A stretch of 64,000 nt of DNA from positions 8,432,001-8,496,000 of the forward strand of contig NZ_CP082164.1 of the NCBI RefSeq assembly GCF_023101685.1, given 5' to 3'. Under the pieces are notes generated by a model. That model was not told where the DNA came from and ran no database searches. It saw only the letters and a program-made list of their open reading frames with translations. Source of the stretch: Bradyrhizobium sp. 186 (lineage in GTDB: Bacteria; Pseudomonadota; Alphaproteobacteria; Rhizobiales; Xanthobacteraceae). Made by a program: the position numbers and the translations under genes. Positions 1-64,000 of the stretch are shown one piece after another. Each line of letters begins with the position of its first letter. Position 1 is the stretch's first letter.

Positions 1-137
1 GCGACAAGGCGGCCGACCTTCTCATCGTCGAAGGCACGCAAGGGGATCCTTGTGCTGGCCTCATCGCCGCCGATGAATCCAAGATTATCGCCGTCGTGAG
101 CCGCCGCGCGACCCTTAAGCGACCCGCAGCATCCTAG
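1..137 (+). CDS. 3' end of an unidentified gene, cut by the window edge
   Basis: An open frame enters from the left edge (first whole codon at 3) and ends at TAG 135-137. It gives 44 residues beginning DKAADLLIVEG and ending in a basic tail (RRATLKRPAAS). The upstream part is missing, so no family can be named. The gene is followed by about 1.1 kb without a recognisable gene. Confidence 0.4.
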   Translation, partial: DKAADLLIVEGTQGDPCAGLIAADESKIIAVVSRRATLKRPAAS

Positions 138-1112
138 GACGGCTGCGTTGCGGCGGATTTGCGGATTTCAAACCTAGCCGCGCGAACTGGGTCGATCAAC
201 GGACCACGTCCGCGGCCGTCCATCAGCCATGATCGCGCCACACCGAATGCATCTGCGTAGATGCGGCCAGTTTCAGCATCGAAATAGCGAGCCGCGATCT
301 CGTGGGCGCGATAGGTGCCTTGATGCCACCCAAACCTGACCGCGGCCTCCCGGCTGGACTTGAAGCCGGCCGCCTTTCAGGCAGCGTGCAGACTGACGGT
401 TGGGTCGGTCCGTGTCCCCCTTAGAAGGCTCCTTCATCCCCGATCTTCCCCGACGGCCTCTCCCTGTCGGTTTGGCCGTGCCCGTCGATTTCAAGGACTC
501 GTTTACCGAGTGGAAGCCTGTCTTCCTAGCGCCTCATTTCGATTTTGAAGCGGGAATGCCGGCCGGCGAAGCCACCGCGTTCGAGGTTGATATCGTTCGG
601 TTGCGCTTGGTCACGTTCGGTTTTCCGCCAACTGGGGCCCAAACGGGCGAGAATTTCTGCATAACCTATTGTTATCACTAAGCTTCATGATTTTTGCCAA
701 ATCAGTAACTTTGTCAACTGATCGGGAAAATCGGGGGTTTTAACCCGTTTTCATGCCGTTTTAGGCCAATTTGGGCCCCCTCATCCTCTCTTAAACCCTT
801 TTCCGGCCGGTTCGCGCCAACTGCGGGCCAAATTATATTACTTTGAGGTATTTAGGTAGTGATAATTGGGTTCTCCAGGCACCAAGAATTTGGTCGGATT
901 TTCGGCAACCGACTCGTCGATGAAAGCTGTGGGAGAGCTCGATCCTCAGGGCATATCTCGGAGGCCCTCGGCAAGCGTAGGCATAACCGGGTTCCTTGCC
1001 GATCGGCGGCCACATTCTCAGCCGGACAAGCGCCTATCGTCGGCCTTCCACCGGAAGGCGCGCTAGCTAGGTCCAGCTCGGCTTCTCGGTCTAAATGCGC
1101 CGTTGCAATAAA
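138..1112. other. non-coding stretch before fic
   Basis: No ORF here has a recognisable product. The short frames on both strands look random. The stretch becomes AT-richer from about 820 onward, leading into the repeat array that precedes the Fic gene. I see no RNA gene or clear terminator. Confidence 0.5.
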
Positions 1113-1232
1113 TTATTGTAATTACGCAACGTAGATTTATTGAGAACGCTCAGCATAATACTATTGATGTAGAACAGCATTCAATTATTGTATTCGCACG
1201 ACATCAAACTATCGAAACATCGCGAGCTGGGA
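1113..1232 (+). repeat. five tandem 24-bp degenerate direct repeats upstream of fic
   Basis: The hexamer YTATYG occurs at 1113 (TTATTG), 1137 (TTATTG), 1161 (CTATTG), 1185 (TTATTG) and 1209 (CTATCG), exactly 24 bp apart each time. Within each unit a second conserved patch lies at unit positions 15-20: CAACGT, CAGCAT, CAGCAT, CGACAT, CGAGCT. The array ends 2 bp before the fic start codon at 1235, so it covers the promoter and ribosome-binding region. A phased array at this place suggests an operator for several protein protomers, plausibly autoregulation by the winged-helix N-terminus of the downstream protein. That role is inference. A short imperfect palindrome (CAATAA-A-TTATTG) overlaps the first unit. 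Confidence 0.75.
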
Positions 1233-1234
1233 AT

Positions 1235-2815
1235 ATGCCCTCCCTCCACGAAAAACTCGCCCAGTCCCTCACTGAGCTGAAGACCCTCAGCAACGGCGGA
1301 AAGCGACGAATCTTCCGGAGCGACGAACTTTCGCGCACCCACCGCGAACGGCTGGTGGAGGCCGGGTTCCTGAAGGAGATCATCAAAGGATGGGTGCTGA
1401 TGACGCGACCCGAGGAGCGGTCGGGCGACAGCACGTCCTGGTACTCGTCGTTCTGGGAGTTTTGCCGCGCCTACTGCAACGAGCGCTTCAAGAGTGACTG
1501 GGTCCTCTCGGCAGAAAGTTCAATCCCGCTACTTGCAGAAAATCTTAACGTTCCGAAGCAGGTCGTGATCGCGGCACCGACCGCCAATAACCAAACCCAG
1601 CCCCTCCTCCATGGCACCTCCCTCTATCTGTACAAGGCGACCAAACTGCCGGTGACCCCGGTCGAGACCGCCGGGATCCAGACCTTTCCGGCGCCGCAGG
1701 CGATCTGCGCTGCCGCGCCAGCTTTCTGGCAGACGCAGAAGAACGACGTCATCGCCCTGCTCGGTTCGCAGAGGAATGCCAGCGCAATCCTAAAAGTCCT
1801 CCTGGAAGGTGGACATGCGGCCGTGGCGGGGCGCATCGCCGGGGCGTACCGACTGCTGGGTAACACGCGGGCCGCCGACGATATCGTCACCGCGATGACG
1901 GCGGGCGGGCACGATGTCAGGGAAGATGCCGATCCATTCAAGGCGCCGGTACCGATGCAGCTTCCAAGCCGGGCCACGCCACCAATCATGACGCGAATCC
2001 GTCTCATGTGGGCGGAGATGCGCGAAAAGGTGTTAGCAAATTTCAAGCTTGAGCCGCGGCGTATCAACGATCATGACGGTTATCTGGCCGCGATCGACGA
2101 ACGGTACGCCTCGGACGCGTACCACTCGCTTTCTATCGAAGGCTACTCGGTCACGGAGGAACTGATCGAGAAGGTCAAGACCGGGAAATGGGATCCCAAC
2201 GTCAGCGATGGAGATCGCAAACAAAGGGATGCAATGGCCGCGAAGGGCTACTGGGGTGCGTTCCAGCTGGTCCGTGGCGCGGTGGCCCGCGTGCTCAACG
2301 GCGAGGACGCCGCCGAGATCGCCGATCGGGAGCACCTCGACTGGTACCGGGCCCTCTTTCAGCCCTCAGTTCAAGCCGGCATCATCAAGCCCGAAAACCT
2401 CGCCGGTTATCGAACTCACTTCGTTTTCATCAGGAACTCGGGACACACACCGGTCGCTTGGGAATCGGTACCTGACGCCATGGAGGCTTTTCTTGATTGC
2501 CTGAAGGAGGAGAAGGATCCGCGCGTGAGAGCCGTGCTCGGACACTTCATATTCACATTCATACACCCTCTTCCAGACGGCAACGGCCGAACGGGCCGCT
2601 TCCTCATGAATGTCATGATGGCATCGGGAGGACTGCCTTGGACAATCATTCCTGTCGGCAGATGCGACGAATACATGCGGGCACTCGAGAGCGCGAGCGT
2701 ACAAGGTGATGTCGGTCCCTTCGCCGCATTCCTGGCAGACTGTTGTCGTCGTGAACCGCCTCCGCCCCGGCAGAGCCTTCCGGGAGAAGTCCAAGCACTG
2801 GCGGACCTCGGTTGA
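1235..2815 (+). CDS. Fic-domain protein with AbiEi-like N-terminus
   Basis: The product has 526 residues. The C-terminal half is a Fic (filamentation induced by cAMP) domain with the complete catalytic motif HPLPDGNGRTGR at residues 444-455 (family pattern HPFx[D/E]GNGRxxR). Fic enzymes usually transfer AMP from ATP to a hydroxyl of a target protein. An SLSIEG sequence at 298-303 fits the inhibitory helix motif (S/T)xxxEG of class II Fic proteins, where inhibitor and enzyme are on one chain. Residues 1-140 resemble the winged-helix plus linker of AbiEi-type antitoxins (RSDELSR, GFLKEIIKGWVLM). The ATG at 1235 is chosen because the array of 24-bp repeats ends just before it and a GGGA ribosome-binding site lies close by. 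The gene stands alone. A self-contained toxin with its own regulator is the likely reading. The Fic assignment is secure; the N-terminal assignment is less so. Confidence 0.9.
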   Translation: MPSLHEKLAQSLTELKTLSNGGKRRIFRSDELSRTHRERLVEAGFLKEIIKGWVLMTRPEERSGDSTSWYSSFWEFCRAYCNERFKSDWVLSAESSIPLLAENLNVPKQVVIAAPTANNQTQPLLHGTSLYLYKATKLPVTPVETAGIQTFPAPQAICAAAPAFWQTQKNDVIALLGSQRNASAILKVLLEGGHAAVAGRIAGAYRLLGNTRAADDIVTAMTAGGHDVREDADPFKAPVPMQLPSRATPPIMTRIRLMWAEMREKVLANFKLEPRRINDHDGYLAAIDERYASDAYHSLSIEGYSVTEELIEKVKTGKWDPNVSDGDRKQRDAMAAKGYWGAFQLVRGAVARVLNGEDAAEIADREHLDWYRALFQPSVQAGIIKPENLAGYRTHFVFIRNSGHTPVAWESVPDAMEAFLDCLKEEKDPRVRAVLGHFIFTFIHPLPDGNGRTGRFLMNVMMASGGLPWTIIPVGRCDEYMRALESASVQGDVGPFAAFLADCCRREPPPPRQSLPGEVQALADLG

Positions 2816-3090
2816 GGATCGCGCCGGACTAGGGCCCGGCAAAAAGCCCAGTGTCACCAAATCGCGCGCGCACGTTGCGAGCCATCGCACGGCGAGATGC
2901 CGACGTGACCGGCGCCCGTGGGATAACCTCGGAGCGCGCGCGATCATGATCGGGATGACCAGCATGATGATGATCAGCGATCAAGCTGACCAGCACCGAT
3001 CGCGATCGGCGTGATCCCGATCATCATCCTCGGCGGCATCAGCATGCCGATGTCCAGCAGCAGCAGCAGCACGCCATTCCTCCGTCAGCC

Positions 3091-3321
3091 TCAGAACGGA
3101 CGGTGGGAGGCCGTTCTCGGCTGCAAGGTCGAGGTGCTGACCAAGGGCTTTCTTTCTCCCGACTCGCGCGGCAGCGCGCGGATGCCGAACAACAGTTCGG
3201 CGATGGTGACGCTGGAGAAAAACAGCGTCTCGGCCGCCTGGGCGTCGAGCCAGTCACGGACCGATGGATGCGGTTCGGGCTTCATCGCCTCGGAGACCAC
3301 ATTGGTATCGAGCAGGACCAT
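3091..3321 (-). pseudogene. truncated VapC/FitB-type PIN-domain toxin
   Basis: The N-terminal half is a clear PIN domain: MVLLDTNVVSE with the first catalytic aspartate, then PHPSVRDWLDAQ and TLFFSSVTIAELLFGI with the acidic residue of the second motif. Intact PIN toxins are about 130-140 residues. Here recognisable sequence ends near residue 60 (RALPRESGERK) and runs into an unrelated tail and a stop, so the C-terminal acidic residues are lost. PIN toxins are Mg-dependent RNases. The gene overlaps the remnant of its antitoxin upstream, the normal antitoxin-then-toxin order, so this is a decayed toxin-antitoxin pair. Confidence 0.75.
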
Positions 3322-3557
3322 TCGAAGCGCATCGGCTCAGCGGGACGCGCCTCGCGGCCATGTTCAAGTGCCTCGACATCGGCATTGGTGAGGCCGATCT
3401 TCCGGCTCATCTCCGAAAGGGCGGTGCCGAGCCGCAGCCGGCCCTCGGGACGCACGGCGGCCTCCAGAATGGCGCGCATTTCCGCTTCCGCGCTGCGATT
3501 GTGCTGCGCCGCGCGGACTTTCCCCTTGTAGGCAGCACCATTCTCAAGCGCGATCCT
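3282..3557 (-). pseudogene. FitA/VapB-like antitoxin remnant
   Basis: The frame contains RAAQHNRSAEAEMRAILEAA, which matches the ribbon-helix-helix core of FitA-type antitoxins (usual pattern RAAxxGRSxEEExRxIL). It then has a C-terminal segment ALSEMSRKIGLTNADVEAL like the toxin-binding tail. The N-terminus lacks a proper start: the strand-forming residues before the helix are replaced by IALENGAAYKGK, and no ATG or GTG lies at the expected place. The 3' end overlaps the start of the PIN-domain gene by about 40 bp. It is best read as a 5'-damaged antitoxin. Confidence 0.6.
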
Positions 3558-3762
3558 GCTGCACGACCGGGTCCACGAAGGTGATGTGCAACGTGATCGG
3601 CCCTCTGGAACCGTCGAGCAACACGCGAAGCCTGCTGCGCGTAGCACCGAACCCGAGAACGACTCCTTGCTTGCCGCTCAGACGCGGTCCAGCCGCTTCG
3701 CAAACGACTACACGCTCACCCACGGTCCAGTCGTGGAGCGTACTTTCACTGGCGCATGCCAC
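3544..3762 (-). CDS. small KOW-like protein of unknown function
   Basis: This is a 72-residue ORF with the sequence VGERVVVCEAAGPRLSGKQGVVLGFG followed by a strand-rich part (RLRVLLDGSRGPITLHI). The alternation of valines with a GKQGVVLGFG turn is like a KOW/SH3-type beta-barrel. Its last codons overlap the damaged 5' end of the antitoxin remnant, suggesting that a rearrangement joined the two. I recognise only the fold-like pattern, not a named family. It could be a conserved small protein or itself a remnant. Confidence 0.4.
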   Translation of the reverse strand: MACASESTLHDWTVGERVVVCEAAGPRLSGKQGVVLGFGATRSRLRVLLDGSRGPITLHITFVDPVVQQDRA

Positions 3763-4392
3763 TTTGAGTGTCCCAGGACTTTACCCGTCCCAATTCCAAC
3801 CACGCCGAAAGAGACACGCAGTTATACGATCTGCACATCGGGTCCCTCCGGTTCCGACACGCCTCGAAATGCTGCAAGACTCGCATAATCGCGGCCCGAC
3901 GCCTAGTCGAATGTTATGTGTATGGCGAGCTCTGCCCGGCGGTTCAGGGCCGGACTGGATCCACCAGTTGGAGTACGAACCTCCCGAATGCTGGTCTACT
4001 TTGAATTGGAGGATCCTTTTTGCAGTGGCGTTTATCCATTGGTCTAGGAGGGCCTAACGGGCGCTCTCAGGGCAATGAGCGTTCCTGTCCATCGTCGCGA
4101 CGATATCCGCGACCGTGCTGTGGTCGGCATCGCGGTGATGCTGTTCACGACGCATAACAATTCGGAGGTTGAGGACGATGACTGCCATAAAACTCTCGCG
4201 ACCATTCCGTGAAAGAAATGCTCTCGAGCACCTGGGACCGGGAGCTGGCGAAAGATCTTGCCCAGGAAATCGAGATCTGCACAGGCGACCGCGCGAAACG
4301 TTCGCGGAGATGCGCCGCTTCCTTGCCGTCAAGGGCTACCGGGAATTTCTGCCGGCCGCAGAAGGCTCGCGTAAAAAATCGTCGAAGACGCG
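3763..4392. other. stretch without a recognisable gene
   Basis: Several frames of 60-100 codons are open on both strands, but none has a family motif or ribosome-binding site. The codon pattern at 4210-4390 suggests coding DNA broken by frameshifts (for example EMRRFLAVKGYREFL in one frame), contiguous with the TetR-like remnant that follows. I cannot identify it. Confidence 0.35.
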
Positions 4393-4728
4393 CTGAACTT
4401 GGTCGCTCACGCGATACGCTCCTACGCGCTCGAGAGGCCGGCTCTATCCGCCGCGCCTTTCCGGAGCGCGGCCGTGATTGTTCCGAGTGGCGCGACGCTC
4501 GTGAAAACCTGCATACGCTGATAATCGGCGTCCTAGCCGAATTACGGGCTGTTCGGCGAAGCCGCCGAGAACGCCCTCACTATGTTGAGGAGTCTCGTTC
4601 GCGCCTACGTGCTGAACGAACTCATGCATACGGTCGTGGGATCGATTCCTACGACGAAGCGTTCGACAAGGCCTCCAGGTCTTTCGTGCTCGGGCTGCCG
4701 GCTTTCGCTTCCTCGAGATGCGGCCGGG
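4393..4728 (+). pseudogene. remnant of a TetR-family regulator C-terminal domain
   Basis: Joining three frames gives a coherent ligand-binding domain of the TetR (WHG-type) kind. From 4393 it reads LNLVAHAIRSYALERPALSAAPFRS. Then, in a second frame, EWRDARENLHTLIIGVLAE appears, and in a third YGLFGEAAENALTMLRSLVR followed by AYVLNELMHTVVGSI. A last shift gives SYDEAFDK and FVLGLPAFA. At least three indels separate these pieces, and the DNA-binding N-terminus is not found. The gene is dead. It belongs to the row of decayed genes between fic and fixS. Confidence 0.6.
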
Positions 4729-4995
4729 CGAGCGGGCCGTTGCGGCAGGAGCTTGCGTACGTCGCCGATCAAGAGGAAGGATGGGCCTCCGGGTAGGGGA
4801 TCGAGGTAAGGTCTGGCAACGGCGCTGGCCGAGATTTTGGATTGGATGCGCTCTACGGCCGGACGCCAGGGGGAGAAATACTGCAATTGCGGCGGACCAG
4901 CTACGTCCGCGCAAAGGACATTGCGCTGGCGCAACGGCGGCCCCGGCCGGCTTCAATAAGAAAGCATCACACCAGAATTGGGAGCGCATTGGGCA

Positions 4996-5400
4996 TGAAG
5001 ACAACAGAGAAGACTTATCCCATCCTTGAAGGCCTCCTGGATGTTTTCGGTAACTGGCTGAGGCGCGCCGTGAAATCCGTGAGTTGCATCAACTCTACTG
5101 CGGCACGAAATCGCGCCCGATCTGCGCGTCACGCCTGCAGACCTCGATGCGTGGTCAAGGACGCTTGCGGCTGACGAATTGCCCCGGTTACTGAAGGTTC
5201 TCGGCATCGACCACGAGGATGTCTCGCGATCGAAGCCGGCAGTGCTGCGCGACGAGCGGGTCTGCACCCAATGCGACCGGAAGGTTGAGTGCAACAACGA
5301 TGTCGAGATCAGGGTGGCTACCAGAGATTACGAAGACTACTGCCTCAACGCTCCAACGATGCAAGCGCTCGGCAGCAGCCTGGACGGCCACCGGTCCTGA
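4996..5400 (+). pseudogene. frameshifted DUF6455-like gene
   Basis: ATG at 4996 opens MKTTEKTYPILEGLLDVFGNWLRR. The next piece, REIRELHQLYCG, is in another frame, and from about 5105 a third frame runs HEIAPDLRVTPADLDAW, LPRLLKVLGIDHEDV, VCTQCDRKVECNND, DYEDYCLNAPTMQAL to the stop at 5400. The CxxCxxxxxC cysteines and the YCxNAxT motif fit the small DUF6455 family common in Bradyrhizobium, whose function is unknown. Two indels (near 5068 and 5100) break it. The 3' part from 5179 could still be translated from a TTG, but the conserved start lies upstream. Confidence 0.6.
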
Positions 5401-5515
5401 ACGAGCGGCATCTCGCCCGTAGATCTACCGCGCGTAAGTCCCGCTAAGAGATGACACCGAATTTCACCGTGTCGCGGTCTCTCGCATCCTCCGGCCATCA
5501 GCAAGGAGATCGCCG

Positions 5516-6133
5516 ATGCTTCCGCCCGCACTCTACACCACCCAGCCTTCCACGACGCACTCCGCGCCCTCGCCGTCCGCTGCGTTCGGCGGCTGGTCGG
5601 CCAGCCGGCGCTCGTGGCCAGCGAATTCGCAAGCGGCAAGGACGAGGAGATCTTCGGCGAGGGCCCACCGCATCGCGGCCGAAGCGATCCTCGAGACCAC
5701 GGTGCGCCTGGTAAACCGGGCGAGCCCGGACAAGGCGGCCAATACAGACATTCAGGTCGCGCGCAAGCTCTGGACCCTGACGGCCGGCGAGCTGAAGCAC
5801 GCGGAGGACCACATGCTGCTGCTCGGCCGCAAGAACGCCATCGAGGGTCGCGACCTTCCTGCTCGAGACGGACACCCCGCACCGCGGCCGCCGGCCTGAT
5901 GGCCGTCCGAGTGCCGCCGTGACATCGGCGACTATCTCGGCCTCATCCTGGAGACGGTCTCGCGAGCCCTGTCAGAGCTTCACGCCCAAGGCCTTCTCGG
6001 CTTCTCCGGAGCGCGCCAGATCGTGCTGCGCAATCGCCAGCATTTGCCGGACATGGAGGTCGGACTCCCGCCATGCCGCCGGTCCGTTCAGTTGCGCCGC
6101 CTTCGATTGGGAACAACGCCCCCCATGCAGTGA
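5516..6133 (+). pseudogene. decayed second copy of fixK (Crp/Fnr family)
   Basis: Pieces align with the intact FixK2 encoded at 18537-19235. EFASGKDEEIFGEG matches its EFSYRKDEEIYGED. After a missing stretch of about 45 residues (part of the beta-barrel), HRIAAEAILETTVRLV, DIQVARKLWTLTAGELKHAED and HMLLLGRKNAIE match the dimer helix. After another frameshift, CRRDIGDYLGLILETVSRALS and GFSGARQIVLRNRQ match the helix-turn-helix. The E-x-x-S-R recognition residues and the redox cysteine codon survive, but the internal deletion and shifts make it non-functional. It sits just beyond fixS, at the opposite end of the cluster from fixK2. Confidence 0.8.
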
Positions 6134-6239
6134 CACAACCTGCCGTCATAACAAACCTGGTCAACCCTCTATCAACGACGACAGGGATGCTCTTCCATTC
6201 ACTGGAAGTCCGCCGCACCTCGTGCGGAAGGCTACCGCT

Positions 6240-6407
6240 TTACCGCTTAGCCGGCGCCTCTTGCGGCGGCTCGTCGTCGGCAATCGCCCGCCACGCTGCG
6301 CCGTCGAAGTCGTCATACTGACCGCTCCGAAGCGACCAGAGGAAGGCGACGAGGCCTGCACCTCCGAGTGCCAGCGCCAGCGGGACTAGGATCACCAGGA
6401 TTTCCAT
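6240..6407 (-). CDS. fixS: FixS/CcoS, cbb3 oxidase assembly protein
   Basis: The gene is too short for most ORF filters: 55 residues, MEILVILVPLALALGGAGLV and then FLWSLRSGQYDDFDGAAWRA. One N-terminal membrane helix followed by the conserved SGQYDD(F/L)DGAAWR signature defines FixS/CcoS, needed together with the copper pump FixI to load the cbb3 oxidase with its cofactors. Its ATG overlaps the fixI TGA by one base (TGATG), implying translational coupling. It is the last gene of fixGHIS. The length is normal for the family. Confidence 0.93.
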   Translation of the reverse strand: MEILVILVPLALALGGAGLVAFLWSLRSGQYDDFDGAAWRAIADDEPPQEAPAKR

Positions 6408-8599
6408 CACGCAATCTCCCGCGACGCGCTACGCCCCCGCAGCGAATTCAGCATGACCAGGATCGACGAGCCGCTCATCGCGGCTGCTGCGATCAGGGGC
6501 GTCACGACGCCGCTGATCGCGATCGGCACCGCCAGGACATTATAAGCGATCGCGAGCCAGAGGTTTTGCCGCATCAGGCGCAGCGCCTTGCGCGCGGAAT
6601 CGATGGCCGCGACGACCGGCGCCAGCGGCCGGCCGAGGAAGATGAGATCGGCGGTCGCCTGGCTGAGATGCGCGGCCGAGATCGGCGACATCGAGACATG
6701 AGCGGCCGCTAGCGACGGCGCATCGTTCATGCCGTCGCCGACCATCAGCACCTTGGCGCCGCGCCGCTTCAATTCCTCGATCCGCGCGATCTTGTCGGCG
6801 GGCGTGACGCCGGCGCGCCACTCGGGAACGCCGAGAGCATGGGCCGCCGTCCTCACCGCCGGCTCGCGATCACCGGATAGAATTTCGACGCCGATGTTGC
6901 GCGCCTTCAGCGCCGCGATCACGGCTTGCGCATCCGGGCGGAGGCCCTGACGCACCGAAAGGATGAATTTTTCGGCCCCCTTGCAGAAAGCCACGCTGGA
7001 GGCTTCGGGATCTAGATCGGCACCGTCGCCGACCAAGGCATCGGCGCCGCAGAACGACGGACGGCCGAGACGAATCTCGACGCCGTCGACCGTTGCCCGC
7101 ACGCCCTGCCCGGCCTCCTCGATTGCACCCACGATCGGCGATTTGGCGACGGCGGCCTGCGCGACCGCGGCGGCCACCGGATGATGGCTCGACAGTGCAA
7201 GTCGACCGGCGAGGTCGAACATGTCCGCGGGGATGTCGGCCGCATTCGTCACCTCTAGATCCGGCAGGGTGAGCGTGCCGGTCTTGTCGAAGATGACATG
7301 ATCGGCTTCGGCCAGCCGCTCGATGGCGTCGCCGGAATTGAGCAGCACGCCGGATTTGAACATGGCGCCGGAAGCGACAGTCTGCACCGTGGGAATTGCA
7401 AGGCCGAGCGCGCAGGGACAGGTGATGATCAAGACGGCAACGCCTGTCACGATCGCATCATGCCAGCCCGCGCCTGCGATGATCCAGCCGAGGATGGTGA
7501 TCAGCGCAGTTGCATGCACCACCGGCGCGTAGAGCCGCGAGGCGCGGTCGGCGAGCCGCATGTAGCGCGAGCGGGCCTGGAGCGCATTGTCGAGCAGCCG
7601 CGTGATCTCCGCGAGCAGCGTCGCCTCTGAGGCCGCCGAGACCCGCACCCGCAACGTGCCCGAGATGTTCATCGATCCCGCATAGACCGGCGTGCCCTGC
7701 TCGGCGGTGACATAGAGCGTCTCGCCGGTGATCAGGCTCTGGTCGATCTCGGAGCGCCCCTCGATCACGGTGCCGTCGACCGCGCAGCGCTCGCCGGGCC
7801 GCAACAGCACGATATCGCCGGGATGAATCGCCGCCACCGGCACCTGCGAAATTTCATCGGGGCCGACGAACTTCGCCGCGGTCTCCGCCTTCAGCGCGGC
7901 GAGATTGCCCGCGACCGCGCGGGTCCGCCGCCGCATGTTCTGGTCGAGGAAGCGGCCGACCAAAAGAAACGTGAGCAGCATGATCGCCGCGTCGAAATAG
8001 GCGTGCTCGGCGTGGTGGATGGTCTCGACCACGGACATGCCGAGCGCGAGGCACACGCCGATCGAGATCGGCACGTCCATGTTGGTGGTCTTGTTCGACA
8101 GCGCGCGCCAGGCCGAACGGAAGAACGGCTGGCCGGCATAGGCTGCCGCCGGCAGCGCGATCAGCGCCGACAGCCAGTGGAAGAAGTCGCGCTGCTCCGG
8201 CAACATGTCCGAGACATTGCCGGACCACACCGGGATCGACAGCATCATCACGTTCATGGTGGCGAACGCGGCGACGCCGAGACAGCGCAGCAGGAAGCGC
8301 GATTCGGCAACTTCAGTCGCCTCCGCGCTCTCGGTCTCGTAAGGGTAGGCCTTGTAGCCGAGCTCTTCCAGCCGATCGATGAGACGGCTTGGGTCGAGCG
8401 TGCCCTGCTTCCATTCCAGCGCGACGCGCCGGTCGGTGAGATTCACCCGCGCCAGCGTGACGTCGGGAATCGCCGACAGTCCGCGCTCGATCCTGGCCAT
8501 GCATCCGGCGCAGTGAACGCCCTCGACGGCGAGATCGATGTGCTGGACGCCTTCGCCCGCGGTCCGGACGTAGTGCGAAAAGTCCCGCGTGATCTGCAT
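6407..8599 (-). CDS. fixI: FixI/CcoI copper-transporting P1B-type ATPase
   Basis: The product has 730 residues. An N-terminal metal-binding motif HCAGC lies at 29-33, the membrane metal site is in ITCPCALGLAIP, the phosphorylation loop is FDKTGTLTLPD, and the hinge is MVGDGMNDAPSL. The protein exports or delivers Cu for assembly of the CuB centre of the cbb3 oxidase in the inner membrane. The start at 8599 (MQITRDFSHY) is preferred over the longer frame from 8686 because that extension would overlap fixH and is not typical of FixI. It lies 11 bp after the fixH stop and is coupled to fixS. Driven with fixG and fixH from the FixK box at 10635. Confidence 0.96.
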   Translation of the reverse strand: MQITRDFSHYVRTAGEGVQHIDLAVEGVHCAGCMARIERGLSAIPDVTLARVNLTDRRVALEWKQGTLDPSRLIDRLEELGYKAYPYETESAEATEVAESRFLLRCLGVAAFATMNVMMLSIPVWSGNVSDMLPEQRDFFHWLSALIALPAAAYAGQPFFRSAWRALSNKTTNMDVPISIGVCLALGMSVVETIHHAEHAYFDAAIMLLTFLLVGRFLDQNMRRRTRAVAGNLAALKAETAAKFVGPDEISQVPVAAIHPGDIVLLRPGERCAVDGTVIEGRSEIDQSLITGETLYVTAEQGTPVYAGSMNISGTLRVRVSAASEATLLAEITRLLDNALQARSRYMRLADRASRLYAPVVHATALITILGWIIAGAGWHDAIVTGVAVLIITCPCALGLAIPTVQTVASGAMFKSGVLLNSGDAIERLAEADHVIFDKTGTLTLPDLEVTNAADIPADMFDLAGRLALSSHHPVAAAVAQAAVAKSPIVGAIEEAGQGVRATVDGVEIRLGRPSFCGADALVGDGADLDPEASSVAFCKGAEKFILSVRQGLRPDAQAVIAALKARNIGVEILSGDREPAVRTAAHALGVPEWRAGVTPADKIARIEELKRRGAKVLMVGDGMNDAPSLAAAHVSMSPISAAHLSQATADLIFLGRPLAPVVAAIDSARKALRLMRQNLWLAIAYNVLAVPIAISGVVTPLIAAAAMSGSSILVMLNSLRGRSASREIA

Positions 8600-8610
8600 G
8601 GCGAAATCCT

Positions 8611-9096
8611 TCAGTTCAGAATCACGCGGTTGCGGGACAGGAAGACGCGCGCGCCACGCAATTCGCCCTCGATCACCATGTCCCATTGCCCGGGCGCGAC
8701 GGAGGCGGCATTGCCGCGATAGATGCCGATGCCGGCCTCCGAGAGCTCGACCGCGAGATCAGCGCGCTTGTCGGTCGGCCGCTCCAGGCGGCCGCCGAAC
8801 TTCAACCCGCTCACCGGCTGCCCGGCAGCGTCGCGCGCTTCGACCTGGAGCACGGCATTGCCATCGGCGCGCCGCTCGATATGAGCGTTGACCTGCCATT
8901 TGCGCGCGGCCTGGTCCTGCGCCGCCGAAATCTCGCGGTCATAGGCGAGGCCCGCGGCATAGGGGCTGTCGACATCGGTGCCGGGAAGCGTCGCGATCGC
9001 AAGCTTCATCATGGTGACGTTGACGCCGATCACGACGCCGAAGAAGGCGACCAGCATCAGGAACACCTTGGTCCCGGTCAGCGGCTTGGATGCCAT
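8611..9096 (-). CDS. fixH: FixH, cbb3 oxidase assembly membrane protein
   Basis: The product has 161 residues. A membrane helix near the N-terminus (VFLMLVAFFGVVIGVNVTMM) is followed by a periplasmic domain with VDSPYAAGLAYDREI and GQWDMVIEGE, both diagnostic of FixH. FixH works with FixG, FixI and FixS in maturation of the cbb3 oxidase. It lies between fixG (15 bp away) and fixI (11 bp away) in one operon on the minus strand. Length is normal. Confidence 0.94.
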   Translation of the reverse strand: MASKPLTGTKVFLMLVAFFGVVIGVNVTMMKLAIATLPGTDVDSPYAAGLAYDREISAAQDQAARKWQVNAHIERRADGNAVLQVEARDAAGQPVSGLKFGGRLERPTDKRADLAVELSEAGIGIYRGNAASVAPGQWDMVIEGELRGARVFLSRNRVILN

Positions 9097-9111
9097 GGGT
9101 GTCTCCTGGAC

Positions 9112-10578
9112 TTACGGCGAGACGAAATTGTCGGTGGCGGACGCGGCCTCGCCGAGCCCGATATCGGTGACGTGGAAGCGGACGGGAATCGACTTCTCCG
9201 GCTTGCTCTCCGCCGGCGCGGTGACGAGCAGCCGCAATTCGCTGGTGGAGTCGCGGGGGATCACGATCATCGGCCGGTCCGGCGTCACGGAATCAACGCC
9301 GATGACGTGAATGGTCGCGTTGGCCGGACCGTTCGCGTCGATTGCGATGACGCGGTCATAGCCGCTCTTGTTCAGCAGCCGCACCGTGTAGGCGTTGCGG
9401 ATCGAGCCGTCGCTGAGCCTGACCGCGACCGGATTGCGGTCGTGCAGCACGTTGACGTCGAGCAGGCTGCGGGTCGCGAGGGTGTAGATCATGATGCCGC
9501 CGACGGCCGCGATGATCGCGCTGTAGGCGACCGTGCGGGGCCGGACGATGCGGTAGACCGGCGCCTTGCCTTCCTGGCGGCGATGGATATTGATGTCGTT
9601 GTCGTAGCCGATCAGCCGCTTCGGACGGCCGATCTTGGTCATCACGTTGTCGCAGGCGTCGATGCAGAGGCCGCACTGGATGCATTCGAGCTGCGGCCCG
9701 TTGCGGATATCGATGCCGGTCGGGCAGACCGCGACGCATTGATAGCAGTCGACGCAGTCGCCGGCGTGCTCACCGATGGCGCGCAGCTCGATCGCCTTCT
9801 TGACCGAGGTGCGCTTCTCGCCGCGGTCGTAGCGGTAGGTGACGTTGAGCGCCCATTCGTCGGTGAGCGCCGCCTGGATCCGCGGCCAGGGACACATATA
9901 GACGCAGACCTGCTCGCGCATGAATCCGGCGAGCACATTGGTCGTCGCGGTGAGGATGCCGATCCAGGCGTAGGCGATCATCGGCGCCTGGAAGGTGACG
10001 AGCTGCTTCACCAGCGTCGGCGCGTCGTTGAAATAGAGCACCCAGGCGCCGCCGGTCCACCAGGCGATCAGGAGCCAGATCGCATGCTTGAGCACGATCT
10101 CGGAGATGCGCTCGAGTCTCATCGGATCGGACGATTTGTCCTTCTTCATCCGCTCGCGCCGATCGCCTTCGATCAGGCGCTCGACGGCGTAGAACAGGTC
10201 GGTCCAGACCGTCTGCGGACAGAGATAGCCGCACCAGATGCGGCCGCCGACCGAGTTCATCAGGAACAGCGCCACCGCGGCGACGATCAACAGGCCGGTG
10301 AAGTAGTAGACCTCCTGCGGCCACAGCTCGATGAAGAAGAAGTAGAAGCGGCTGTTGGGCAGATCGATCAGCACCGCCTGGCTGGGGGCGCCGAGACCGC
10401 GGTTCCAGCGCACGAAGGGCAGCAAGTAGTAGAAGCCGAGGCAGAACGCCATCAGGCCCCATTTGATCCGGCGGAAGGTGCCGGAGACGCTCTGGGGATA
10501 GACCTTCTTCCGGGCAGCGTAGAGCGGCCCGTAATCGTCGTCCGATGTGAGTTCGTTCGGGTTCACGATCTTGTTCAT
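9112..10578 (-). CDS. fixG: FixG/CcoG, polyferredoxin-type membrane oxidoreductase
   Basis: The product has 488 residues. Several membrane helices (for example VYYFTGLLIVAAVALFLMN) flank two 4Fe-4S binding motifs, CVDCYQCVAVCP and CIQCGLCIDACD. An upstream CGYLCPQTVW and a C-terminal immunoglobulin-like periplasmic part also fit the family. CcoG is thought to reduce Cu(II) for loading into the oxidase. The start at 10578 (MNKIVNPNELT) is chosen because the FixK box at 10635-10648 lies 56 nt upstream; the longer frame to 10716 would run through that box and the ccoP terminator. First gene of fixGHIS. Confidence 0.95.
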   Translation of the reverse strand: MNKIVNPNELTSDDDYGPLYAARKKVYPQSVSGTFRRIKWGLMAFCLGFYYLLPFVRWNRGLGAPSQAVLIDLPNSRFYFFFIELWPQEVYYFTGLLIVAAVALFLMNSVGGRIWCGYLCPQTVWTDLFYAVERLIEGDRRERMKKDKSSDPMRLERISEIVLKHAIWLLIAWWTGGAWVLYFNDAPTLVKQLVTFQAPMIAYAWIGILTATTNVLAGFMREQVCVYMCPWPRIQAALTDEWALNVTYRYDRGEKRTSVKKAIELRAIGEHAGDCVDCYQCVAVCPTGIDIRNGPQLECIQCGLCIDACDNVMTKIGRPKRLIGYDNDINIHRRQEGKAPVYRIVRPRTVAYSAIIAAVGGIMIYTLATRSLLDVNVLHDRNPVAVRLSDGSIRNAYTVRLLNKSGYDRVIAIDANGPANATIHVIGVDSVTPDRPMIVIPRDSTSELRLLVTAPAESKPEKSIPVRFHVTDIGLGEAASATDNFVSP

Positions 10579-10634
10579 CGCCTGGTACTTTTTGACAGGT
10601 GCGATTAAACCTAGACCCGACGCTGCGGCGTCCA

Positions 10635-10648
10635 TTGATCCAGCGCAA
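10635..10648 (-). promoter_or_regulatory. FixK box of the fixGHIS operon
   Basis: Read on the minus strand, TTGCGCTGGATCAA fits the FixK2 consensus TTG(A/C)-N6-(T/G)CAA. It lies 56 nt before the fixG ATG, almost the same distance as the box before ccoN. The neighbouring bases upstream form the ccoP terminator, so fixGHIS has its own micro-aerobic promoter. Confidence 0.8.
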
Positions 10649-10673
10649 ACGGGGGCGTTTTGTTCGCCCCCGT
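10649..10673 (-). terminator. hairpin terminating ccoNOQP
   Basis: Perfect 9-bp stem ACGGGGGCG / CGCCCCCGT with a 7-nt loop, 15 bp after the ccoP stop. The run of U that follows a classical terminator is weak, so termination may be partial. It abuts the fixG FixK box directly. Confidence 0.6.
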
Positions 10674-10687
10674 CTTCCGTCAATGGG

Positions 10688-11563
10688 CTATTTTCCACCG
10701 CCCAGCGAGTGGACATAGACCGCCATGGCCTTGATGGTGGCCGGATCGAGCCGCCCCTCCCAGGCCGGCATGACGCCGGCGCGGCCCAGGCTGATCGTTT
10801 CGATCAGGCTCGCCTCGTCCGAGCCATAGAGCCAGATCTTGTCGGTGAGATTCGCCGCGCCCATCTCGGGGTTGCCCTTTCCGCCGTCGCCATGGCAGGC
10901 GACGCAATTCTCGGCGAAGATCTTTTCGCCCTTCGCCGCGTCGTAGCCCTTGCGGGTCGACAAGCCCGATAGCGACCGGACGTAATTGGCGACCGTGACG
11001 ATCTCGTCGCCCTTCAGCACGCCGTCCTTGCCGAAGGCGAGCATTTGGCCCTCATGCGCCTTGGCGTGACCGGAACGCGCGCCGAACTGGATGGTCTGCA
11101 TGATCTGGCCGAGCGTGCCGCCCCACAGCCAGTCGTCGTCGTTCAGGTTCGGATAGCCTTTCGCGCCGGCGCCGCCACTGCCGTGACACGGTGCGCAATT
11201 GTCGCCGAACACGGTCTTGCCCTTGGCGCGGGCGAGCGCCAGCAGCGCCGGATCCTTCTCGATGTCGGCGAGCGAGGCCGCGCCCAGCGCCACCATCTTG
11301 GCTCCGCGGATCTTCTCGAGGTTGGCGAGCTCGACCGCGACGTCGGCCCGTGTCGAGTAACCGAACAGTCCTGTGGTATTGCTGGAGATCAGCGGCCAGG
11401 CCGGATAGACAATCCAGTAACTGATCGCCCAGACGATGGTGAGGTAGAAGGTGATCACCCACCAGCGCGGCAGCGGCGTGTTGAGCTCCTTGATGCCGTC
11501 CCACTCGTGTCCGGTCGTGGACCTGCCGGAGACAGGATCGATGTCGCTATGATGATCGGTCAT
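10688..11563 (-). CDS. ccoP: CcoP/FixP, dihaem c-type subunit of cbb3 cytochrome oxidase
   Basis: The product has 291 residues. An N-terminal membrane anchor (WWVITFYLTIVWAISYWIVY) is followed by two c-type haem sites, CAPCH and CVACH, each with a distal methionine region (GQMLAFG, GVMPAWEG). It passes electrons from cytochrome c to the catalytic subunit. The ATG at 11563 slightly overlaps the 3' end of ccoQ, showing a tight operon. The length matches FixP of Bradyrhizobium. The terminator at 10649 follows. Confidence 0.97.
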   Translation of the reverse strand: MTDHHSDIDPVSGRSTTGHEWDGIKELNTPLPRWWVITFYLTIVWAISYWIVYPAWPLISSNTTGLFGYSTRADVAVELANLEKIRGAKMVALGAASLADIEKDPALLALARAKGKTVFGDNCAPCHGSGGAGAKGYPNLNDDDWLWGGTLGQIMQTIQFGARSGHAKAHEGQMLAFGKDGVLKGDEIVTVANYVRSLSGLSTRKGYDAAKGEKIFAENCVACHGDGGKGNPEMGAANLTDKIWLYGSDEASLIETISLGRAGVMPAWEGRLDPATIKAMAVYVHSLGGGK

Positions 11564-11569
11564 GGTCTC

Positions 11570-11734
11570 TCACTCCTCCCGCAACGGCAGGTGTGCTGCT
11601 TCGTCGAACGCGGCCTTGTTGCGGGGCCAAAATGCGTAGGCGATGATCGCGAGGAAGATCGCGACGAAGACCGGCGTCCAGAGCGTGGTCACAAGACCGG
11701 ACGCAAGATTGTCGAGTGTCAGGATGGCTTTCAT
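11570..11734 (-). CDS. ccoQ: CcoQ/FixQ, small cbb3 oxidase subunit
   Basis: A 54-residue protein lies between ccoO and ccoP: MKAILTLDNLASGLVTT, one membrane helix (PVFVAIFLAIIAYAFW), then RNKAAFDEAAHLPL. Single-helix length, position and the FWPRNKxxFDEAA ending are typical of CcoQ, which stabilises the association of CcoP with the catalytic core. The end of the gene lies 7 bp before the ccoP start, and the ccoO stop is 13 bp upstream. Confidence 0.92.
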   Translation of the reverse strand: MKAILTLDNLASGLVTTLWTPVFVAIFLAIIAYAFWPRNKAAFDEAAHLPLREE

Positions 11735-11747
11735 CGTTCATGCCTTC

Positions 11748-12482
11748 TCAGCGAAGATTGGCTTTCTCGTTGTAGAGCTTGAAGTCGACCAGCGTGCCGA
11801 GCATCTGCAAGTACGCGATCAGCGCGTCCATCTCGGTCGGCGTTCCGGTCCTGCCGTCGAAATTGCGCACCACGGCCTTGGCGTAGCGCTTGCCGAAGGC
11901 ATCGCTGCCGGCGTTGTCCGGATCGGCCTGAGCCTTCATGTCGGCGCCGGCGTTGGCGATCTGGTCATCCGTGTAGGGCACGCCGACGGTCCTCAGCGTG
12001 CGCATGTGATCGGCGATCGTGTCCGGATCGACCTCGGTCTCAGCCAGGAACGGATAGCCCGGCATCACCGACTGCGGCACGATCGCGCGCGGATTGGTCA
12101 GATGGGTGACGTGCCAGTCGTCGGAATATTTGGCGCCGACGCGGGCAAGGTCCGGACCGGTGCGCTTCGAGCCCCACTGGAACGGGTGATCGAACATGCT
12201 CTCGGCGGCGAGCGAGAAGTGGCCGTAGCGCTCGACCTCGTCGCGCAACGGGCGGATCATCTGCGAATGGCAGAGATAGCAGCCCTCGCGGACATAGACG
12301 TTGCGCCCGGCGACCTCCAGCGGCGTATAGGGCCGCACCCCGTCAACCGCCTCGATCGTGCTCTTGAGGTAGAACAGCGGGGTGATCTCGACCAGACCGC
12401 CGATCGCGATCACCAGCAGGATGCCGATGATCAGGATGATCGAGTTCTTTTCGAAGACTTGATGGCGTGTCCAGAACGACAT
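11748..12482 (-). CDS. ccoO: CcoO/FixO, monohaem c-type subunit of cbb3 oxidase
   Basis: The product has 244 residues. A membrane anchor at about 13-35 precedes the haem c site CYLCH (C68, C71, H72) in the context [13 protein letters not shown]. Further on, MPGYPFLAE carries the axial methionine. It is the first electron acceptor in the oxidase after or beside CcoP. ATG at 12482 follows the ccoN stop by 10 bp. Sequence is unbroken and of normal length. Confidence 0.97.
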
Positions 12483-12492
12483 GGAAAACTCC

Positions 12493-14136
12493 TCATTCCG
12501 CCGGCTGAAGAGCGACGGGCATCTCTTCTTCCGCTTCGCAAACCGTCATCCAGAGATTGTAAGCCATGATCAGCGCGCCGATCAGGAACAGCCCGCCGCC
12601 GGCGGCGCGGATGATGTAGAAGGGATGCATCGCCTCGACGGTCTCGATGAAGGAATATTCAAGGAAGCCGAGCGAGGTGTAGGCGCGCCACATCAGGCCC
12701 TGGAGGATGCCGGACACCCACATCGCCGAGATGTAGAGAACGATGCCGAGGGTTGCGATCCAGAAGTGCCAGTTGACGAGCTTCAGGCTGTAGAGCCCCT
12801 TGCGATTCCAGACCCACGGCACCAGGCAGTAGAGCGCGCCGAAGGAGACGAAGCCGACCCAGCCGAGCGCGCCGGAATGCACGTGACCGATGGTCCAGTC
12901 GGTGTAATGGCTGAGCGAGTTGACGACCTTGATCGACATCATCGGGCCTTCGAAGGTCGACATGCCGTAGAAGGCGACGGAGACGACGAGCATGCGCAGC
13001 ACGGGGTCGGTGCGCAGCTTGTCCCAGGCGCCCGACAGCGTCATCAGGCCGTTGATCATGCCGCCCCAGGAGGGCATCCACAGCATGATCGAGAAGGTCA
13101 TGCCGAGCGTCTGCGTCCAATCCGGCAGCGCCGTGTAGTGCAGGTGATGCGGACCGGCCCAGATATAGAGGAAGATCAGCGCCCAGAAGTGGATGATCGA
13201 GAGACGGTAGGAATAGATCGGCCGCTCGGCGCGCTTCGGGATGAAGTAGTACATGATGGCGAGGAAACCGGCGGTCAGGAAGAAGCCGACCGCGTTATGG
13301 CCGTACCACCACTGGAACATGGCGTCCTGGATGCCGCCCCAGGCGACGTAGGATTTTGAGCCGAACACCGAGACCGGGAGGGCCGGATTGTTGCCGAGAT
13401 GCAGGACCGCGATCGTCACGATGAAGGCGAGATAGAACCAGTTTGCGACGAAGATGTGCGGTTCCTTGCGCTTGATGATGGTGGCAAGGAAGACGAGCAG
13501 ATAGGCTACCCACACAATCGTCAGCCAGAGATCGGCGTACCATTCCGGCTCGGCATATTCCTTCGACTGGGTGACGCCGAGCAGATAGCCGGTGCCGGCG
13601 ATCAGGATGAAGAAATTGTAGCCGACGACCACGAACCAGGGCGCGAGATCGCCGGCAAGGCGTACGCGGCAGCTCTTCTGTACGACGTAGAAGGACGTGG
13701 CGATCAGCACGTTGCCGCCAAAGGCGAAGATCACCGCCGAGGTGTGCAGCGGACGCAGACGGCCGAAGCTGGTCCAGGGCAGATCGAAGTTCAGCGCCGG
13801 CCAGGCCAGTTGCGAGGCGATGATCAGGCCGACGAGGAAGCCGGCGATGCCCCAGAACATCGCCATGAAGGAGGAGAACTTGATCGGGCCCATGTTGTAG
13901 TTGGGACGGCCGTTGATCTCCGCCGGCGGCAGCGCCGCCGGGCGGTCGTAGTAGCGGTTGATGATGCAGAACACCGCCGCCAGGCTCGCCGCCGCGCTGA
14001 GCGCGGCGTGGAGGGCGAAGGGCGCGTCGAGCGCCTTGGCCGAGGCGATCAAGCAGAAGAAGGCGGTGACTGCGAACACGACAGCCAGGCCGCTTTCACC
14101 GATAGTCATGGATTTGGAGATGGAGGGCTGGCTCAT
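12493..14136 (-). CDS. ccoN: CcoN/FixN, catalytic subunit of cbb3-type cytochrome c oxidase
   Basis: The product has 547 residues and about 12 membrane helices. Conserved histidine ligands appear in [15 protein letters not shown] (low-spin haem b), [17 protein letters not shown] (CuB), [16 protein letters not shown] (CuB histidine pair) and [10 protein letters not shown] (high-spin and low-spin haems). It reduces O2 to water with very high affinity, the respiration used by bacteroids. The start at 14136 ([10 protein letters not shown]) is chosen over the longer frame to 14181 because the FixK box lies 57 nt upstream of it. First gene of ccoNOQP. Confidence 0.97.
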
Positions 14137-14193
14137 GCGGATTCTCTCTCGAAAGAACTCAGCGCCAGAAACCACATTCACCCTCGCGGGGAC

Positions 14194-14207
14194 TTGATTG
14201 AAATCAA
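14194..14207 (-). promoter_or_regulatory. FixK box of the ccoNOQP operon
   Basis: TTGATTGAAATCAA, a perfect palindrome (TTGAT-TGAA-ATCAA), matches the FixK/Fnr consensus in both half-sites. It lies 57 nt before the ccoN ATG, placing it near -40 of a transcript starting about 17 nt upstream of the gene, the usual position for activation by FixK2 under low oxygen. Confidence 0.9.
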
Positions 14208-14349
14208 CAGAAGTGGATTTCCGTTGACGTGAGACCGATGCGGATCAGGGATTAGTATCAACTGCTTGCGCACAGCACGGCGCACACGGCGAAGCATTGC
14301 CTCCGTTGAAATCACGGAGCTTGAAATCGCGGGAATCAAGGCAGACTCG

Positions 14350-14775
14350 TCAGTCGCGCGCGGTGACCTTGAGCGCCGCGATAACGTCCTCGCGGGCGAT
14401 GATGCCGACTAGCTTCTGTGCGCCGTCGAGTACGATGATGCTCCTGATGCGATGCTCGACCATGATCTGGAGCACGCGGGTCAGTCTTGTGTCGGGACTG
14501 ACATAGATGAACTCGGGTGTCATGACGTCGCCGATCTTGCGGCTGATCAGGTCGGGATAGCGCGGCAGCATCTGGCTCGGCGTAAAGGCGAAGCACTTCA
14601 GGATGTCGAATTTGGTGACGATGCCGACCACCTGCCCGTCATCCTCGACTGGATAGGAGTTGAAATCGTCGCGCTCGAACATCTCGCTGAGTTCGAGCAG
14701 GTCGAGATCGCGCTTCACCGTCCGGACGGTGCGCGTCATGTAGCCGTCGACGACTTCTTCAAGAAACTTGTACAC
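14350..14775 (-). CDS. CBS-domain protein of the fix cluster
   Basis: The product has 141 residues and is made of two CBS motifs. The first is around FNSYPVEDDGQVVGIVTKFDILK and the second around RIRSIIVLDGAQKLVGIIAREDVIAAL, each ending in the (V/I)GI(V/I)xxxDhhxxh pattern. CBS pairs usually bind adenine nucleotides and regulate partner proteins. A GTG at 14775 with GGAGGA just upstream is the best start. The gene follows the stress-protein gene by about 35 bp, so both probably come from the promoter at 15701. The same two genes stand between fixL and fixN in soybean bradyrhizobia, so this is a conserved part of the locus. Confidence 0.85.
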   Translation of the reverse strand: MYKFLEEVVDGYMTRTVRTVKRDLDLLELSEMFERDDFNSYPVEDDGQVVGIVTKFDILKCFAFTPSQMLPRYPDLISRKIGDVMTPEFIYVSPDTRLTRVLQIMVEHRIRSIIVLDGAQKLVGIIAREDVIAALKVTARD

Positions 14776-14809
14776 GGCGGTCCTCCTCGATTCGCTTCCG
14801 ACCGGCCGG

Positions 14810-15642
14810 TCAGTGCGACAACAGCACGCAGCGGACGGATTGAGTGACCAGATACTGCGTGACGCCACCCAGGATCAGCTCGCGAAACCGCGAATGACCG
14901 TAAGCGCCCGCAACGATCAGGCCGGCTCCGACGTCGCCGGCGACCGTCTCTAATTGTGCGACAGCGGTTTCGTTCCGTGCGCCGTCCGAGACGCGCGCGG
15001 TCGCGGTGATGCCGTGTCGGGCGAGCCATGCGGCAACATCGGTGACACCCGCCATCATGGTCGAACGGTCGTCATCGTCCTCCGGAATTTCGACGACGGT
15101 GACCTCCCCGGCCTTGCGCAGCATCGGCAGCGCGTCGGCCACCGCCCGCCGCGCCTCCGGCGTATCCTTCCAGGCCACGAGCACGCTGCGCAGATCGAGC
15201 CAGTTGATCCCGTCTGGCACAACCAAAAGCGGCCGGCCGGCCTGCATCACCAGATCCTTGGGGCTTGCGAGCGCGAAGGCATCGGAGAAGGCCGGGCTGT
15301 GCCCGCCGCTGACGATGAGGTCGGCGCAGCGCGCCTGCGCCAGGACGAATCGGCTCGGAAATTCCATCGCGCTGCGCCACTCCGCATGTCCGCCACGATT
15401 CCTCGTCGCAGCGCGGAATTGCGCCTCCAGCTCGGCAAGGCGTTCCTGACGGAAGCCTGCTCCCGATCGACCAGCCCTAGGGCCTCGGCGCCATCTGCGA
15501 AATAGAGCGGCGGAGCGAACTGCGCCGCGGCAACGCCGACAATGGTCGCCTCGAACCGCTCGGCGAGTTCGCCCGCGACCTGAAGACGCGCCTCGTTGGG
15601 CTGATCGAGCGCCAGGCTGACCATCACGGTCGCATATGTCAT
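14810..15642 (-). pseudogene. universal stress protein (UspA family), frameshifted
   Basis: ATG 15642, preceded by GGAGG, starts MTYATVMVSLALDQPNEARL, the first strand of a Usp domain. The frame is good to about DREQAS; then a one-base shift at about 15446-15455 is needed to continue with RQERLAELEAQFRAATRN and on to the second half. That half includes DLIVSGGHSPAFS, GRPLLVVPDG and the ATP-binding-like GAYGHSRFRELILGG followed by TQYLV. The whole would be a tandem Usp protein of about 277 residues. The shift may be a real mutation or a sequencing error, since all other parts are well kept. Probable member of the FixK2 regulon with the CBS gene. Confidence 0.75.
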
Positions 15643-15700
15643 CGGGAGCCTCCGGGCAGGACGTTGCTGTGGAAATCTAGCCGCGCCGACGCAAGGCAGG

Positions 15701-15714
15701 ATGAGGTAGATCAA
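15701..15714 (-). promoter_or_regulatory. candidate FixK box before the stress-protein/CBS pair
   Basis: On the minus strand TTGATCTACCTCAT has one full half-site (TTGA) and one with a single mismatch (TCAT for TCAA). It lies 58 nt before the ATG at 15642, nearly the same spacing as the boxes before ccoN (57) and fixG (56). The shared spacing is the main support. Confidence 0.55.
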
Positions 15715-15830
15715 TTTTCGGCGCCCAGTTGGGAGAAATCCGCCAATCAGACATCCGAACTTGCCTCCGGTCCGGCCTTGGGCGAAATTGCCGCCACGGG
15801 ACCCCGCCGCGGGAGAATGGGAGCAATAGC

Positions 15831-17348
15831 TTGTCGCCGAGCCGCGTAACGCATCCGCCAGACGACGCTCGCGGCGAGCATTTCGGCGTCCGGATCGAAG
15901 GCTTTGGCGTCGGCAGCTGGGATCTCGATCTCAGGACGCGCGAGCTGGAGTGGTCGGAAACCGCCAGAATGCTGCTCGGCACCGAACGGAATCAACCGGC
16001 GAGCTATGAGCTCCTTCTCTCGCGCCTCGGTCCCGCGGACCGCGCGCGCATGGAGAGCGCGATCGAGCATGTCGTCGACCACGGCGGCGGCTTCGACGTA
16101 TCCTTTAGAGTTGCCAATGCCTCAGGCCTGGGGCGCTGGATTCGCGCCCGGGCAGGTCTCATCCGGGACGACGCCGGTGCCGCCCGCCATCTCAGCGGCA
16201 TCTTTCTCGACGTCAACGAGGAGAAACGGGTCGAGGAGGAACTGCGCACCCGCGAGACTCACCTCCGCTCGATCCTCCAGACCATTCCCGATGCAATGAT
16301 CGTCATCGACGGCCACGGCATCATCCAGCTCTTCAGCACGGCGGCCGAGCGCCTGTTCGGCTGGCCCGAGCATGAGGCCATCGGCCAGAACGTCAGCATC
16401 CTGATGCCGGAGCCGGACCGCTCGCGCCATGACAACTACATCGCGCGCTACCGCACCACCGGAGATCCGCATATCATCGGCATCGGGCGTATCGTGACAG
16501 GCAAGCGCCGCGACGGAACCACCTTTCCGATGCATCTGGCGATCGGGGAGATGCAGTCGGGCGCCGAGCCTTATTTCACCGGATTCATCCGCGACCTCAC
16601 CGAGCATCAACAGACCCAGGCGCGGCTCCAGGAGCTGCAGTCCGAGCTGGTTCACGTCTCGCGGCTGACCGCGATGGGCGAGATGGCCTCTGCGCTCGCC
16701 CACGAGCTCAACCAGCCGCTGGCGGCGATCAGCAATTACATGAAGGGCTCGCGACGGCTGCTCGCCGGCTGCACCGACCCCAACACGCCGAAGATCGAAA
16801 GTGCGATGGATCGCGCCGCGGAGCAGGCCTTGCGCGCCGGCCAGATCATCCGGCGCTTACGCGACTTCGTGTCTCGCGGCGAGTCCGAGAAGCGGGTCGA
16901 GAGCCTGTCCAAGTTGATCGAGGAAGCGGGCGCGCTTGGGCTTGCCGGCGCCCGCGAGCAGAACGTGCAGCTCCGCTTCAATCTCGATCCGGACGCCGAT
17001 CTCGTGCTCGCCGACCGGGTGCAGACCCAGCAAGTCCTGGTCAATCTGTTCCGCAATGCGCTGGAAGCGATGGCGCAGTCGCCGCGGCGCGAGCTCGTGG
17101 TCGCCAACAGCCGCATCGCCGATGATGTGATCGAAGTGGAGGTGTCCGACACCGGATCCGGCTTCCAGGGTGATGTCATTTCAAACCTGTTTCAGACCTT
17201 CTTCACCACCAAGGAGACCGGCATGGGCGTGGGACTGTCCATCAGCCGCTCCATCATCGAGGCTCACGGCGGCCGCATGTGGGCCGAGAGCAACGCATCG
17301 GGTGGCGCAACATTCCGGTTCACCCTCCCGGCAGCCGACGAGAACTGA
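15831..17348 (+). CDS. fixL: FixL oxygen-sensing haem histidine kinase
   Basis: The product has 505 residues when started at the TTG at 15831 (GGGAG upstream). With this start the haem-PAS domain carries its proximal histidine at 200 (RSRHDNYIARY) and the regulatory arginine at 220 (HIIGIGR), and the phospho-accepting histidine falls at 291 (ALAHELNQPLAAI). These are exactly the numbers known for Bradyrhizobium FixL, so the TTG start is well supported over the longer frame from 15729. A first PAS-like domain precedes the haem PAS. The ATPase boxes are NLFRNALEAM, DTGSGF and GMGVGLSISRSI. It autophosphorylates when O2 leaves the haem and passes phosphate to FixJ, whose gene starts 3 bp later. 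Confidence 0.96.
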   Translation: MSPSRVTHPPDDARGEHFGVRIEGFGVGSWDLDLRTRELEWSETARMLLGTERNQPASYELLLSRLGPADRARMESAIEHVVDHGGGFDVSFRVANASGLGRWIRARAGLIRDDAGAARHLSGIFLDVNEEKRVEEELRTRETHLRSILQTIPDAMIVIDGHGIIQLFSTAAERLFGWPEHEAIGQNVSILMPEPDRSRHDNYIARYRTTGDPHIIGIGRIVTGKRRDGTTFPMHLAIGEMQSGAEPYFTGFIRDLTEHQQTQARLQELQSELVHVSRLTAMGEMASALAHELNQPLAAISNYMKGSRRLLAGCTDPNTPKIESAMDRAAEQALRAGQIIRRLRDFVSRGESEKRVESLSKLIEEAGALGLAGAREQNVQLRFNLDPDADLVLADRVQTQQVLVNLFRNALEAMAQSPRRELVVANSRIADDVIEVEVSDTGSGFQGDVISNLFQTFFTTKETGMGVGLSISRSIIEAHGGRMWAESNASGGATFRFTLPAADEN

Positions 17349-17351
17349 TTC

Positions 17352-17969
17352 ATGACAACCAAGGGACATGTCTACGTCATCGACGACGACGAGGCGATGC
17401 GGGACTCGCTGAACTTCCTGCTGGATTCCTGCGGCTTCGGCGTCACCCTATTCGGCAATGCGCAAGAGTTCCTCGGCGCCCTGCCTGGCCTCGCCTTCGG
17501 CTGCGTCGTCTCCGACGTGCGCATGCCGGGCCTCGACGGGATCGAGCTATTGAAGCGGATGAAGGCACAGCAAAGCCCGTTCCCGATCCTGATCATGACC
17601 GGCCATGGCGACGTGCCGCTCGCAGTCGAAGCGATGAAGCTTGGTGCGGTCGACTTTCTTGAGAAGCCGTTCGAGGACGACCGCCTCGTCACCATGATCG
17701 AAGCCGCGATACGCCGGGATGAACCGGTCGCCAAGAACGAGGCCATCTCGCAGGACGTCGCCGCGCGCGTCGCCTCCTTGAGTCCCAGGGAGCGCCAGGT
17801 CATGGAGGGGCTGATCGCGGGCCTCTCCAACAAGCTGATCGCCCGCGAATACAACATCAGCCCGCGCACCATCGAGGTCTACCGGGCCAATGTGATGACC
17901 AAGACGCAGGCGAGCAGCCTGTCGGAACTCGTGCGGCTGGCGATGCGCGCCGGCATGCTGAAGGATTGA
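17352..17969 (+). CDS. fixJ: FixJ response regulator
   Basis: The product has 205 residues. The receiver domain has acidic residues at 11-13, phospho-aspartate D55 (CVVSDVRMPG) and the conserved K in LEKPFED. A LuxR-type helix-turn-helix follows (SPRERQVMEGLIAGLSNKLI, then SPRTIEVYRANVMTK). Phosphorylated by FixL, FixJ activates fixK2. Three bases separate it from fixL. All residues expected of a functional regulator are present. Confidence 0.96.
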   Translation: MTTKGHVYVIDDDEAMRDSLNFLLDSCGFGVTLFGNAQEFLGALPGLAFGCVVSDVRMPGLDGIELLKRMKAQQSPFPILIMTGHGDVPLAVEAMKLGAVDFLEKPFEDDRLVTMIEAAIRRDEPVAKNEAISQDVAARVASLSPRERQVMEGLIAGLSNKLIAREYNISPRTIEVYRANVMTKTQASSLSELVRLAMRAGMLKD

Positions 17970-18013
17970 GGCAGGTCAAGGCACTTGTGCGGGCCTGTGG
18001 TAGCCACGCAGGC

Positions 18014-18433
18014 ATGATCGAGATCGGCTCGCCCCATCAGCGGCCCCCAGGCGCATCGGCAAAGCCCACCGTCTACGTGGTCGACGATGACGCCGCTGTG
18101 CTGGGATCCCTGCGCTTCCTGCTGGAAACCGACGGCTTTGCCGTGCGGACCTTCAGGAGCGCCACGGCGCTGCTCAATGCGACGACCCCACCCGGCGCGG
18201 ACTGCTACGTGATCGACTACAAGATGCCTGACATCAATGGCATCGAGTTGGCCTGGCGGCTGCGCCAATCCGACGCCGACAGGCCCGTGATCCTGATCAC
18301 CGGCTATCCCGACGGAAATATCTCGGTAAAGGCAGCGGCGGCAGGGATCAAGGACGTGATTTTGAAGCCGCTCCTCGATGAAAACCTGGCGAAATGCATC
18401 CGTCACGCCATCCAGGACAGGCGCGGCCACTGA
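18014..18433 (+). CDS. single-domain response regulator between fixJ and fixK2
   Basis: The product has 139 residues: a receiver domain only, with acidic pair DDD at 24-26, phospho-aspartate D68 (YVIDYKMPDINGIEL), T in LITGYPDG and K in ILKPLLDE. No DNA-binding domain follows, so it would act by protein contact or as a phosphate sink for FixL. A TTG at 17966 overlapping the fixJ stop could extend the protein by 16 residues, but ATG 18014 starts closer to the receiver fold. The same order fixL-fixJ-regulator-fixK2 is known in soybean bradyrhizobia. Confidence 0.85.
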   Translation: MIEIGSPHQRPPGASAKPTVYVVDDDAAVLGSLRFLLETDGFAVRTFRSATALLNATTPPGADCYVIDYKMPDINGIELAWRLRQSDADRPVILITGYPDGNISVKAAAAGIKDVILKPLLDENLAKCIRHAIQDRRGH

Positions 18434-18454
18434 CCTACGTGATTCTCCGTAGGT
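18433..18454 (+). promoter_or_regulatory. inverted repeat in the fixK2 promoter, probable FixJ site
   Basis: A perfect 7-bp inverted repeat, ACCTACG at 18433-18439 and CGTAGGT at 18448-18454 with an 8-nt spacer, starts at the stop codon of the preceding gene and ends 82 bp before the fixK2 ATG. The position, and the biology (fixK2 is the target of FixJ), make a FixJ operator the best guess. It could also act as a weak terminator of the preceding gene. Confidence 0.55.
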
Positions 18455-18536
18455 AAACCTCCTTAAGATATCGCTCGAAATTTCCGGATCGCGCGATCCC
18501 GCGTACCAATGCACCATCACAACGGAGATGGCGCTG

Positions 18537-19235
18537 ATGCTGACCCAGACGCTCAAGACCCAAGCGATTAAGACCCAAATCGGCGGTAAGATCGCTCCCG
18601 CGCGTTCCGTTTCCGAACAGTTCGGCGCGATCGCCGGACATGCCGGCCTCGTTGCCACCGAGTTCTCCTATCGCAAGGACGAGGAGATCTACGGCGAGGA
18701 CGAGCCCGCCGAATATGTCTATCAGGTCGTCTCCGGCGCGGTGCGCAGCTACAAGCTGCTCTCCGACGGCCGCCGTCAGATCGGCGCGTTCCATCTTCCC
18801 GGTGACGTGTTCGGCCTCGAACCCGGCCAGACGCATCGCCTTGCGGCCGAAGCGATTATCGCCACCAGCGTGCGCCTCGTGGAGCGAGCCAGCCTCGAAA
18901 GGTCCGCCAGCACCGACGTACAGGTCGCGCGCAAGCTCTGGGCCATGACGGCGGGCGAGCTGCGTCACGCCGAAGATCACATGTTGCTGCTGGGGCGCAA
19001 GACGGCGATGGAGCGTGTTGCAACCTTCCTGCTCGAAATGGATCGCCGCCTCGCCGTCGCCGGCATGATGGCACTGCCGATGTGTCGGCGCGATATCGGC
19101 GACTATCTCGGCCTCACGCTCGAGACCGTGTCGCGCGCGCTCTCGCAGCTTCACGCAAAGCGCATACTCGGCTTCTCCGGCGCCCGCCAGATCGTACTGC
19201 GCAACCGCCAGCGCCTGCACAATCTCGATGCCTGA
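18537..19235 (+). CDS. fixK2: FixK2, Crp/Fnr-type transcriptional activator
   Basis: The product has 232 residues from ATG 18537, which puts the redox-sensitive cysteine of this protein at position 183 (LPMCRRDIGDYLG). ATG 18528 would add three residues; the spacing from GGAG favours 18537. There is a cyclic-nucleotide-like beta-barrel without the Fnr cysteine cluster, a long dimer helix (RKLWAMTAGELRHAEDHMLL) and a helix-turn-helix with the E-x-x-S-R recognition pattern (LETVSRALSQLH). It activates ccoNOQP, fixGHIS and, probably, the stress/CBS pair through the boxes at 14194, 10635 and 15701. A decayed paralogue lies at 5516-6133. Confidence 0.96.
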   Translation: MLTQTLKTQAIKTQIGGKIAPARSVSEQFGAIAGHAGLVATEFSYRKDEEIYGEDEPAEYVYQVVSGAVRSYKLLSDGRRQIGAFHLPGDVFGLEPGQTHRLAAEAIIATSVRLVERASLERSASTDVQVARKLWAMTAGELRHAEDHMLLLGRKTAMERVATFLLEMDRRLAVAGMMALPMCRRDIGDYLGLTLETVSRALSQLHAKRILGFSGARQIVLRNRQRLHNLDA

Positions 19236-19272
19236 TCGCTTTCACCCGGCCGCGTTTCTCCTCCCCGACTTG

Positions 19273-19304
19273 GCCCGCCGAACGCATTTCGGCGGGCCTT
19301 TCTT
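19273..19304 (+). terminator. Rho-independent terminator of fixK2
   Basis: A 10-bp perfect stem, GCCCGCCGAA and TTCGGCGGGC, with a 5-nt loop (CGCAT) is followed by CTTTCTT. It lies 37 bp after the fixK2 stop and closes the fixL-fixK2 unit. Confidence 0.85.
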
Positions 19305-19628
19305 GCCGCAATCAAGCCGCGGGCTGCGTTTCCGGCCAAGAGGATCAGAGTTGCCAAAACGTGTGCCAACTGCTGCGGCGGAGTTGAAGCCCAAAACGAC
19401 CAAACCGGTTCGACCTCTCCCATCAGGTTGTGGCCTAGCAGCCGGCCTGACGTTACCGTGCGCGCAGGCGAATGCGGCGCTGGATGTTGACGTCCTGTAG
19501 ATCATCCTGATTTTCGCGGTACTGGCCTGCTGGCAGCTCTCGCAACAGTGACGCTGGTCTGGATCTCAGTCCGGCTCCTTCAATGCCGAATGCTGAAGAC
19601 AGCTTTGTCGAGCCCGCCGCAATCTCCC
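19305..19628. other. stretch without a recognisable gene
   Basis: About 320 bp between the fixK2 terminator and the EAL remnant. I see no gene, RNA or repeat. This is the point where the conserved fix block ends and the decayed, accessory-type region begins. Confidence 0.5.
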
Positions 19629-20222
19629 CTATGAGGCCGACTGGACGAGAGATAGGACCCTCGGCTTGGACCGACTTTCCGCCGCAAGACGCTGCGGGCG
19701 TCCGATCAAGTAGCCTTGCATCTCATCGCAGCCTCCTGGACAAGGAGCGACATTTGGACCTTCGTTTCGATCCCTTCAGCAAGCACCGGCACGCCAAGAC
19801 CCTGAGCGAGCCCGATGACAGCGCGAACGATGGCCAACGATCGCTCGTTCTGACCAAGCGAGGCAACGAATGCCCGATAGATCTTGATCCGGTCGAGAGG
19901 GAAGGCCTCGATGTAGGACAACGAGGAATACCGGGTCCCGAAGTCGTCCAGCGCGATCAGGATGCCGAGGCTCTTGAGCGATTGCATCGTCTTCTTCGCG
20001 CGCGAGACATCCTCGATCAGCACGCCTTCGGTGATCTCGAGCTCGAGGCGGGCCAGCGACAGCCCGCTTCGCAGCGCCTTGCGGACTTGCGCATCGAGGT
20101 TCTCCCTGCGGAATTGCGCGGCCGAGACGTTGACGGCGATCCTCAAGAGTCGGTTCCACGACGCGGCCTCACGGCAAGCCTCCATCAGCACCCGGTCGTC
20201 GATCTGGGCAATCGAACAGCCT
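19629..20222 (-). pseudogene. EAL-domain (c-di-GMP phosphodiesterase) remnant
   Basis: The C-terminal half of an EAL domain is readable: IDDRVLMEACREAASWN, RIAVNVSAAQFRRENLD, LELEITEGVLIED, ALDDFGTRYSSLSYI, DRIKIYRAFV and VPVLAEGIET. These carry most of the metal and c-di-GMP binding residues of the family, but the N-terminal EAL signature itself is missing because of a stop upstream. A one-base shift near 19725 is needed to finish with GCDEMQGYLIGRPQ. KIYRAFV in place of the usual KIDRSFV loses the catalytic aspartate. The gene is a 5'-truncated, frameshifted fragment. Confidence 0.75.
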
Positions 20223-20789
20223 CAGAGCGCCGCTCGCGCCGCTTAAGCGCGATCAGCCTACCGCCAAAATGGCCTTGCCGGGACCGTCGGATCGCGCATG
20301 TCGAGGGGATATCGCATGACAGAACTGTCGGGTGGGACGCCAGGGCTGGCGCTTTACGCGCTTTTTGAAGCCAAGCGACCGGGGCGGAAAGTTCCGGCAG
20401 GCGATCGCCCATGGAAACAAAGCCATTACGGATCGGCTCCGCCACTTGGGGCTTCGCGGAGAGAGCCGATCCGCTCACCATCCCTCCAAAGGTGAACGCG
20501 AGCGAGCGTTTCGCCCAGAACGAGGCGAGAGGGCCGCTCGGCGGAGCACAACCAGGACACAGAAAGCGAGGGCCGTCGGCGGTGGTACCAGCGGGCGGCG
20601 CGATGAGTATCGCAACCGCCCGGCCAAGGTCTTCGGCGGGATAGGACGCTGTGGCCCTGCCGGCAATCTTCAAAACACCCAGAAGCCCGTAACGCAACCC
20701 CGGTGAACTTACCGAGACAACTAGTCTCCACGAGGTCCTAACCGGTTCTGCACGATATGACCAGTGTTGAATGTCGCTCGCAACCGAGA
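20223..20789. other. stretch without a recognisable gene
   Basis: Only random-looking frames lie here between the EAL remnant and the 3' end of the P450 gene. I recognise no promoter, RNA or mobile-element end. Confidence 0.45.
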
Positions 20790-22026
20790 CTAACCTGGAA
20801 TCTGCACCGGCAATGCGGAATAACCGTGCACAAAATTGGATTGAACTCGCTCCGGTTCGCCGACCACCTTTACCTCCAGAGATCGCTTCAGCATCTCCTG
20901 CCACAGGATTTTCAGCTGCAGCTCTGCAAGATGCCTACCCACGCAACGATGACTCCCAAAGCCAAAAGAGAGATGTTGCCGTACATTTTCTCGATCGATG
21001 ATGAAGCTTGGGGCTAGCAATAACCTCGTCGTCTCGGTTGCCAGAGATGTACCACATCACAACTTTATCGCCTCGCCTGATTTGCTTGTGCCCTATCGTG
21101 AAATCGTCCACAGCGGTCCGGCGCATATGCGCGATAGGCGTTTGGTATCGTATAATCTCGGATACCGCCCCGGGCACTAGCGAAGCATCATCGCGGACTT
21201 TTCGCAGTTCGGACGGATTTTGACTCATGAACAAGACGCCACCGGTAATTGAGTTGCGCGTAGTATCGTTACCTCCAACAATCAGCAGAATGAGGTTGCC
21301 CAGGAACTCACACGGCTCCATGTTTCGGGTCGCCGGTGAATGCGCCATCATAGAGATTAGGTCAGCGCGCGGCTCGGATTTTGCCCGTTCGCTCCAAAGC
21401 CGTGTGAAATAGTCCAAGCACTCGGACAGCACCGCCTTTCGCTTTTCCCAGCTGTCGATCTGGTTGCCCATTTGTGGGCTCAAGGCGGCTACGTCCGACC
21501 AGTAGGTCAGCAGCCGTCGATCTTGAAATGGAAAGTCGAACAGCGTGGCCAGCATTTGGGTCGTCAACTCGATCGAGACTCTATCGACCCAGTTGAAGGT
21601 ATCATTGCGCGGCAAACCGTCCAAGATCTTCTGAACCCGCGAGCGGATCAGGCCCTCAAGCTTCGCCAGGTTCTCCGATGCCGCGATCGGACTGACAGTC
21701 TTACGCTGCTGAGCATGGACAGGAGGACTCATCTTAATAAAACTGGGGGTCCAATACTTCTGCGGCGGGTCCACAATTGTGACGCTTCGCTCTGACGAGA
21801 ATATTGTGTGATTTGAATCCACGGCTACGATGTCGCGGTATTTTGTGATCGACCAATATGGACCGTACGGGCTGTCTTCGCAATAATGGACGGGATCTTC
21901 CCTTCGCAGCCGCTCGAAAAAAGGCCAAACGGTATCATCTTCAAAGCGCTTGGGCTCGCTTACATCAAGGCGGCTCAGCGGGATGTCAGCCTCCTCGCAA
22001 GCGTTCTCTGCCGATAAGGCTGTCAT
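20790..22026 (-). pseudogene. cytochrome P450, interrupted by one frameshift
   Basis: ATG 22026 opens MTALSAENACEEADIPLSRL. The frame shows the P450 landmarks in order: WSITKYRDIVAVDSN, the I-helix oxygen-binding GGNDTTRNS, ExxR (SEIIRYQTP) and [13 protein letters not shown]. Near 21010 the reading must shift by one base to continue [10 protein letters not shown] into the haem-binding [10 protein letters not shown] and the C-terminus at 20790. With the shift repaired the protein would be about 410 residues, normal length. The NDTTRNS I-helix is typical of bacterial P450s acting on long-chain or terpenoid substrates; the substrate cannot be told. The single indel may be recent or a sequencing error. 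Confidence 0.8.
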
Positions 22027-22586
22027 GATTGTCTCGCGGACATTGGCGTGCAATTTTGAAAGCTCGGCTCATGCGCTATTTGCGCTCGCATGGAAGCTCG
22101 GTCGAAACACAACGAGCTGGGCCCTACAGTAACAATGTATGACGCATGTCCATGGCTCGGCTTCGCGAGAGCTCGCACAATCGTCAGAACTCTGAAATTG
22201 TCTTACGGCCGAAGTTACTTGGGAATTTGGTTCGGCCCCGGTCGATGTAGAATAGTGGAAAGGCGAGCGAAGCTCCCCTATCAAGATTGGGAGGCGCGCG
22301 AACTCGCTTTTGTGGTAGTCAACATCAGGACGCAAGCACTCGCCGCGATGGCACCCAGCGGCACGCCCGGTTGCCACTCGACTACTTATATTGCGCGAGC
22401 AGATGGGACCCTAATCACGGTAGGGACTAAGAAGAGAGCGCGGTGCGCCAGGGAGACTCGTTTTTCCTTCACTCGCGATGCGGGCTTTCGTAGAATGAAT
22501 GAACAGGAGACCGAACCGGCGGTCGTGCGCGAGCCGGACGAGGAGTAAACTAACCTGACGTCACAACTGGCACTAAAGTATCTTCC
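22027..22586. other. stretch before the GcrA-like gene
   Basis: A 152-codon frame on the plus strand (22090-22548) is open, but its product shows no family motif, has skewed composition and no ribosome-binding site, so I do not call it. No clear P450 promoter is visible. Confidence 0.4.
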
Positions 22587-22913
22587 ATGCGCTGGAATAG
22601 AAGAGAATTGGCACAGCTGGAAAAGCTCTGGGCCGCGGGACAGAGTGCCGCGCAGATCGCGCGTCATCTCGAGTGCAGTCGCAACGCAGTTTGCGGCAGG
22701 CTAGCTCGGTTGGGCCTGACTCGAGGTCACAAGCCACCAACAGCAAAACCGAAGATTAGACCCGCCCCGAAGCGAGGGCCGACGGTGATGGCGGCCGGTC
22801 GCGATTGCGTCGGAAAGAAGCTGTCGCAAAAGGCGCTAGATAGCCAGCCTCAGGAAATGAGCAAGCGGCAGCTTTACGCGATGCTAGCTGCGGCAGTCAG
22901 GAATACCGCGTAG
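22587..22913 (+). CDS. GcrA-like small DNA-binding protein
   Basis: The product has 108 residues. The N-terminus MRWNRRELAQLEKLWAAGQSAAQIARHLE followed by SRNAVCGRLARLGL is the helix-turn-helix of the GcrA cell-cycle regulator family (usual form W.....L..LW.eG.SA.qIA..LG..SRNAVIGK..RLGL). A basic proline-rich linker follows and the C-terminus is MSKRQLYAMLAAAVRNTA. It lacks the cysteine-rich C-terminal part of full GcrA. GcrA binds methylated GANTC promoters with sigma70; a short island-encoded version may modify host expression, which is inference. A separate GcrA C-terminal-like ORF lies at 61600. Confidence 0.75.
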   Translation: MRWNRRELAQLEKLWAAGQSAAQIARHLECSRNAVCGRLARLGLTRGHKPPTAKPKIRPAPKRGPTVMAAGRDCVGKKLSQKALDSQPQEMSKRQLYAMLAAAVRNTA

Positions 22914-23063
22914 AACTATCAGGCGCGCCGCGATCTCCCGGGCTATGCGCCGTAGTTGGTCCATCCGGACGATTTGCTTGTTGGTTTGCGCGCTTTGTGG
23001 CTATCCGACGAACAGTGGCGTCGAGTAGAACGTTCGCGGCGGAGGGCTCGATCGTAGGTCAAG

Positions 23064-23726
23064 TCATCCAATCTCAAGAGGCTGGATGCACTGAAGAAGA
23101 AAGCGTTCTGGTTCTTGCACCTCGTTTTCGGCTATGCGTTTTCGGAGAAGCGCCCGGCGTTCTGGTTTGCGCCGGTGTTTGTAAGATTCTGCACACGCCG
23201 TGCCCGACGAAGTACACGAGCTCGGGTGAACTCCAATATCTGCTACCGACGTGTGGAGAGCTGGACTGGGACTGAGCACGCGGGAAATGATCGAGGTTCG
23301 TCCGTGCCCGGGGATGAGACCAGTGGCCGCCCCTCCGACGGAGATCGGCCCTTGTGGTTTAGACGGAGGCGCGAGTTTCCTCGCCGGCTTCGGATCGGCT
23401 TGAGTTGACGGCGGAGAGGGAACGGAAGGAGGTGAGGCGGTGAGTAACAGATTCGGCAACGAGTCGATTCGTGAGGTCAGCGCTGCAATTTGATCGGAAA
23501 TTCGTTTTAACTCGGCCTGCTATGCAGTGATGCTGTGATTGAGCTCCGCTATCTCATCGCTCGCCTTCTGTTGTCCCGATAGAATTTCCGATAGGACCGC
23601 CCTGGCGTCGGGTGACAAGCTCAGCCTTGGAGCGACTTCACGGGCCGCCGAGCTCTCGAGATATCGTCTGACGTCGGTCAAAAAATAGACTCCTGCAGTG
23701 CACAGACACACGAAGACGACCACCAC
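23064..23726 (-). pseudogene. membrane coiled-coil protein cut by an amber codon
   Basis: From GTG 23726 the frame reads one membrane helix (MVVVFVCLCTAGVYFLTDVRR) and then a coiled coil, SPDARAVLSEILSGQQKASD and EIAELNHSITA. It then meets TAG at 23520-23522. Beyond it, in the same frame, the coiled coil goes on as QAELKRISDQIAALTSRID. A Pro-rich tail follows (SPPSVPSPPSTQ, ending KPQGPISVGG), typical of a small family of uncertain function in Bradyrhizobium. After about 23340 the frame is no longer convincing. A stop lies directly upstream of the GTG, so the 5' end may also be damaged. Confidence 0.55.
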
Positions 23727-24837
23727 CTACCATAGGTGCCTTGACGATCTGTGCAAAAACGGTGGCAAGTCTGAAGCGGCCGGCTGTTCAATTGCATCGA
23801 TCACTTCTCGCTCGCCTACCCGGCTCATTAGTTTTTCCATACCAACTCGAGAACACACTCACGCCAACAGCCGTGGTGCCGCGCGACGATCGACAATACA
23901 CTGTCCGCGACTATTCCGATGGTTTGGCGTTAGCTCCTATGCGGCTTAGCGCGACGCGAGACTCGTTGCACGCGGGCCGCTCCTACATCATAGCGCGCGC
24001 ACCAAGCACTGTTGTCGTTGATCGACGACGAGGCGTTTTGGCACCGTTTACGACGATCATTCCCATAAGCATTTATTCGCCCCTGCCCGAATGCGAGCCA
24101 GCTTCAATTTCTTGGATCGTACCTTGATCTCCGCAGTTGATGCGAAGAAGACCAACTGTGTCGATGCCATTGCATGAAGGGAACACTGTCGCCCAAATCG
24201 CGAACTCGACCACGTCTCCCTGACCCTACCTTCAGACTGCTAGCGTGAGAGTCACCGATAAGCAACGTTTCGCTCCTAGCGACCTTTCCGCCGAGCAATG
24301 GGCGCATGAAGGGGTTTGTCGCTCCCGGGGACCATGAACGAGGCCTACCGACGATCCTCGCAATTGGTGAAGTTCGACTACGTACCGGGACGTCCCAGAG
24401 CCGGCGCAGGATCCCTGGGTCGCTGGGGAATACGCCAGGCAGAAGTCAACTACCAAACCTTGTCAGTTGATGGAGATTGCGAGGGGACGTATCAATTTTG
24501 ATCGATGAACCTCGCACGAGTCAGGTCGTGGAGCAGTTCGAGCTCTAGCAGCGTCAACGGCCCTGGTGGATGTCTCGTTGGCGAACGTCGGAGATTAGCG
24601 AAGCGGAGTTGAATCTGGGGCCCCGTCGTGGCCGCGTTGATTCGAGTATCTCGCCTGTAGCAGTTGTTCTCTGTCTTCGAGAGGAACGGCTTGCTATCCC
24701 ACACCGTGTTTCGTCAGCAGATCGGCCGTCACGCAAGCTTCCAATTGTCTAGCGACATTCCGGATTACTGTCGGCAAAAAGAAATGCAAAAGACTTCGCT
24801 TGCGACCACAAACTTCGTAAACATAGGATAACAATCA
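23727..24837. other. long stretch without a recognisable gene, containing a repeat copy
   Basis: About 1.1 kb with no identifiable product on either strand. It contains the first copy of the 33-bp repeat (24445). The last 60 bp before hemN are AT-rich, as a promoter would be, but I find no FixK box with the correct TTG-N8-CAA spacing there. Confidence 0.45.
24445..24477 (+). repeat. 33-bp dispersed repeat, copy 1 (left of hemN)
   Basis: Begins GTCAACTACCAAACCT and ends TTGATGGAGAT; both parts are identical in the copy at 27072, with only the 5-6 bases between differing. TCAACT and AGTTGA near the ends form an inverted repeat in this copy. It lies 360 bp upstream of hemN. Confidence 0.75.
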
Positions 24838-26172
24838 TTGCAGACCTCGGTCCTGGAAAAGTATTGCGATGCTCGCCTTCCTTGGTACACCATCTATCCA
24901 ACTGTAACCCAGTTCTCCACGGTGGTCGGCGCCGAAGCCTCTGAGAAATGGCTGCAGCACCTGCCGGTTAATGAGTCCGTGTCGCTCTATTTCCACGTTC
25001 CGTTCTGTCGATCGATTTGCTGGTATTGCGGCTTCGCTCGAAGCATCACTCGCCGGGATTCACCCATCCTAGAATATTTGGCGGTTCTTCGCAGGGAGAT
25101 CGAGTTGGTCGCGGCGCAGGTGCCGCAACGGCTGCCTGTGAGCGACGTGCACTTCGGCGGTGGAACGCCGACCCTCATCGAGCCCGCGCAATTCGGAGCA
25201 CTGATGGAACTTCTGCGCCGCCGCTTTGCAGTTTCGAAAACGGCCGCCATCGCTGTTGAGATCGACCCGCGCACGTTCACGCTCGCCACATCCGAAGGGT
25301 TAGCGGCTGCCGGCGTGAACCGCGCGAGCCTCGGCGTCCAGAGCTTCGATCCAATTGTTCAAAAGGCCATTAACCGGGTCCAGAGTGAGGCACAAACAGA
25401 GCGCGCTGTCGAAACGCTGCGGCAGCATGGAATAATCCGCATCAACTTCGACCTCATCTACGGTCTGCCAAATCAGACGGTGCAGTCCTGCGTTCAGACC
25501 GCGACTACGGCGGTGGCCATGCGACCAGACCGGCTTGCGGTATTCGGCTATGCGCACGTTCCTTCCTTTAAGAAGAATCAGCGCCTGATCGACGAGGCAG
25601 CGCTGCCAGACAGCCCTGCCCGTGCAGAACAGGCCGCGGCGATGGCCAATACACTGATTGCTGCGGGCTACCGCCAAATCGGACTCGACCATTTCGCCTT
25701 GCCGGACGATGAGCTCGCGCTGGCGCAGAAAGCCGGTCGCCTGCGGCGGAACTCACTGGGTTACTCGGCCGACACCCGCCATAAAGTAATCGGCTTCGGC
25801 CCGTCGGCCATCGGCCGCCTTGGCGACGGTTACGTCCAGAACGAAGTTGCAGCGGGTTCTTACAGCGACCAAATCAAAGCCGGCCGTCTGGCGACATCAA
25901 AGGGCTACTGTCTCAGCCTCGAAGACCGCGTCCGGGCCGCAATCATCGAGCGGCTGATGTGCGATTTCGAGGTCGACGTGCCGGCAATTTGCATTACTCA
26001 TGGATTTGACCCGGTCCCTTTCCTCGGTTCACCCGAACGCTTGGCAATGCTCGCCGAGGATGGGATCGTGGAGGTGGAAAAGGGATTCATCCGCGTGAGG
26101 CAGGAGCATCGTTTTCTAACTCGCGCTGTGGCGGCCGCATTCGATGCTTATCTTGGCACGCCGCTCTGTTAA
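24838..26172 (+). CDS. hemN: HemN, oxygen-independent coproporphyrinogen III oxidase
   Basis: The product has 444 residues. It is a radical-SAM enzyme with the CxxxCxxC cluster at C57, C61, C64 (FCRSICWYCGF), preceded by the family's WYTIYPT and YFHVPF. HFGGGTPT, GVQSFD and NFDLIYGLP are further HemN motifs. It decarboxylates coproporphyrinogen III without O2, feeding haem synthesis in micro-aerobic nodules. The TTG at 24838, with AGGA 9 nt upstream, gives the usual N-terminus. The gene is isolated, between two copies of a 33-bp repeat and next to decayed genes. Regulation by FixK2 would be expected, but no clear box is seen. Confidence 0.93.
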   Translation: MQTSVLEKYCDARLPWYTIYPTVTQFSTVVGAEASEKWLQHLPVNESVSLYFHVPFCRSICWYCGFARSITRRDSPILEYLAVLRREIELVAAQVPQRLPVSDVHFGGGTPTLIEPAQFGALMELLRRRFAVSKTAAIAVEIDPRTFTLATSEGLAAAGVNRASLGVQSFDPIVQKAINRVQSEAQTERAVETLRQHGIIRINFDLIYGLPNQTVQSCVQTATTAVAMRPDRLAVFGYAHVPSFKKNQRLIDEAALPDSPARAEQAAAMANTLIAAGYRQIGLDHFALPDDELALAQKAGRLRRNSLGYSADTRHKVIGFGPSAIGRLGDGYVQNEVAAGSYSDQIKAGRLATSKGYCLSLEDRVRAAIIERLMCDFEVDVPAICITHGFDPVPFLGSPERLAMLAEDGIVEVEKGFIRVRQEHRFLTRAVAAAFDAYLGTPLC

Positions 26173-26365
26173 GACCAGCCAAGGAGCGGTGATCGTATGA
26201 AAGCATTACCTTCCGTTACGCGCCCAGAAGCCCGGGTAACGAGTTTCGCTCACCTGGTGCACTCACGTACAGCGCCAAATTCGTAAGGGACGCCGTGCGC
26301 AGCTGCGCGACGAGAGCCGCCCCGGCCCTAGCCGCGAAGACAGCTGGGCGAGTTGCTGCCGGGAA

Positions 26366-26815
26366 TTGGACGCCCCCGACTGCAACGCTGTCCGCTCAAG
26401 CGGCGTGACCGACAAAGTTCATCACATCGCCACCATTGCCCGTGTGGCCGCGGACCTCGACCAGGACGACGACTGGCTGCGGGACGTCGCCAACAAAATG
26501 GCGATCGAGGACGGCTTCATCTGGGTCTACCGCGTCGGAGAAGATGAGATCTAGGCGTTCAGCGACTTCGGTATCGAAAACCTGATCGAGCTCGTCCAGA
26601 TGTACGAAGATATTTCGACCTGGCTCAAGCGCTGGCAGCCCGGGATACCGCAATCAGCCTGCGGTCTACGCTGGACACGAACTCCCAGCAAGGCGGAGCG
26701 CTTCGTGGTGATGACACGACGGATACTATTGATGTGCATGGTCGCCGCTCGACCGGGATCGCTACGGACCGCCGCGCGCAATCCAGAGAAGCAACTGGTC
26801 GACGCGATGAGCTAG
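26366..26815 (+). pseudogene. small conserved-looking gene cut by an amber codon
   Basis: ATG 26366 gives MDAPDCNAVRSS, then VTDKVHHIATIARVA, WLRDVANKMAIEDGFIWVY and GEDEI. TAG follows at 26552-26554. The same frame continues beyond it with AFSDFGIENLIELVQMYEDI, which is clearly the rest of the same protein: an acidic, helical C-terminus. A tail runs to 26815 without family character. The two-part unity across the TAG is the evidence for a nonsense mutation. I recall similar short proteins from rhizobia but cannot name the family or function. Confidence 0.55.
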
Positions 26816-27786
26816 ACCAAAGAGCACAAAAGGACCAGCGCCGGCGCGACACGGCGCCAACGATAATCGAGCACCACAGTTAGAACCGGATCCCGCGGGA
26901 TCGAAACAATCGTTTCCTGTAAGAGCCTCGCGCAACCGGGATCGAAGCGACCTTCCCGAATTGCCCCCCTCGATGCTGCCATACCGGAGTTCGTCCCTGA
27001 CGCCGGGACGGTCTCGCGCCGAGCGGCACGTACCTACGATTCGCACAACGACGGCCGACGTCCCGCGCCCGGTCAACTACCAAACCTAGCAATTGATGGA
27101 GATGACGGACACATGTCAGTCAGTGCCGGTGAAACTCGCTCGGGCCACATCAAGGAAGAAGTCGCGATGCGATATAGATCCGGTAAATCCAATGGAGCTG
27201 ATGGATGTTCTGTCTCGTCCCGCAGCTACCAAAACGCCTCCAATCGCGCTCTCCATCTTCCCATGAGAGCCAATCAAGGCCTTGTGCCGGCCTCAGCGAG
27301 CTTACGGGCGTCAAAAGATGTTAGCCCCTTCTGCCCGCCTGTGCTTCATCCCATGGAGCGAGCTGCGGGCGGCGTTTCTCGGGTCCGGCGGGTTGTTATG
27401 CGAGCTCAGCTACTGGCGCGGCTCTCTGTTGAAGAACATTGCCTTTCCTCGTGGCAGCGGATTTGTCGTGAGAATCCCTCGGCTCCGTGCGTCGGCCGCC
27501 AATCTCTCTTGCTAGGGAACGCTCACATCGAGCAGGCCACTCTCCGTGTCGATACGGTGCAGCAGATGCTTGCACTCGATTAGCGATCGAGCGGCTGGGT
27601 TGTGTCGCGCTGGGTACCCACCACGTTGGCCAAGCTGCGCCAGCAGTGGTGATAGCGCGGAAGGCTGAGCGGGTCTCGTTGGCATAGAGATGCCACCTGG
27701 CCTCAAGCGTCACCTAGATCGCCTTGAGCCCGAGGATCGAGAACCGCTCTAGGCCGTCAGGTGGAAGTTGCACTTTATTCAAATCG
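26816..27786. other. stretch without a recognisable gene, containing a repeat copy
   Basis: Roughly 970 bp between the amber-cut gene and the porin, with no product I can identify. The second copy of the 33-bp repeat is at 27072. Confidence 0.45.
27072..27103 (+). repeat. 33-bp dispersed repeat, copy 2 (right of hemN)
   Basis: This copy is 32 bp: GTCAACTACCAAACCT, then AGCAA, then TTGATGGAGAT. It is in the same orientation as copy 1, 2.6 kb away, with hemN and the amber-cut gene between them. Similarity stops sharply on both sides. Confidence 0.75.
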
Positions 27787-29388
27787 ATGGACGTGGAAAT
27801 CACTATGCATCGTTGCGGAATAGCGCCAGTATCCATGCGGGTATACTCGGCTGGCGTAGTTGCTTTCATCTCTCGACCAAGTGCGAAGCCAAGAGGGCGT
27901 ATTCTCCTTTCCGTGATAGCTAGTCTCGCCGGCAGTTCGGCGGCGGCAGAACCTGGTGATATCTCTGGCCCTAGAAGTCACAGTCCCGATGAGCTCGCCG
28001 AGGCAAGAAGCCAAACAATCTCGAATCCGGCTGTAACCTTCCGAAGCGGCCGGCCCAAAGGAGCAGCGCGCCTTTCTGGGAACTTGCTGCCAAAAGCAGC
28101 TAGGTCTACCACAACGCGCGACAGTGCGGAGGACACCGCCAAGAGCAGAAGTCAAAAGCAGATTGACCCATTCGCAAAATTCGAGAAGCTCCGCGAAAAA
28201 GGTGCGGCGTTCACTGGGCCTGGTCCTGCGGACACGATAGATCAGGATACAGCTTCTGTCAGATCCGAGCTTTCGGATCTCGGGATTGGATTCGCTGGCT
28301 GGACCCTAAACACGTTTGTCAACAATCAACTCGGTAATGCCGCCAGAAGCACCATCGCCAATCAACAATATGTCGGCCAGAATCCGACATTTAGTACGGT
28401 CAACTCTATGATCGTGACCTATGACCTCGCTCGGTTTGGAATTCCCGACGGTCAGATCGTCGTGGGAGCCGAGCATCAATATTGGACATGGAAGAGCGCC
28501 GGGCCAGACCGACTGGGAATCAATGCAGTGTCCTACTATCAAACGTTCTTCGAAAGGAAGATCGAACTCAAAGTGGGTTACCTCAGGAACCAACATGAGT
28601 TTGCGGGTGCCGGAGAAAAAGTTTTTGGACCCTCGTCGAAGATGCTGTTCCAAGCAGGCGTGAGCAACAATTGGGCGCCAACGCCGGCTCTTAATCTGAA
28701 GTACAATTTTGACGATCGCTTATATAACAAGCTCTCAATCCAGCGCTCGCTCAGTCCAGCCGGTCAATATACGCATGTAAGCGAAAATCCCACTGGCTTG
28801 AACTGGAGCACGCGCGACGCGGGCATTCTTTTACTTGATGAAGTTTGCTATAGGAACAAGCCTACTCCCGGGGTACCCGAGACTTGGCTGCGGGCTGGCG
28901 CGGGCTTTAACAACAGCAGCTACACGGACCTACAGCATCCGACGCAACCGACAGCCAAGGCGAACAGCGTCTACTATGTAGCTGCGGATAGGCAATTCTG
29001 GCAATCTGCCGTCCACGGCTCGGCATCTCGCGGAATCTATGGCGGGTTCTCTGCGATGTACGCTCCGCCTGACCTAAATAGGGCTAGTCAGTACTACGAG
29101 CTTCGCCTGTATGCGAAGGGCCTGTTTGACAGCCGGCCCACTGATCAGATGAGTCTTGTTGTCAACAACACCATCTGGAGCCATTTCGCGGTGGACGCGG
29201 CACTGGCGAAAGAGCAGCTGGCGCACCGGGACAGCACAGCAATTTCGGGACTGTATACGGCGCATGTGGCGCCCGGGATATATACAACCGTAGGACTGAC
29301 GTACATCAATCACCCGACAAGCATTACCTACACGCCGCAAACAGGACACGCCCTGAATATATTGGTATCTACGTCGGTATTCTTCTAG
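27787..29388 (+). CDS. OprB-like carbohydrate-selective porin
   Basis: The product has about 533 residues. A signal peptide-like stretch ends in VIASLAGSSAAA before EPGD. A disordered basic part and a linker follow, then beta-barrel sequence with alternating aromatic residues: GIGFAGWTLNTFVNNQ, QIVVGAEHQYWTWKSAG, KIELKVGYLRNQHEF. The C-terminus ends in phenylalanine (STSVFF), the outer-membrane assembly signal. The pattern fits OprB-type sugar porins. The start is uncertain: TTG 27724, ATG 27787 and ATG 27835 are all in frame without a good ribosome-binding site; I use 27787. The long low-complexity region between the signal and the barrel is unusual. Confidence 0.75.
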   Translation: MDVEITMHRCGIAPVSMRVYSAGVVAFISRPSAKPRGRILLSVIASLAGSSAAAEPGDISGPRSHSPDELAEARSQTISNPAVTFRSGRPKGAARLSGNLLPKAARSTTTRDSAEDTAKSRSQKQIDPFAKFEKLREKGAAFTGPGPADTIDQDTASVRSELSDLGIGFAGWTLNTFVNNQLGNAARSTIANQQYVGQNPTFSTVNSMIVTYDLARFGIPDGQIVVGAEHQYWTWKSAGPDRLGINAVSYYQTFFERKIELKVGYLRNQHEFAGAGEKVFGPSSKMLFQAGVSNNWAPTPALNLKYNFDDRLYNKLSIQRSLSPAGQYTHVSENPTGLNWSTRDAGILLLDEVCYRNKPTPGVPETWLRAGAGFNNSSYTDLQHPTQPTAKANSVYYVAADRQFWQSAVHGSASRGIYGGFSAMYAPPDLNRASQYYELRLYAKGLFDSRPTDQMSLVVNNTIWSHFAVDAALAKEQLAHRDSTAISGLYTAHVAPGIYTTVGLTYINHPTSITYTPQTGHALNILVSTSVFF

Positions 29389-30177
29389 GCTCTCAGGACT
29401 GCGCGTGAATTCACGGTCATGTAGTCGATATCACAATCGCCCTTTTCAACGGCTTGGGCCACGCATCACGGCGATTTTGGTATCCGCTGTGCTCCTGACG
29501 CGAAGCCGGGTACCGCGTAAATTGAGCCGTGATATCCAACGTAGCATGCTGTTGGGAATGGTAGGTTAGAGCCTTTGCTGCTTCGGTCTACGAGCGATAG
29601 GCCGACGTCGTACTTGCTCAAGAGCTATACCCTCCGGCCGCGGAATGATCTCCGACGCTCATTTGTTCAATCGAGTGCTGAGCTTGCGGCAGCGACATTG
29701 CTTTTGGATGGTCGCTCGTGCTGCTCGTCAGACTCGCGTCCGAGCTCGTACTCTGCCATGACAAGCCGAAATCGTGCCCTCGGAGCTTAGTTCACCCCGA
29801 AGAGGTGCGGTAAGCGGAACCGCGACACAGATGCCAAAGCTAGCCAACTACGGCAATCGCTATATCTGTCCGACGGTCGTGGCGCTGGCCGAAAGGCGAT
29901 GCGCAAGGTCGGCGGACACGTGCCCCCCTTCCGCGGCAAATCGACCGGACGCGGCCGGATGACTTGCGCCACTCGAATGATGACTCATTTTCGCCGGGTC
30001 GAGACGAGCTTTAGCATCTTACTTCAGCAAGGAGGTCGCCTCCGGAGTCTGCGGCGCGTTAGCCCCTCCAATCCAATTGCGCGTGGCGGTCTGCTCGGTT
30101 AACTTCTCTTCGCAAACATCTATTCGCGCGAACATGCGATAAGAGCAGTGCATTAGCGGTGAATTTGCCGAGCCTTG
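29389..30177. other. stretch without a recognisable gene
   Basis: About 790 bp between the convergent ends of the porin and dioxygenase genes. Frames are short and without motifs; no clear terminator hairpin is seen for either gene. Confidence 0.45.
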
Positions 30178-31107
30178 CTAGGCAACCTTCGTGGACGGGT
30201 GCTTCGTCGTCTTGAGGCGCGTTACACTGCATCGACCGTCGACGCTGACGGGCGCGTCACCATCGATTGTGGCACGATGAACGACGCGGTGCTGGTCACC
30301 GTAATCGTTGACCGCATAATGCTGCGTTGCGCGGTTATCCCAGATCGCGACATCGCCTTCTTTCCAGCCCCAGCGTACGGTGTTTTCGGGTGCCGTGATA
30401 TGAGACTGGAATAGATCAAACAGCTTCTGACCGTCGCGTTTTGGGATATCAATAAACCTTTGCACCAGATCGCCGAGCACCAGCGCGCGCTCGCTGGTCT
30501 CGGGATGTACACGGACCACCGGGTGCTCCGTCTCATAGATCGTTTTGGTAAAGACCTCATCAAAATGCTTCTGGTCGATTTCGCGAACACGGCAGGTCCC
30601 GGCGTAGTCGAAGCCGTTGCTATGAACAGTCCAGAGTTCGTCGGCAAGCCGTTGGAGCGGCCGCGGCAGATCCAGATAGGCGGCCACAGCGTTCGACCAA
30701 ATCGTATCGCCACCGGACGATGGGACCACAATGGCTCGCAGCACCGCAAGTTTAGGATACGCCGCGAGAAAGGTTCCATCGGTGTGCCATACATCAGCCC
30801 GGCTACCTCCGCGTGCGGAATCAAGCTCGATGATCGAGGTCGTTCCATTGATCGTACCGAGTGTCGGATGCGGCACCAGCCTTCCCAAACAAGCAGCAAA
30901 GCGCTCCTGCTCCGCGTCATCAAGATGCCCCTGATCGCGGAAGAAGATCACCTTGTGTTCGAGCAGCAAGCTGTTGATCCCAGCGATGGTTTGGCTCGGT
31001 AAATCACCCGAGAGCTTGATATTTCTGATTTCAACACCGATGCGCGCTGCGCGCTTGACGACGTCGGTCAGTGGAATGACACTCTCGGTCGAAGCCGTTT
31101 GTTTCAT
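30178..31107 (-). CDS. TauD/TfdA-family 2-oxoglutarate-dependent dioxygenase
   Basis: The product has 309 residues from ATG 31107 (MKQTASTESVIPL). The iron-binding HxD is in DVWHTDGTFLA, and the distal histidine and 2-oxoglutarate-binding arginine are in NDYGDQHRVVHRATIDG. AIWDNRATQHYAV is also typical of the TauD family. Such enzymes oxidise sulfonates, phenoxy-acids or other small acids with O2. The substrate cannot be told from sequence, and no sulfonate transport gene is adjacent. A longer start at 31161 is possible but less like the family. The gene appears intact, unlike most of its neighbours. Confidence 0.88.
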   Translation of the reverse strand: MKQTASTESVIPLTDVVKRAARIGVEIRNIKLSGDLPSQTIAGINSLLLEHKVIFFRDQGHLDDAEQERFAACLGRLVPHPTLGTINGTTSIIELDSARGGSRADVWHTDGTFLAAYPKLAVLRAIVVPSSGGDTIWSNAVAAYLDLPRPLQRLADELWTVHSNGFDYAGTCRVREIDQKHFDEVFTKTIYETEHPVVRVHPETSERALVLGDLVQRFIDIPKRDGQKLFDLFQSHITAPENTVRWGWKEGDVAIWDNRATQHYAVNDYGDQHRVVHRATIDGDAPVSVDGRCSVTRLKTTKHPSTKVA

Positions 31108-31514
31108 TGCGAATTTTTCCAAGCTTTGCGGATTCTTCAAGCGGACAAGGGCGCGTGTCACTCGGTTTCGAAGGCGAGCCTCGCGCTACGGGTACTCTCG
31201 AGCAAGCACCATGCCAGTCGGAAAACGGAGCTGTGAACGTCCGTCAGGTACCGGATCGGATTTGAGTCGAACAGTTTGCCAGGAACTCGATGCCACCTCC
31301 CACCCTCTTTCCAACGCCACCCGGGTCGGCGGCGAAAGGCATAGGGCGCATAATCGACAGGAAATGTACCGCTCGGCACCCGAAGAGAAAGGCCATACGG
31401 TCCTCGTGCAACGTCGGGCAGCCAGCTGTGCGTGCTGTTCTCGTCCAGTATGCGCCCTCCGCTTAACAGTTTGCGGCAATCGGCCAGTCTCGAGCCGCCT
31501 CTGCGAACGGGCCA
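31108..31514. other. stretch upstream of the dioxygenase
   Basis: About 400 bp. A minus-strand frame here (VALERGWEVASSSWQTVRLK) looks protein-like but matches no family I know and has no clear start. No regulatory site stands out. Confidence 0.35.
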
Positions 31515-32752
31515 TCACCGGCTCTCAAGGTGTCCGGGACCTGCCCTGGCCGTGATCACTGCCGAAACATCATCGGCTGGAAATGGAAGAGGAATAGATG
31601 ACCTTGGAAGAGCTCCAAACGATTGAACTACGGCTTCATCCAGGCAAAAACCATTGATCCGCGGCACTGGGATCGCGATGTTCTCGATGCACCGACGTCC
31701 GAGCACGGTGAGGCAGATGTTCTGCACGGTCCGGCTGGGTTTGCCCAACAAGCCAAAGATATGTCCACTACCAGTCTTTATAGGTGTTTCAATGTTGTCA
31801 AAGTAGTTGCCCTCGATCAGTGCTTGCACAGATGGTCCAGCATCCACTGCATGGAAGAATCCGCCGCTCTGTTGCGCATTCGTGTTGTGGAAGTAATTGT
31901 TAAGGAGATGAATAATAGCCTGCGCACCGTCAATGTGCGGCGCCCGCCCTGAGATCTCATGGAAATAGTTATTTGCGATGGTGATCGTTTGCGGGACACC
32001 AAGAAACAGGAGATTCCAATAGTGCTCCCCGTTACAATAGGAGGAATAGGTATCGCTGCCATCGAAGTCGTTCCAGGAAATCGTAATATTCGTCGTAGGG
32101 CCAAAGCCGCCGGCAATCATCTGCCGCCCGATATTATGAAATCGGTTGTGATCGATCCAAACCAGGTCGGCTCGTGCAATTGCAATAGCATCGCCGGCAA
32201 ATATCACGCCTTGATTGATATCACTGATGGTCAGGTTGCGAATAACGACGTTGCTGACCCCATTTAGGCGCAGCCCCTTCCCTTTGATTGTAGCGCTCGG
32301 GCCAACGCCGATCACCGTCTTGTTTGAGCCAATCTCCAGCGGGCGCTTGCCGGCCCTGTCGAAGCCGACCAATGTCTTCTCCTTGCCATCGCAATGCGCA
32401 TCGTTGCCATCCATAAGGAGAAGGGACTCACTCTTGTAAGGTGCCGAACAAGCACGGCCGTATTGGCAACCCTGCCCCTCGCCTTGCCCTTCCGTACCGG
32501 TAAAGTCTATGGTTCCAGCTACCTGGATCTCAAGCTGTACGAACGACACAACTCATACTTCAGAGCTTTGGTTGATCTGACCTGAACTACCTCGCCTCCA
32601 AGGCCGCCCGTCGCTGCAGAGCCAAAGCCCTTGAGGGCTTCCGATCGCACATTGTTCGATCCGAGCACGGAAGAGACGCCGACGACGACAGCAAGTCCAC
32701 CGAGCACGCGCAACGACCGCTTGATGTGCTTCATCGTGTCCTTCATAGGCAT
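31515..32752 (-). pseudogene. secreted pectate lyase (PL1 family), frameshifted near the N-terminus
   Basis: ATG 32752 gives a signal peptide (KRSLRVLGGLAVVVGVSSVLG) and then the first conserved stretch of pectate lyases, GFGSAATGGLGGEVVQV. At about 32540 a one-base shift is needed to go on as IQVAGTIDFTG. The remaining parallel beta-helix is intact, with SNKTVIGVG, NVVIRNLTISD, DLVWIDHNRFHN, SWNDFDGSDTYSSYCNG and GRAPHIDG with the catalytic arginine. With the shift repaired it is about 412 residues. It would cleave pectate in the plant cell wall outside the cell, fitting a plant symbiont. The single indel could be recent or an error. Confidence 0.8.
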
Positions 32753-33750
32753 GTGCTGTCTCTTACCCGGAAAATCCGCACGAGGCCTTGAATTCTCGAG
32801 CTCAAATGCTGAACTGGAATATGCGGCGTTAACGCCATCAGATCGTCCTCAATAAGGCAGGATCGGAATATCGGAACCATGCTACGCAACAGCCGAAGTG
32901 TGCAGCCGCAGGCTCCGCACCAGCTGTGATGGATCTGGGTAGCCATTGAGCCAATCACGGCCGATGAAAGCAGCGGTCGATGCTTCGAGAGCCCCGTCAG
33001 AGGAATACTGTAGGGTGCAACACGCCTGGCCTGGGAGGATGGGCCGTCGCTCCTGACGTTTTGCTGGACCGGCGGGAGGCGCTTGAGCTCTTCGGCATTT
33101 TCGACCAGCACCAGAACGCGTGGTGCATGATAATTCGCATCCCGCGGGAAACAGATAGGCGGCGCGGCTGGGATCCACGTCTTCCTGGATTGCACGTCGG
33201 ATGTTAGGCCTCTTCTTCTGCGATATAGATGGGCCAGATTGGCCCCGTATGTCGCGTGCCAGACACATCACACGGACGGACGCCTCCTACGCTACGCTTC
33301 ATGACCGGCAATGTCACGCCGCCGGAATGGCTACGATTTCCTTGTTTTTGATTTGTCCGTCCAGTGCCAGGGGCGGATCTAGCACAGCCAGTCACCGCCA
33401 ACCTGCGACTCGCGGCGCGGCGAGCTGATGCGGCAACGGCTCAGCCGCAATTCTGGTCGTCCCACTCATAGCCCTAAGGTGAAGCTACTCATGTGCTGCA
33501 GTCATCGCCACGAAGAGCCGAATTCGTCTGCAGGCGGCGCGTGGAAGGCAACGGCTGGCCAGCGTGCAAACGCACCCTCCGATCTGCACCTTCGACGCAT
33601 CATAGGTTTACCGCCCCCAGGGGCCTAGCGCGCGCGGAGGAATGAAACTACCCACCAAGACTGATTGTTTTTGTGATCCAGCATGAGGCGTACCCCAGTC
33701 CGAATCATGAGTCGCCCGGCTTTCCGTTGGGCTGCCGGGGAGCTTTGCCG
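32753..33750. other. 1-kb stretch without a recognisable gene
   Basis: A minus-strand piece around 33060-33190 (APRVLVLVENAEELKRLPPV) looks coding but is short, without start or family. I looked for a tts box (type III secretion promoter) before the pectate lyase and found no acceptable match. Confidence 0.4.
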
Positions 33751-34377
33751 ATGTACACGCCGCCCTCCTTCCAAGTTATCGATATCACCGACGTTCATCG
33801 GACGATGCGCGAGGCACGCTCGGCGACACTGATCACCGCTACTCAGGAAGGGCTTGTTGGAACGATGCTGCCCGTAGTACTCGACGAGAGCGAAGGCTCC
33901 ATGGGCACGATTTACGCCCACGTGGCGCGTGCGAATCCGCAGTGGAAGCTGACACCGACTGGCGAGGCGATGGCCATTTTCGCTGGAGCGGAGGCCTATG
34001 TCAGCCCCTCCTGGTACGTGACCAAGCACGAGAGAGGCGAGGCCGTACCGACGTGGAACTATGTCGCTGTGCATGCCTACGGGCCCGTCGAATTCTTCGA
34101 TGATGCCGATCGGCTGCGAAAGGTGGTCACGCGACTGACCGATGTGCATGAGCGCTCGGGCAAAGACCGCTGGGCGGTGTCTGACGCCCCTGCCGATTTC
34201 ATCAAAACGGAGCTTAAGGGGATTGTCGGTCTGCGATTGCAAATTACACGGTTCGATGGCACGCGGAAGATGAGCCAGAACCGCAACGCGGCGGATCGCG
34301 CCGGCGTCATCGAGGGATTATCGAAGAGCGACCGTGACGAAGACCGTCGTGTGGCTCACCTCATTGCGAAAGGATGA
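33751..34377 (+). CDS. PaiB-like FMN-binding protein
   Basis: The product has 208 residues from ATG 33751 (MYTPPSFQVIDITDVHRTMR), preceded by a purine-rich GGGGAG. The PaiB family pattern is clear: ATLIT near residue 30, GTIYAHVARANPQWK, EAMAIFAGAEAYVSPSWY, VPTWNYVAVHAYGPVEFF and a C-terminal KMSQNRN. These proteins bind FMN with the split-barrel fold. In Bacillus PaiB represses protease genes, but in most bacteria the role is unknown. The frame upstream to 33673 is not family-like. Isolated and intact. Confidence 0.88.
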   Translation: MYTPPSFQVIDITDVHRTMREARSATLITATQEGLVGTMLPVVLDESEGSMGTIYAHVARANPQWKLTPTGEAMAIFAGAEAYVSPSWYVTKHERGEAVPTWNYVAVHAYGPVEFFDDADRLRKVVTRLTDVHERSGKDRWAVSDAPADFIKTELKGIVGLRLQITRFDGTRKMSQNRNAADRAGVIEGLSKSDRDEDRRVAHLIAKG

Positions 34378-34920
34378 CGAACCCGAACGACGTATTGTGA
34401 ACGACGCGGTACCACCTGCATTTCTCCATATCCTCGACTGCTCTCCTTCTGCACAGCGATGCGCCGGCGGCGGTCGGTTCCTGCTCGCGTCAGGTGCTTT
34501 TCACAGAGCACAGAAAACCATACACGACGCCATCGCTTGCGCGTCACCTATTGCGAGCGGCAGCAGTGGCGCGAGGCCCCAAGGCCAATTCCGGAGAAGA
34601 AGAGCGGTACACCGGTTGCAATCCGGGGCCCGCTTCGGGGCGCATGACAGGATGCTCTGCATTGAGATCGGATTCAAGGGGGCTGCGCCGGCTCCACGGT
34701 TATCGAAGCAACCGGTTCCTAAACCAGTTTAGCACGGAATCTTGCGATTGGCGCTAACTGATCAGCCACACTGAAACTTCTGCACAGCCACAGGCGACGG
34801 TTGCATGCATTAAAGTAAATCATGTCGCCCTCCCGACTCAAACAAAGATGCTTTGGAGGGCGATTGCCGTCATTCTCTCGAACACTGCGTGTGCAGCTTT
34901 CGTCTGATTCCGCTTGACGC

Positions 34921-34946
34921 CCTGCAAGTCTCAAGAGACTTGCAGG
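34921..34946. repeat. 26-bp near-perfect palindrome
   Basis: Arms CCTGCAAGTCTC (34921-34932) and GAGACTTGCAGG (34935-34946) are exact reverse complements with only AA between. No U-run follows. The two-base centre is too tight for an RNA hairpin loop, so a dimeric protein site or cruciform is as likely as a terminator. Confidence 0.8.
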
Positions 34947-34962
34947 AAGCCCTCAAAGCGTC

Positions 34963-34991
34963 TTGAATCCGACGTTAGGGTCAGATTGCAG
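34963..34991 (+). repeat. dispersed 28-bp element, degenerate copy
   Basis: Starts TTGAATCCGACGTTAGGG and continues TCAGATTGCAG. It aligns with the copies at 59551 and 61291 with one inserted base and a few changes. Similarity with the 59551 copy goes on beyond the core (TCTTCT). Confidence 0.55.
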
Positions 34992-35145
34992 ATCTTCTGA
35001 CAATTCGCGACAATCTGCGCTCGCTCCAACACTCCCCGATGGGCAGTAAGAAACGCGAATGTCTCAAATCCTCAAGGTCCCGCCGCTCGCTTCTGTCACG
35101 ATGATCGGGGCTCCCGGAGCGCCCTGCTCGATATCGAACTCGAGC

Positions 35146-38100
35146 CTAAGACGTTGAAGAGACCTGTTCCGACCGATCCACGCCCTCCGGCGCAACCGGC
35201 ATGCTGAACTGAAAGACGGCCCCGCGAGGATCATTGGCGCCCGCCCACATCCGGCCTCCGTGCGCCTCAATAATAGAATGGCAAATGGCCAGCCCCATGC
35301 CCATGCCTTCGGACTTGGTGGTGTAAAACGCCTCGAACACGCGGTCAGCGCTGTTCGGATCGAGGCCTGGACCCGTATCCCGAAAAGTGACCACTACGTT
35401 ATTCGAGTCATCTGTCCGCGCACTGATCAGTAACTCGCGGTCACCTTCGTTGATCTCCCTCATCGCCTCGATGGCGTTCGTGATCAAATTGAGAATCACC
35501 TGCCGGACCTGGACGCGATCTGCCCGGACAAGCGGCAACGCCTCAGTCCGTCGCGTTTGCACCCATACATCATTTTTCGCAAGTTCCGCGCGAACTAGGG
35601 CCAGCACCTCTAAGATCAATTCGTCAATTGCGAGAAGCTCCGTTTGCATAGGAGCCTTATTCATAAGAGCGCGGATCCGACGGATCACGTTCCCTGCACG
35701 CATACTGTCACGCACAATCAAACCGAAGGTCTGCCGAACTTCTTCCAGATTTGGCGGTTGAGCACCGAGCCAATTTAGCCCCGCCCCCGCATTACTGCTG
35801 ATCGCGGCAATCGGCTGGTTGACCTCATGGGCGATTGAGGCGGCCAGCTGTCCCATTGTCGTGATCCGATTGGCGTGTGCCAGCCCCATCAGAGTCTCGC
35901 GATACCGTCGTTCGCTTTCACGGGCTTCCGCTTCCGCTCTCTTTCGCTCTGTCAGGTCGAGGACGAAGCCAACACCTTGGTCGTCTCGCGCATCGAATAC
36001 GGCGAGGCCAATTAGCACCGGCACGCGGCTGCCATCCTTGCGGACATACTCTTTCTCGAACTGCTGGACAGCTCCGGTCCTTCTTGCTTCTGTTCCAGCA
36101 TTCAGTGTGCGCTCGTGCCATTCTGGCGGTGTCAGGTCGAGACCGTTCACTCGCCCCGCGACGAGATCCTCTCGGTCGTATCCAACCATCGTGAGGAAGG
36201 TTTGATTTGCCTCGATGATCTCGCCTCCTTCGCGAATGATAAATATTCCGATGATGTTAGCGTCGAGTAAGCGCCGGATTTTCGACTCCCGTTGCTGCAC
36301 TTCGCTGTACAACCGGCTGTTTTCCAGCGCTGTTGCAGCTTGCGAGGCAAGCATTTTCAGCACGGAGTTGCGGGCAGGCGAGAATATGCGCGCGGCGAGA
36401 TTATTCTCCAGATAAAGTACGCCGATCAGCTTGCCCTGCGTGATCAGTGGCAGGCAAAGAATAGAACGCGCTTTGCGCTCGCGGATATACGGATCTTCCG
36501 CAAATGAAGGCTCGGCGGCAGCATCTTCGAGAATGACGTTTTCGCGGACACGTAGGACGAAATGCAGCACGGACTCGGGAAGCGCCATCGGAGTTACGGG
36601 CTGTTCATTCACCTTTACAAGCAGCGCATCCGCTACCGTTGCGGCTTCCGCCTCGATCCGTGGCTCGCCTCCATGCAGCAGAATCAACAAACCTCGTTCG
36701 GCGCCGGCCTGCTCAATGGCAGTCCGCATAAGCGTGTCGATTAGTTTTTGAAGAACAATCTCGCCGGAAATCGCCTGCGACACTTTTGTCACCGTCGCGA
36801 GATCAAGATGCTCAACCGGAGCTCCGATCCTCATGCCATTCACGGCTGGAGTGGTCTCCTCATGGCTGAGATGGGGATTCAGCTCGTCGAGCTGACGCAC
36901 TTTGCCATCAGCTCCCCAACGAAGGTAGCCGCGCCGCGCGTCCTGCAGGTAAACCCGGGAGATTCTGTCAAAACCGCGCGCAGCATAAAAGCGCGCTGCA
37001 AGCTCGCAAGCGATTCCCTCGTGGTGGGCGAAACCGTTACGTGCTGCGGTCTGGATTGAGTGTTCATACAGTCGCATTGCGTCTGCATCGCGGTATTCGA
37101 GCCTTGCAATTTCAGCGCCGACCAAGGCAGCCCGATTCTCGAAATTTTCGGGGCAATTCGTCGCCCATATCTGCAGCTGTCTGTAATGGGCATCAATGAT
37201 ATCCCGATGTTGCTGTTGTTCGCTTTCGCCTGGCTTGTCGCAATAACATGAGTGAGACAGCGCACCATAGAAGTGAAACTCCGCGATCAAGGGCTCTGTC
37301 GGCATGGTCCATAATTTGGGCTCCGCCTTGGAGCGAGCATCAACAGCCGCAGCATAATCGCCGGCTAGAAATCGTGCCTGAAGTTTGCGGATCCAGTAGA
37401 CGGTTTCGCTAGGTGACAGCTCCGGACTCCGTGCCAACGATCGCTCGACCTCTAGCTCGTCAAATTGTTGGTCATCCAAGCAACCGAATGAGCGCGTGAG
37501 GCCGCGCATGCTTCTAATGATTGCGAGCTGAGCGGCTACGGTATCAGCAGCAAACTGAACCTTTCTATTCCGTATCGTAGCAAAGCTTTTCTCTATCTCG
37601 TTCTGTACCTCTTTCAGGGGATCTCCGGCCATCATCATATTTGAGGTTAGATGAAGCAAGCTGTACGCCTCATAGATGACATCGCCGCTGCTGACCGCAG
37701 CTGCGAGCGCTCGCCGAATCAAAACTCGGCCACCTCTTAGGGGCTTCGTCCACGGGATCACGTTGCACCCGAAGGCCAAATAGACGGGAGCCCGAAAGCG
37801 GGAGAACTCACCGCGATCAACCAGGTCGCAAGCAAGACGACCAAATTTGTCAGCTGCTTGGTAGTCACCGAAGCGCCCGGCCAAGATTCGGCCTAGCCAT
37901 GCGTAATGGGCGCAAGAAGCATCAGTGTTGCCGTATTCGAGGCTGATGGTGACAGCTCTGCAGATGACCAAAGCGGATAAATTGGCGTCCGTGAAACCTG
38001 CGGGCGGAAGAATGCGCGTCAAGACGGCAAGCGTGGCAAGCGTGGTCTGATCTGTCATTGCAGGCAAACTAGCAAGATCCTCGATTGCGTCGGGCAGCTG

Positions 38101-40716
38101 TGACCACATCCGCTGATATTCGGCCAATGTTTCCTGGTCCGTCGGATGCTGCGACCACTCGATCCCGACGTCGTGAAGATATTCGAGCCCTGTGAGCACT
38201 GCCCGCCCGTGCTGACCGAGCGTCAAGTAAAGATCGACCCGCAAACATGCGACCGTTGCTCGCTGGGGCGCGTTCAAAGCGCGCTTCGACAGTACGGACA
38301 GGAGGCTCTCTGCAATGTCCAGCTGGCCTACCAAGAATTCGCATTCAGCCCGGCTTGTCTCCAGTGCAAACGCGAGTTCGTGGCGCCTTCGCCAAGAGTG
38401 CTCCGCGAGCAGCGCAGCACCGACGGTGAAATATGTGAGTGCCGAGGCGTAGGCCGCCGACGCCCTGGCACGCTGCCCTGCGACCAAATTCAGCTCTGCG
38501 AGCTGCTCACGCTCCTGACCGGAGGCAATTAGCGCGACACCTCGATTGAGTTGGCTGACGATGTCGAAGATAGCCACTTCGCGTTTGTGCGCAGGGACGT
38601 GTGCCGCCAGCATCCGACCGATCCGCAGATGGGCAGGAGCGCGCGAGGATTCCGGCACCAGCAAGTAGGCCGCCTCTTGAAGGCGATCGTGGAGGAAGCG
38701 GTAGGCTGTTCCGTGGCGCGCGATCAGTTCCTGCCGGATCGCCGGCCACAGGGTCGCATGCACCTGCTCCTGCGAAATTTCGAGCACGATCGCAAGCTCC
38801 GCCGTCCCGGCGATGTTGCCGAAACAGGCCAGCTGTTGCAGCGCGTCCTGCGTTTCCTCGGGCAGGCGGATGAGCTTGCCGAGCATCAGATCTACGACGT
38901 TCTCGGTGTACGCTTTTGCGTGAATACGCTCGAGATCCCATCGCCAGCGCGCCGACTCGTGATCGAACGTCAACAGCTGCTCTTCGGCCAGTTCAGAAAG
39001 GAATTGAATGGCGAAGAACGGATTACCCATCGTCTTCTGATGCACCAACTTTGCAAGCGGGGCAGCGCGTTTTGGTCCGCAGCGAAGGGTATCCGCGACT
39101 AACTGCGCGACATCGTCTGCAGTGAGCGGCGAGAGCGTGATCTCCTCGAAATTTACGTCGGCTCTCCTGATGGAGTCGAGCTTGCGTTTGAGTGGATGGC
39201 CTGCATCAAGTTCGTTGCTGCGGTAAGCTCCAATGAGCAGCAGGTGCAGATCCGACTGGGTCAGGAGATCCTCGATCAAGTCGAGCGTTGCGGCATCATG
39301 CCACTGCAAATCGTCGAGGAAGAGCACCAAAGGATGGGTTCGCCGGGCGAACACGCCAATAAAGCGGCGAAGCACCAGCTGGAAACGAATTTGCGCTTGC
39401 CGGGCTGGAAGCTCAGCAACCGCGGGCTGCTCGCCAATGATCAGGCTCAGATCGGGGATCAATTCGACCATCAGTCGTCCATTCGCGCCGAGCGCCTCCC
39501 GGAGCGCTTGCCGCCAGGTGGCGAGTTCGCCCTCACTTTTGCTGAGAAGAGGACGGACAAGACTCTGAAACGTCTGCACTAGCGTCACATAGGGAACGTC
39601 GCGTTTCAGTTGGTCGAATTTGCCTGACACCAACTGCCCGCGCGAGGGCACCAGTGCTTTGTGTAGCTCCTGGACGAGCGAAGACTTACCGACACCGGAG
39701 TAACCGGCGACGAGCACCAACCTCGGCGCGCCGCTCTTCACCGCGCGATCGAAAGAGGCAAGCAAAGCCTCGATCTGAAGGGCTCTGCCATAGAGCTTCT
39801 CGGGGATGAGCAACCGATCAGGTGTGTCGTCTGTGCCGAGCTCAAATGGGTCGATGCGACCGTGGTTGGCCCATGCTGCGAGACAGTGTTGCAGATCGTG
39901 CTCAAGGCCAGCGGCAGTCTGGTAGCGTTCCTCGGCGGTTTTCGCGAGGAGTTTCATCACAATCTGAGATATCGGCTCCGGGAGGTTTTGCGATTTCTCG
40001 ACGGGCGGTATTGCTTTTCTTGCAATATGACAATGGATCCACTCCAAGGGATCTGAGCCCGTGAACGGCAGCGCGCCGGTCAGCATCTGATAGAATGTCA
40101 CGCCAAGTGAATAGAGATCACTGCGACAATCGACCGAGCGATTCATTCGTCCGGTCTGTTCGGGCGCCATGTAGGGCAGCGAGCCGGCGATGAACTCGGC
40201 AGGCTCAGGCGGCACGCGCTCGCGGGAAAGACGGGAAGCCAGACCAAACCCAGTGAGTCGCGCCTGTTCGTCAGGACAATTGACCAGAATGTGAGCGGGT
40301 TTCAGGTCCTTGTGGACCAAGCCGTGCCGGTGAAGCTTGCCCGCGGCCCTCGCGATGCCAACAGCGAGGCGCAGGAAGCGCTTGGGCTCCATACGGAGCC
40401 CGAGTAAATTTAGCAGTGGCTCGCCGCATGGATCCTCCAGGATCAGCATAGTCCGACCAGCTTCCCGGATGAGTTCCAACGGCCGCACCGCCCATGCCTC
40501 GTCTAGCTCCTCCCTCAGCTCATACTCATGGGCGAGGCGGTCGAGCGTCGCTGGGTGTTCCGCGATGGGCCGCACGACAAGCACGACAGCCCTGCTGCCG
40601 TGGATTTGCCGGCGCCACGCACGGCAGAACGCGCGATCACCATCCTCCCACAGGGGCTTGATGTCACTGTCGAGATTCGAGCCGAACAAAGTTCGGCTGA
40701 GGGGGTCCCGCGGCAT
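35146..40716 (-). CDS. giant Ser/Thr-kinase - AAA ATPase - GAF - PAS - histidine kinase
   Basis: The product has 1856 residues. An N-terminal protein-kinase fold has the catalytic loop HKDLKPAHIL at 135-144 and GSLPYMAPEQTGRMNRSVD, but the DFG metal motif is replaced by TGFG (155-158), a change I know from other members of this family. Next comes an AAA/STAND-type ATPase (P-loop GYSGVGKSSLVQE near 335, Walker B LVLFLDDLQWHD), then a long helical TPR-like region to about 1270. A GAF domain (VLYLENNLAARIFSP), a PAS domain (ANIIGIFIIREGG to FVLDLTERKRAEAE) and a FixL-like histidine kinase follow: SIAHEVNQPIAAIS with the phospho-histidine near 1630, NLITNAIEAM, DTGPGL, GMGMGLAICHSI. It is probably a cytoplasmic multi-input sensor. 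The partner may be the NodW-like regulator at 43588, whose type fits this kinase class. Confidence 0.93.
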   Translation of the reverse strand: MPRDPLSRTLFGSNLDSDIKPLWEDGDRAFCRAWRRQIHGSRAVVLVVRPIAEHPATLDRLAHEYELREELDEAWAVRPLELIREAGRTMLILEDPCGEPLLNLLGLRMEPKRFLRLAVGIARAAGKLHRHGLVHKDLKPAHILVNCPDEQARLTGFGLASRLSRERVPPEPAEFIAGSLPYMAPEQTGRMNRSVDCRSDLYSLGVTFYQMLTGALPFTGSDPLEWIHCHIARKAIPPVEKSQNLPEPISQIVMKLLAKTAEERYQTAAGLEHDLQHCLAAWANHGRIDPFELGTDDTPDRLLIPEKLYGRALQIEALLASFDRAVKSGAPRLVLVAGYSGVGKSSLVQELHKALVPSRGQLVSGKFDQLKRDVPYVTLVQTFQSLVRPLLSKSEGELATWRQALREALGANGRLMVELIPDLSLIIGEQPAVAELPARQAQIRFQLVLRRFIGVFARRTHPLVLFLDDLQWHDAATLDLIEDLLTQSDLHLLLIGAYRSNELDAGHPLKRKLDSIRRADVNFEEITLSPLTADDVAQLVADTLRCGPKRAAPLAKLVHQKTMGNPFFAIQFLSELAEEQLLTFDHESARWRWDLERIHAKAYTENVVDLMLGKLIRLPEETQDALQQLACFGNIAGTAELAIVLEISQEQVHATLWPAIRQELIARHGTAYRFLHDRLQEAAYLLVPESSRAPAHLRIGRMLAAHVPAHKREVAIFDIVSQLNRGVALIASGQEREQLAELNLVAGQRARASAAYASALTYFTVGAALLAEHSWRRRHELAFALETSRAECEFLVGQLDIAESLLSVLSKRALNAPQRATVACLRVDLYLTLGQHGRAVLTGLEYLHDVGIEWSQHPTDQETLAEYQRMWSQLPDAIEDLASLPAMTDQTTLATLAVLTRILPPAGFTDANLSALVICRAVTISLEYGNTDASCAHYAWLGRILAGRFGDYQAADKFGRLACDLVDRGEFSRFRAPVYLAFGCNVIPWTKPLRGGRVLIRRALAAAVSSGDVIYEAYSLLHLTSNMMMAGDPLKEVQNEIEKSFATIRNRKVQFAADTVAAQLAIIRSMRGLTRSFGCLDDQQFDELEVERSLARSPELSPSETVYWIRKLQARFLAGDYAAAVDARSKAEPKLWTMPTEPLIAEFHFYGALSHSCYCDKPGESEQQQHRDIIDAHYRQLQIWATNCPENFENRAALVGAEIARLEYRDADAMRLYEHSIQTAARNGFAHHEGIACELAARFYAARGFDRISRVYLQDARRGYLRWGADGKVRQLDELNPHLSHEETTPAVNGMRIGAPVEHLDLATVTKVSQAISGEIVLQKLIDTLMRTAIEQAGAERGLLILLHGGEPRIEAEAATVADALLVKVNEQPVTPMALPESVLHFVLRVRENVILEDAAAEPSFAEDPYIRERKARSILCLPLITQGKLIGVLYLENNLAARIFSPARNSVLKMLASQAATALENSRLYSEVQQRESKIRRLLDANIIGIFIIREGGEIIEANQTFLTMVGYDREDLVAGRVNGLDLTPPEWHERTLNAGTEARRTGAVQQFEKEYVRKDGSRVPVLIGLAVFDARDDQGVGFVLDLTERKRAEAEARESERRYRETLMGLAHANRITTMGQLAASIAHEVNQPIAAISSNAGAGLNWLGAQPPNLEEVRQTFGLIVRDSMRAGNVIRRIRALMNKAPMQTELLAIDELILEVLALVRAELAKNDVWVQTRRTEALPLVRADRVQVRQVILNLITNAIEAMREINEGDRELLISARTDDSNNVVVTFRDTGPGLDPNSADRVFEAFYTTKSEGMGMGLAICHSIIEAHGGRMWAGANDPRGAVFQFSMPVAPEGVDRSEQVSSTS

Positions 40717-40852
40717 TTGCCCGCCCGGTCAATAAGGACTGAGCCAAAACCTGACACATATGGGGCGAGCTTGTGAAGGGAATTCGCAAAACGGCGCGAG
40801 TACCGATCAAGGCCGCCAAAGAGTGGACCGCGGCACGCCAAGGTGCGACTTG

Positions 40853-40919
40853 CCTTCCAACCAAGCCGCGCTAGCTACGGCGCTATTTGTGGCGCGCGTC
40901 GCGCGGCTTGGTTGGAAGG
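40853..40919. repeat. 19-bp perfect inverted repeat with 29-nt spacer, upstream of the giant kinase
   Basis: Arms CCTTCCAACCAAGCCGCGC (40853-40871) and GCGCGGCTTGGTTGGAAGG (40901-40919) are exact reverse complements. It lies 137 bp upstream of the kinase start. The spacer has GC-rich internal complementarity. No U-run follows on either side. It could be a large stem-loop in an RNA leader, a protein site, or the ends of a very small mobile element; no target duplication is obvious. Confidence 0.85.
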
Positions 40920-41953
40920 GACAGCCCGATCGTGTCGATCCAGCCCAATCCTGCGCGCCGGCCGCCTGGCCGGTATTATCTGTGAAATGTTGATTATGCT
41001 GTCCCCGTGAAGCGAGCAGCGCGGCGACACTGAGATCGCCGTACCGAGCTAAGGAAGCACAGAGCCTGTGTATCCGTGTATCCGACACGATATTGAAGGA
41101 CCTCGCCGTACAAAATTTTGCACTTGAGGAAGGCCGGCCCTTCGACAACGCCTCTCAGACGCTAGTCACGAGCCTGATTTACGATCGCAGCAGAGACTTA
41201 GCTCGAACGAGACGAATCCAATGATGCGGAGGCGCGTTTGGACATTGAATGATCAATAAACCACAACGCCTGATCGAGCGACTTGAGCCAAAGAGCTGAA
41301 GCAGCTTCTTGGTAAGCATGAGCCCCTCGAAATCGGATGTACTAAGGCTCGGAGCGCTCGGTCCATTGCAGCAAATCGAACAGCTGGACCTTTCCGCCGC
41401 TTCGATGGCTACCCCCGTGGACATAAGCGCCGGCCGATATTGCTTTTTCGAGCTGAAACCGCACTGGCGCAGTATCAGCTCAGCCTGTTCCCCTCGAGGC
41501 CTGCACCAAGCTGTCGATCTCCGGGCGGTCCCTAGATCTGAGGTCGATGCCGGCCGAGGAATACCGGACGGCAGGGCACGATGCCTCTTTACGCTGACCG
41601 GCGGAAATGTCGCTTCCCTGGTTGACTATCGTGCGAACCGCTCTGAATGCGATCAGACGATCAGTGAGCTCGGCGATCGCCTCGCTGATATCTGGCATGT
41701 CGAACGACCCTTTCTCACAGAAGCCGGTCCCGAGAATTCGCCCACGCTTAACAGCACGGCCGCCAAAGAAGTTTGCTCCACAATCGGCCCGGAAGGGTGC
41801 TTCTAAGACCCGAGGAGAAGCAAGATGCTCGCTCGAGTCGCTGAACATAAACGCCGCAAGGGCGCTCAGGCTAGAAATCCCGCCGACACGAGCGTTGCTG
41901 TCTTCGAGATCGACGTTCACTCCTGGCTCCATTGTTTGGAAGGCGCCATGCAG

Positions 41954-42313
41954 TCATCGACTCTGAACCACAGCATCAAGAGCAGATCTGCAAGCCATTG
42001 TGAGCGAAACCGCGCCCATAACTATTCTCTTCATTCCTGCTCCCATTGATGGAGCAACTGACCCGCGACAAAAGGCACCCCTGATGCTCACCGAGCGCCG
42101 TATAGGCCCTCGCTGATCGGAATGCCGCTCGCTGCGGTTCGCAGGAGGGCGATTGCCGGCCGTGCGAAGCCGATAGATCCGAGAGAGTTCTCGCTGCTTG
42201 AACCGCTGTTCAAGCAAGGCGTAGGCTACCCCAAAACCGGTGAAGAGAATTGCAATTAAAATGAAGTACAGCGGAACGCCTTCTTTGCCAATTCGATAGA
42301 TCCACGCCGGCAT
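41954..42313 (-). CDS. hypothetical small membrane protein
   Basis: The product has 119 residues. ATG 42313 gives MPAWIYRIGKEGVP, one strong membrane helix LYFILIAILFTGFGVAYALL, then a basic cytoplasmic stretch EQRFKQRELSRIYRL. The remainder has no feature and may not be real. The ATG lies at the very end of a minus-strand copy of the dispersed element (42311-42342), which may supply its promoter or leader. I know no family for it. The frame also extends upstream without other support. Confidence 0.35.
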   Translation of the reverse strand: MPAWIYRIGKEGVPLYFILIAILFTGFGVAYALLEQRFKQRELSRIYRLRTAGNRPPANRSERHSDQRGPIRRSVSIRGAFCRGSVAPSMGAGMKRIVMGAVSLTMACRSALDAVVQSR

Positions 42314-42342
42314 CGTACAACCTGACGCTACGAACGATTCAA
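42311..42342 (-). repeat. dispersed 28-bp element, minus-strand copy
   Basis: Read on the minus strand: TTGAATCGTTCGTA, then GCGTCAGGTTGTACGATG. It shares GTCAGGTTGTACGA with the copy at 42931 (opposite strand), and TTGAATCG plus GTAGCGTCAG with the copy at 59551. Its last three bases are the ATG of the small membrane ORF. Confidence 0.7.
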
Positions 42343-42474
42343 GCCCTTCCTGGCCGGCACGAAGTAGCAGGGAGTCACGACCTACTCTGCCTTGCTGAGC
42401 GAGCCTCAGTTTTGCCACGCTGGTTGCTTCATTGGAGGCAGCATCACCACGGATGTACTGGCGATGTGGGCGAA

Positions 42475-42544
42475 CCCGACGCACTTTCTTCTCGACGGAG
42501 TGCGTCGGGCCGCCCGTAATGACCCTGCCAGGGCCGTAGGCCCT
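42475..42544. repeat. two adjacent hairpins
   Basis: CCCGACGCACT (42475-42485) and AGTGCGTCGGG (42499-42509) form an 11-bp perfect stem with a 13-nt loop. AGGGCC-GTA-GGCCCT (42530-42544) follows 20 bp later. No U-tract follows either. They may be a structured RNA or a decayed terminator pair. Confidence 0.5.
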
Positions 42545-42930
42545 GAGCAAATCGATGAGCTACGGCAGGTCTGACCACAGCTTCAGGTTGACCGCTCGGG
42601 GCGCATTTTGTCGTTCCTATGTAGGTCAAAGTGCGAACCTTCAAGGTGCCCGGCACGGACCTATGACGTCCGCCAATTCTGGTAGGAGAGTGATTCTTTC
42701 GCTGGATCAGCGGTTGTTTGGCTGATGCAGGAGAGCAAATACAACTGCCTTTTGGCGAACTGGTTCGCAGCTGGACACCGAAATGGAGTGTGTCACGCCT
42801 CTCCATTCAGATTACGCCGCCTCATGTTGGGGTGCGAGCCTCGTGAAGGAAGCAACGACACGAACGCACGTGAGCGCCCCTGCAGCAGCTCGAATTCGAG
42901 CATCTTTCCTACAAACATGACGGAAAGGAC

Positions 42931-42957
42931 TTGAATCGCACCTTGCGTCAGGTTGTA
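42931..42957 (+). repeat. dispersed 28-bp element, plus-strand copy
   Basis: Reads TTGAATCGCACCTT and then GCGTCAGGTTGTACGA. Compared with the copy at 61291 it differs at about five positions. It lies 88 bp before a short hydrophobic ORF at 43045. Confidence 0.65.
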
Positions 42958-43587
42958 CGAAGTCGGTGCAAGGTGCTTTCCCCAACCTCGCAAAGAGCAA
43001 CTCACAGGCGCTCTGACGACGCAAAAAGAAGAGTTCGTGGGCTGATGCCGCTGCTACTCGTTTTAATGTCTATTTTCCTTAGTACGGGTGCGATAGTCTA
43101 CGCCGCTTGCCGATCTCAACGCCGGCGGGATCGGCGCATGCACAGGCACAATCGCGCCAATTCGCTCAGCTCGCGCCCCCGCATTCAACTACCAAAGCGA
43201 CGGGCATTCTGATCCTTCAGCCGCATAATGAGCCGTCCGCTGCAGCCTCACTCGCGAAGGCCAGGCGACACGCGCCGCCGCTAAAGCGAGCGCCTCAAGT
43301 TCTGGATTCGGTGCTTCTCGATCGGCTACTGATCGATTTGATCGATGCCGCGGGGCCGATCCAACGCGACGGCGGACAGACGCGAAAGGCAGTTCTCGAC
43401 CAGTCGGGCGGTTTTTGCTAGACTTTCCTGTAATGCGTCACGCTGGCGCGAATGGCTGACCAGTCACATACCTGGAAAATTTCAAAGATTTGCACTGCGC
43501 GAAAAGTCCTCGAAAGCCTATGCGATCAATCAAAGGTCGTAGTGAGGCAATAAGTCTACTGTAAATCGTACAAGTGAGGCTCTTATC

Positions 43588-44271
43588 GTGACCAAGCGCT
43601 CTGAACCCCGTAAGGAAGCCCCAAACGTCGTCGGGCCTGAGGTGAGGCCGAGCGTCTGCGTCGTCGACGATGACCTCTCAATGCGCGAATCGCTGGTCAA
43701 CCTATTTCGTTCGATCGGTCTAGATGTCGTTGCTTACGGATCGGCCCGGGAAATGCTCCAGAGCGAGCTCCCTGATGTTCCTAGCTGCCTTGTGCTTGAC
43801 ATCAGGCTGCCGGGATTGAGCGGCCTTGAGCTCCAGAATGAGTTAGCCAAACTGAAGATTCACATTCCCATCATTTTTATCACCGCTCATGGCGATATTC
43901 CGATGACCGTCAAAGCCATGAAGAGTGGAGCAATCGATTTTCTCAGCAAGCCGTTTCGCGATCAGGAACTACTCGATGGCGTAGTCGCAGCTATCGAACA
44001 GGATCGGAAGAGACGAGGTGTAGACAAGGTGGTCAGCAGGCTGCAGTCCTTGTTTGAGGCCCTAAGTCCACGAGAGCAGGATGTGTTGAAACTGGTCGCC
44101 GCCGGCCTATTGAACAAACAGGTAGCCGCGGAACTCGGGCTCGCCGAGATTACAGTCAAAATCTATCGCGGCCACGTGATGAAGAAGATGGGAGCTCGAT
44201 CGCTAGCCGATTTGATCAGGATGGCTGAGAGGCTGGGAATTGGGACCGACCGTTTCAGGGTACAAACCTAA
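43588..44271 (+). CDS. NodW-like response regulator (FixJ family)
   Basis: The product has 227 residues, the length of Bradyrhizobium NodW. The receiver has acidic residues at 27-29, phospho-aspartate D71 (CLVLDIRLPGLSG), T in ITAHGDIPMT and K in LSKPFRD. A LuxR-type helix-turn-helix follows (LSPREQDVLKLVAAGLLNKQ, then GLAEITVKIYRGHVMKKM). NodW is phosphorylated by NodV and activates nodulation genes in answer to plant flavonoids; whether this copy does so is inference. No NodV gene is adjacent; the nearest histidine kinase is the divergent 1856-residue protein, whose kinase core is of the FixL class that pairs with such regulators. All receiver residues are present. Confidence 0.88.
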   Translation: MTKRSEPRKEAPNVVGPEVRPSVCVVDDDLSMRESLVNLFRSIGLDVVAYGSAREMLQSELPDVPSCLVLDIRLPGLSGLELQNELAKLKIHIPIIFITAHGDIPMTVKAMKSGAIDFLSKPFRDQELLDGVVAAIEQDRKRRGVDKVVSRLQSLFEALSPREQDVLKLVAAGLLNKQVAAELGLAEITVKIYRGHVMKKMGARSLADLIRMAERLGIGTDRFRVQT

Positions 44272-44310
44272 GTATGATTTTACAATTTCGTCGTACACGC
44301 GCACCCTTCT

Positions 44311-44334
44311 GCTGGCCGTCATGCTTCGGCCAGC
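44311..44334 (+). terminator. hairpin after the NodW-like gene
   Basis: 8-bp stem GCTGGCCG / CGGCCAGC with an 8-nt loop, 39 bp after the stop codon. No U-run follows, so termination is likely but not certain; it may instead separate the two regulator genes only partly. Confidence 0.5.
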
Positions 44335-44362
44335 GCCTTCGCCCAACTAAGAACAGGTCGTC

Positions 44363-44752
44363 TTGTCTAGGTATTCAACTGTTTCCGTTGTTGACGACGA
44401 TCCTTCGATTCGTGCCGCACTGAACAACCTTTTGAAATCGCAGGGCCACATCGTTCATACGTTTGCATCGGCTGAGGAATTCTTGCGGTCGTCTCAATTG
44501 AACGACACGTCCTGTGTCATTGCAGACGTGCAGATGCCCATGATGAGCGGCTTTGAACTTTTGGAACAGATGCGAGCCCAGGGCCACGCTGCACCATTCA
44601 TCTTGATGACTGCCTTCGCAGATGATCGCACGCGAGCCCGCGCGTTGAGCGCGGGCGTAACCGGTTTTTTTGCCAAACCCTTTGCCGACCTGGAGTTGAG
44701 CGCCTGCCTCGATGTAGCGCTTCGCGAGCATCGGGGTGGAACGAACGCGTGA
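44363..44752 (+). CDS. CheY-like single-domain response regulator
   Basis: The product has 129 residues from a TTG at 44363 (MSRYSTVSVVDDD). It is a receiver domain only, with acidic residues at 11-13, D55 (CVIADVQMPMMSG), T in LMTAFADD and K in FAKPFADLE. It lies downstream of the NodW-like gene, so both may be fed by the same kinase. No output domain is present. Its stop overlaps by 4 nt (GTGA) the start of a small membrane ORF. Confidence 0.85.
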   Translation: MSRYSTVSVVDDDPSIRAALNNLLKSQGHIVHTFASAEEFLRSSQLNDTSCVIADVQMPMMSGFELLEQMRAQGHAAPFILMTAFADDRTRARALSAGVTGFFAKPFADLELSACLDVALREHRGGTNA

Positions 44753-44931
44753 AAGATGGGGAAGCAGTCTGGACCAAGCCGCACCCGCGCGGCGCTTACG
44801 ATGTCGATCAATGCGCGATTGCCCGTGCTTACCGCGTGCCAGTGGCGACCATCGCCTTTCTTGCCGCATTCCTGTCGTTGTTGTTGCACTTTCGGCATCT
44901 GGTTGAAGCACTTGCAACGTCGGGCTCCTGA
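44749..44931 (+). CDS. small membrane ORF coupled to the CheY-like gene
   Basis: The product has 60 residues: a charged N-terminus, then one membrane helix, VPVATIAFLAAFLSLLLHF. The GTG start overlaps the preceding TGA (GTGA), the arrangement of translationally coupled genes; this is the only reason to think it is real. No family is recognised. Confidence 0.35.
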   Translation: MKDGEAVWTKPHPRGAYDVDQCAIARAYRVPVATIAFLAAFLSLLLHFRHLVEALATSGS

Positions 44932-45920
44932 CAAGGCGCCTTTGGTATGATCGCGCAATCAGACGAGGCGAGGCCCTCATCGCTTTAACGAAGGAGCGCC
45001 CTACCTTCACTGCTAAGATCCTTGCTGAGCTTAGCGCGAAAGTGCCACGGCAGCGGCTTGCCGGCAGGATCTCGTTAGAACAAAGAATTCACCTGAAACT
45101 TGTGCGACCGCTCCAGATAGGTCGGGCACCGGAGTTTGTGGGAGAAGGACGCGACGATCGCGGCCAAAATCCCGCAGTCTGTACGGACGATCGCTTCGGA
45201 ATTCACAGAAACCGCAACGACTGCATTTTGGATGTTGGGCTTTCGAAGGATCGAGTGGTGTATGCCAAACTCGCCAACCTTCGGCGGGCCGAAGCACCCG
45301 AAACCTACGCATCCGTTGCAAGGGCAACACAAATGCCACTGGTCGAAGCGATCTCAAGCCACGCCTTTGCTGCCGAACGCATCCACGCCGACCACTTTCC
45401 GGCGCCGGTCACGGCCCAAACGCATGGCCCAAAGCGGCGGCTCTGGACGCGCGATAAGCCCGCGTGCCGGGCCAGATCCGCGGCGGCCGTGTCACTTCTA
45501 CTCGCCGCGAGTGAGCGTGGGGAAGCAACACACGCTTCCGGCTGACGGACTCCGCCGTCGCGGGGAGCGCATCGGCCCCTCTGGTCGCGATGAACTTTTT
45601 CGGCCCACATACTTCCCCGTTTCCAAGCTAACCGCGCAGTATGCGCAAATTGTTCGATCGCGCGCGGCTAAGCAAACCTGCCCGCGAAAGACGACTTAGC
45701 CGGGGGCCGTCGCTGGATGGGGACGAAACTACTAGACATAGTAGCTTTGTTGCGCCTGGTTCTCAGGTAAGCCGTTGGAGGTGATTTTCAGACGCGCTAC
45801 GCATAGCCCAAAGGACGCCGAGAGTGCGCCGGAACCGTGCGCTCATGGTCTGCCAATCCTGTACGATGTTGGCCGCGCGCTTGTTCGTCGGGCAGATTTT
45901 CTTGTCGAGGAGACGACCAC
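44932..45920. other. 1-kb stretch without a recognisable gene
   Basis: Several 100-190 codon frames are open on both strands between 45031 and 45699, but they overlap one another, have no family motif and no good starts. GAGGAGA at the right end is the ribosome-binding site of the aminotransferase gene. Confidence 0.45.
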
Positions 45921-47210
45921 ATGGTTGGAGCACACGGGGCGCGCAAAATGAAGACAGTCGAAATGCTAGAGTCCAACGTGCGCTCGTACTCACGTTCCTT
46001 TCCTGCTGTCTTCAGCAGGGCGCGCGGCTCGATTATGTTCGCAGAGGGTGGCCGAAAGGTCATTGACTTTCTGTCCGGCGCTGGAGCGCTAAACTATGGC
46101 CACAACAATCAGGAGATCAAAGCGGCAATCAGCGAGTATCTGGAGTCGGACGGGGTCGTCCACGGCTTGGACATGGCCACTCCAGCAAAGGTCGAATTCA
46201 TGGAGACCTTTAGCTCTGTCATCCTTCGTGAACGGAATCTTTCCTACCGCTTTCAATTTACGGGGCCTACGGGAGCTAACGCTGTTGAAGCAGCTCTAAA
46301 GCTCTCGCGTAAGATCACAGGACGTCACAACGTCATTTCCTTCACGAATGGATATCACGGCCAAAGCTTGGGAGCCATAGCCGCGAGCGGTAACCGGTTT
46401 TACCGCAAAGCCAGCAGCATTCCCTTATCCGGCACAACGTTCATGCCCTATGATGGGTATCTTGGCTCCGCTCACAGTCCGGCGGATTACGTGCGAAAGG
46501 TATTAATGGACGAGAGCAGTGGCACTGATGTTCCAGCCGCCATTCTCGTCGAAACCGTGCAAGGAGAGGGAGGCATTAACGTCGCCGGTAAGGAATGGTT
46601 GCAGTCAATTCAGGCTTTGGCAAAAGAGGTCGGAGCTATTTTCATAGTTGACGATATCCAAATGGGCTGTGGCCGTACAGGCGAGTTCTTCAGTTTCGAG
46701 TTCGCTGCGTTGTCGCCAGACATTGTTGTAATGTCAAAATCGCTGAGTGGGTACGGTTTGCCACTATCGATGCTCTTGATCAAAGAAGCGATTGACGCAT
46801 GGGAACCAGGCGAGCACACGGGGACGTTTCGAGGAAACAACCTTGCACTCGTTTCTGGCAAAGCGGCTTTGAATCTGTATTGGCGCAACCAGACGTTCTC
46901 GCAACAGGTCCGACGCTTGGGCGCATTTATGCGGCGTCGACTCGATGCCATCGGGCACCAGCACGGAAACAAGTTTGCTGTTCGTGGACGGGGCATGGTA
47001 TGCGGATTCGATTGCAAAACGACCGAAATCGCAGAGGCGACGTCACATAGAGCGTTTGAGAAGGGACTGATTATCGAGCGATGCGGACCGATCGATCAGG
47101 TTGTGAAGTTCTTGCCTGCACTTACGATCGACCAAGAAACGTTGGGACAAGGCCTAGACATATTTGAGGAGTCATTGACCGAAACGTTGAATTCAGCCCG
47201 AGCAAGCTAA
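45921..47210 (+). CDS. EctB-like class III aminotransferase (diaminobutyrate--2-oxoglutarate type)
   Basis: The product has 429 residues from ATG 45921, with GAGGAGA 8 nt upstream. EctB hallmarks are dense: LESNVRSYSRSFPAVF, FLSGAGALNYGHNN, FTGPTGANAVEAALKL, VETVQGEGGINVA, IFIVDDIQMGCGRTG. The pyridoxal-phosphate lysine is in MSKSLSGYGLPLSML, and HTGTFRGNN is also conserved. The family moves amino groups between glutamate and aspartate semialdehyde to make 2,4-diaminobutyrate. Neither ectA nor ectC is next to it, so ectoine synthesis is not indicated. A role in making a diaminobutyrate- or serinol-like unit of a secondary product is possible but unproven. The N-terminal half of the rhizobitoxine enzyme RtxA is a related aminotransferase, but the sulfhydrylase half is absent. 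Confidence 0.85.
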   Translation: MVGAHGARKMKTVEMLESNVRSYSRSFPAVFSRARGSIMFAEGGRKVIDFLSGAGALNYGHNNQEIKAAISEYLESDGVVHGLDMATPAKVEFMETFSSVILRERNLSYRFQFTGPTGANAVEAALKLSRKITGRHNVISFTNGYHGQSLGAIAASGNRFYRKASSIPLSGTTFMPYDGYLGSAHSPADYVRKVLMDESSGTDVPAAILVETVQGEGGINVAGKEWLQSIQALAKEVGAIFIVDDIQMGCGRTGEFFSFEFAALSPDIVVMSKSLSGYGLPLSMLLIKEAIDAWEPGEHTGTFRGNNLALVSGKAALNLYWRNQTFSQQVRRLGAFMRRRLDAIGHQHGNKFAVRGRGMVCGFDCKTTEIAEATSHRAFEKGLIIERCGPIDQVVKFLPALTIDQETLGQGLDIFEESLTETLNSARAS

Positions 47211-47712
47211 ACTTGTAGGCACACGAGAGAAACTGTTGCTAGCGACAGCATCGCCGCACAAGTCACTGGCGTGAGTCCTTGCTTGCCGCCGAAATGGTCA
47301 GGAGTTTTGAAGCCATGATCATGAAGGGGACGTCTGAAGGCCAACGCTATCTGAGATCCGCCGAGTCGGCTTATGCGCGGAGAACGCCTGCTGCCCTCCT
47401 CGGTCCACAATACGTGAGTGCGAACAGCACCTTTGACCATAGAACCTCGCATTCGCGAGCGACTCTGGTCGAGCTGGCTTATCTAAGTTTCCAGTCTGAG
47501 GTCTGCCGAAGGTGAGCTCCTTGCCGCGGAATGGAGTCGAATGGTGTAGTATGGCTTCTTGGTGGCCACGTGCCCCAGCCGCACGGGTGCGGACTTTGTT
47601 AGGACCGTAGATTGTGCAGCAGCGATCCAGCCCGAGCCGTTTACAGCATAGGTGCAGCAGCAATCACTCCGGCGGCCGGTTTTGCGACGAAAGCCGTCAA
47701 GGAACGCGCGGT
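47211..47712. other. stretch without a recognisable gene
   Basis: 500 bp between the aminotransferase and the left end of the IS256-type element. No motif-bearing frame is seen. Confidence 0.45.
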
Positions 47713-49011
47713 GGGGATGTCCCGGGTTCTGTTGAATTTCTGAAGAGGTCGGCGTTGCCCTTGAGCCGGTAGGCTCGGCGTGCTGATTCCACAAAGGAGA
47801 GCAACGCCATGACGAGAGATATCACACCGGCTGGTTGGCCGGCGACCGGGCTGTGGACGAAGCGTTTGCGAAAGTGCGGGCGAGCTTCGATCGGTTCTGC
47901 CTTGCGGCAGGGATCGAGGCGCTCGGCACGATGACGGAGGCGGATGTGACGGCGGCCTGCGAACGGGTTCGGGGCGTGGACGGCCGCGAGGTCACGATTC
48001 CGAGCTGGGAAAATGGCGGCGCAGGAGCACTGGCTCGCTCGCTGGGCGATGGACTTGATGCTGATCAACGTATCGACGCGCCGGTTCGCCCGCGCTATCC
48101 GGCTGCCCGAGGGTGACGTGCAGGCATCGGCCGGATGGGGGTTTCGAAATCGGCGGCCTCGCGGAGGTTCGTCGCGCTATCGGCGGGGCGGCTGGCCGAC
48201 TTCATGGCGGCCGATCTGTCGGCGCTCGACCTTCTGGTGGTCCAAATCGACGGGCTGCATCTCGGCGACGATCTCGTGCTGGTCGCCGCGATCGGGGTCG
48301 ACGGCGAAGTCAACAAGCATCCGCTGCCGCTGGTGGAAGGGGCGACCGAGAATGCCGCAACGGTTCAGGCCCTGCTGGACAATCTGGTCTCGCGCGGGCT
48401 CGATCCGACGGTGCCAAGACTGTTGAGCGTTGTCGAAGGTGATCCGCCGCACCTTCGGTTCGGCCGCCGCGATCCAGCGCTGCCAGATCTACAAGGCGCG
48501 CAACATCATGGAACGCCTGCCGAAAGAGCATCATGCGGCCACCCATCGGGTGCTGCGCCAACCTGGGAGCTCGATGACGCCGAAAAGGCTGAAAAATTGA
48601 TCCGCAATCTCGCGCGTCGAGTCGACCGGCAATGGCTCGGCGTAGCGGTGAGCATCCTCGCAGGCCTCGACGAAATCCTGACTGTCGTCCGGTTGAAGTT
48701 GCCGAAGGAGCTTCGTCCATCGCTCGCCTGTACCAACATCACCGAGAACATGATGGGCACCATTCGCCGTGTCACGCGCAACGTCAAACGCTGGCGGGAT
48801 GCCGGAATGGCCTTGCGATGGGTCACGGCTGGCTCGAGGTCAACAAGCGCGTCCGACGATTGAAGGCGCATAAGCAATTATCGGTTCTGCGTGCGGCCCT
48901 TCAAGCTCACCACGATCGCAGGACGATCAAGCCCGTTGCCCACGTCACGAGGGCCGCGTAGCATTCATTCCGGCAGCGTCGGCCCGGTTCAACCGCGATC
49001 GGAACATCCCC
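47713..49011 (+). mobile_element. degenerate IS256-family insertion sequence
   Basis: Length 1299 bp, normal for IS256. The ends are inverted repeats: 18 of the first 24 bases match, both starting GGGGATGT and both with GTTGAA at positions 19-24. The flanking 8 bases are CGCGCGGT on the left and GGCGCGGT on the right, a target duplication with one change. So the insertion boundaries are secure. The transposase inside is broken, and the element cannot move by itself. Confidence 0.85.
47809..48960 (+). pseudogene. IS256-family transposase, disrupted
   Basis: Pieces in different frames rebuild a Mutator-type transposase: WLAGDRAVDEAFAKVRASFD and GIEALGTMTEADVTAACER, a gap of about 30 residues, then LIRINVST-like sequence (LMLINVSTRRFARAIRLPEG). 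SKSAASRRFVALSAGRL, the first catalytic aspartate in VVQIDGLHLGDD, PLPLVEGATENAATVQALLD, and finally CTNITENMMGTIRRVTRNVK with the catalytic glutamate follow. The segment that should hold the second aspartate (IVDGAKAL) is damaged at about 48425-48450. Ends at TAG 48958-48960. Several frameshifts and deletions; non-functional. Confidence 0.8.
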
Positions 49012-49569
49012 GGCGCGGTTCACGGCGTCAGTTACACCAAACCGAGCGAGCATCTCAATCAGAAAGGGTCGATCCTCGGCTTTTGCCCAGAACTGCAGAG
49101 CACCGCTATCCGTGTGCGCGCGTAGCACACTGCCGCAACCCCAATGTTGGCGTGCCCGAGTTCAGCTATCAGAAGCCCCTATTGGCGTGAGCGCCTCGGC
49201 GGCAAGCGAAGGTGACGGACCAAATGTCAACTATGCTGGGCCAACGGAAGAAGCCCGACGCATCTGCCGGGTCTGAGATGCGTCGGGCTGAGTGGGAGAC
49301 TGAGCGCGACAGTCTTCCTCCCAGAACCGCGTCTGCAAATAGTATGCCGCGCCCGTACTGCTACACCAATACCTCAAATTAGATATCTGCTCTGCCGCGA
49401 AGTTCCGCGAGGCATTCAGAGACGCTCGGCCCACAGCTCGTTCTTCAAGGCCTAACAAGCTGAGCTTATTCCCCTTCCAAAAAGTCCCGCCATCACCTTT
49501 CGTTTGGATCAAAAATGAGGCAGAAGAAGCCGACAACGGGCCGCCGGCTCATCAACAACAGATATCTAG
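49012..49569. other. stretch between the IS and the acyltransferase gene
   Basis: A minus-strand frame by the IS (ALQFWAKAEDRPFLIEMLAR, then FGVTDAVNRA) ends at the insertion point and may be part of the gene the element broke; its left-hand continuation is not convincing. I found no nod box upstream of the acyltransferase gene. Confidence 0.4.
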
Positions 49570-50691
49570 ATGTTTGATACATTGCTACGCGTGACTGGAA
49601 CGATTGCCCCGAGCTCGCGCACGACAGAGGCAAACGATCGAGATCTAAGCTTAGACTTCGCGAAAGGTGCGCTCATTGTTTTGGTGATCGTTGGGCACCT
49701 GATCCAGTATGTCATCTACCGAGACGACGGGTTTTGGTATTCGCCGTACTACAAATCGATCTATATGTTTCACATGCCACTCTTTATGGCGATAAGCGGA
49801 TATCTTTCTTCTCGATCGCTGCTGCAAAAGTCGTTCACTCGAGCCGCCAGCGACCGTGCGAAGCAGCTCTTGCTGCCGATGCTGTTTTGGTGGACGTTCA
49901 TGGAGACAGTTAAGCTGGCGGCATTGTGGCGCGCGACCAGCCTAACGAGCGGACTTTTGGAATTTGTAGACGATTTCGCTGGCACATACTGGTTCATCTG
50001 GGCCACGTTTGTTTCCTACCTTCTCATCAAGATTTCTACCAGGCTCAACCAGCGATCGTGGGTCATATCTGGCTTAGCCATACTGGTCGCACTCGCGCCT
50101 CTGACATTCTCCATATCACCCCTGATCAGATTCACTTACCCATTCTTCTGCTTCGGCTTCTTGCTTGCTCAATCGAGAGAACGATGGACGAGTACATCGC
50201 GACATCACAAGCCGCTCCTGATTTTATTTCTCTCGATAGTGACTTGCGTATGCTTTCTAGCTTGGGGCAAGGACACCTATGTCTACAATAATCTTGGAGT
50301 AATTCACGATTTTCGGTCGGCTAAAGACGTGCTTCTGATGTTTGTTGGCTCTGCAGCTGCCTCAGCAATCGCTATCGAAATCCTGCTGCAATGCTGGAGC
50401 GTTGGCCACTCAAATCGGATGGCCCGCTTTATCGCTGTGGAGTTGGGCCAGACCACGCTGCTGCTCTACCTGGTCCAGGGTACCGTGTTCCGTCTCATGG
50501 ATTTCGTACAGTTCGGAGAACTTTGGGATCTCACGACCCGGTTGATCATCGCGGGTATGCTCGGTGCCTCGATTATTGCGATCGCGCTAACGGTGCGCTC
50601 GATTGTTCGCGGCGTTCCATATCTGTCTCAGCTCGTCCTTGGAATGCCGCCACGCTCAGGTCTCCCGCAAGCCAAACCTGCAATGAACTAG
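49570..50691 (+). CDS. acyltransferase-3 family membrane protein, NolL/NodX-like
   Basis: The product has 373 residues and about 10 membrane helices. The family signature is at the N-terminus: DLSLDFAKGALIVLVIVGHL, with the histidine essential in acyltransferase-3 enzymes, then SIYMFHMPLFMAISGYLSSR. Others of this length in rhizobia are NolL, which acetylates the fucose of Nod factors, and NodX. The opening MFDTLLRVTGT and overall size suggest NolL, but I cannot separate it from other sugar O-acetyltransferases by eye. It uses a cytoplasmic acyl donor to modify a sugar at the inner membrane. No nod genes are beside it and no nod box was seen, which weakens the Nod-factor role. Confidence 0.8.
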   Translation: MFDTLLRVTGTIAPSSRTTEANDRDLSLDFAKGALIVLVIVGHLIQYVIYRDDGFWYSPYYKSIYMFHMPLFMAISGYLSSRSLLQKSFTRAASDRAKQLLLPMLFWWTFMETVKLAALWRATSLTSGLLEFVDDFAGTYWFIWATFVSYLLIKISTRLNQRSWVISGLAILVALAPLTFSISPLIRFTYPFFCFGFLLAQSRERWTSTSRHHKPLLILFLSIVTCVCFLAWGKDTYVYNNLGVIHDFRSAKDVLLMFVGSAAASAIAIEILLQCWSVGHSNRMARFIAVELGQTTLLLYLVQGTVFRLMDFVQFGELWDLTTRLIIAGMLGASIIAIALTVRSIVRGVPYLSQLVLGMPPRSGLPQAKPAMN

Positions 50692-51074
50692 CTGTATGCA
50701 TTTGATTGTTTGAGTACGGCAGGGTATTGCGATAGCATCGACTTGTGACGTGGCCGGAATAGCGTTCGAACCCAGATCCGGCGGCGACGGCGTGCCGCCG
50801 GTCGAGCCGGTGATCGGCATAAGAGCAACCCCATCGAAGCGTGTATTGCTCAGGGTTTGTATGGCACCGGCGAACTCAGCCCATTGCGTCCATCCAATCG
50901 ACTGTCGTGAGATGAGCTTCGCTGTACCAGTCGTCTAGCCGCCGGGTTTCGACCCAGATCTGGCGATCGAACGTAATCCAATCACACTCGGCGAAATGTT
51001 TCTTCGAGTGCCGTACTGAATCCGAGACGTCCCAGTCTTTCGAATCTCCGTCTCGGCCCGCAGTTGCCCATGCA
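50692..51074. other. stretch between the acyltransferase and panB genes
   Basis: A hairpin CCGGCGGC / GCCGCCGG (50778-50801, 8-nt loop), about 90 bp after the acyltransferase stop, could be its terminator. No gene is recognised. Confidence 0.4.
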
Positions 51075-51947
51075 CTACCTTGACTTGGAAGGCGTCCAGT
51101 TTACGATCAAGTCGCGCAAGCCGTCCGGAAGGCGATATGACTCCTGCGGCGCAGGGAATGCTGCGCTACGGACATCAGCTGCCCAGCGCGAGAGGCCCTC
51201 CTGCAGCAGCTGACGGCCCTCTACATAGACACGCACGAATTTGGGATGATGACTTCCTGCGAGCCCCAACACGTCGTGGAACACTAGAACTTGACCTGAG
51301 CAACTTGGACCCGCTCCGATGCCAATCGTTGGTATGCTCAGAGATTCAGTCGCCCGCGCAGCGAGCTCGGCCGGGATGCCCTCGAGGACAAGAGCAAAGC
51401 ATCCGGCCTGCTGTAGCTGGTGCGCATCGTCAAGCAGACGTAGGGCATCGTCCGCGGTTCGACCTTGTAGCTTGAAGCCACCCATCGCGTTGACGCTTTG
51501 TGGCGTGAGACCAAGATGACCCATCACGGGAATTTCGCAATTCACCAAGGCTCGAATCATCTCGACACGCTTACCCCCTCCCTCAAGTTTGACGGCGTCT
51601 GCGCCACGCTGCAGGAAGCCTCCAGCGTTGCGTATCGTGTCCTCGGGACTGACATGAAAGCTGAGAAACGGCATGTCAGCTACAAGCAGGGCGCGAGGCC
51701 TTGTTCGCGCGACCGCCTCCAGGTGGTGATTCATCATCGCCATGCTGACGGGTAAAGTGTCATCAAACCCAAGGCATACGTTGCCGACGCTATCGCCGAC
51801 AAGAATGACGTCGACGACAGGATCGGCGATACGTGCCGTTACCGCATCATAAGCCGTGGTCATGACAATGGTGCGCCTTTCCTCCTTGCATCGTTGCAGA
51901 ACTGGAATCGTGACGCGTTCAACTGACAGCTGCGAAATGTGGCTCAT
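51075..51947 (-). CDS. panB: PanB, 3-methyl-2-oxobutanoate hydroxymethyltransferase
   Basis: The product has 290 residues from ATG 51947 (MSHISQLSVERVTI). Motifs include IVMTTAYDAVTARI, VILVGDSVGNVCLGFDDTLP, the Mg-binding and substrate region ADAVKLEGG, PVMGHLGLTPQSVN and IPTIGIGAGPSCSGQVLV with the catalytic glutamate in ALVLEGIP. It makes ketopantoate for pantothenate and CoA with methylene-tetrahydrofolate. On the same strand as the bio genes but 840 bp after bioA, so probably a separate unit. panC is not in the window; panD is in the bio operon. Confidence 0.95.
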   Translation of the reverse strand: MSHISQLSVERVTIPVLQRCKEERRTIVMTTAYDAVTARIADPVVDVILVGDSVGNVCLGFDDTLPVSMAMMNHHLEAVARTRPRALLVADMPFLSFHVSPEDTIRNAGGFLQRGADAVKLEGGGKRVEMIRALVNCEIPVMGHLGLTPQSVNAMGGFKLQGRTADDALRLLDDAHQLQQAGCFALVLEGIPAELAARATESLSIPTIGIGAGPSCSGQVLVFHDVLGLAGSHHPKFVRVYVEGRQLLQEGLSRWAADVRSAAFPAPQESYRLPDGLRDLIVNWTPSKSR

Positions 51948-52785
51948 GTTCGATCTGATCCGGCCCCCGTATGTCTCTGGAAATGGCCTTCCCCTTGGAA
52001 GAGCAAAAGGCATCTGTCAATCGGGAGGCCGAAAAGGCGCGTCACCGAGAACTTGGAAAGCACGAAGTTTCCAATGATTGCGCGGTCAGCAAACAAGATC
52101 TTTCAAGATGTCCTCTGCGCGGTGGTTCTGGGACTGGCCATCCAAACATTCTGCGCGTCAAAACGGCGGCCTGGAGACGACGCACGCGAGCGGCGACAGT
52201 GGATGTGCTTCTGAGGCTCCGATCTACGTGTCAAAGCCGCTGTCGGCTCCTTAAGGCGGAATGTCTATTACCTCTCGCTGCTGACAAGGATGGGCTATGG
52301 CGCTTAGAGCCGCGGCTTCGGCGGACTGCAGGCTCCGCAAACGACCGCGATCCAGGCGAGGGAGATAGGAAAGATGTACCAGCGCTCGCACGGCTGCCGC
52401 AAACTCCGGAATGCGGATGACGTGTCCAGCATCTTCGCGTCCGTAGACGCTTGATAAGACCTGCCGTCCAGGCAATCTCTTCTAATCGAAATAACGGCGG
52501 AACTTCCGCAACAGGCCGTCACCAATGGACGCATAACTTCATGACTTTGTACCAAATTCGCGCAGGCATCCACACAGTGAACACGCAACCAATGGCGATG
52601 ACGCGATCGGACTCAAACCGGACGCGCAATGACACTGTGGACCGGTGCCCGGCCGGCAGCACCCACATTGCAGATGCGAGGTAACAATCATCCATTTCGT
52701 AGGCGTCTATGGCAAGGCTCTCTCAAGTCGTTCGGGAAGCCGACGACAGCTCAGAATCCTTGATCTTGCGCTGCCGCGCGCGTCT
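51948..52785. other. stretch between bioA and panB
   Basis: 840 bp on which I see no panC, bioZ or other product. A plus-strand frame of 149 codons and minus-strand frames up to 94 codons lack motifs. It may contain the promoter of panB. Confidence 0.45.
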
Positions 52786-54051
52786 TCAAGCCAGCGCATC
52801 GGCAGCGTCACAGATGCCGGCATATATTTCGTCCAGGTCTCCTGCTGTAACACAATATGGCGGCATCACATAAATCGTATTACCGAGTGGACGCAGCAAG
52901 AGATTGCGGTCTTTAAAGAAGGCGTGAAGCCTCGGGCCGACGCCTGCGAGATAGCCGGTATCTCTCGTCTTCAGATCGAGTGCTGTGATGGTGCCGCTAC
53001 GGCGAACGTTTGCAAAGCGCGGATCGGCGCGGAATCCTTCAATTGCCTGCTCTTGCATGGTTGCGACCGCAGCGATGCGCCGGTGACATTCCTGGTCTTT
53101 CCACAGATCCAGGTTAGCTTTGGCGGCGGCACAGGCCACCGGATTTGCCGTATACGAACTCGAGTGAAAGAATGTGCGCGTACGGTCTTTTGAATAATGG
53201 GCATCGAAAATCTCTGCCCGGCAGAGTGTCACCGCGAGCGGCAGCGCCCCTCCCGTGAGACCCTTCGAATAGCACGCTATATCTGGCACAACATTGGCCT
53301 GCTCACAGGCGAAGATTGTTCCGGTGCGGCCCCAGCCCGTCATGACCTCATCGGCAATGAACAGAACGTCCGACGCCTCGCAGATCCGCTTCATCTCTCT
53401 TAGCACCCAAGCTGGGTACATCAGCATTCCGCCTGCCCCTAACACCAGAGGTTCGACAATAAAGGCTGCGGGATTTTCGTTCCGACATGCTGACTCAAGC
53501 GCATCGAGCGTCGCCCGCTCACGACCGCACGCAGGGAACGGGATTGAGGTCACGTCGAACAGGAGAGGTCCGTACGCCGCGTTGAAGACACCGCGGGCAC
53601 CAACTGACATCGCGCCGAACGTGTCCCCGTGATAGGAGTGCTGCATGACAACGATGCGTGTTCGCTGTTCGCCTATATTGTGCCAATAACCGAGTGCCAT
53701 CTTCAAGGCGACTTCCACGCTGGCTGAGCCACTGTCCGAGTAGAACACGTGGTCCAAGCCTCGGGGTGTGAGTTTCAAAAGGAGCCGAGCGACCTCCTCG
53801 GCCGGATCATGCGTGTAGCCGGCGAAAATGATTTGGTTCAGCTTGCCGGCCTGTTCCTGAATCGCGCTCACGATCTGCGGATGGCAATGGCCGTGAGTGA
53901 CGACCCACCAGGATGAGATTGCATCTATGATTCGATGATCATCCGCAGTGTAGAGATAAGCACCATCGCCACGCACAACCTTGGTCATCTCGTTGTGAAG
54001 AGCATGCTGCGTGAATGGATGCCAAATTGGCCACGTCTTGTTTGGCTTCAT
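52786..54051 (-). CDS. bioA: BioA, adenosylmethionine--8-amino-7-oxononanoate aminotransferase
   Basis: The product has 421 residues from ATG 54051 ([18 protein letters not shown]). Family motifs: [66 protein letters not shown] and the pyridoxal-phosphate lysine in [16 protein letters not shown]. It makes 7,8-diaminopelargonate using S-adenosylmethionine as amino donor. The ATG overlaps the bioD stop (ATGA), so the two are translationally coupled; the longer frame to 54144 would run deep into bioD. Last gene of bioB-panD-bioF-bioD-bioA. Confidence 0.96.
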
Positions 54052-54680
54052 GGCGTGAAATCGCCGGGAATAAACGAGCCTTTGAAGACAGCCTGTAGGC
54101 TCTCTGGCGTCAAAGGAGAAATCCAGGGCAGCCGTCCTAACCAACGCACCCGCGCGATGTCACAAATTGCGCTCTCAGTCTCAGAATTTCTTTCCCCGAT
54201 GAATGCGATCCCAAGAATGTCGATCTGGCGCTTTCGCAAGGCCTCTATTGAGAGCAGGGAGTGATTGATGGTCCCGAGTAGCGTGCGCGCGCAAAGCACG
54301 ACGGGAAGTCGCCACCGCTCGAAGATGTCGATGTAGAGTGCACTAGAATTCAGCGGCACCATCAGCCCGCCAGCGCCTTCGATGACGAGCGGTCGCTCCC
54401 CGGTATGCGGCAGGACGAGCGAATCGGGGTCGATGCGAATTCCGTCTATTTCGGCGGCATGATGCGGGGAAGCGGGCGTTTTAAGGCGGTAACGCTCCGG
54501 AACGATCCGATCGGCCGGAAGACCGCTCAGTCGTACGACCTGCTGGCTATCGGTCTCTCCTTCAACACCGGCCTGAATTGGTTTCCAATAATTCGCGCTG
54601 AGAAGATGGGCAAGGCCTGCCGAAAAGACAGTTTTGCCGATTCCTGTATCTGTGCCGGTCACCACGATCCGCTGACTCAT
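54048..54680 (-). CDS. bioD: BioD, dethiobiotin synthetase
   Basis: The product has 210 residues. N-terminal P-loop [15 protein letters not shown], then YWKPIQAG with the conserved lysine, [10 protein letters not shown] and [12 protein letters not shown], all typical of BioD. It closes the ureido ring with CO2 and ATP. ATG at 54680 overlaps the bioF stop by the ATGA arrangement, and the stop overlaps the bioA start in the same way, so three enzymes are coupled in order of the pathway. Confidence 0.96.
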
Positions 54681-55831
54681 CGAGATCCGCCCCTCGTCTC
54701 CTCAGCGAGGGCATCGAGCATCGCACGCACCTCATCCTCTCCCACGTTGAGCGTCAGTGAAATTCGTAAACGGGCCGTGCCGGCCGGCACCGTTGGCGGT
54801 CTGATTCCTCGGATGTCAAATCCGCGAGCCTGTAGCGCGGACGCTAGCCTCATGGCGCGGGCATTCTCGCCAACGATATAGGGCAGGATCTGCGAGTTCG
54901 AAGGACTTCTCTCGCCTCGCGCAACCATCTCCCGATGCGTGAACGCGACAAGCTTCGCCAGCCGCTGTTGGCGCTCCGGCTCCTCCTGCAGGATCAACAG
55001 AGCCTCCCGTACGGCCACCGCCATTAACGGCGAAGGGGCGGTCGCGAAGATAAACGGGCGACAGCGATTGATTATGAAGTCGCGCAGCACGCCAGAGGCG
55101 GTGACAAGCGCGCCGGCAGCTCCCAGCGCCTTGCCGCAGGTATGAATAACCAGGAGATTTTCGCGTCCTTCATAGGGCGCTGTGAGCCCTCGCCCCTGCT
55201 CGCCGTAAACGCCGGTGGAATGAGCTTCGTCCACAACCAAGAACGCATCGTGCCGGTCCGCGATCGCGAGCAGGTCTTCAAGCGGTGCGAAATCGCCGTC
55301 CATGCTGTAGAGGCTCTCGACTACGATCCAGACCTGCCCCGCTCCGCCCGCGGCACGCCAGTCGCAAATTGCGCTTTCGATAACCTGCGGGTCGTTATGG
55401 GCGCTGATTCGAAACGCGGCTCGGCCAGCTCGTGCTCCTTCGTGAATGCTGGCGTGAACCAGGGAATCAAGGACGAGCAGGTCGTCCCGTTGCGGCAACG
55501 TTGTCAGCACCGCAAAATTTGCGACATAACCACCGCCGAAGAAGAGCGCGGTCTGCGCGCCGAAGAACCGCGCCGCTGCTGCTTCGAGGCATTCGTGCTC
55601 CTCGCAGTTGCCGCGCAGAAGCCGTGATCCGCCGGCTCCGATCGGAGTACCGGCTTCGAGCGCGGTGACGATGGCTTTTTTCATGCGCGGCGCGCTCGCC
55701 AGGGCCAGATAATCGTTGGATGAAAAGTCAATCCCGGTGCGCGGCCTGAGACTCCGCAGGCGGTCGTCGTCTTTAAGCGCATCTAAGCCTGCCGCATAGC
55801 TGGCAACTTTACCCGCAATGATGGAATTCAT
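54677..55831 (-). CDS. bioF: BioF, 8-amino-7-oxononanoate synthase
   Basis: The product has 384 residues. Alpha-oxoamine synthase motifs: [58 protein letters not shown] and the pyridoxal lysine near [14 protein letters not shown]. It condenses pimeloyl-ACP or -CoA with alanine, the first step of the common biotin pathway. Starts 86 bp after panD and overlaps bioD by 4 nt. No pimelate-forming gene (bioC, bioH, bioW, bioZ) is present in the window, so the precursor must come from elsewhere. Confidence 0.96.
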
Positions 55832-55917
55832 TCTTCACTCGCTGAGCAAGGATGGGCGCCGCAAAACTCCCAACTGGCCGCCAAGGACAGGGTCTTACGG
55901 CGGTTAGCTTGTTGGAT

Positions 55918-56271
55918 TCAAACCGGCACGATGCGATTTTCTCGATCAACCAGCACAATGCGCGGCCTGAAGATTCTTGCATCCGCCTCGTCAAGTGAGG
56001 CGTATGCAACGATACTTATCTTATCTCCGGGCATCGCCAGTCGCGCCGCCGCACCGTTCACGTCTACCGTGCCGGACCCTTGTGGCGCTTCTGTCACAAA
56101 CGTTGCAAAGCGTGCCCCCGTCTCGAGGTTGTAGAGTTCGACGCGTTCGTTGATCAGGATACCGGCCGCGTCCAGCAGTGCGCGATCAATCGAGATCGAG
56201 CCTTCATAGTGAAGGTCGGATTCAGTTACCGAGGCGCAATGAATCTTTCCCTTCATCAAGACAATCTGCAT
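55918..56271 (-). CDS. panD: PanD, aspartate 1-decarboxylase
   Basis: The product has 117 residues. The self-cleavage site G24-S25 lies in HYEGSISID, which after processing gives the pyruvoyl group. [32 protein letters not shown] and PRIVLVD are typical of PanD. It makes beta-alanine for pantothenate. It lies between bioB (51 bp upstream) and bioF (86 bp downstream) on the same strand and so seems part of the biotin operon, a mixed cofactor cluster. Length is normal. Confidence 0.95.
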
Positions 56272-56322
56272 TTCTTACCTACGCTGATGGCTTGCGCGCA
56301 GCACGCCTATTGTTCTGATGGC

Positions 56323-57306
56323 TTAAGCGAGTCCAGACGTAATGCCGAGCCGGGCTAGCAAACTTGCATCACGGTCAAGTCGCGGGTTTTTGGTAGTCAG
56401 CAACACATCGCCGACAAAGATGGAATTCGCACCCGCCAAGAAGCATAGGGCTTGGAGTTCATCAGTCATGTACTGGCGCCCGGCGGCCAACCGTACGACG
56501 CTCTTGGGCATCATGATCCGCGCGGTCGCCACCAGGCGCACCAGTGCAATCGGATCGGGACGCTCCGCCGTGACCTTCACCGGCACGCCATTCACCTCGT
56601 TCCACAGGTTGATCGGTACACTTTCCGGATGGTTGGGAAGATTGGCGAGCAGTACCAGCATGCCGAGACGGTCATCGACGTGCTCACCCATGCCAATAAT
56701 GCCGCCGCAGCAGACTTTGACCCCCACCTCGCGCACGCGTGTAAGAGTGTCGATCCGATCTTGCAAGGTCCGGGTAGTGATGATGCTGCGGTAGAACTCC
56801 GGCGAAGTGTCCACGTTATGATTGTAGAAGTCGAGGCCGGCGTCGGCGAGCCGTGCGGCTTGCTTTGGCGTGAGCATGCCGAGCGTTACGCACGTCTCCA
56901 TGCCAACACGTTTAACGGCGGCAATCATGTCGCAGACCTGACCGAGGTCGCGGTCCTTTGGACTGCGCCACGCCGCGGCCATGCAGAAGCGACTCGCCCC
57001 GGCCGCCTTGGCGCGCTGCGCGGCGGCGACCACATCAGCGCGATCCATCAAGCGGGTCGGCTTCAGGCCAGTGTCGTAATGCACGCTCTGTGCACAGTAG
57101 GCGCAGTCTTCAGGACAGCCGCCGGTCTTGATGCTGAGCAGGCTTGCGGTTTCGACGTGGTTTGGGTCGAAATTGCCGCGATGAACGGTCTGGGCCTGAA
57201 ATAGGAGCTCGGCAAACGGCTGCGCGTAAACCCCTTCCGCCTCGGCACGTTCCCAGTCGCGGCGGACCGACGCGCCGTTGCGGCCGCTATTGCCTTCGAC
57301 TTCCAC
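56323..57306 (-). CDS. bioB: BioB, biotin synthase
   Basis: The product has 327 residues. Radical-SAM cluster CxxxCxxC at C64, C68, C71 ([13 protein letters not shown]), SIKTGG before it, then [36 protein letters not shown] and [10 protein letters not shown] with the cysteine of the second cluster. The C-terminal arginine of AAGRQYM follows. It inserts sulfur into dethiobiotin. The start is the GTG at 57306 with a G-rich ribosome-binding site (GGGGGG). NVDT in place of the more usual NLDT is a mild change. First gene of the cluster; its promoter must be just upstream, but I see no clear operator. Confidence 0.96.
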
Positions 57307-57895
57307 AGCCCCCCCAAGATTTTCGCTCGATCATACAGACGACACCGTCGTGCGTAGCTCCGCAAAGCAACACTCTTGCCCGGTATTGACGAGAAATATC
57401 GCCGAGTTGCGCGGGCATGGCGCTCATATCAGGCTAATAGCCGCCCCTCATGCAGGATTTCCTCGCAGGATCGAGGCAAGCGCAACAACGCTCCTCGACG
57501 CGCCTCACTCAGGCAACTAGCCGATGCGTACGGTAGTTGCGCCCCGTTGGAGCCTCTCCTGATACAAATGTATTTGGCCGCGGGCCGTGTATAACGGATC
57601 GACGGATCTGCTCACCTGGCCGATTCCTCGATGGTGTGGTTATGCGCGTCACATTCCGCAAAATAAACGGTAGTCCGGACCAGCCGACTCTGCGAGTGTT
57701 GCCTCCCGCCGCCTTCAGAAGCGCAGCGGGTTGGGCTCTGGGGCGCAGAGTGGTGGCCCGCGCGCCCTTGGCGGGCCTGTGGCCACCTAGGCTCGCTCGC
57801 CGCTGCGCTCGTCGCCCCTGATTGTGGTGAGCAACTCCACTGGACTCTCGATTACGTCGCCGCCGCCCGACTTGGCATATACGCGGCGAGATCCG
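57307..57895. other. stretch upstream of bioB with a GC-rich hairpin
   Basis: 590 bp between bioB and the convergent end of a small gene. The only feature is competing GC-rich stems: GGCCCGC (57755-57761) with GCGGGCC (57771-57777), or GGTGGCC (57752-57758) with GGCCACC (57781-57787). The sequence around it looks like a fragment of a high-GC coding region inserted into poorer DNA. Confidence 0.45.
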
Positions 57896-58315
57896 CTAAG
57901 ACGTCGCACTCATCTGTGCAAACAGAATTGCCGCTTCAGATGGCCCGAGCCCGACGATGCCCACGAAGGCTGCCGGAGGCGTCGGAATGACCTGACGGGT
58001 CGGCCTCCAGAGATGCAGGCAATAGCGACTATTGTTCACATACTGCGAATGAGGAGGATGAAGCTGCATCACGCATTCCTCTTCATCCCAAAACATATCT
58101 TTGGCGAGGCACATCTCCTCCCAGTTTGGAGATCGCCGTGGCGTCGACACAGAGACATGCTCCCATCCCGGACGGACGAGGCCGATGATCTTGAGTTGGC
58201 AGCCACAAGGCCCTTGCACGAAGAAGAGACCGGAAGGACCAGACCCCGGTGCGGTGGCGTATCGGCCCTCGCGGACGCGCCCCGCTTCGAGTCTTTCTAC
58301 AGTTTGCTTCCTCAT
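57896..58315 (-). CDS. DUF7694-like conserved hypothetical protein
   Basis: The product has 139 residues. ATG 58315 has a strong GGAGGA 5 nt upstream. The core has RLEAGRVREGRYATAPGSG, LFFVQGPCGCQLKII, GWEHVSVSTPRRSPNWEEM, DMFWDEEECVMQLHPPHSQY and ending NNSRYCLHLWRP. This WEHVSVS..R.P.W.EM..(V/A)KD.FW..EE pattern is a small family (DUF7694-like) found in rhizobia and some phages; function unknown. The last 30 residues beyond LHLWRP have no counterpart that I know and may be a run-on. The frame upstream of 58315 is not needed. Confidence 0.65.
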   Translation of the reverse strand: MRKQTVERLEAGRVREGRYATAPGSGPSGLFFVQGPCGCQLKIIGLVRPGWEHVSVSTPRRSPNWEEMCLAKDMFWDEEECVMQLHPPHSQYVNNSRYCLHLWRPTRQVIPTPPAAFVGIVGLGPSEAAILFAQMSATS

Positions 58316-59167
58316 GCGTCCTCCTTCTTTTGGCCGATAGAGTTGCATCCGGAACCACTCGTGTTGTCCGACTCGTACATCGAACGGCTGGTACCCCGGC
58401 ATGGGCAGCCCCAACTACTGCTGATCATCTGCACCGAACTCACTTGGATGAAGAATATCGGTTCTGTCCGCATCGTTCACCGGGGAGTTCTCTTGGGTTT
58501 GTCTTTCGACATCTGATCTCTTCAATTTTCTCGTCATTCGCGCCTTCGTTGCGAACTTGGCCTCATGCAGACAATCTGTGCAGACATCTACGATGGCTTG
58601 TCTTGGCAAGCCGTGCCCAGCAGGAGCTTCTGCTCGCCTCTTCGCCTAAACAGGTCCGCAACGTATGACGTTGAGCTAACCGTGCTTGGTGCAAGATGCC
58701 AGAATTCGACTGAAACGCCTCACAGCCAAAATGGCGGCGGAAGCCAATTCGCGTGGCATGATCCGGCGAACCGGCTACTTTGTCACCCAAACAAACGTCG
58801 CTGGCTTCAGCACATGATGCAAAGCGACGCCAATGCCTCGCCAGTTCATCGAGCGAGAGGCTTTTAATTCGACGATCTGACGATGGGCCTTCATCTCATT
58901 CCTTCTCATGTCTAGCGGTTAGCCGGCTTGCCGCCTGAGACACCGTCAATGCGTCATCTATGTGGCCGGCCACTGTGACTCAAAATGGATTCATGGTCAG
59001 AGGCTCGGACGCGCGGACCGCACTCGTTCAGCAGCCTCGCTCATTGGGCTTACCGCATGACACAGTTTCGCAGTTCAGCCCTAGCGGGCTGTGAGCTCCA
59101 ACGGAGACACACCCGCGCCGCGGTCACAACGCGTGACGATCGGTGCAACCGTCCGCTCCGGTGGCGA
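58316..59167. other. stretch without a well-supported gene
   Basis: 850 bp. A 64-codon minus-strand ORF (58415-58609, starting MPRQAIVDVCTDCLHEAKF) has two close cysteines and might be a small real protein, but I cannot support it further. No repeat or RNA is seen. Confidence 0.4.
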
Positions 59168-59356
59168 TCAGAACTGCCCGTCAATCTCATTTCTTTGCCG
59201 CCCCTCCGCGAGGCGAGCCAGTTTATCATATTCCTCAGCGACCTTGAGGAGCCTGCATCTGGATGTGTCGTCCTCGAGCGACTCCGCTTTTCTTCGCGTC
59301 GCTTCAGCACGGCCTCGCCAATGTTTGGCGTCTGAGAACAGCTTTTTTTGCGTCAT
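59168..59356 (-). CDS. small helical protein of a common rhizobial type
   Basis: The product has 62 residues. The sequence HWRGRAEATRRKAESLEDD followed by RLLKVAEEYDKLARLAEGR matches a frequent small-protein pattern in Bradyrhizobiaceae (W..RAEE.R..A....D...R..LL.IA..YD.LA..AE.R). It should form a helical hairpin. Function is unknown. It is short but the pattern is conserved enough that I think it is a gene. Confidence 0.6.
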   Translation of the reverse strand: MTQKKLFSDAKHWRGRAEATRRKAESLEDDTSRCRLLKVAEEYDKLARLAEGRQRNEIDGQF

Positions 59357-60185
59357 GCGGAAGACGATGCAATTTTTAGATCAAGAAAATGCGACACATG
59401 CCCTACGTAAGATCCCGTAGGCTGGCTTTCGCAAAAGCACCTCATTTGCCCCGTTATCTGCCGACCGCTCTGTTAATGTCTGAGATGCGACAAGCCGCTC
59501 GCAGCAAGCGCGGCGAGGCGCGCGAAATGCGCGACTCTCGACATTTGGGCTTGAATCGTACGTAGCGTCAGATTGTAGGGTCTTCTTACAGCTGGCGAGC
59601 GTGCTTGGCCGTACAACAGCTTCCGGGCGACACAATTTTGAGTGTGTCATTTGGCGCCCAGATTGCAGAACGCCCGCGCTGTCCCGGACGCCGCAGTGAG
59701 GCCGCCTCGGCGAATCATTGCAACGTGTCGCGATGAAGCCAGGCTGCAGGAGAACCGGATGCTAAGATCGGAGCAGCATCGTCGCGTGGCGATTGCCCGA
59801 TTTGATAGATTGCTCACGCAGAGGTCGCCGTCCGGAGATCGGGGCCTCGCAGCTCAGAGTGGAATGGAAGTTGGAGGCCATACTCATCTTACGTAGCCGT
59901 GATGCGGCCGCGGCGAACCTGCAATAGCTTGCTCACGCCGAAACAGGTAGCTGTAGGCATACACGGTTGCCAGCATTCTCGCCAGAGATGCGTGGTCGCT
60001 CATGCCGGAGCCCCCTTCGGGTGCCCGGATTGCCTCCGTCGCCGCCTCCATCATGTTTTTCGTATCCAAAGACCGGCAACACGGCCTCCGGAGTAGCAAT
60101 GACTTCTGCAGCTTTGGCTACCAAGCAGTCGTTCAACTGAAGGCCATGGAGCGCGCGAGGTCAGACCACAAGGAAATCTCGATCT
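59357..60185. other. stretch without a recognisable gene, containing a dispersed-element copy
   Basis: 830 bp with no identified product. It holds the dispersed-element copy at 59551. Confidence 0.45.
59551..59580 (+). repeat. dispersed 28-bp element, copy
   Basis: TTGAATCGTACGTA then GCGTCAGATTGTAGGG. It matches the copy at 61291 at 27 of 30 positions, same orientation, 1.74 kb apart. No ORF with a strong start follows directly. Confidence 0.75.
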
Positions 60186-60452
60186 ATGCTCTGCCCGAAA
60201 TGTCACACAGATAACTGGTGCGAGGTTGCAATGCACGATCCCTGGAGCGGCCGACCAGTGATCAACTGCAATACTTGCGGTGAGTATGCCGAGTACGATT
60301 GCCTCCAGCGCAAAACAGCGCACGCGATCATCGCAGCTACCTTGGCCTGTAACGTTAGCATAGAGGACGAGCGCGATCCGCGGGCGGTTGCTGACAGGAT
60401 TTTGGATGCGCTGGAGAATGCCGGCCTAACAATCGCTCGCGCCTCAAGATGA
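60186..60452 (+). CDS. hypothetical protein with a zinc-ribbon-like N-terminus
   Basis: The product has 88 residues: MLCPKCHTDNWCEV, then VINCNTCGEYAEYDC. Two CxxC pairs about 26 residues apart suggest a zinc ribbon; the C-terminal part (DPRAVADRILDALENAGL) is helical. I do not recognise the family. The composition looks like a real protein, but no neighbour supports it. Confidence 0.4.
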   Translation: MLCPKCHTDNWCEVAMHDPWSGRPVINCNTCGEYAEYDCLQRKTAHAIIAATLACNVSIEDERDPRAVADRILDALENAGLTIARASR

Positions 60453-61599
60453 ATGGGAGGAACGTCGATCGGCGCCGCTACGAGGCCCCGCCCGCCCATC
60501 AGAGAGCATGACCAACTGCGCCGCTCGTTCCAACAGCCATTTGATTGCCTGCAAAACCGCCGTCTTTCCCCCGGCCGATCTGGAATTGCAGTCGCCATAG
60601 CAACTCTTTGATACCAACAACGATTGTAGCAAACGCGCCAATCTGGACCCAAGTGCGATGCTCTCAACGGGACCAGGACTGAGTACCGCTTAGGCGCGGG
60701 CTTCCAACGTATGAAGCCCGGCAAATCTTCCCACAAGTATCGAACCCGCGATGATCAACCCGGTGTGGCCTGCACCTGACGGCGCCTTTCGAGGTCCATA
60801 GTTCAAAGTTATCTAGAACGGCGAAGTCACTGTTGGGTGCCTTGACGGGAGTTTGGCTCATTGACCAGACTAACGCGCTGCCGATTGATCTCGTTTCCTA
60901 TTCTGCTCAGCCGCCGCGGCACCGACAAGTCCCGGGAAGCAGCCCCATTATGATGGTGACAGCGGGAGAGCTCGGCTGGATAGCCAAAGCCAATTCGCGC
61001 AGATTCGAGAGAGCATTCTAGCCATGGACGATTGATTCAGGCGCCGAGGCAGCTCCTATCCACACATTTCAAGTAAACTTGAGGGATTCGCTTGGTCACT
61101 CGTGGCCAGCGACGAGCAGCCTCACAGCTGGGCGTAGCTATGCGCGCACTCGAGCTGCGCGTTCCGCAGACGACGAATACCGAAAGCCAACTGCCTTGGT
61201 GAAGCGCCTCCCGCCCTCCTCGCCTTGCGGCTGGCTCCTGGCGAACGAATACGAGTTCGACATATTCACGCGATAAGCCCGCAGGGGGGATTGAACCGTA
61301 CGTTGCGTCAGATTGTAGAGTGCCCAGCTAGGGAGCACCAATGTTCGGTCGCTTCAGAATTCCTGTGCTAAAGCGGAGCAGGACGATCGCTTGCGATGAG
61401 AGGTCTTCTGCCAAAGCGGCTGAGGATCGCGCTCACTGCGAAGAACGCTGTTTCTGTCCTGTCCACGCAGATCGCCGAGCCGTATGAAGACAAGATCGCC
61501 CGCATGTAAGAAGGACCAATCCAACTTTGGAGGCTTCGAAATACGTTTGCGGGCAAAACCAGCCGCCGCGAGATTGATGCGGTATCCCGGAGCGGTCAT
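60453..61599. other. stretch without a recognisable gene, containing a dispersed-element copy
   Basis: 1.15 kb with no identified product. It holds the dispersed-element copy at 61291. A 47-codon frame from ATG 61341, 20 bp after that copy (starting MFGRFRIPVLKRSRTIACDE), has four cysteines but no other support. Confidence 0.4.
61291..61320 (+). repeat. dispersed 28-bp element, copy
   Basis: TTGAACCGTACGTT then GCGTCAGATTGTAGAG. Of the five copies this and the one at 59551 are closest to each other and to the consensus. Confidence 0.75.
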
Positions 61600-61836
61600 G
61601 TGAGAGGACCCGATGGATCCAACAGGGTCTTGCTCGTCGATCACTGTGAGGGCCAATGCCGGGCCATTGTTGGCTTTAAGAATGGCGATCCTGGAACCGC
61701 GTATATGTGCGGCGAACCCGTTGTGACCGGACCTTGCCAAAAGCTGTCATCATGGTGCGCTTATCACCATTCCCGAATGCACGTCATGCCATGGTCGGAC
61801 GGACGCAGCGTCGTTGACGGAAAGCAGACTAGATGA
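61600..61836 (+). CDS. GcrA C-terminal-like small protein
   Basis: The product has 78 residues from GTG 61600. CRAIVGFKNGDPGTAYMCGEP and SSWCAYHHSRMHV follow the cysteine/histidine pattern of the GcrA C-terminal region (C......YCG.P...G.SYCa.H..R). The helix-turn-helix N-terminus of GcrA is lacking here; a protein with only that part is at 22587. It is either a decayed fragment or a separate small protein. I am moderately sure of the resemblance only. Confidence 0.45.
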   Translation: MRGPDGSNRVLLVDHCEGQCRAIVGFKNGDPGTAYMCGEPVVTGPCQKLSSWCAYHHSRMHVMPWSDGRSVVDGKQTR

Positions 61837-62577
61837 CCAACAGTAATCCGAGACGAGCGCGCGCAATTGCTAGGCATGGGCAGCGGTCAACGCGGCGGCA
61901 AGAGAGCTGCCGATAGATCCGCGAGCTGGATCTGCTCGACGTTCAGGCCTGACGATTGCCCCAGGGCCGAACGCCTATCCATGCAATGAGGCCCATCAAG
62001 ACCTGACGAACGAGTATTGAGAAGCTCATGTGAGCGCGTTGGAACAGAAATGATGTGGAAGTTTAGACCCGCGAGCGACTGAAGATTGATCTCGGCACCT
62101 TGATTGAGCGCAACGCCGCGTTCGAACCCGATAAGCCGGCGATCCATTTCGAGGACGCGCCTCTAAAGCTTACGCTGCTTGCGGCGCATTCGAGCGGGGG
62201 GCACGTGGTTTAAAGGCCCGGGTCGACCGCTCCACGAGAAGCTCATCCGACTTCTTTCTGCCGAGGCGCTGCAAATCAAATGTGATAATTGAGGTAGAAC
62301 ACAGTTGATCCGTCAGCTCAGGCTGGTCCCCAGAAAGCTTGCTCAAGAATCGGGACTTTGCCGCGGGCATCGATAAGAGAAGGGGCGCTCGGGACCAGCA
62401 AACCGCCAGTTTCAATGGTACCGGCATGTGCTCCAGGCGGCTTGTTCACGCACGTGCGGGCTTTGCCTGGTCATAGTACCGCCGGTCCAAAGACATGCTT
62501 GCGAGCGCGGAAAAACCCCCGGCGGAATGGTCGCCGAACCGAGCACTGACCTTCTGAGCCATATCGTCCGCGCGCTA
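61837..62577. other. stretch without a recognisable gene
   Basis: 740 bp up to the IS630-type element. Minus-strand frames of 85-90 codons at 61887-62427 have no motifs. Confidence 0.45.
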
Positions 62578-63617
62578 GAGCGTTTTCCACATTCTGTGAA
62601 TCGAGGGGATTCCCCTCGGGCTGCGAATAAGATTCGATAGCCTTCCCAAGCTGAGGAGGCTGCGATGGGATATTCGAACGATCTGCGAGTTCGAGTGATC
62701 CAGGTAGTTGAGGGCGGTGCGGCGGCGCGGGCTGCTGCCCGCCAATTTGTTATTGGAGATTCGACGGCGATCCGCTGGGCCAAACGCTGGCGGGAGACCG
62801 GAAGCTTTGAAGCCAAAACCAACAAGGGCCAGAGCCGTTCTCCGCTGAGGAAGCACGAGGAGTGGTTACTTGGGTTGGTGAAGCAGGAACCCGACCTGAC
62901 ACTGGAGGAGATCCAGCGCCGTCTACTGGCGGAGCATCAACATAAGGCTGGGCTTGGTTCGGTCTGGCGGTTCTTCGACCGCCACGGAATCAGCTTCAAA
63001 AAAACGCCTGCGCGCGGCGGAGCAGGATCGGCCTGACGTCGCCGCAGCGCGGACGGCATGGGCTGAAAATCAACCCAAGCTTGATCCCGATCGCCTGGTC
63101 TTCATCGACGAAACCGGCACCTCAACCAACATGGTGCGACTGCGCGGTCGGGCGCCGCGCGGCGAGCGGCTGGTCAGTAAAGTCCCACATGGCCACTGGA
63201 AAACCACGACCTTTGTCGCGGGGCTGCGCACAAACGCGCTCACCGCCCCGTGCGTCATCGACGGCCCAATGAACGGCGATGCTTTCCTCGCCTATGTCGA
63301 GCAAATCCTGGTGCCGACCCTCAAACCAGGCGACATTGTCGTGATGGACAATCTAAGCTCCCACAAGCTGCCCGCGATACGCAAAGCGATCGAGGCCGCC
63401 GGCGCAAGCCTGCTCTATCTGCCGCCCTATTCGCCGGACTTCAATCCGATCGAACAGCTTTTTGCCAAACTCAAAGCCGCGCTACGAAAGGCCGCAGAAC
63501 GATCTGTGGAGCGCCTCTGGAACAGAATTGCCATTCTGCTCAACATTTTTCCGCCAGGCGAATGCGCCAACTACTTCCGCAATTCCGGATATGCTTCGCA
63601 TTAAGTGGAAAATGCTC
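62578..63617 (+). mobile_element. IS630-family insertion sequence, apparently complete
   Basis: 1040 bp with inverted ends GAGCGTTTTCCAC and, at the right end, GTGGAAAATGCTC (one mismatch in 13), bounded on each side by the dinucleotide TA, the target of IS630/Tc1-type elements. It carries a transposase in two overlapping frames. All catalytic residues are present, so it may be active. Confidence 0.9.
62665..63604 (+). CDS. IS630-family transposase in two overlapping frames
   Basis: The first frame (62665-63036) has the helix-turn-helix half ([52 protein letters not shown]). The second (used from about 63010 to 63604) has the DDE domain with [18 protein letters not shown] and [13 protein letters not shown]. 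They overlap at a run of seven A (FKK codons, about 62998-63004). To fuse them the reading must move to the +1 frame there (equivalent to -2), by ribosomal frameshifting or by slippage of RNA polymerase on the A-run. A single indel is the alternative, but two-frame transposases are common in this family. The fused product would be about 312 residues. Confidence 0.88.
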
Positions 63618-64000
63618 TAGACGCACCATTGTTGTTGATTCCGTGGCCACTCGCGAGCAATGAACCGCCAGATGCTTTTCGCTACTGAATTCGTCGTCCG
63701 GAGCACATGGCGACACTGATCGTCGCGATAATCCCCTTGAGGTCCCATATAGCACCGGCCTCATTCATGCAGCGTTTTTCTGTGAACTCAAACAGCACAG
63801 AGTCAATATGCGCGCCTTCACTTTTGCTTGCCAGATCACCAACATGATTGTCCAGGGATGATAAGTACTGCGCGACAGAGAACGAATTTCAATGCTTTGT
63901 TTGCCCGGCTTGCTCGCGGTTGCACTGGATGAACAGCAAGACTGGAAAACTCTTAGGCAAGGACACGAAATGAGGGAAACTCGCTGGCTCAACGCGCGAG
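63618..64000. other. right end of the window, no recognisable gene
   Basis: 380 bp after the IS630 element. The frames here have no motif or start; I see no RNA gene or repeat. Confidence 0.45.

Follow-up and report, generated by a model that had tools for sequence, protein, structure and literature searches.

The window analysed here is a 64,000-nucleotide stretch of the Bradyrhizobium sp. 186 genome, in which an earlier note had placed five copies of a short repeat, and all five are present, four of them strong and the one at 34963 diverged. The strong copies gave weight-matrix scores of 42.6 to 55.3 and were the sole matches scoring at least 10 when the window was scanned. The copy at 34963 fits the matrix only with one added central base; it then scores 31.4, while the best of 40 Markov windows gave 16.0. 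Since it needs this extra base, we treated it as a diverged member. Its function is doubtful. The copies and the genes near them are collected in Table 1.

Table 1 Copies of the repeat element and neighbouring genes in the window.
Feature	Position	Strand	Details
Copy A	42312..42342	-	-35 TTGAAT 42342-42337; dyad 42339-42319; -10 TACGAT 42317-42312; score 51.3
Copy B	42931..42961	+	-35 TTGAAT 42931-42936; dyad 42934-42954; -10 TACGAA 42956-42961; score 55.3; faces response regulator at 43588
Copy C	59551..59581	+	-35 TTGAAT; -10 TAGGGT 59576-59581; score 51.6; no clear downstream gene
Copy D	61291..61321	+	-35 TTGAAC; -10 TAGAGT 61316-61321; score 42.6; conserved 78-aa ORF after it, at 61600
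Fifth copy, diverged	34963..34994	+	one added central base (20-bp spacer); poor -10
Ser/Thr-kinase / AAA / GAF / PAS / histidine-kinase protein, 1856 aa	35146..40716	-	start 1.6 kb beyond copy A
Possible small membrane protein, 55 aa	43045..43212	+	between copy B and response regulator; ORFs resembling it at 6 sites
Response regulator, receiver + LuxR-type HTH	43588..44271	+	FixJ-like, under the curated cut-off for FixJ; distance to copy B 657 nt
78-aa ORF, GTG start	61600..61836	+	relatives 3' of element at 16 sites

Copies A and B form a divergent pair, of which both members are kept in just two of five loci (L144 and L081). The note had also described the copy at 42311 as touching the start of an ORF. 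An ATG at 42313 does lie within the -10 box of copy A, but the frame ends after three codons in the relative L144, which makes it an unconvincing gene start. The large kinase protein is tied only weakly to copy A. No Pfam match above the Pfam cut-off was obtained for the 78-aa ORF, and a search of the window against Rfam returned 0 matches.

Allowing up to 3 mismatches, the search pattern matched 16 sites in the whole Bradyrhizobium sp. 186 genome (10.77 Mb) against 0 for the reversed-pattern control, so that the core occurs above chance. Across the genus, sites were found in 84 of 146 Bradyrhizobium genomes, the control giving 0 in all 146. The proposed element of 27-32 bp was borne out as a repeat unit, and its conserved part was redefined as some 31 bp, to which an A-rich trio at -7 to -5 is added. 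At many sites the next recognised gene is 0.2-1.4 kb away, which counts against the promoter reading given below. The copies are scattered in both orientations through a region with transposase remnants, as a small mobile repeat or the end of an insertion sequence would be, but sequence conservation drops off outside about -7 to +36, the flanks are unconserved past about 40 bp, and the element recurs before the same genes across species, namely nolA, nodD2, trpD and ttsI (the gene of the type III secretion regulator). Flank conservation and position thus do not support the mobile promoter or small repeat element suggested earlier, and we consider such an origin highly improbable.

The sites share the layout of a promoter, with a -35 box CTTGA(A/T), a 19-bp spacer containing a dyad, and a -10 box TANNNT at positions 25-30. 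The TA of this -10 box was fixed by the search pattern and only T30 was free; a T at position 30 nevertheless gives TANNNT at offset 25 in 69 of the 89 flank-distinct sites, and judged by sequence only, TTGA and TANNNT stand 19 bp apart in 69/89. The dyad is a perfect 9-3-9 repeat in G507, a genome of another family, and partial in Bradyrhizobium, being imperfect at most sites, where most of its columns were fixed by the search pattern and the apparent symmetry is inflated. Positions 5 and 21 show weak covariation (p=0.033). The second box of the promoter proposed in the earlier note is better placed at TANNNT, across a spacer of 19 bp, than at TTGTA, the -10 overlapping TTGTA by the last two bases of the latter. 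The reading as a promoter or regulon operator is supported by the sequences in a specific form, a MerR-type promoter, probably one of NolA. MerR promoters have spacers of 19-20 bp containing a palindrome, as described in passages of PMC9909328, and by its sequence the element has the geometry of a MerR-family promoter.

NolA, a MerR-type nodulation regulator, is the best candidate regulator of the element. The element lies upstream of nolA in 30/30 regions examined (82 nolA genes were found); in 28 of them the distance from TTGA to the ATG is exactly 46 nt, and in p53363 a truncated NolA gene has the element at 38 nt. All 82 of the 146 Bradyrhizobium genomes with nolA are among the 84 with the element, which is missing from 62 of the 64 without a nolA match. 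Within Bradyrhizobium, the distribution of nodA is identical to that of the element (84/84), and nolA therefore does not stand out by co-occurrence in this genus. Outside the genus, the nodA-positive genomes of another family had neither the element (0/6) nor a nolA match (0/6). In G507 we found a nolA relative 53% identical, no nodA match, and the perfect dyad 58 nt before an ATG; this element was missed by the search pattern and was found by reading the DNA upstream of the nolA relative.

Another regulator might instead drive these MerR-class promoters, or they might belong to an alternative sigma factor. NolA binding is argued from sequence, and three genomes have the element and no nolA match: the Bradyrhizobium genomes G037 and G073, with one element each, and the Mesorhizobium species M. 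albiziae, with one element and a best MerR match only 37% identical. Against this stands the presence of the element ahead of every examined nolA, including diverged relatives and the one without a nodA match in its genome, and we regard a different regulator or sigma factor as very unlikely.

In 14 loci the element is situated in the interval from nodD1 to nodD2, and the NolA targets reported in passages of the literature, nolA and nodD2, both carry it. At 20 of 131 sites, ttsI follows within 1.4 kb; no site has both trpD and ttsI downstream, and no nod-box-like string turned up near the ttsI sites with the pattern used. This proximity, together with the string GTCAG.TTGT that the element has in common with the tts box, could suggest a tts box bound by TtsI. 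However, the element is not confined to genomes with TtsI, as eight genomes with 8-11 elements gave no TtsI match at E <= 1e-60; this reading is already largely refuted and retains next to no probability.

The element consensus also includes GTACGTAG, a string similar to GTAMGTAG, the FixJ box, and a response regulator lies downstream at 7/131 sites, window copies A and B standing beside one. A FixJ-family response regulator, either NodW or the 227-aa regulator of the window, might accordingly bind the element through GTACGTAG, a proposal that we consider very unlikely. Relatives of the window regulator occur in 145/146 genomes, whereas elements occur in 84; with paralogues this widespread, the test for tracking of a close NodW-like regulator is blurred. 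Some element-rich genomes hold only distant relatives (G055, with 11 sites, has a best E of 1.7e-67), and both the 19-bp spacer and the fixed position before nolA would be left unexplained. In B. guangxiense CCBAU53363, ttsI is activated by NodW according to passages of PMC9927474, but the plasmid of this strain has no element near ttsI.

Published results on a nolA deletion in the same strain could be compared with our predicted sites. In RNA-seq data given in PMC9927474, the deletion lowered expression of X268_RS37710, which belongs to the hisC-LLM gene pair downstream of a predicted site; ttsI was not NolA-regulated in this strain, and GST-NolA gave no shift of the nopP promoter. Of the 11 genes changed by the deletion, the text names four and leaves another seven unnamed; on the prediction side, p53363 has six sites. 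Two of the four, nopP and virK, were not located by us, and the transposase X268_RS35990 has apparently no predicted site nearby.

Taken together, the 31-base repeat probably acts as one genetic switch, set ahead of many symbiosis genes of nodule-forming Bradyrhizobium and of nolA itself and worked by NolA. We hold it highly probable that the family consists of MerR-class promoters of the sigma-70 type and that NolA binds their dyad, acting at nolA and at dispersed symbiosis genes. Sequence, geometry, gene association and co-occurrence were computed, while binding by NolA, distortion as the means of activation, transcription at each copy and the signal are inferred. A NolA dimer would most likely sit on the dyad operator in the 19-bp spacer, and active NolA would distort the spacer so that RNA polymerase could use both -35 and -10. 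It would act on its own gene, and further targets may be nodD2, trpD, the ttsI region, hisC-LLM and, in the window, genes near a response regulator.

A broader reading, whose truth we consider evenly balanced, is a genus-wide NolA regulon with some 5-26 promoters of MerR type in each genome, comprising nolA, nodD2, ttsI, trpD, the kinase/response-regulator region and numerous small genes that are uncharacterised. Through it, nodulation control would be coupled to type III secretion, and such coupling would explain genotype-specific nodulation by NolA; a 1991 title in the reference list of PMC9909328 ties nolA to genotype-specific soybean nodulation. Box and autoregulatory loop may extend beyond the nodulating lineage, because the nolA relative of the other family keeps both without a nodA match. 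In the parts of the literature on the NolA site or regulon that were available, we found no defined NolA box, although an earlier description is possible; the passages of the USDA110 ICA paper (PMC10454721) contain no description of the 31-bp motif, and a literature search with the core strings gave two papers, whose titles concern buffalo microbiota and cauliflower breeding. With a defined 31-bp box, the regulon could be predicted in any genome of Bradyrhizobium, and many uncharacterised genes of the symbiosis region would gain a regulator.

Compared with known systems, the element has its boxes at the same offsets as the Tn501 mer promoter. Passages of PMC9909328 describe an over-long spacer of 19-20 bp holding a dyad, as in the element, for the MerR-family promoters of Tn501 merT and of CueR, SoxR and ZntR targets. 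The putative sigma-70 promoter TTGAAT-N16-TTGTAGGCT, given for nolA of B. elkanii and USDA110 in passages of PMC5596368, is the element at nolA; there it was taken as ordinary, with no link drawn to NolA in those passages, which also recount that Garcia 1996 proposed a NolA site at nodD2 and that none was found in the 250 bp upstream of nodD2. Like the nod box and the tts box, the element is a regulon-defining promoter motif of rhizobial symbiosis regions, but the nod box is 47 bp long with ATC-N9-GAT repeats, and the tts box is bound by TtsI, whereas the element also occurs without ttsI. The part resembling the FixJ box forms, in the element, the dyad centre within the 19-bp spacer. The MerR-family promoters serve one neighbouring operon, whereas the element has its own operator sequence and roughly a dozen symbiosis targets at dispersed places.

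The earlier note had claimed five copies of a 27-32 bp repeat in the window (C1:8432001-8496000), and all five are present where it placed them; the conserved unit is about 31 bp (positions counted from the first T of TTGA). Four fit a single ungapped model (weight-matrix scores 42.6-55.3), and besides these no window position scored 10 or more; the copy at 34963 can be aligned to it only by allowing a single additional central base (score 31.4; the highest score among 40 Markov windows was 16.0). Counted across the 10.77-Mb genome of Bradyrhizobium sp. 186, the element occurs at 16 sites with at most three mismatches, grouped near 1.03-1.10, 8.40-8.54 and 9.01 Mb, and the reversed pattern at none.

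Among the matches listed, at least 120 stretches contain 131 sites, and 127 of these with enough flank were combined with the 16 own sites into a logo of 143 sequences, 89 of them flank-distinct. The logo reads AAA at -7 to -5, C at -1, then TTGAATC-N2-ACGT-N-GCGTCAGRTTGTAGG-N-T, in which columns fixed by the search pattern carry no conservation information and free columns do. Such free columns are position 30 (T in 69/89 flank-distinct sites) and position -1 (C in 89/100 sites, with about 3% noise in the count). TANNNT, whose TA is fixed by the pattern, lies at offset 25 in 69 of the 89 sites and in at most two at any other offset from 20 to 39. We read the element as a putative -35 box CTTGAA, a 19-bp spacer and a -10 box TANNNT, and the promoter suspected in the earlier note is supported by sequence. 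The spacer contains a partial inverted repeat, AATC-NN-ACG-N3-CGT-NN-GRTT, centred on position 13, and there is weak covariation between positions 5 and 21 (p=0.033). In the Tn501 mer promoter, the boxes stand at the same offsets. MerR-family promoters are marked by 19-20 bp spacers with a palindrome, according to the accessible text of PMC9909328. Judged from sequence, the family very likely consists of MerR-type promoters.

An exact-pattern search of the collection (one genome per species) placed the listed stretches, at least 120, in Bradyrhizobium (119) and Mesorhizobium albiziae (1). The element occurs in 84 of 146 Bradyrhizobium genomes (1-26 sites each, 815 in total; reversed pattern, 0 in each of the 146) and in 3/397 genomes of the order, all three Bradyrhizobium. 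All 82 Bradyrhizobium genomes with nolA, the gene of a MerR-type nodulation regulator, fall within these 84. Since nodA, the marker of the nod region, is found in exactly the same 84, nolA and the nod region are inseparable inside the genus. Outside it they separate: six nodA-positive genomes of another family have neither a nolA hit nor the element, and genome G507 has nolA and the element without a nodA hit. Where the nolA match is classed as full length (73 genomes, including G001 with an internal stop), the median is 10 sites per genome (range 5-26); where it is short or broken (nine genomes: G017, G036, G043, G047, G061, G095, G096, G106, G122), counts are 1-15, and most of the nine keep the N-terminal DNA-binding part. 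Two nodA-positive genomes without a nolA hit (G037, G073) each have one element, about 1.1 kb upstream of ttsI, the type III secretion regulator gene. M. albiziae has one element and only a MerR match at 37% identity. TtsI is not required for the element, because eight genomes carry 8-11 elements each yet gave no match to TtsI at E <= 1e-60.

The own nolA product (239 aa; PF13411, PF00376, PF09278) is 70-77% identical to homologues that sources name NolA; in its gene, the ATG is preceded by GAGG and stands 46 nt downstream of an element's first base. Upstream DNA was fetched for 30 of the 82 nolA genes found by protein comparison, those closest to the own gene and including many near relatives; all 30 regions have the element, and in 28 the distance is exactly 46 nt. 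Two diverged relatives are a better test. The G507 gene (another family, 53% identical) is accompanied by TTGAACCTCACGTGACGTGAGGTTGTATCCT, which forms a perfect 9-3-9 dyad and lies 58 nt 5' of an ATG; on the B. guangxiense CCBAU53363 plasmid, p53363, an element stands 38 nt 5' of the annotated start of the truncated NolA. No second element was seen in 19 kb around the G507 gene. Overall, it is quite probable that NolA drives the element promoters. NolA-like MerR proteins (about 44-54% identity) also appeared in Myxococcota and metagenomes in a protein search.

Deletion of nolA in CCBAU53363 is reported to change 11 genes, 10 of them downwards, and the accessible text names four: nopP, virK, X268_RS37710 and X268_RS35990 (PMC9927474). 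A weight-matrix scan of p53363 predicted six sites scoring at least 14 (24.3-51.0), against none for a column-reversed matrix and one in all for 20 column-shuffled matrices. One precedes hisC and X268_RS37710, another nolA; none lies near ttsI (316 kb), which is reported as not NolA-regulated in this strain (PMC9927474, accessible text), and apparently none near X268_RS35990 (just beyond 299 kb by tag order). The same text gives a negative EMSA of NolA on the nopP promoter, which speaks neither for nor against the element, as nopP, like virK, was not located. A predicted site at one of the four named genes gives modest support for a NolA box.

Downstream of the 131 listed sites, one counted under both nodD and nolA, stand trpD-like genes (23; 83-630 nt), ttsI-like genes (20; 471-1368 nt), nodD (15; 218-380 nt), a 565-aa family (9), response regulators (7; 317-1933 nt), biotin carboxylase (5) and nolA (5, only two directly, at 37-38 nt); 48 precede none of these classes. 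Sites at nolA are under-represented here, as the pattern demanded a G absent from most of them. That NolA also controls ttsI and the two-component genes of the window is a prediction. In 14 of the 15 listed nodD loci another nodD, of 314 aa, precedes the element; in locus L036 it is divergent from NodA, and the second nodD is therefore read as nodD2. The own site at C1:8520539 lies 3' of a nodD1-like gene, at the nodD2 place of other species, with no nodD2 there, and is possibly an orphan.

Within the window, A and B are divergent copies: B faces a FixJ-like regulator, and A an 1856-aa kinase whose start lies 1.6 kb away. Among five related loci inspected, both copies are present in two and only B in three. 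The 78-aa ORF 3' of copy D has relatives at 16 element sites. Other ORFs 3' of own sites, several at 0.5 kb or more, encode a radical SAM/SPASM protein, a Peptidase_C48 protein, a GMC oxidoreductase, an aminotransferase, a transglycosylase, an outer-membrane barrel and TrpD, plus unmatched ORFs. Two own sites, C1:1081508 and C1:8395626 (cf. L192 6049-8973), carry almost the same element and resemble each other in their downstream DNA; a 975-aa ORF that includes a Peptidase_C48 (Ulp1) domain lies 3' of the former.

Element copies and genes by position
Feature	Position	Strand	Remark
Diverged copy	window 34963-34994	+	
1856-aa protein	window 35146-40716		Ser/Thr kinase domain, AAA ATPase, GAF, PAS, histidine kinase
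Copy A	window 42312-42342	-	
Copy B	window 42931-42961	+	
FixJ-like response regulator	window 43588		
Second receiver-only protein	window 44363-44752		beside the 1856-aa protein and FixJ-like regulator
Diaminobutyrate-2-oxoglutarate transaminase	window 45837-47210		TIGR02407 EctB, above cut-off
ORFs resembling panB, bioA, bioD, bioF, bioB	window 51075-57306		judged by eye
Copy C	window 59551-59581	+	
Copy D	window 61291-61321	+	
nolA relative, G507	C11:741185-741883		loci L238, L241

In USDA110, NolA is reported to activate nolA itself and nodD2 (PMC9927474, accessible text). PMC5596368 (accessible part) examined the 250 bp in front of nodD2 and found no NolA site there; it notes the nolA copy of the element as a sigma-70 promoter, TTGAAT-N16-TTGTAGGCT. 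Within the literature searched, the defined box and its spread seem to be new; the MerR-type switch itself is of an already known kind.
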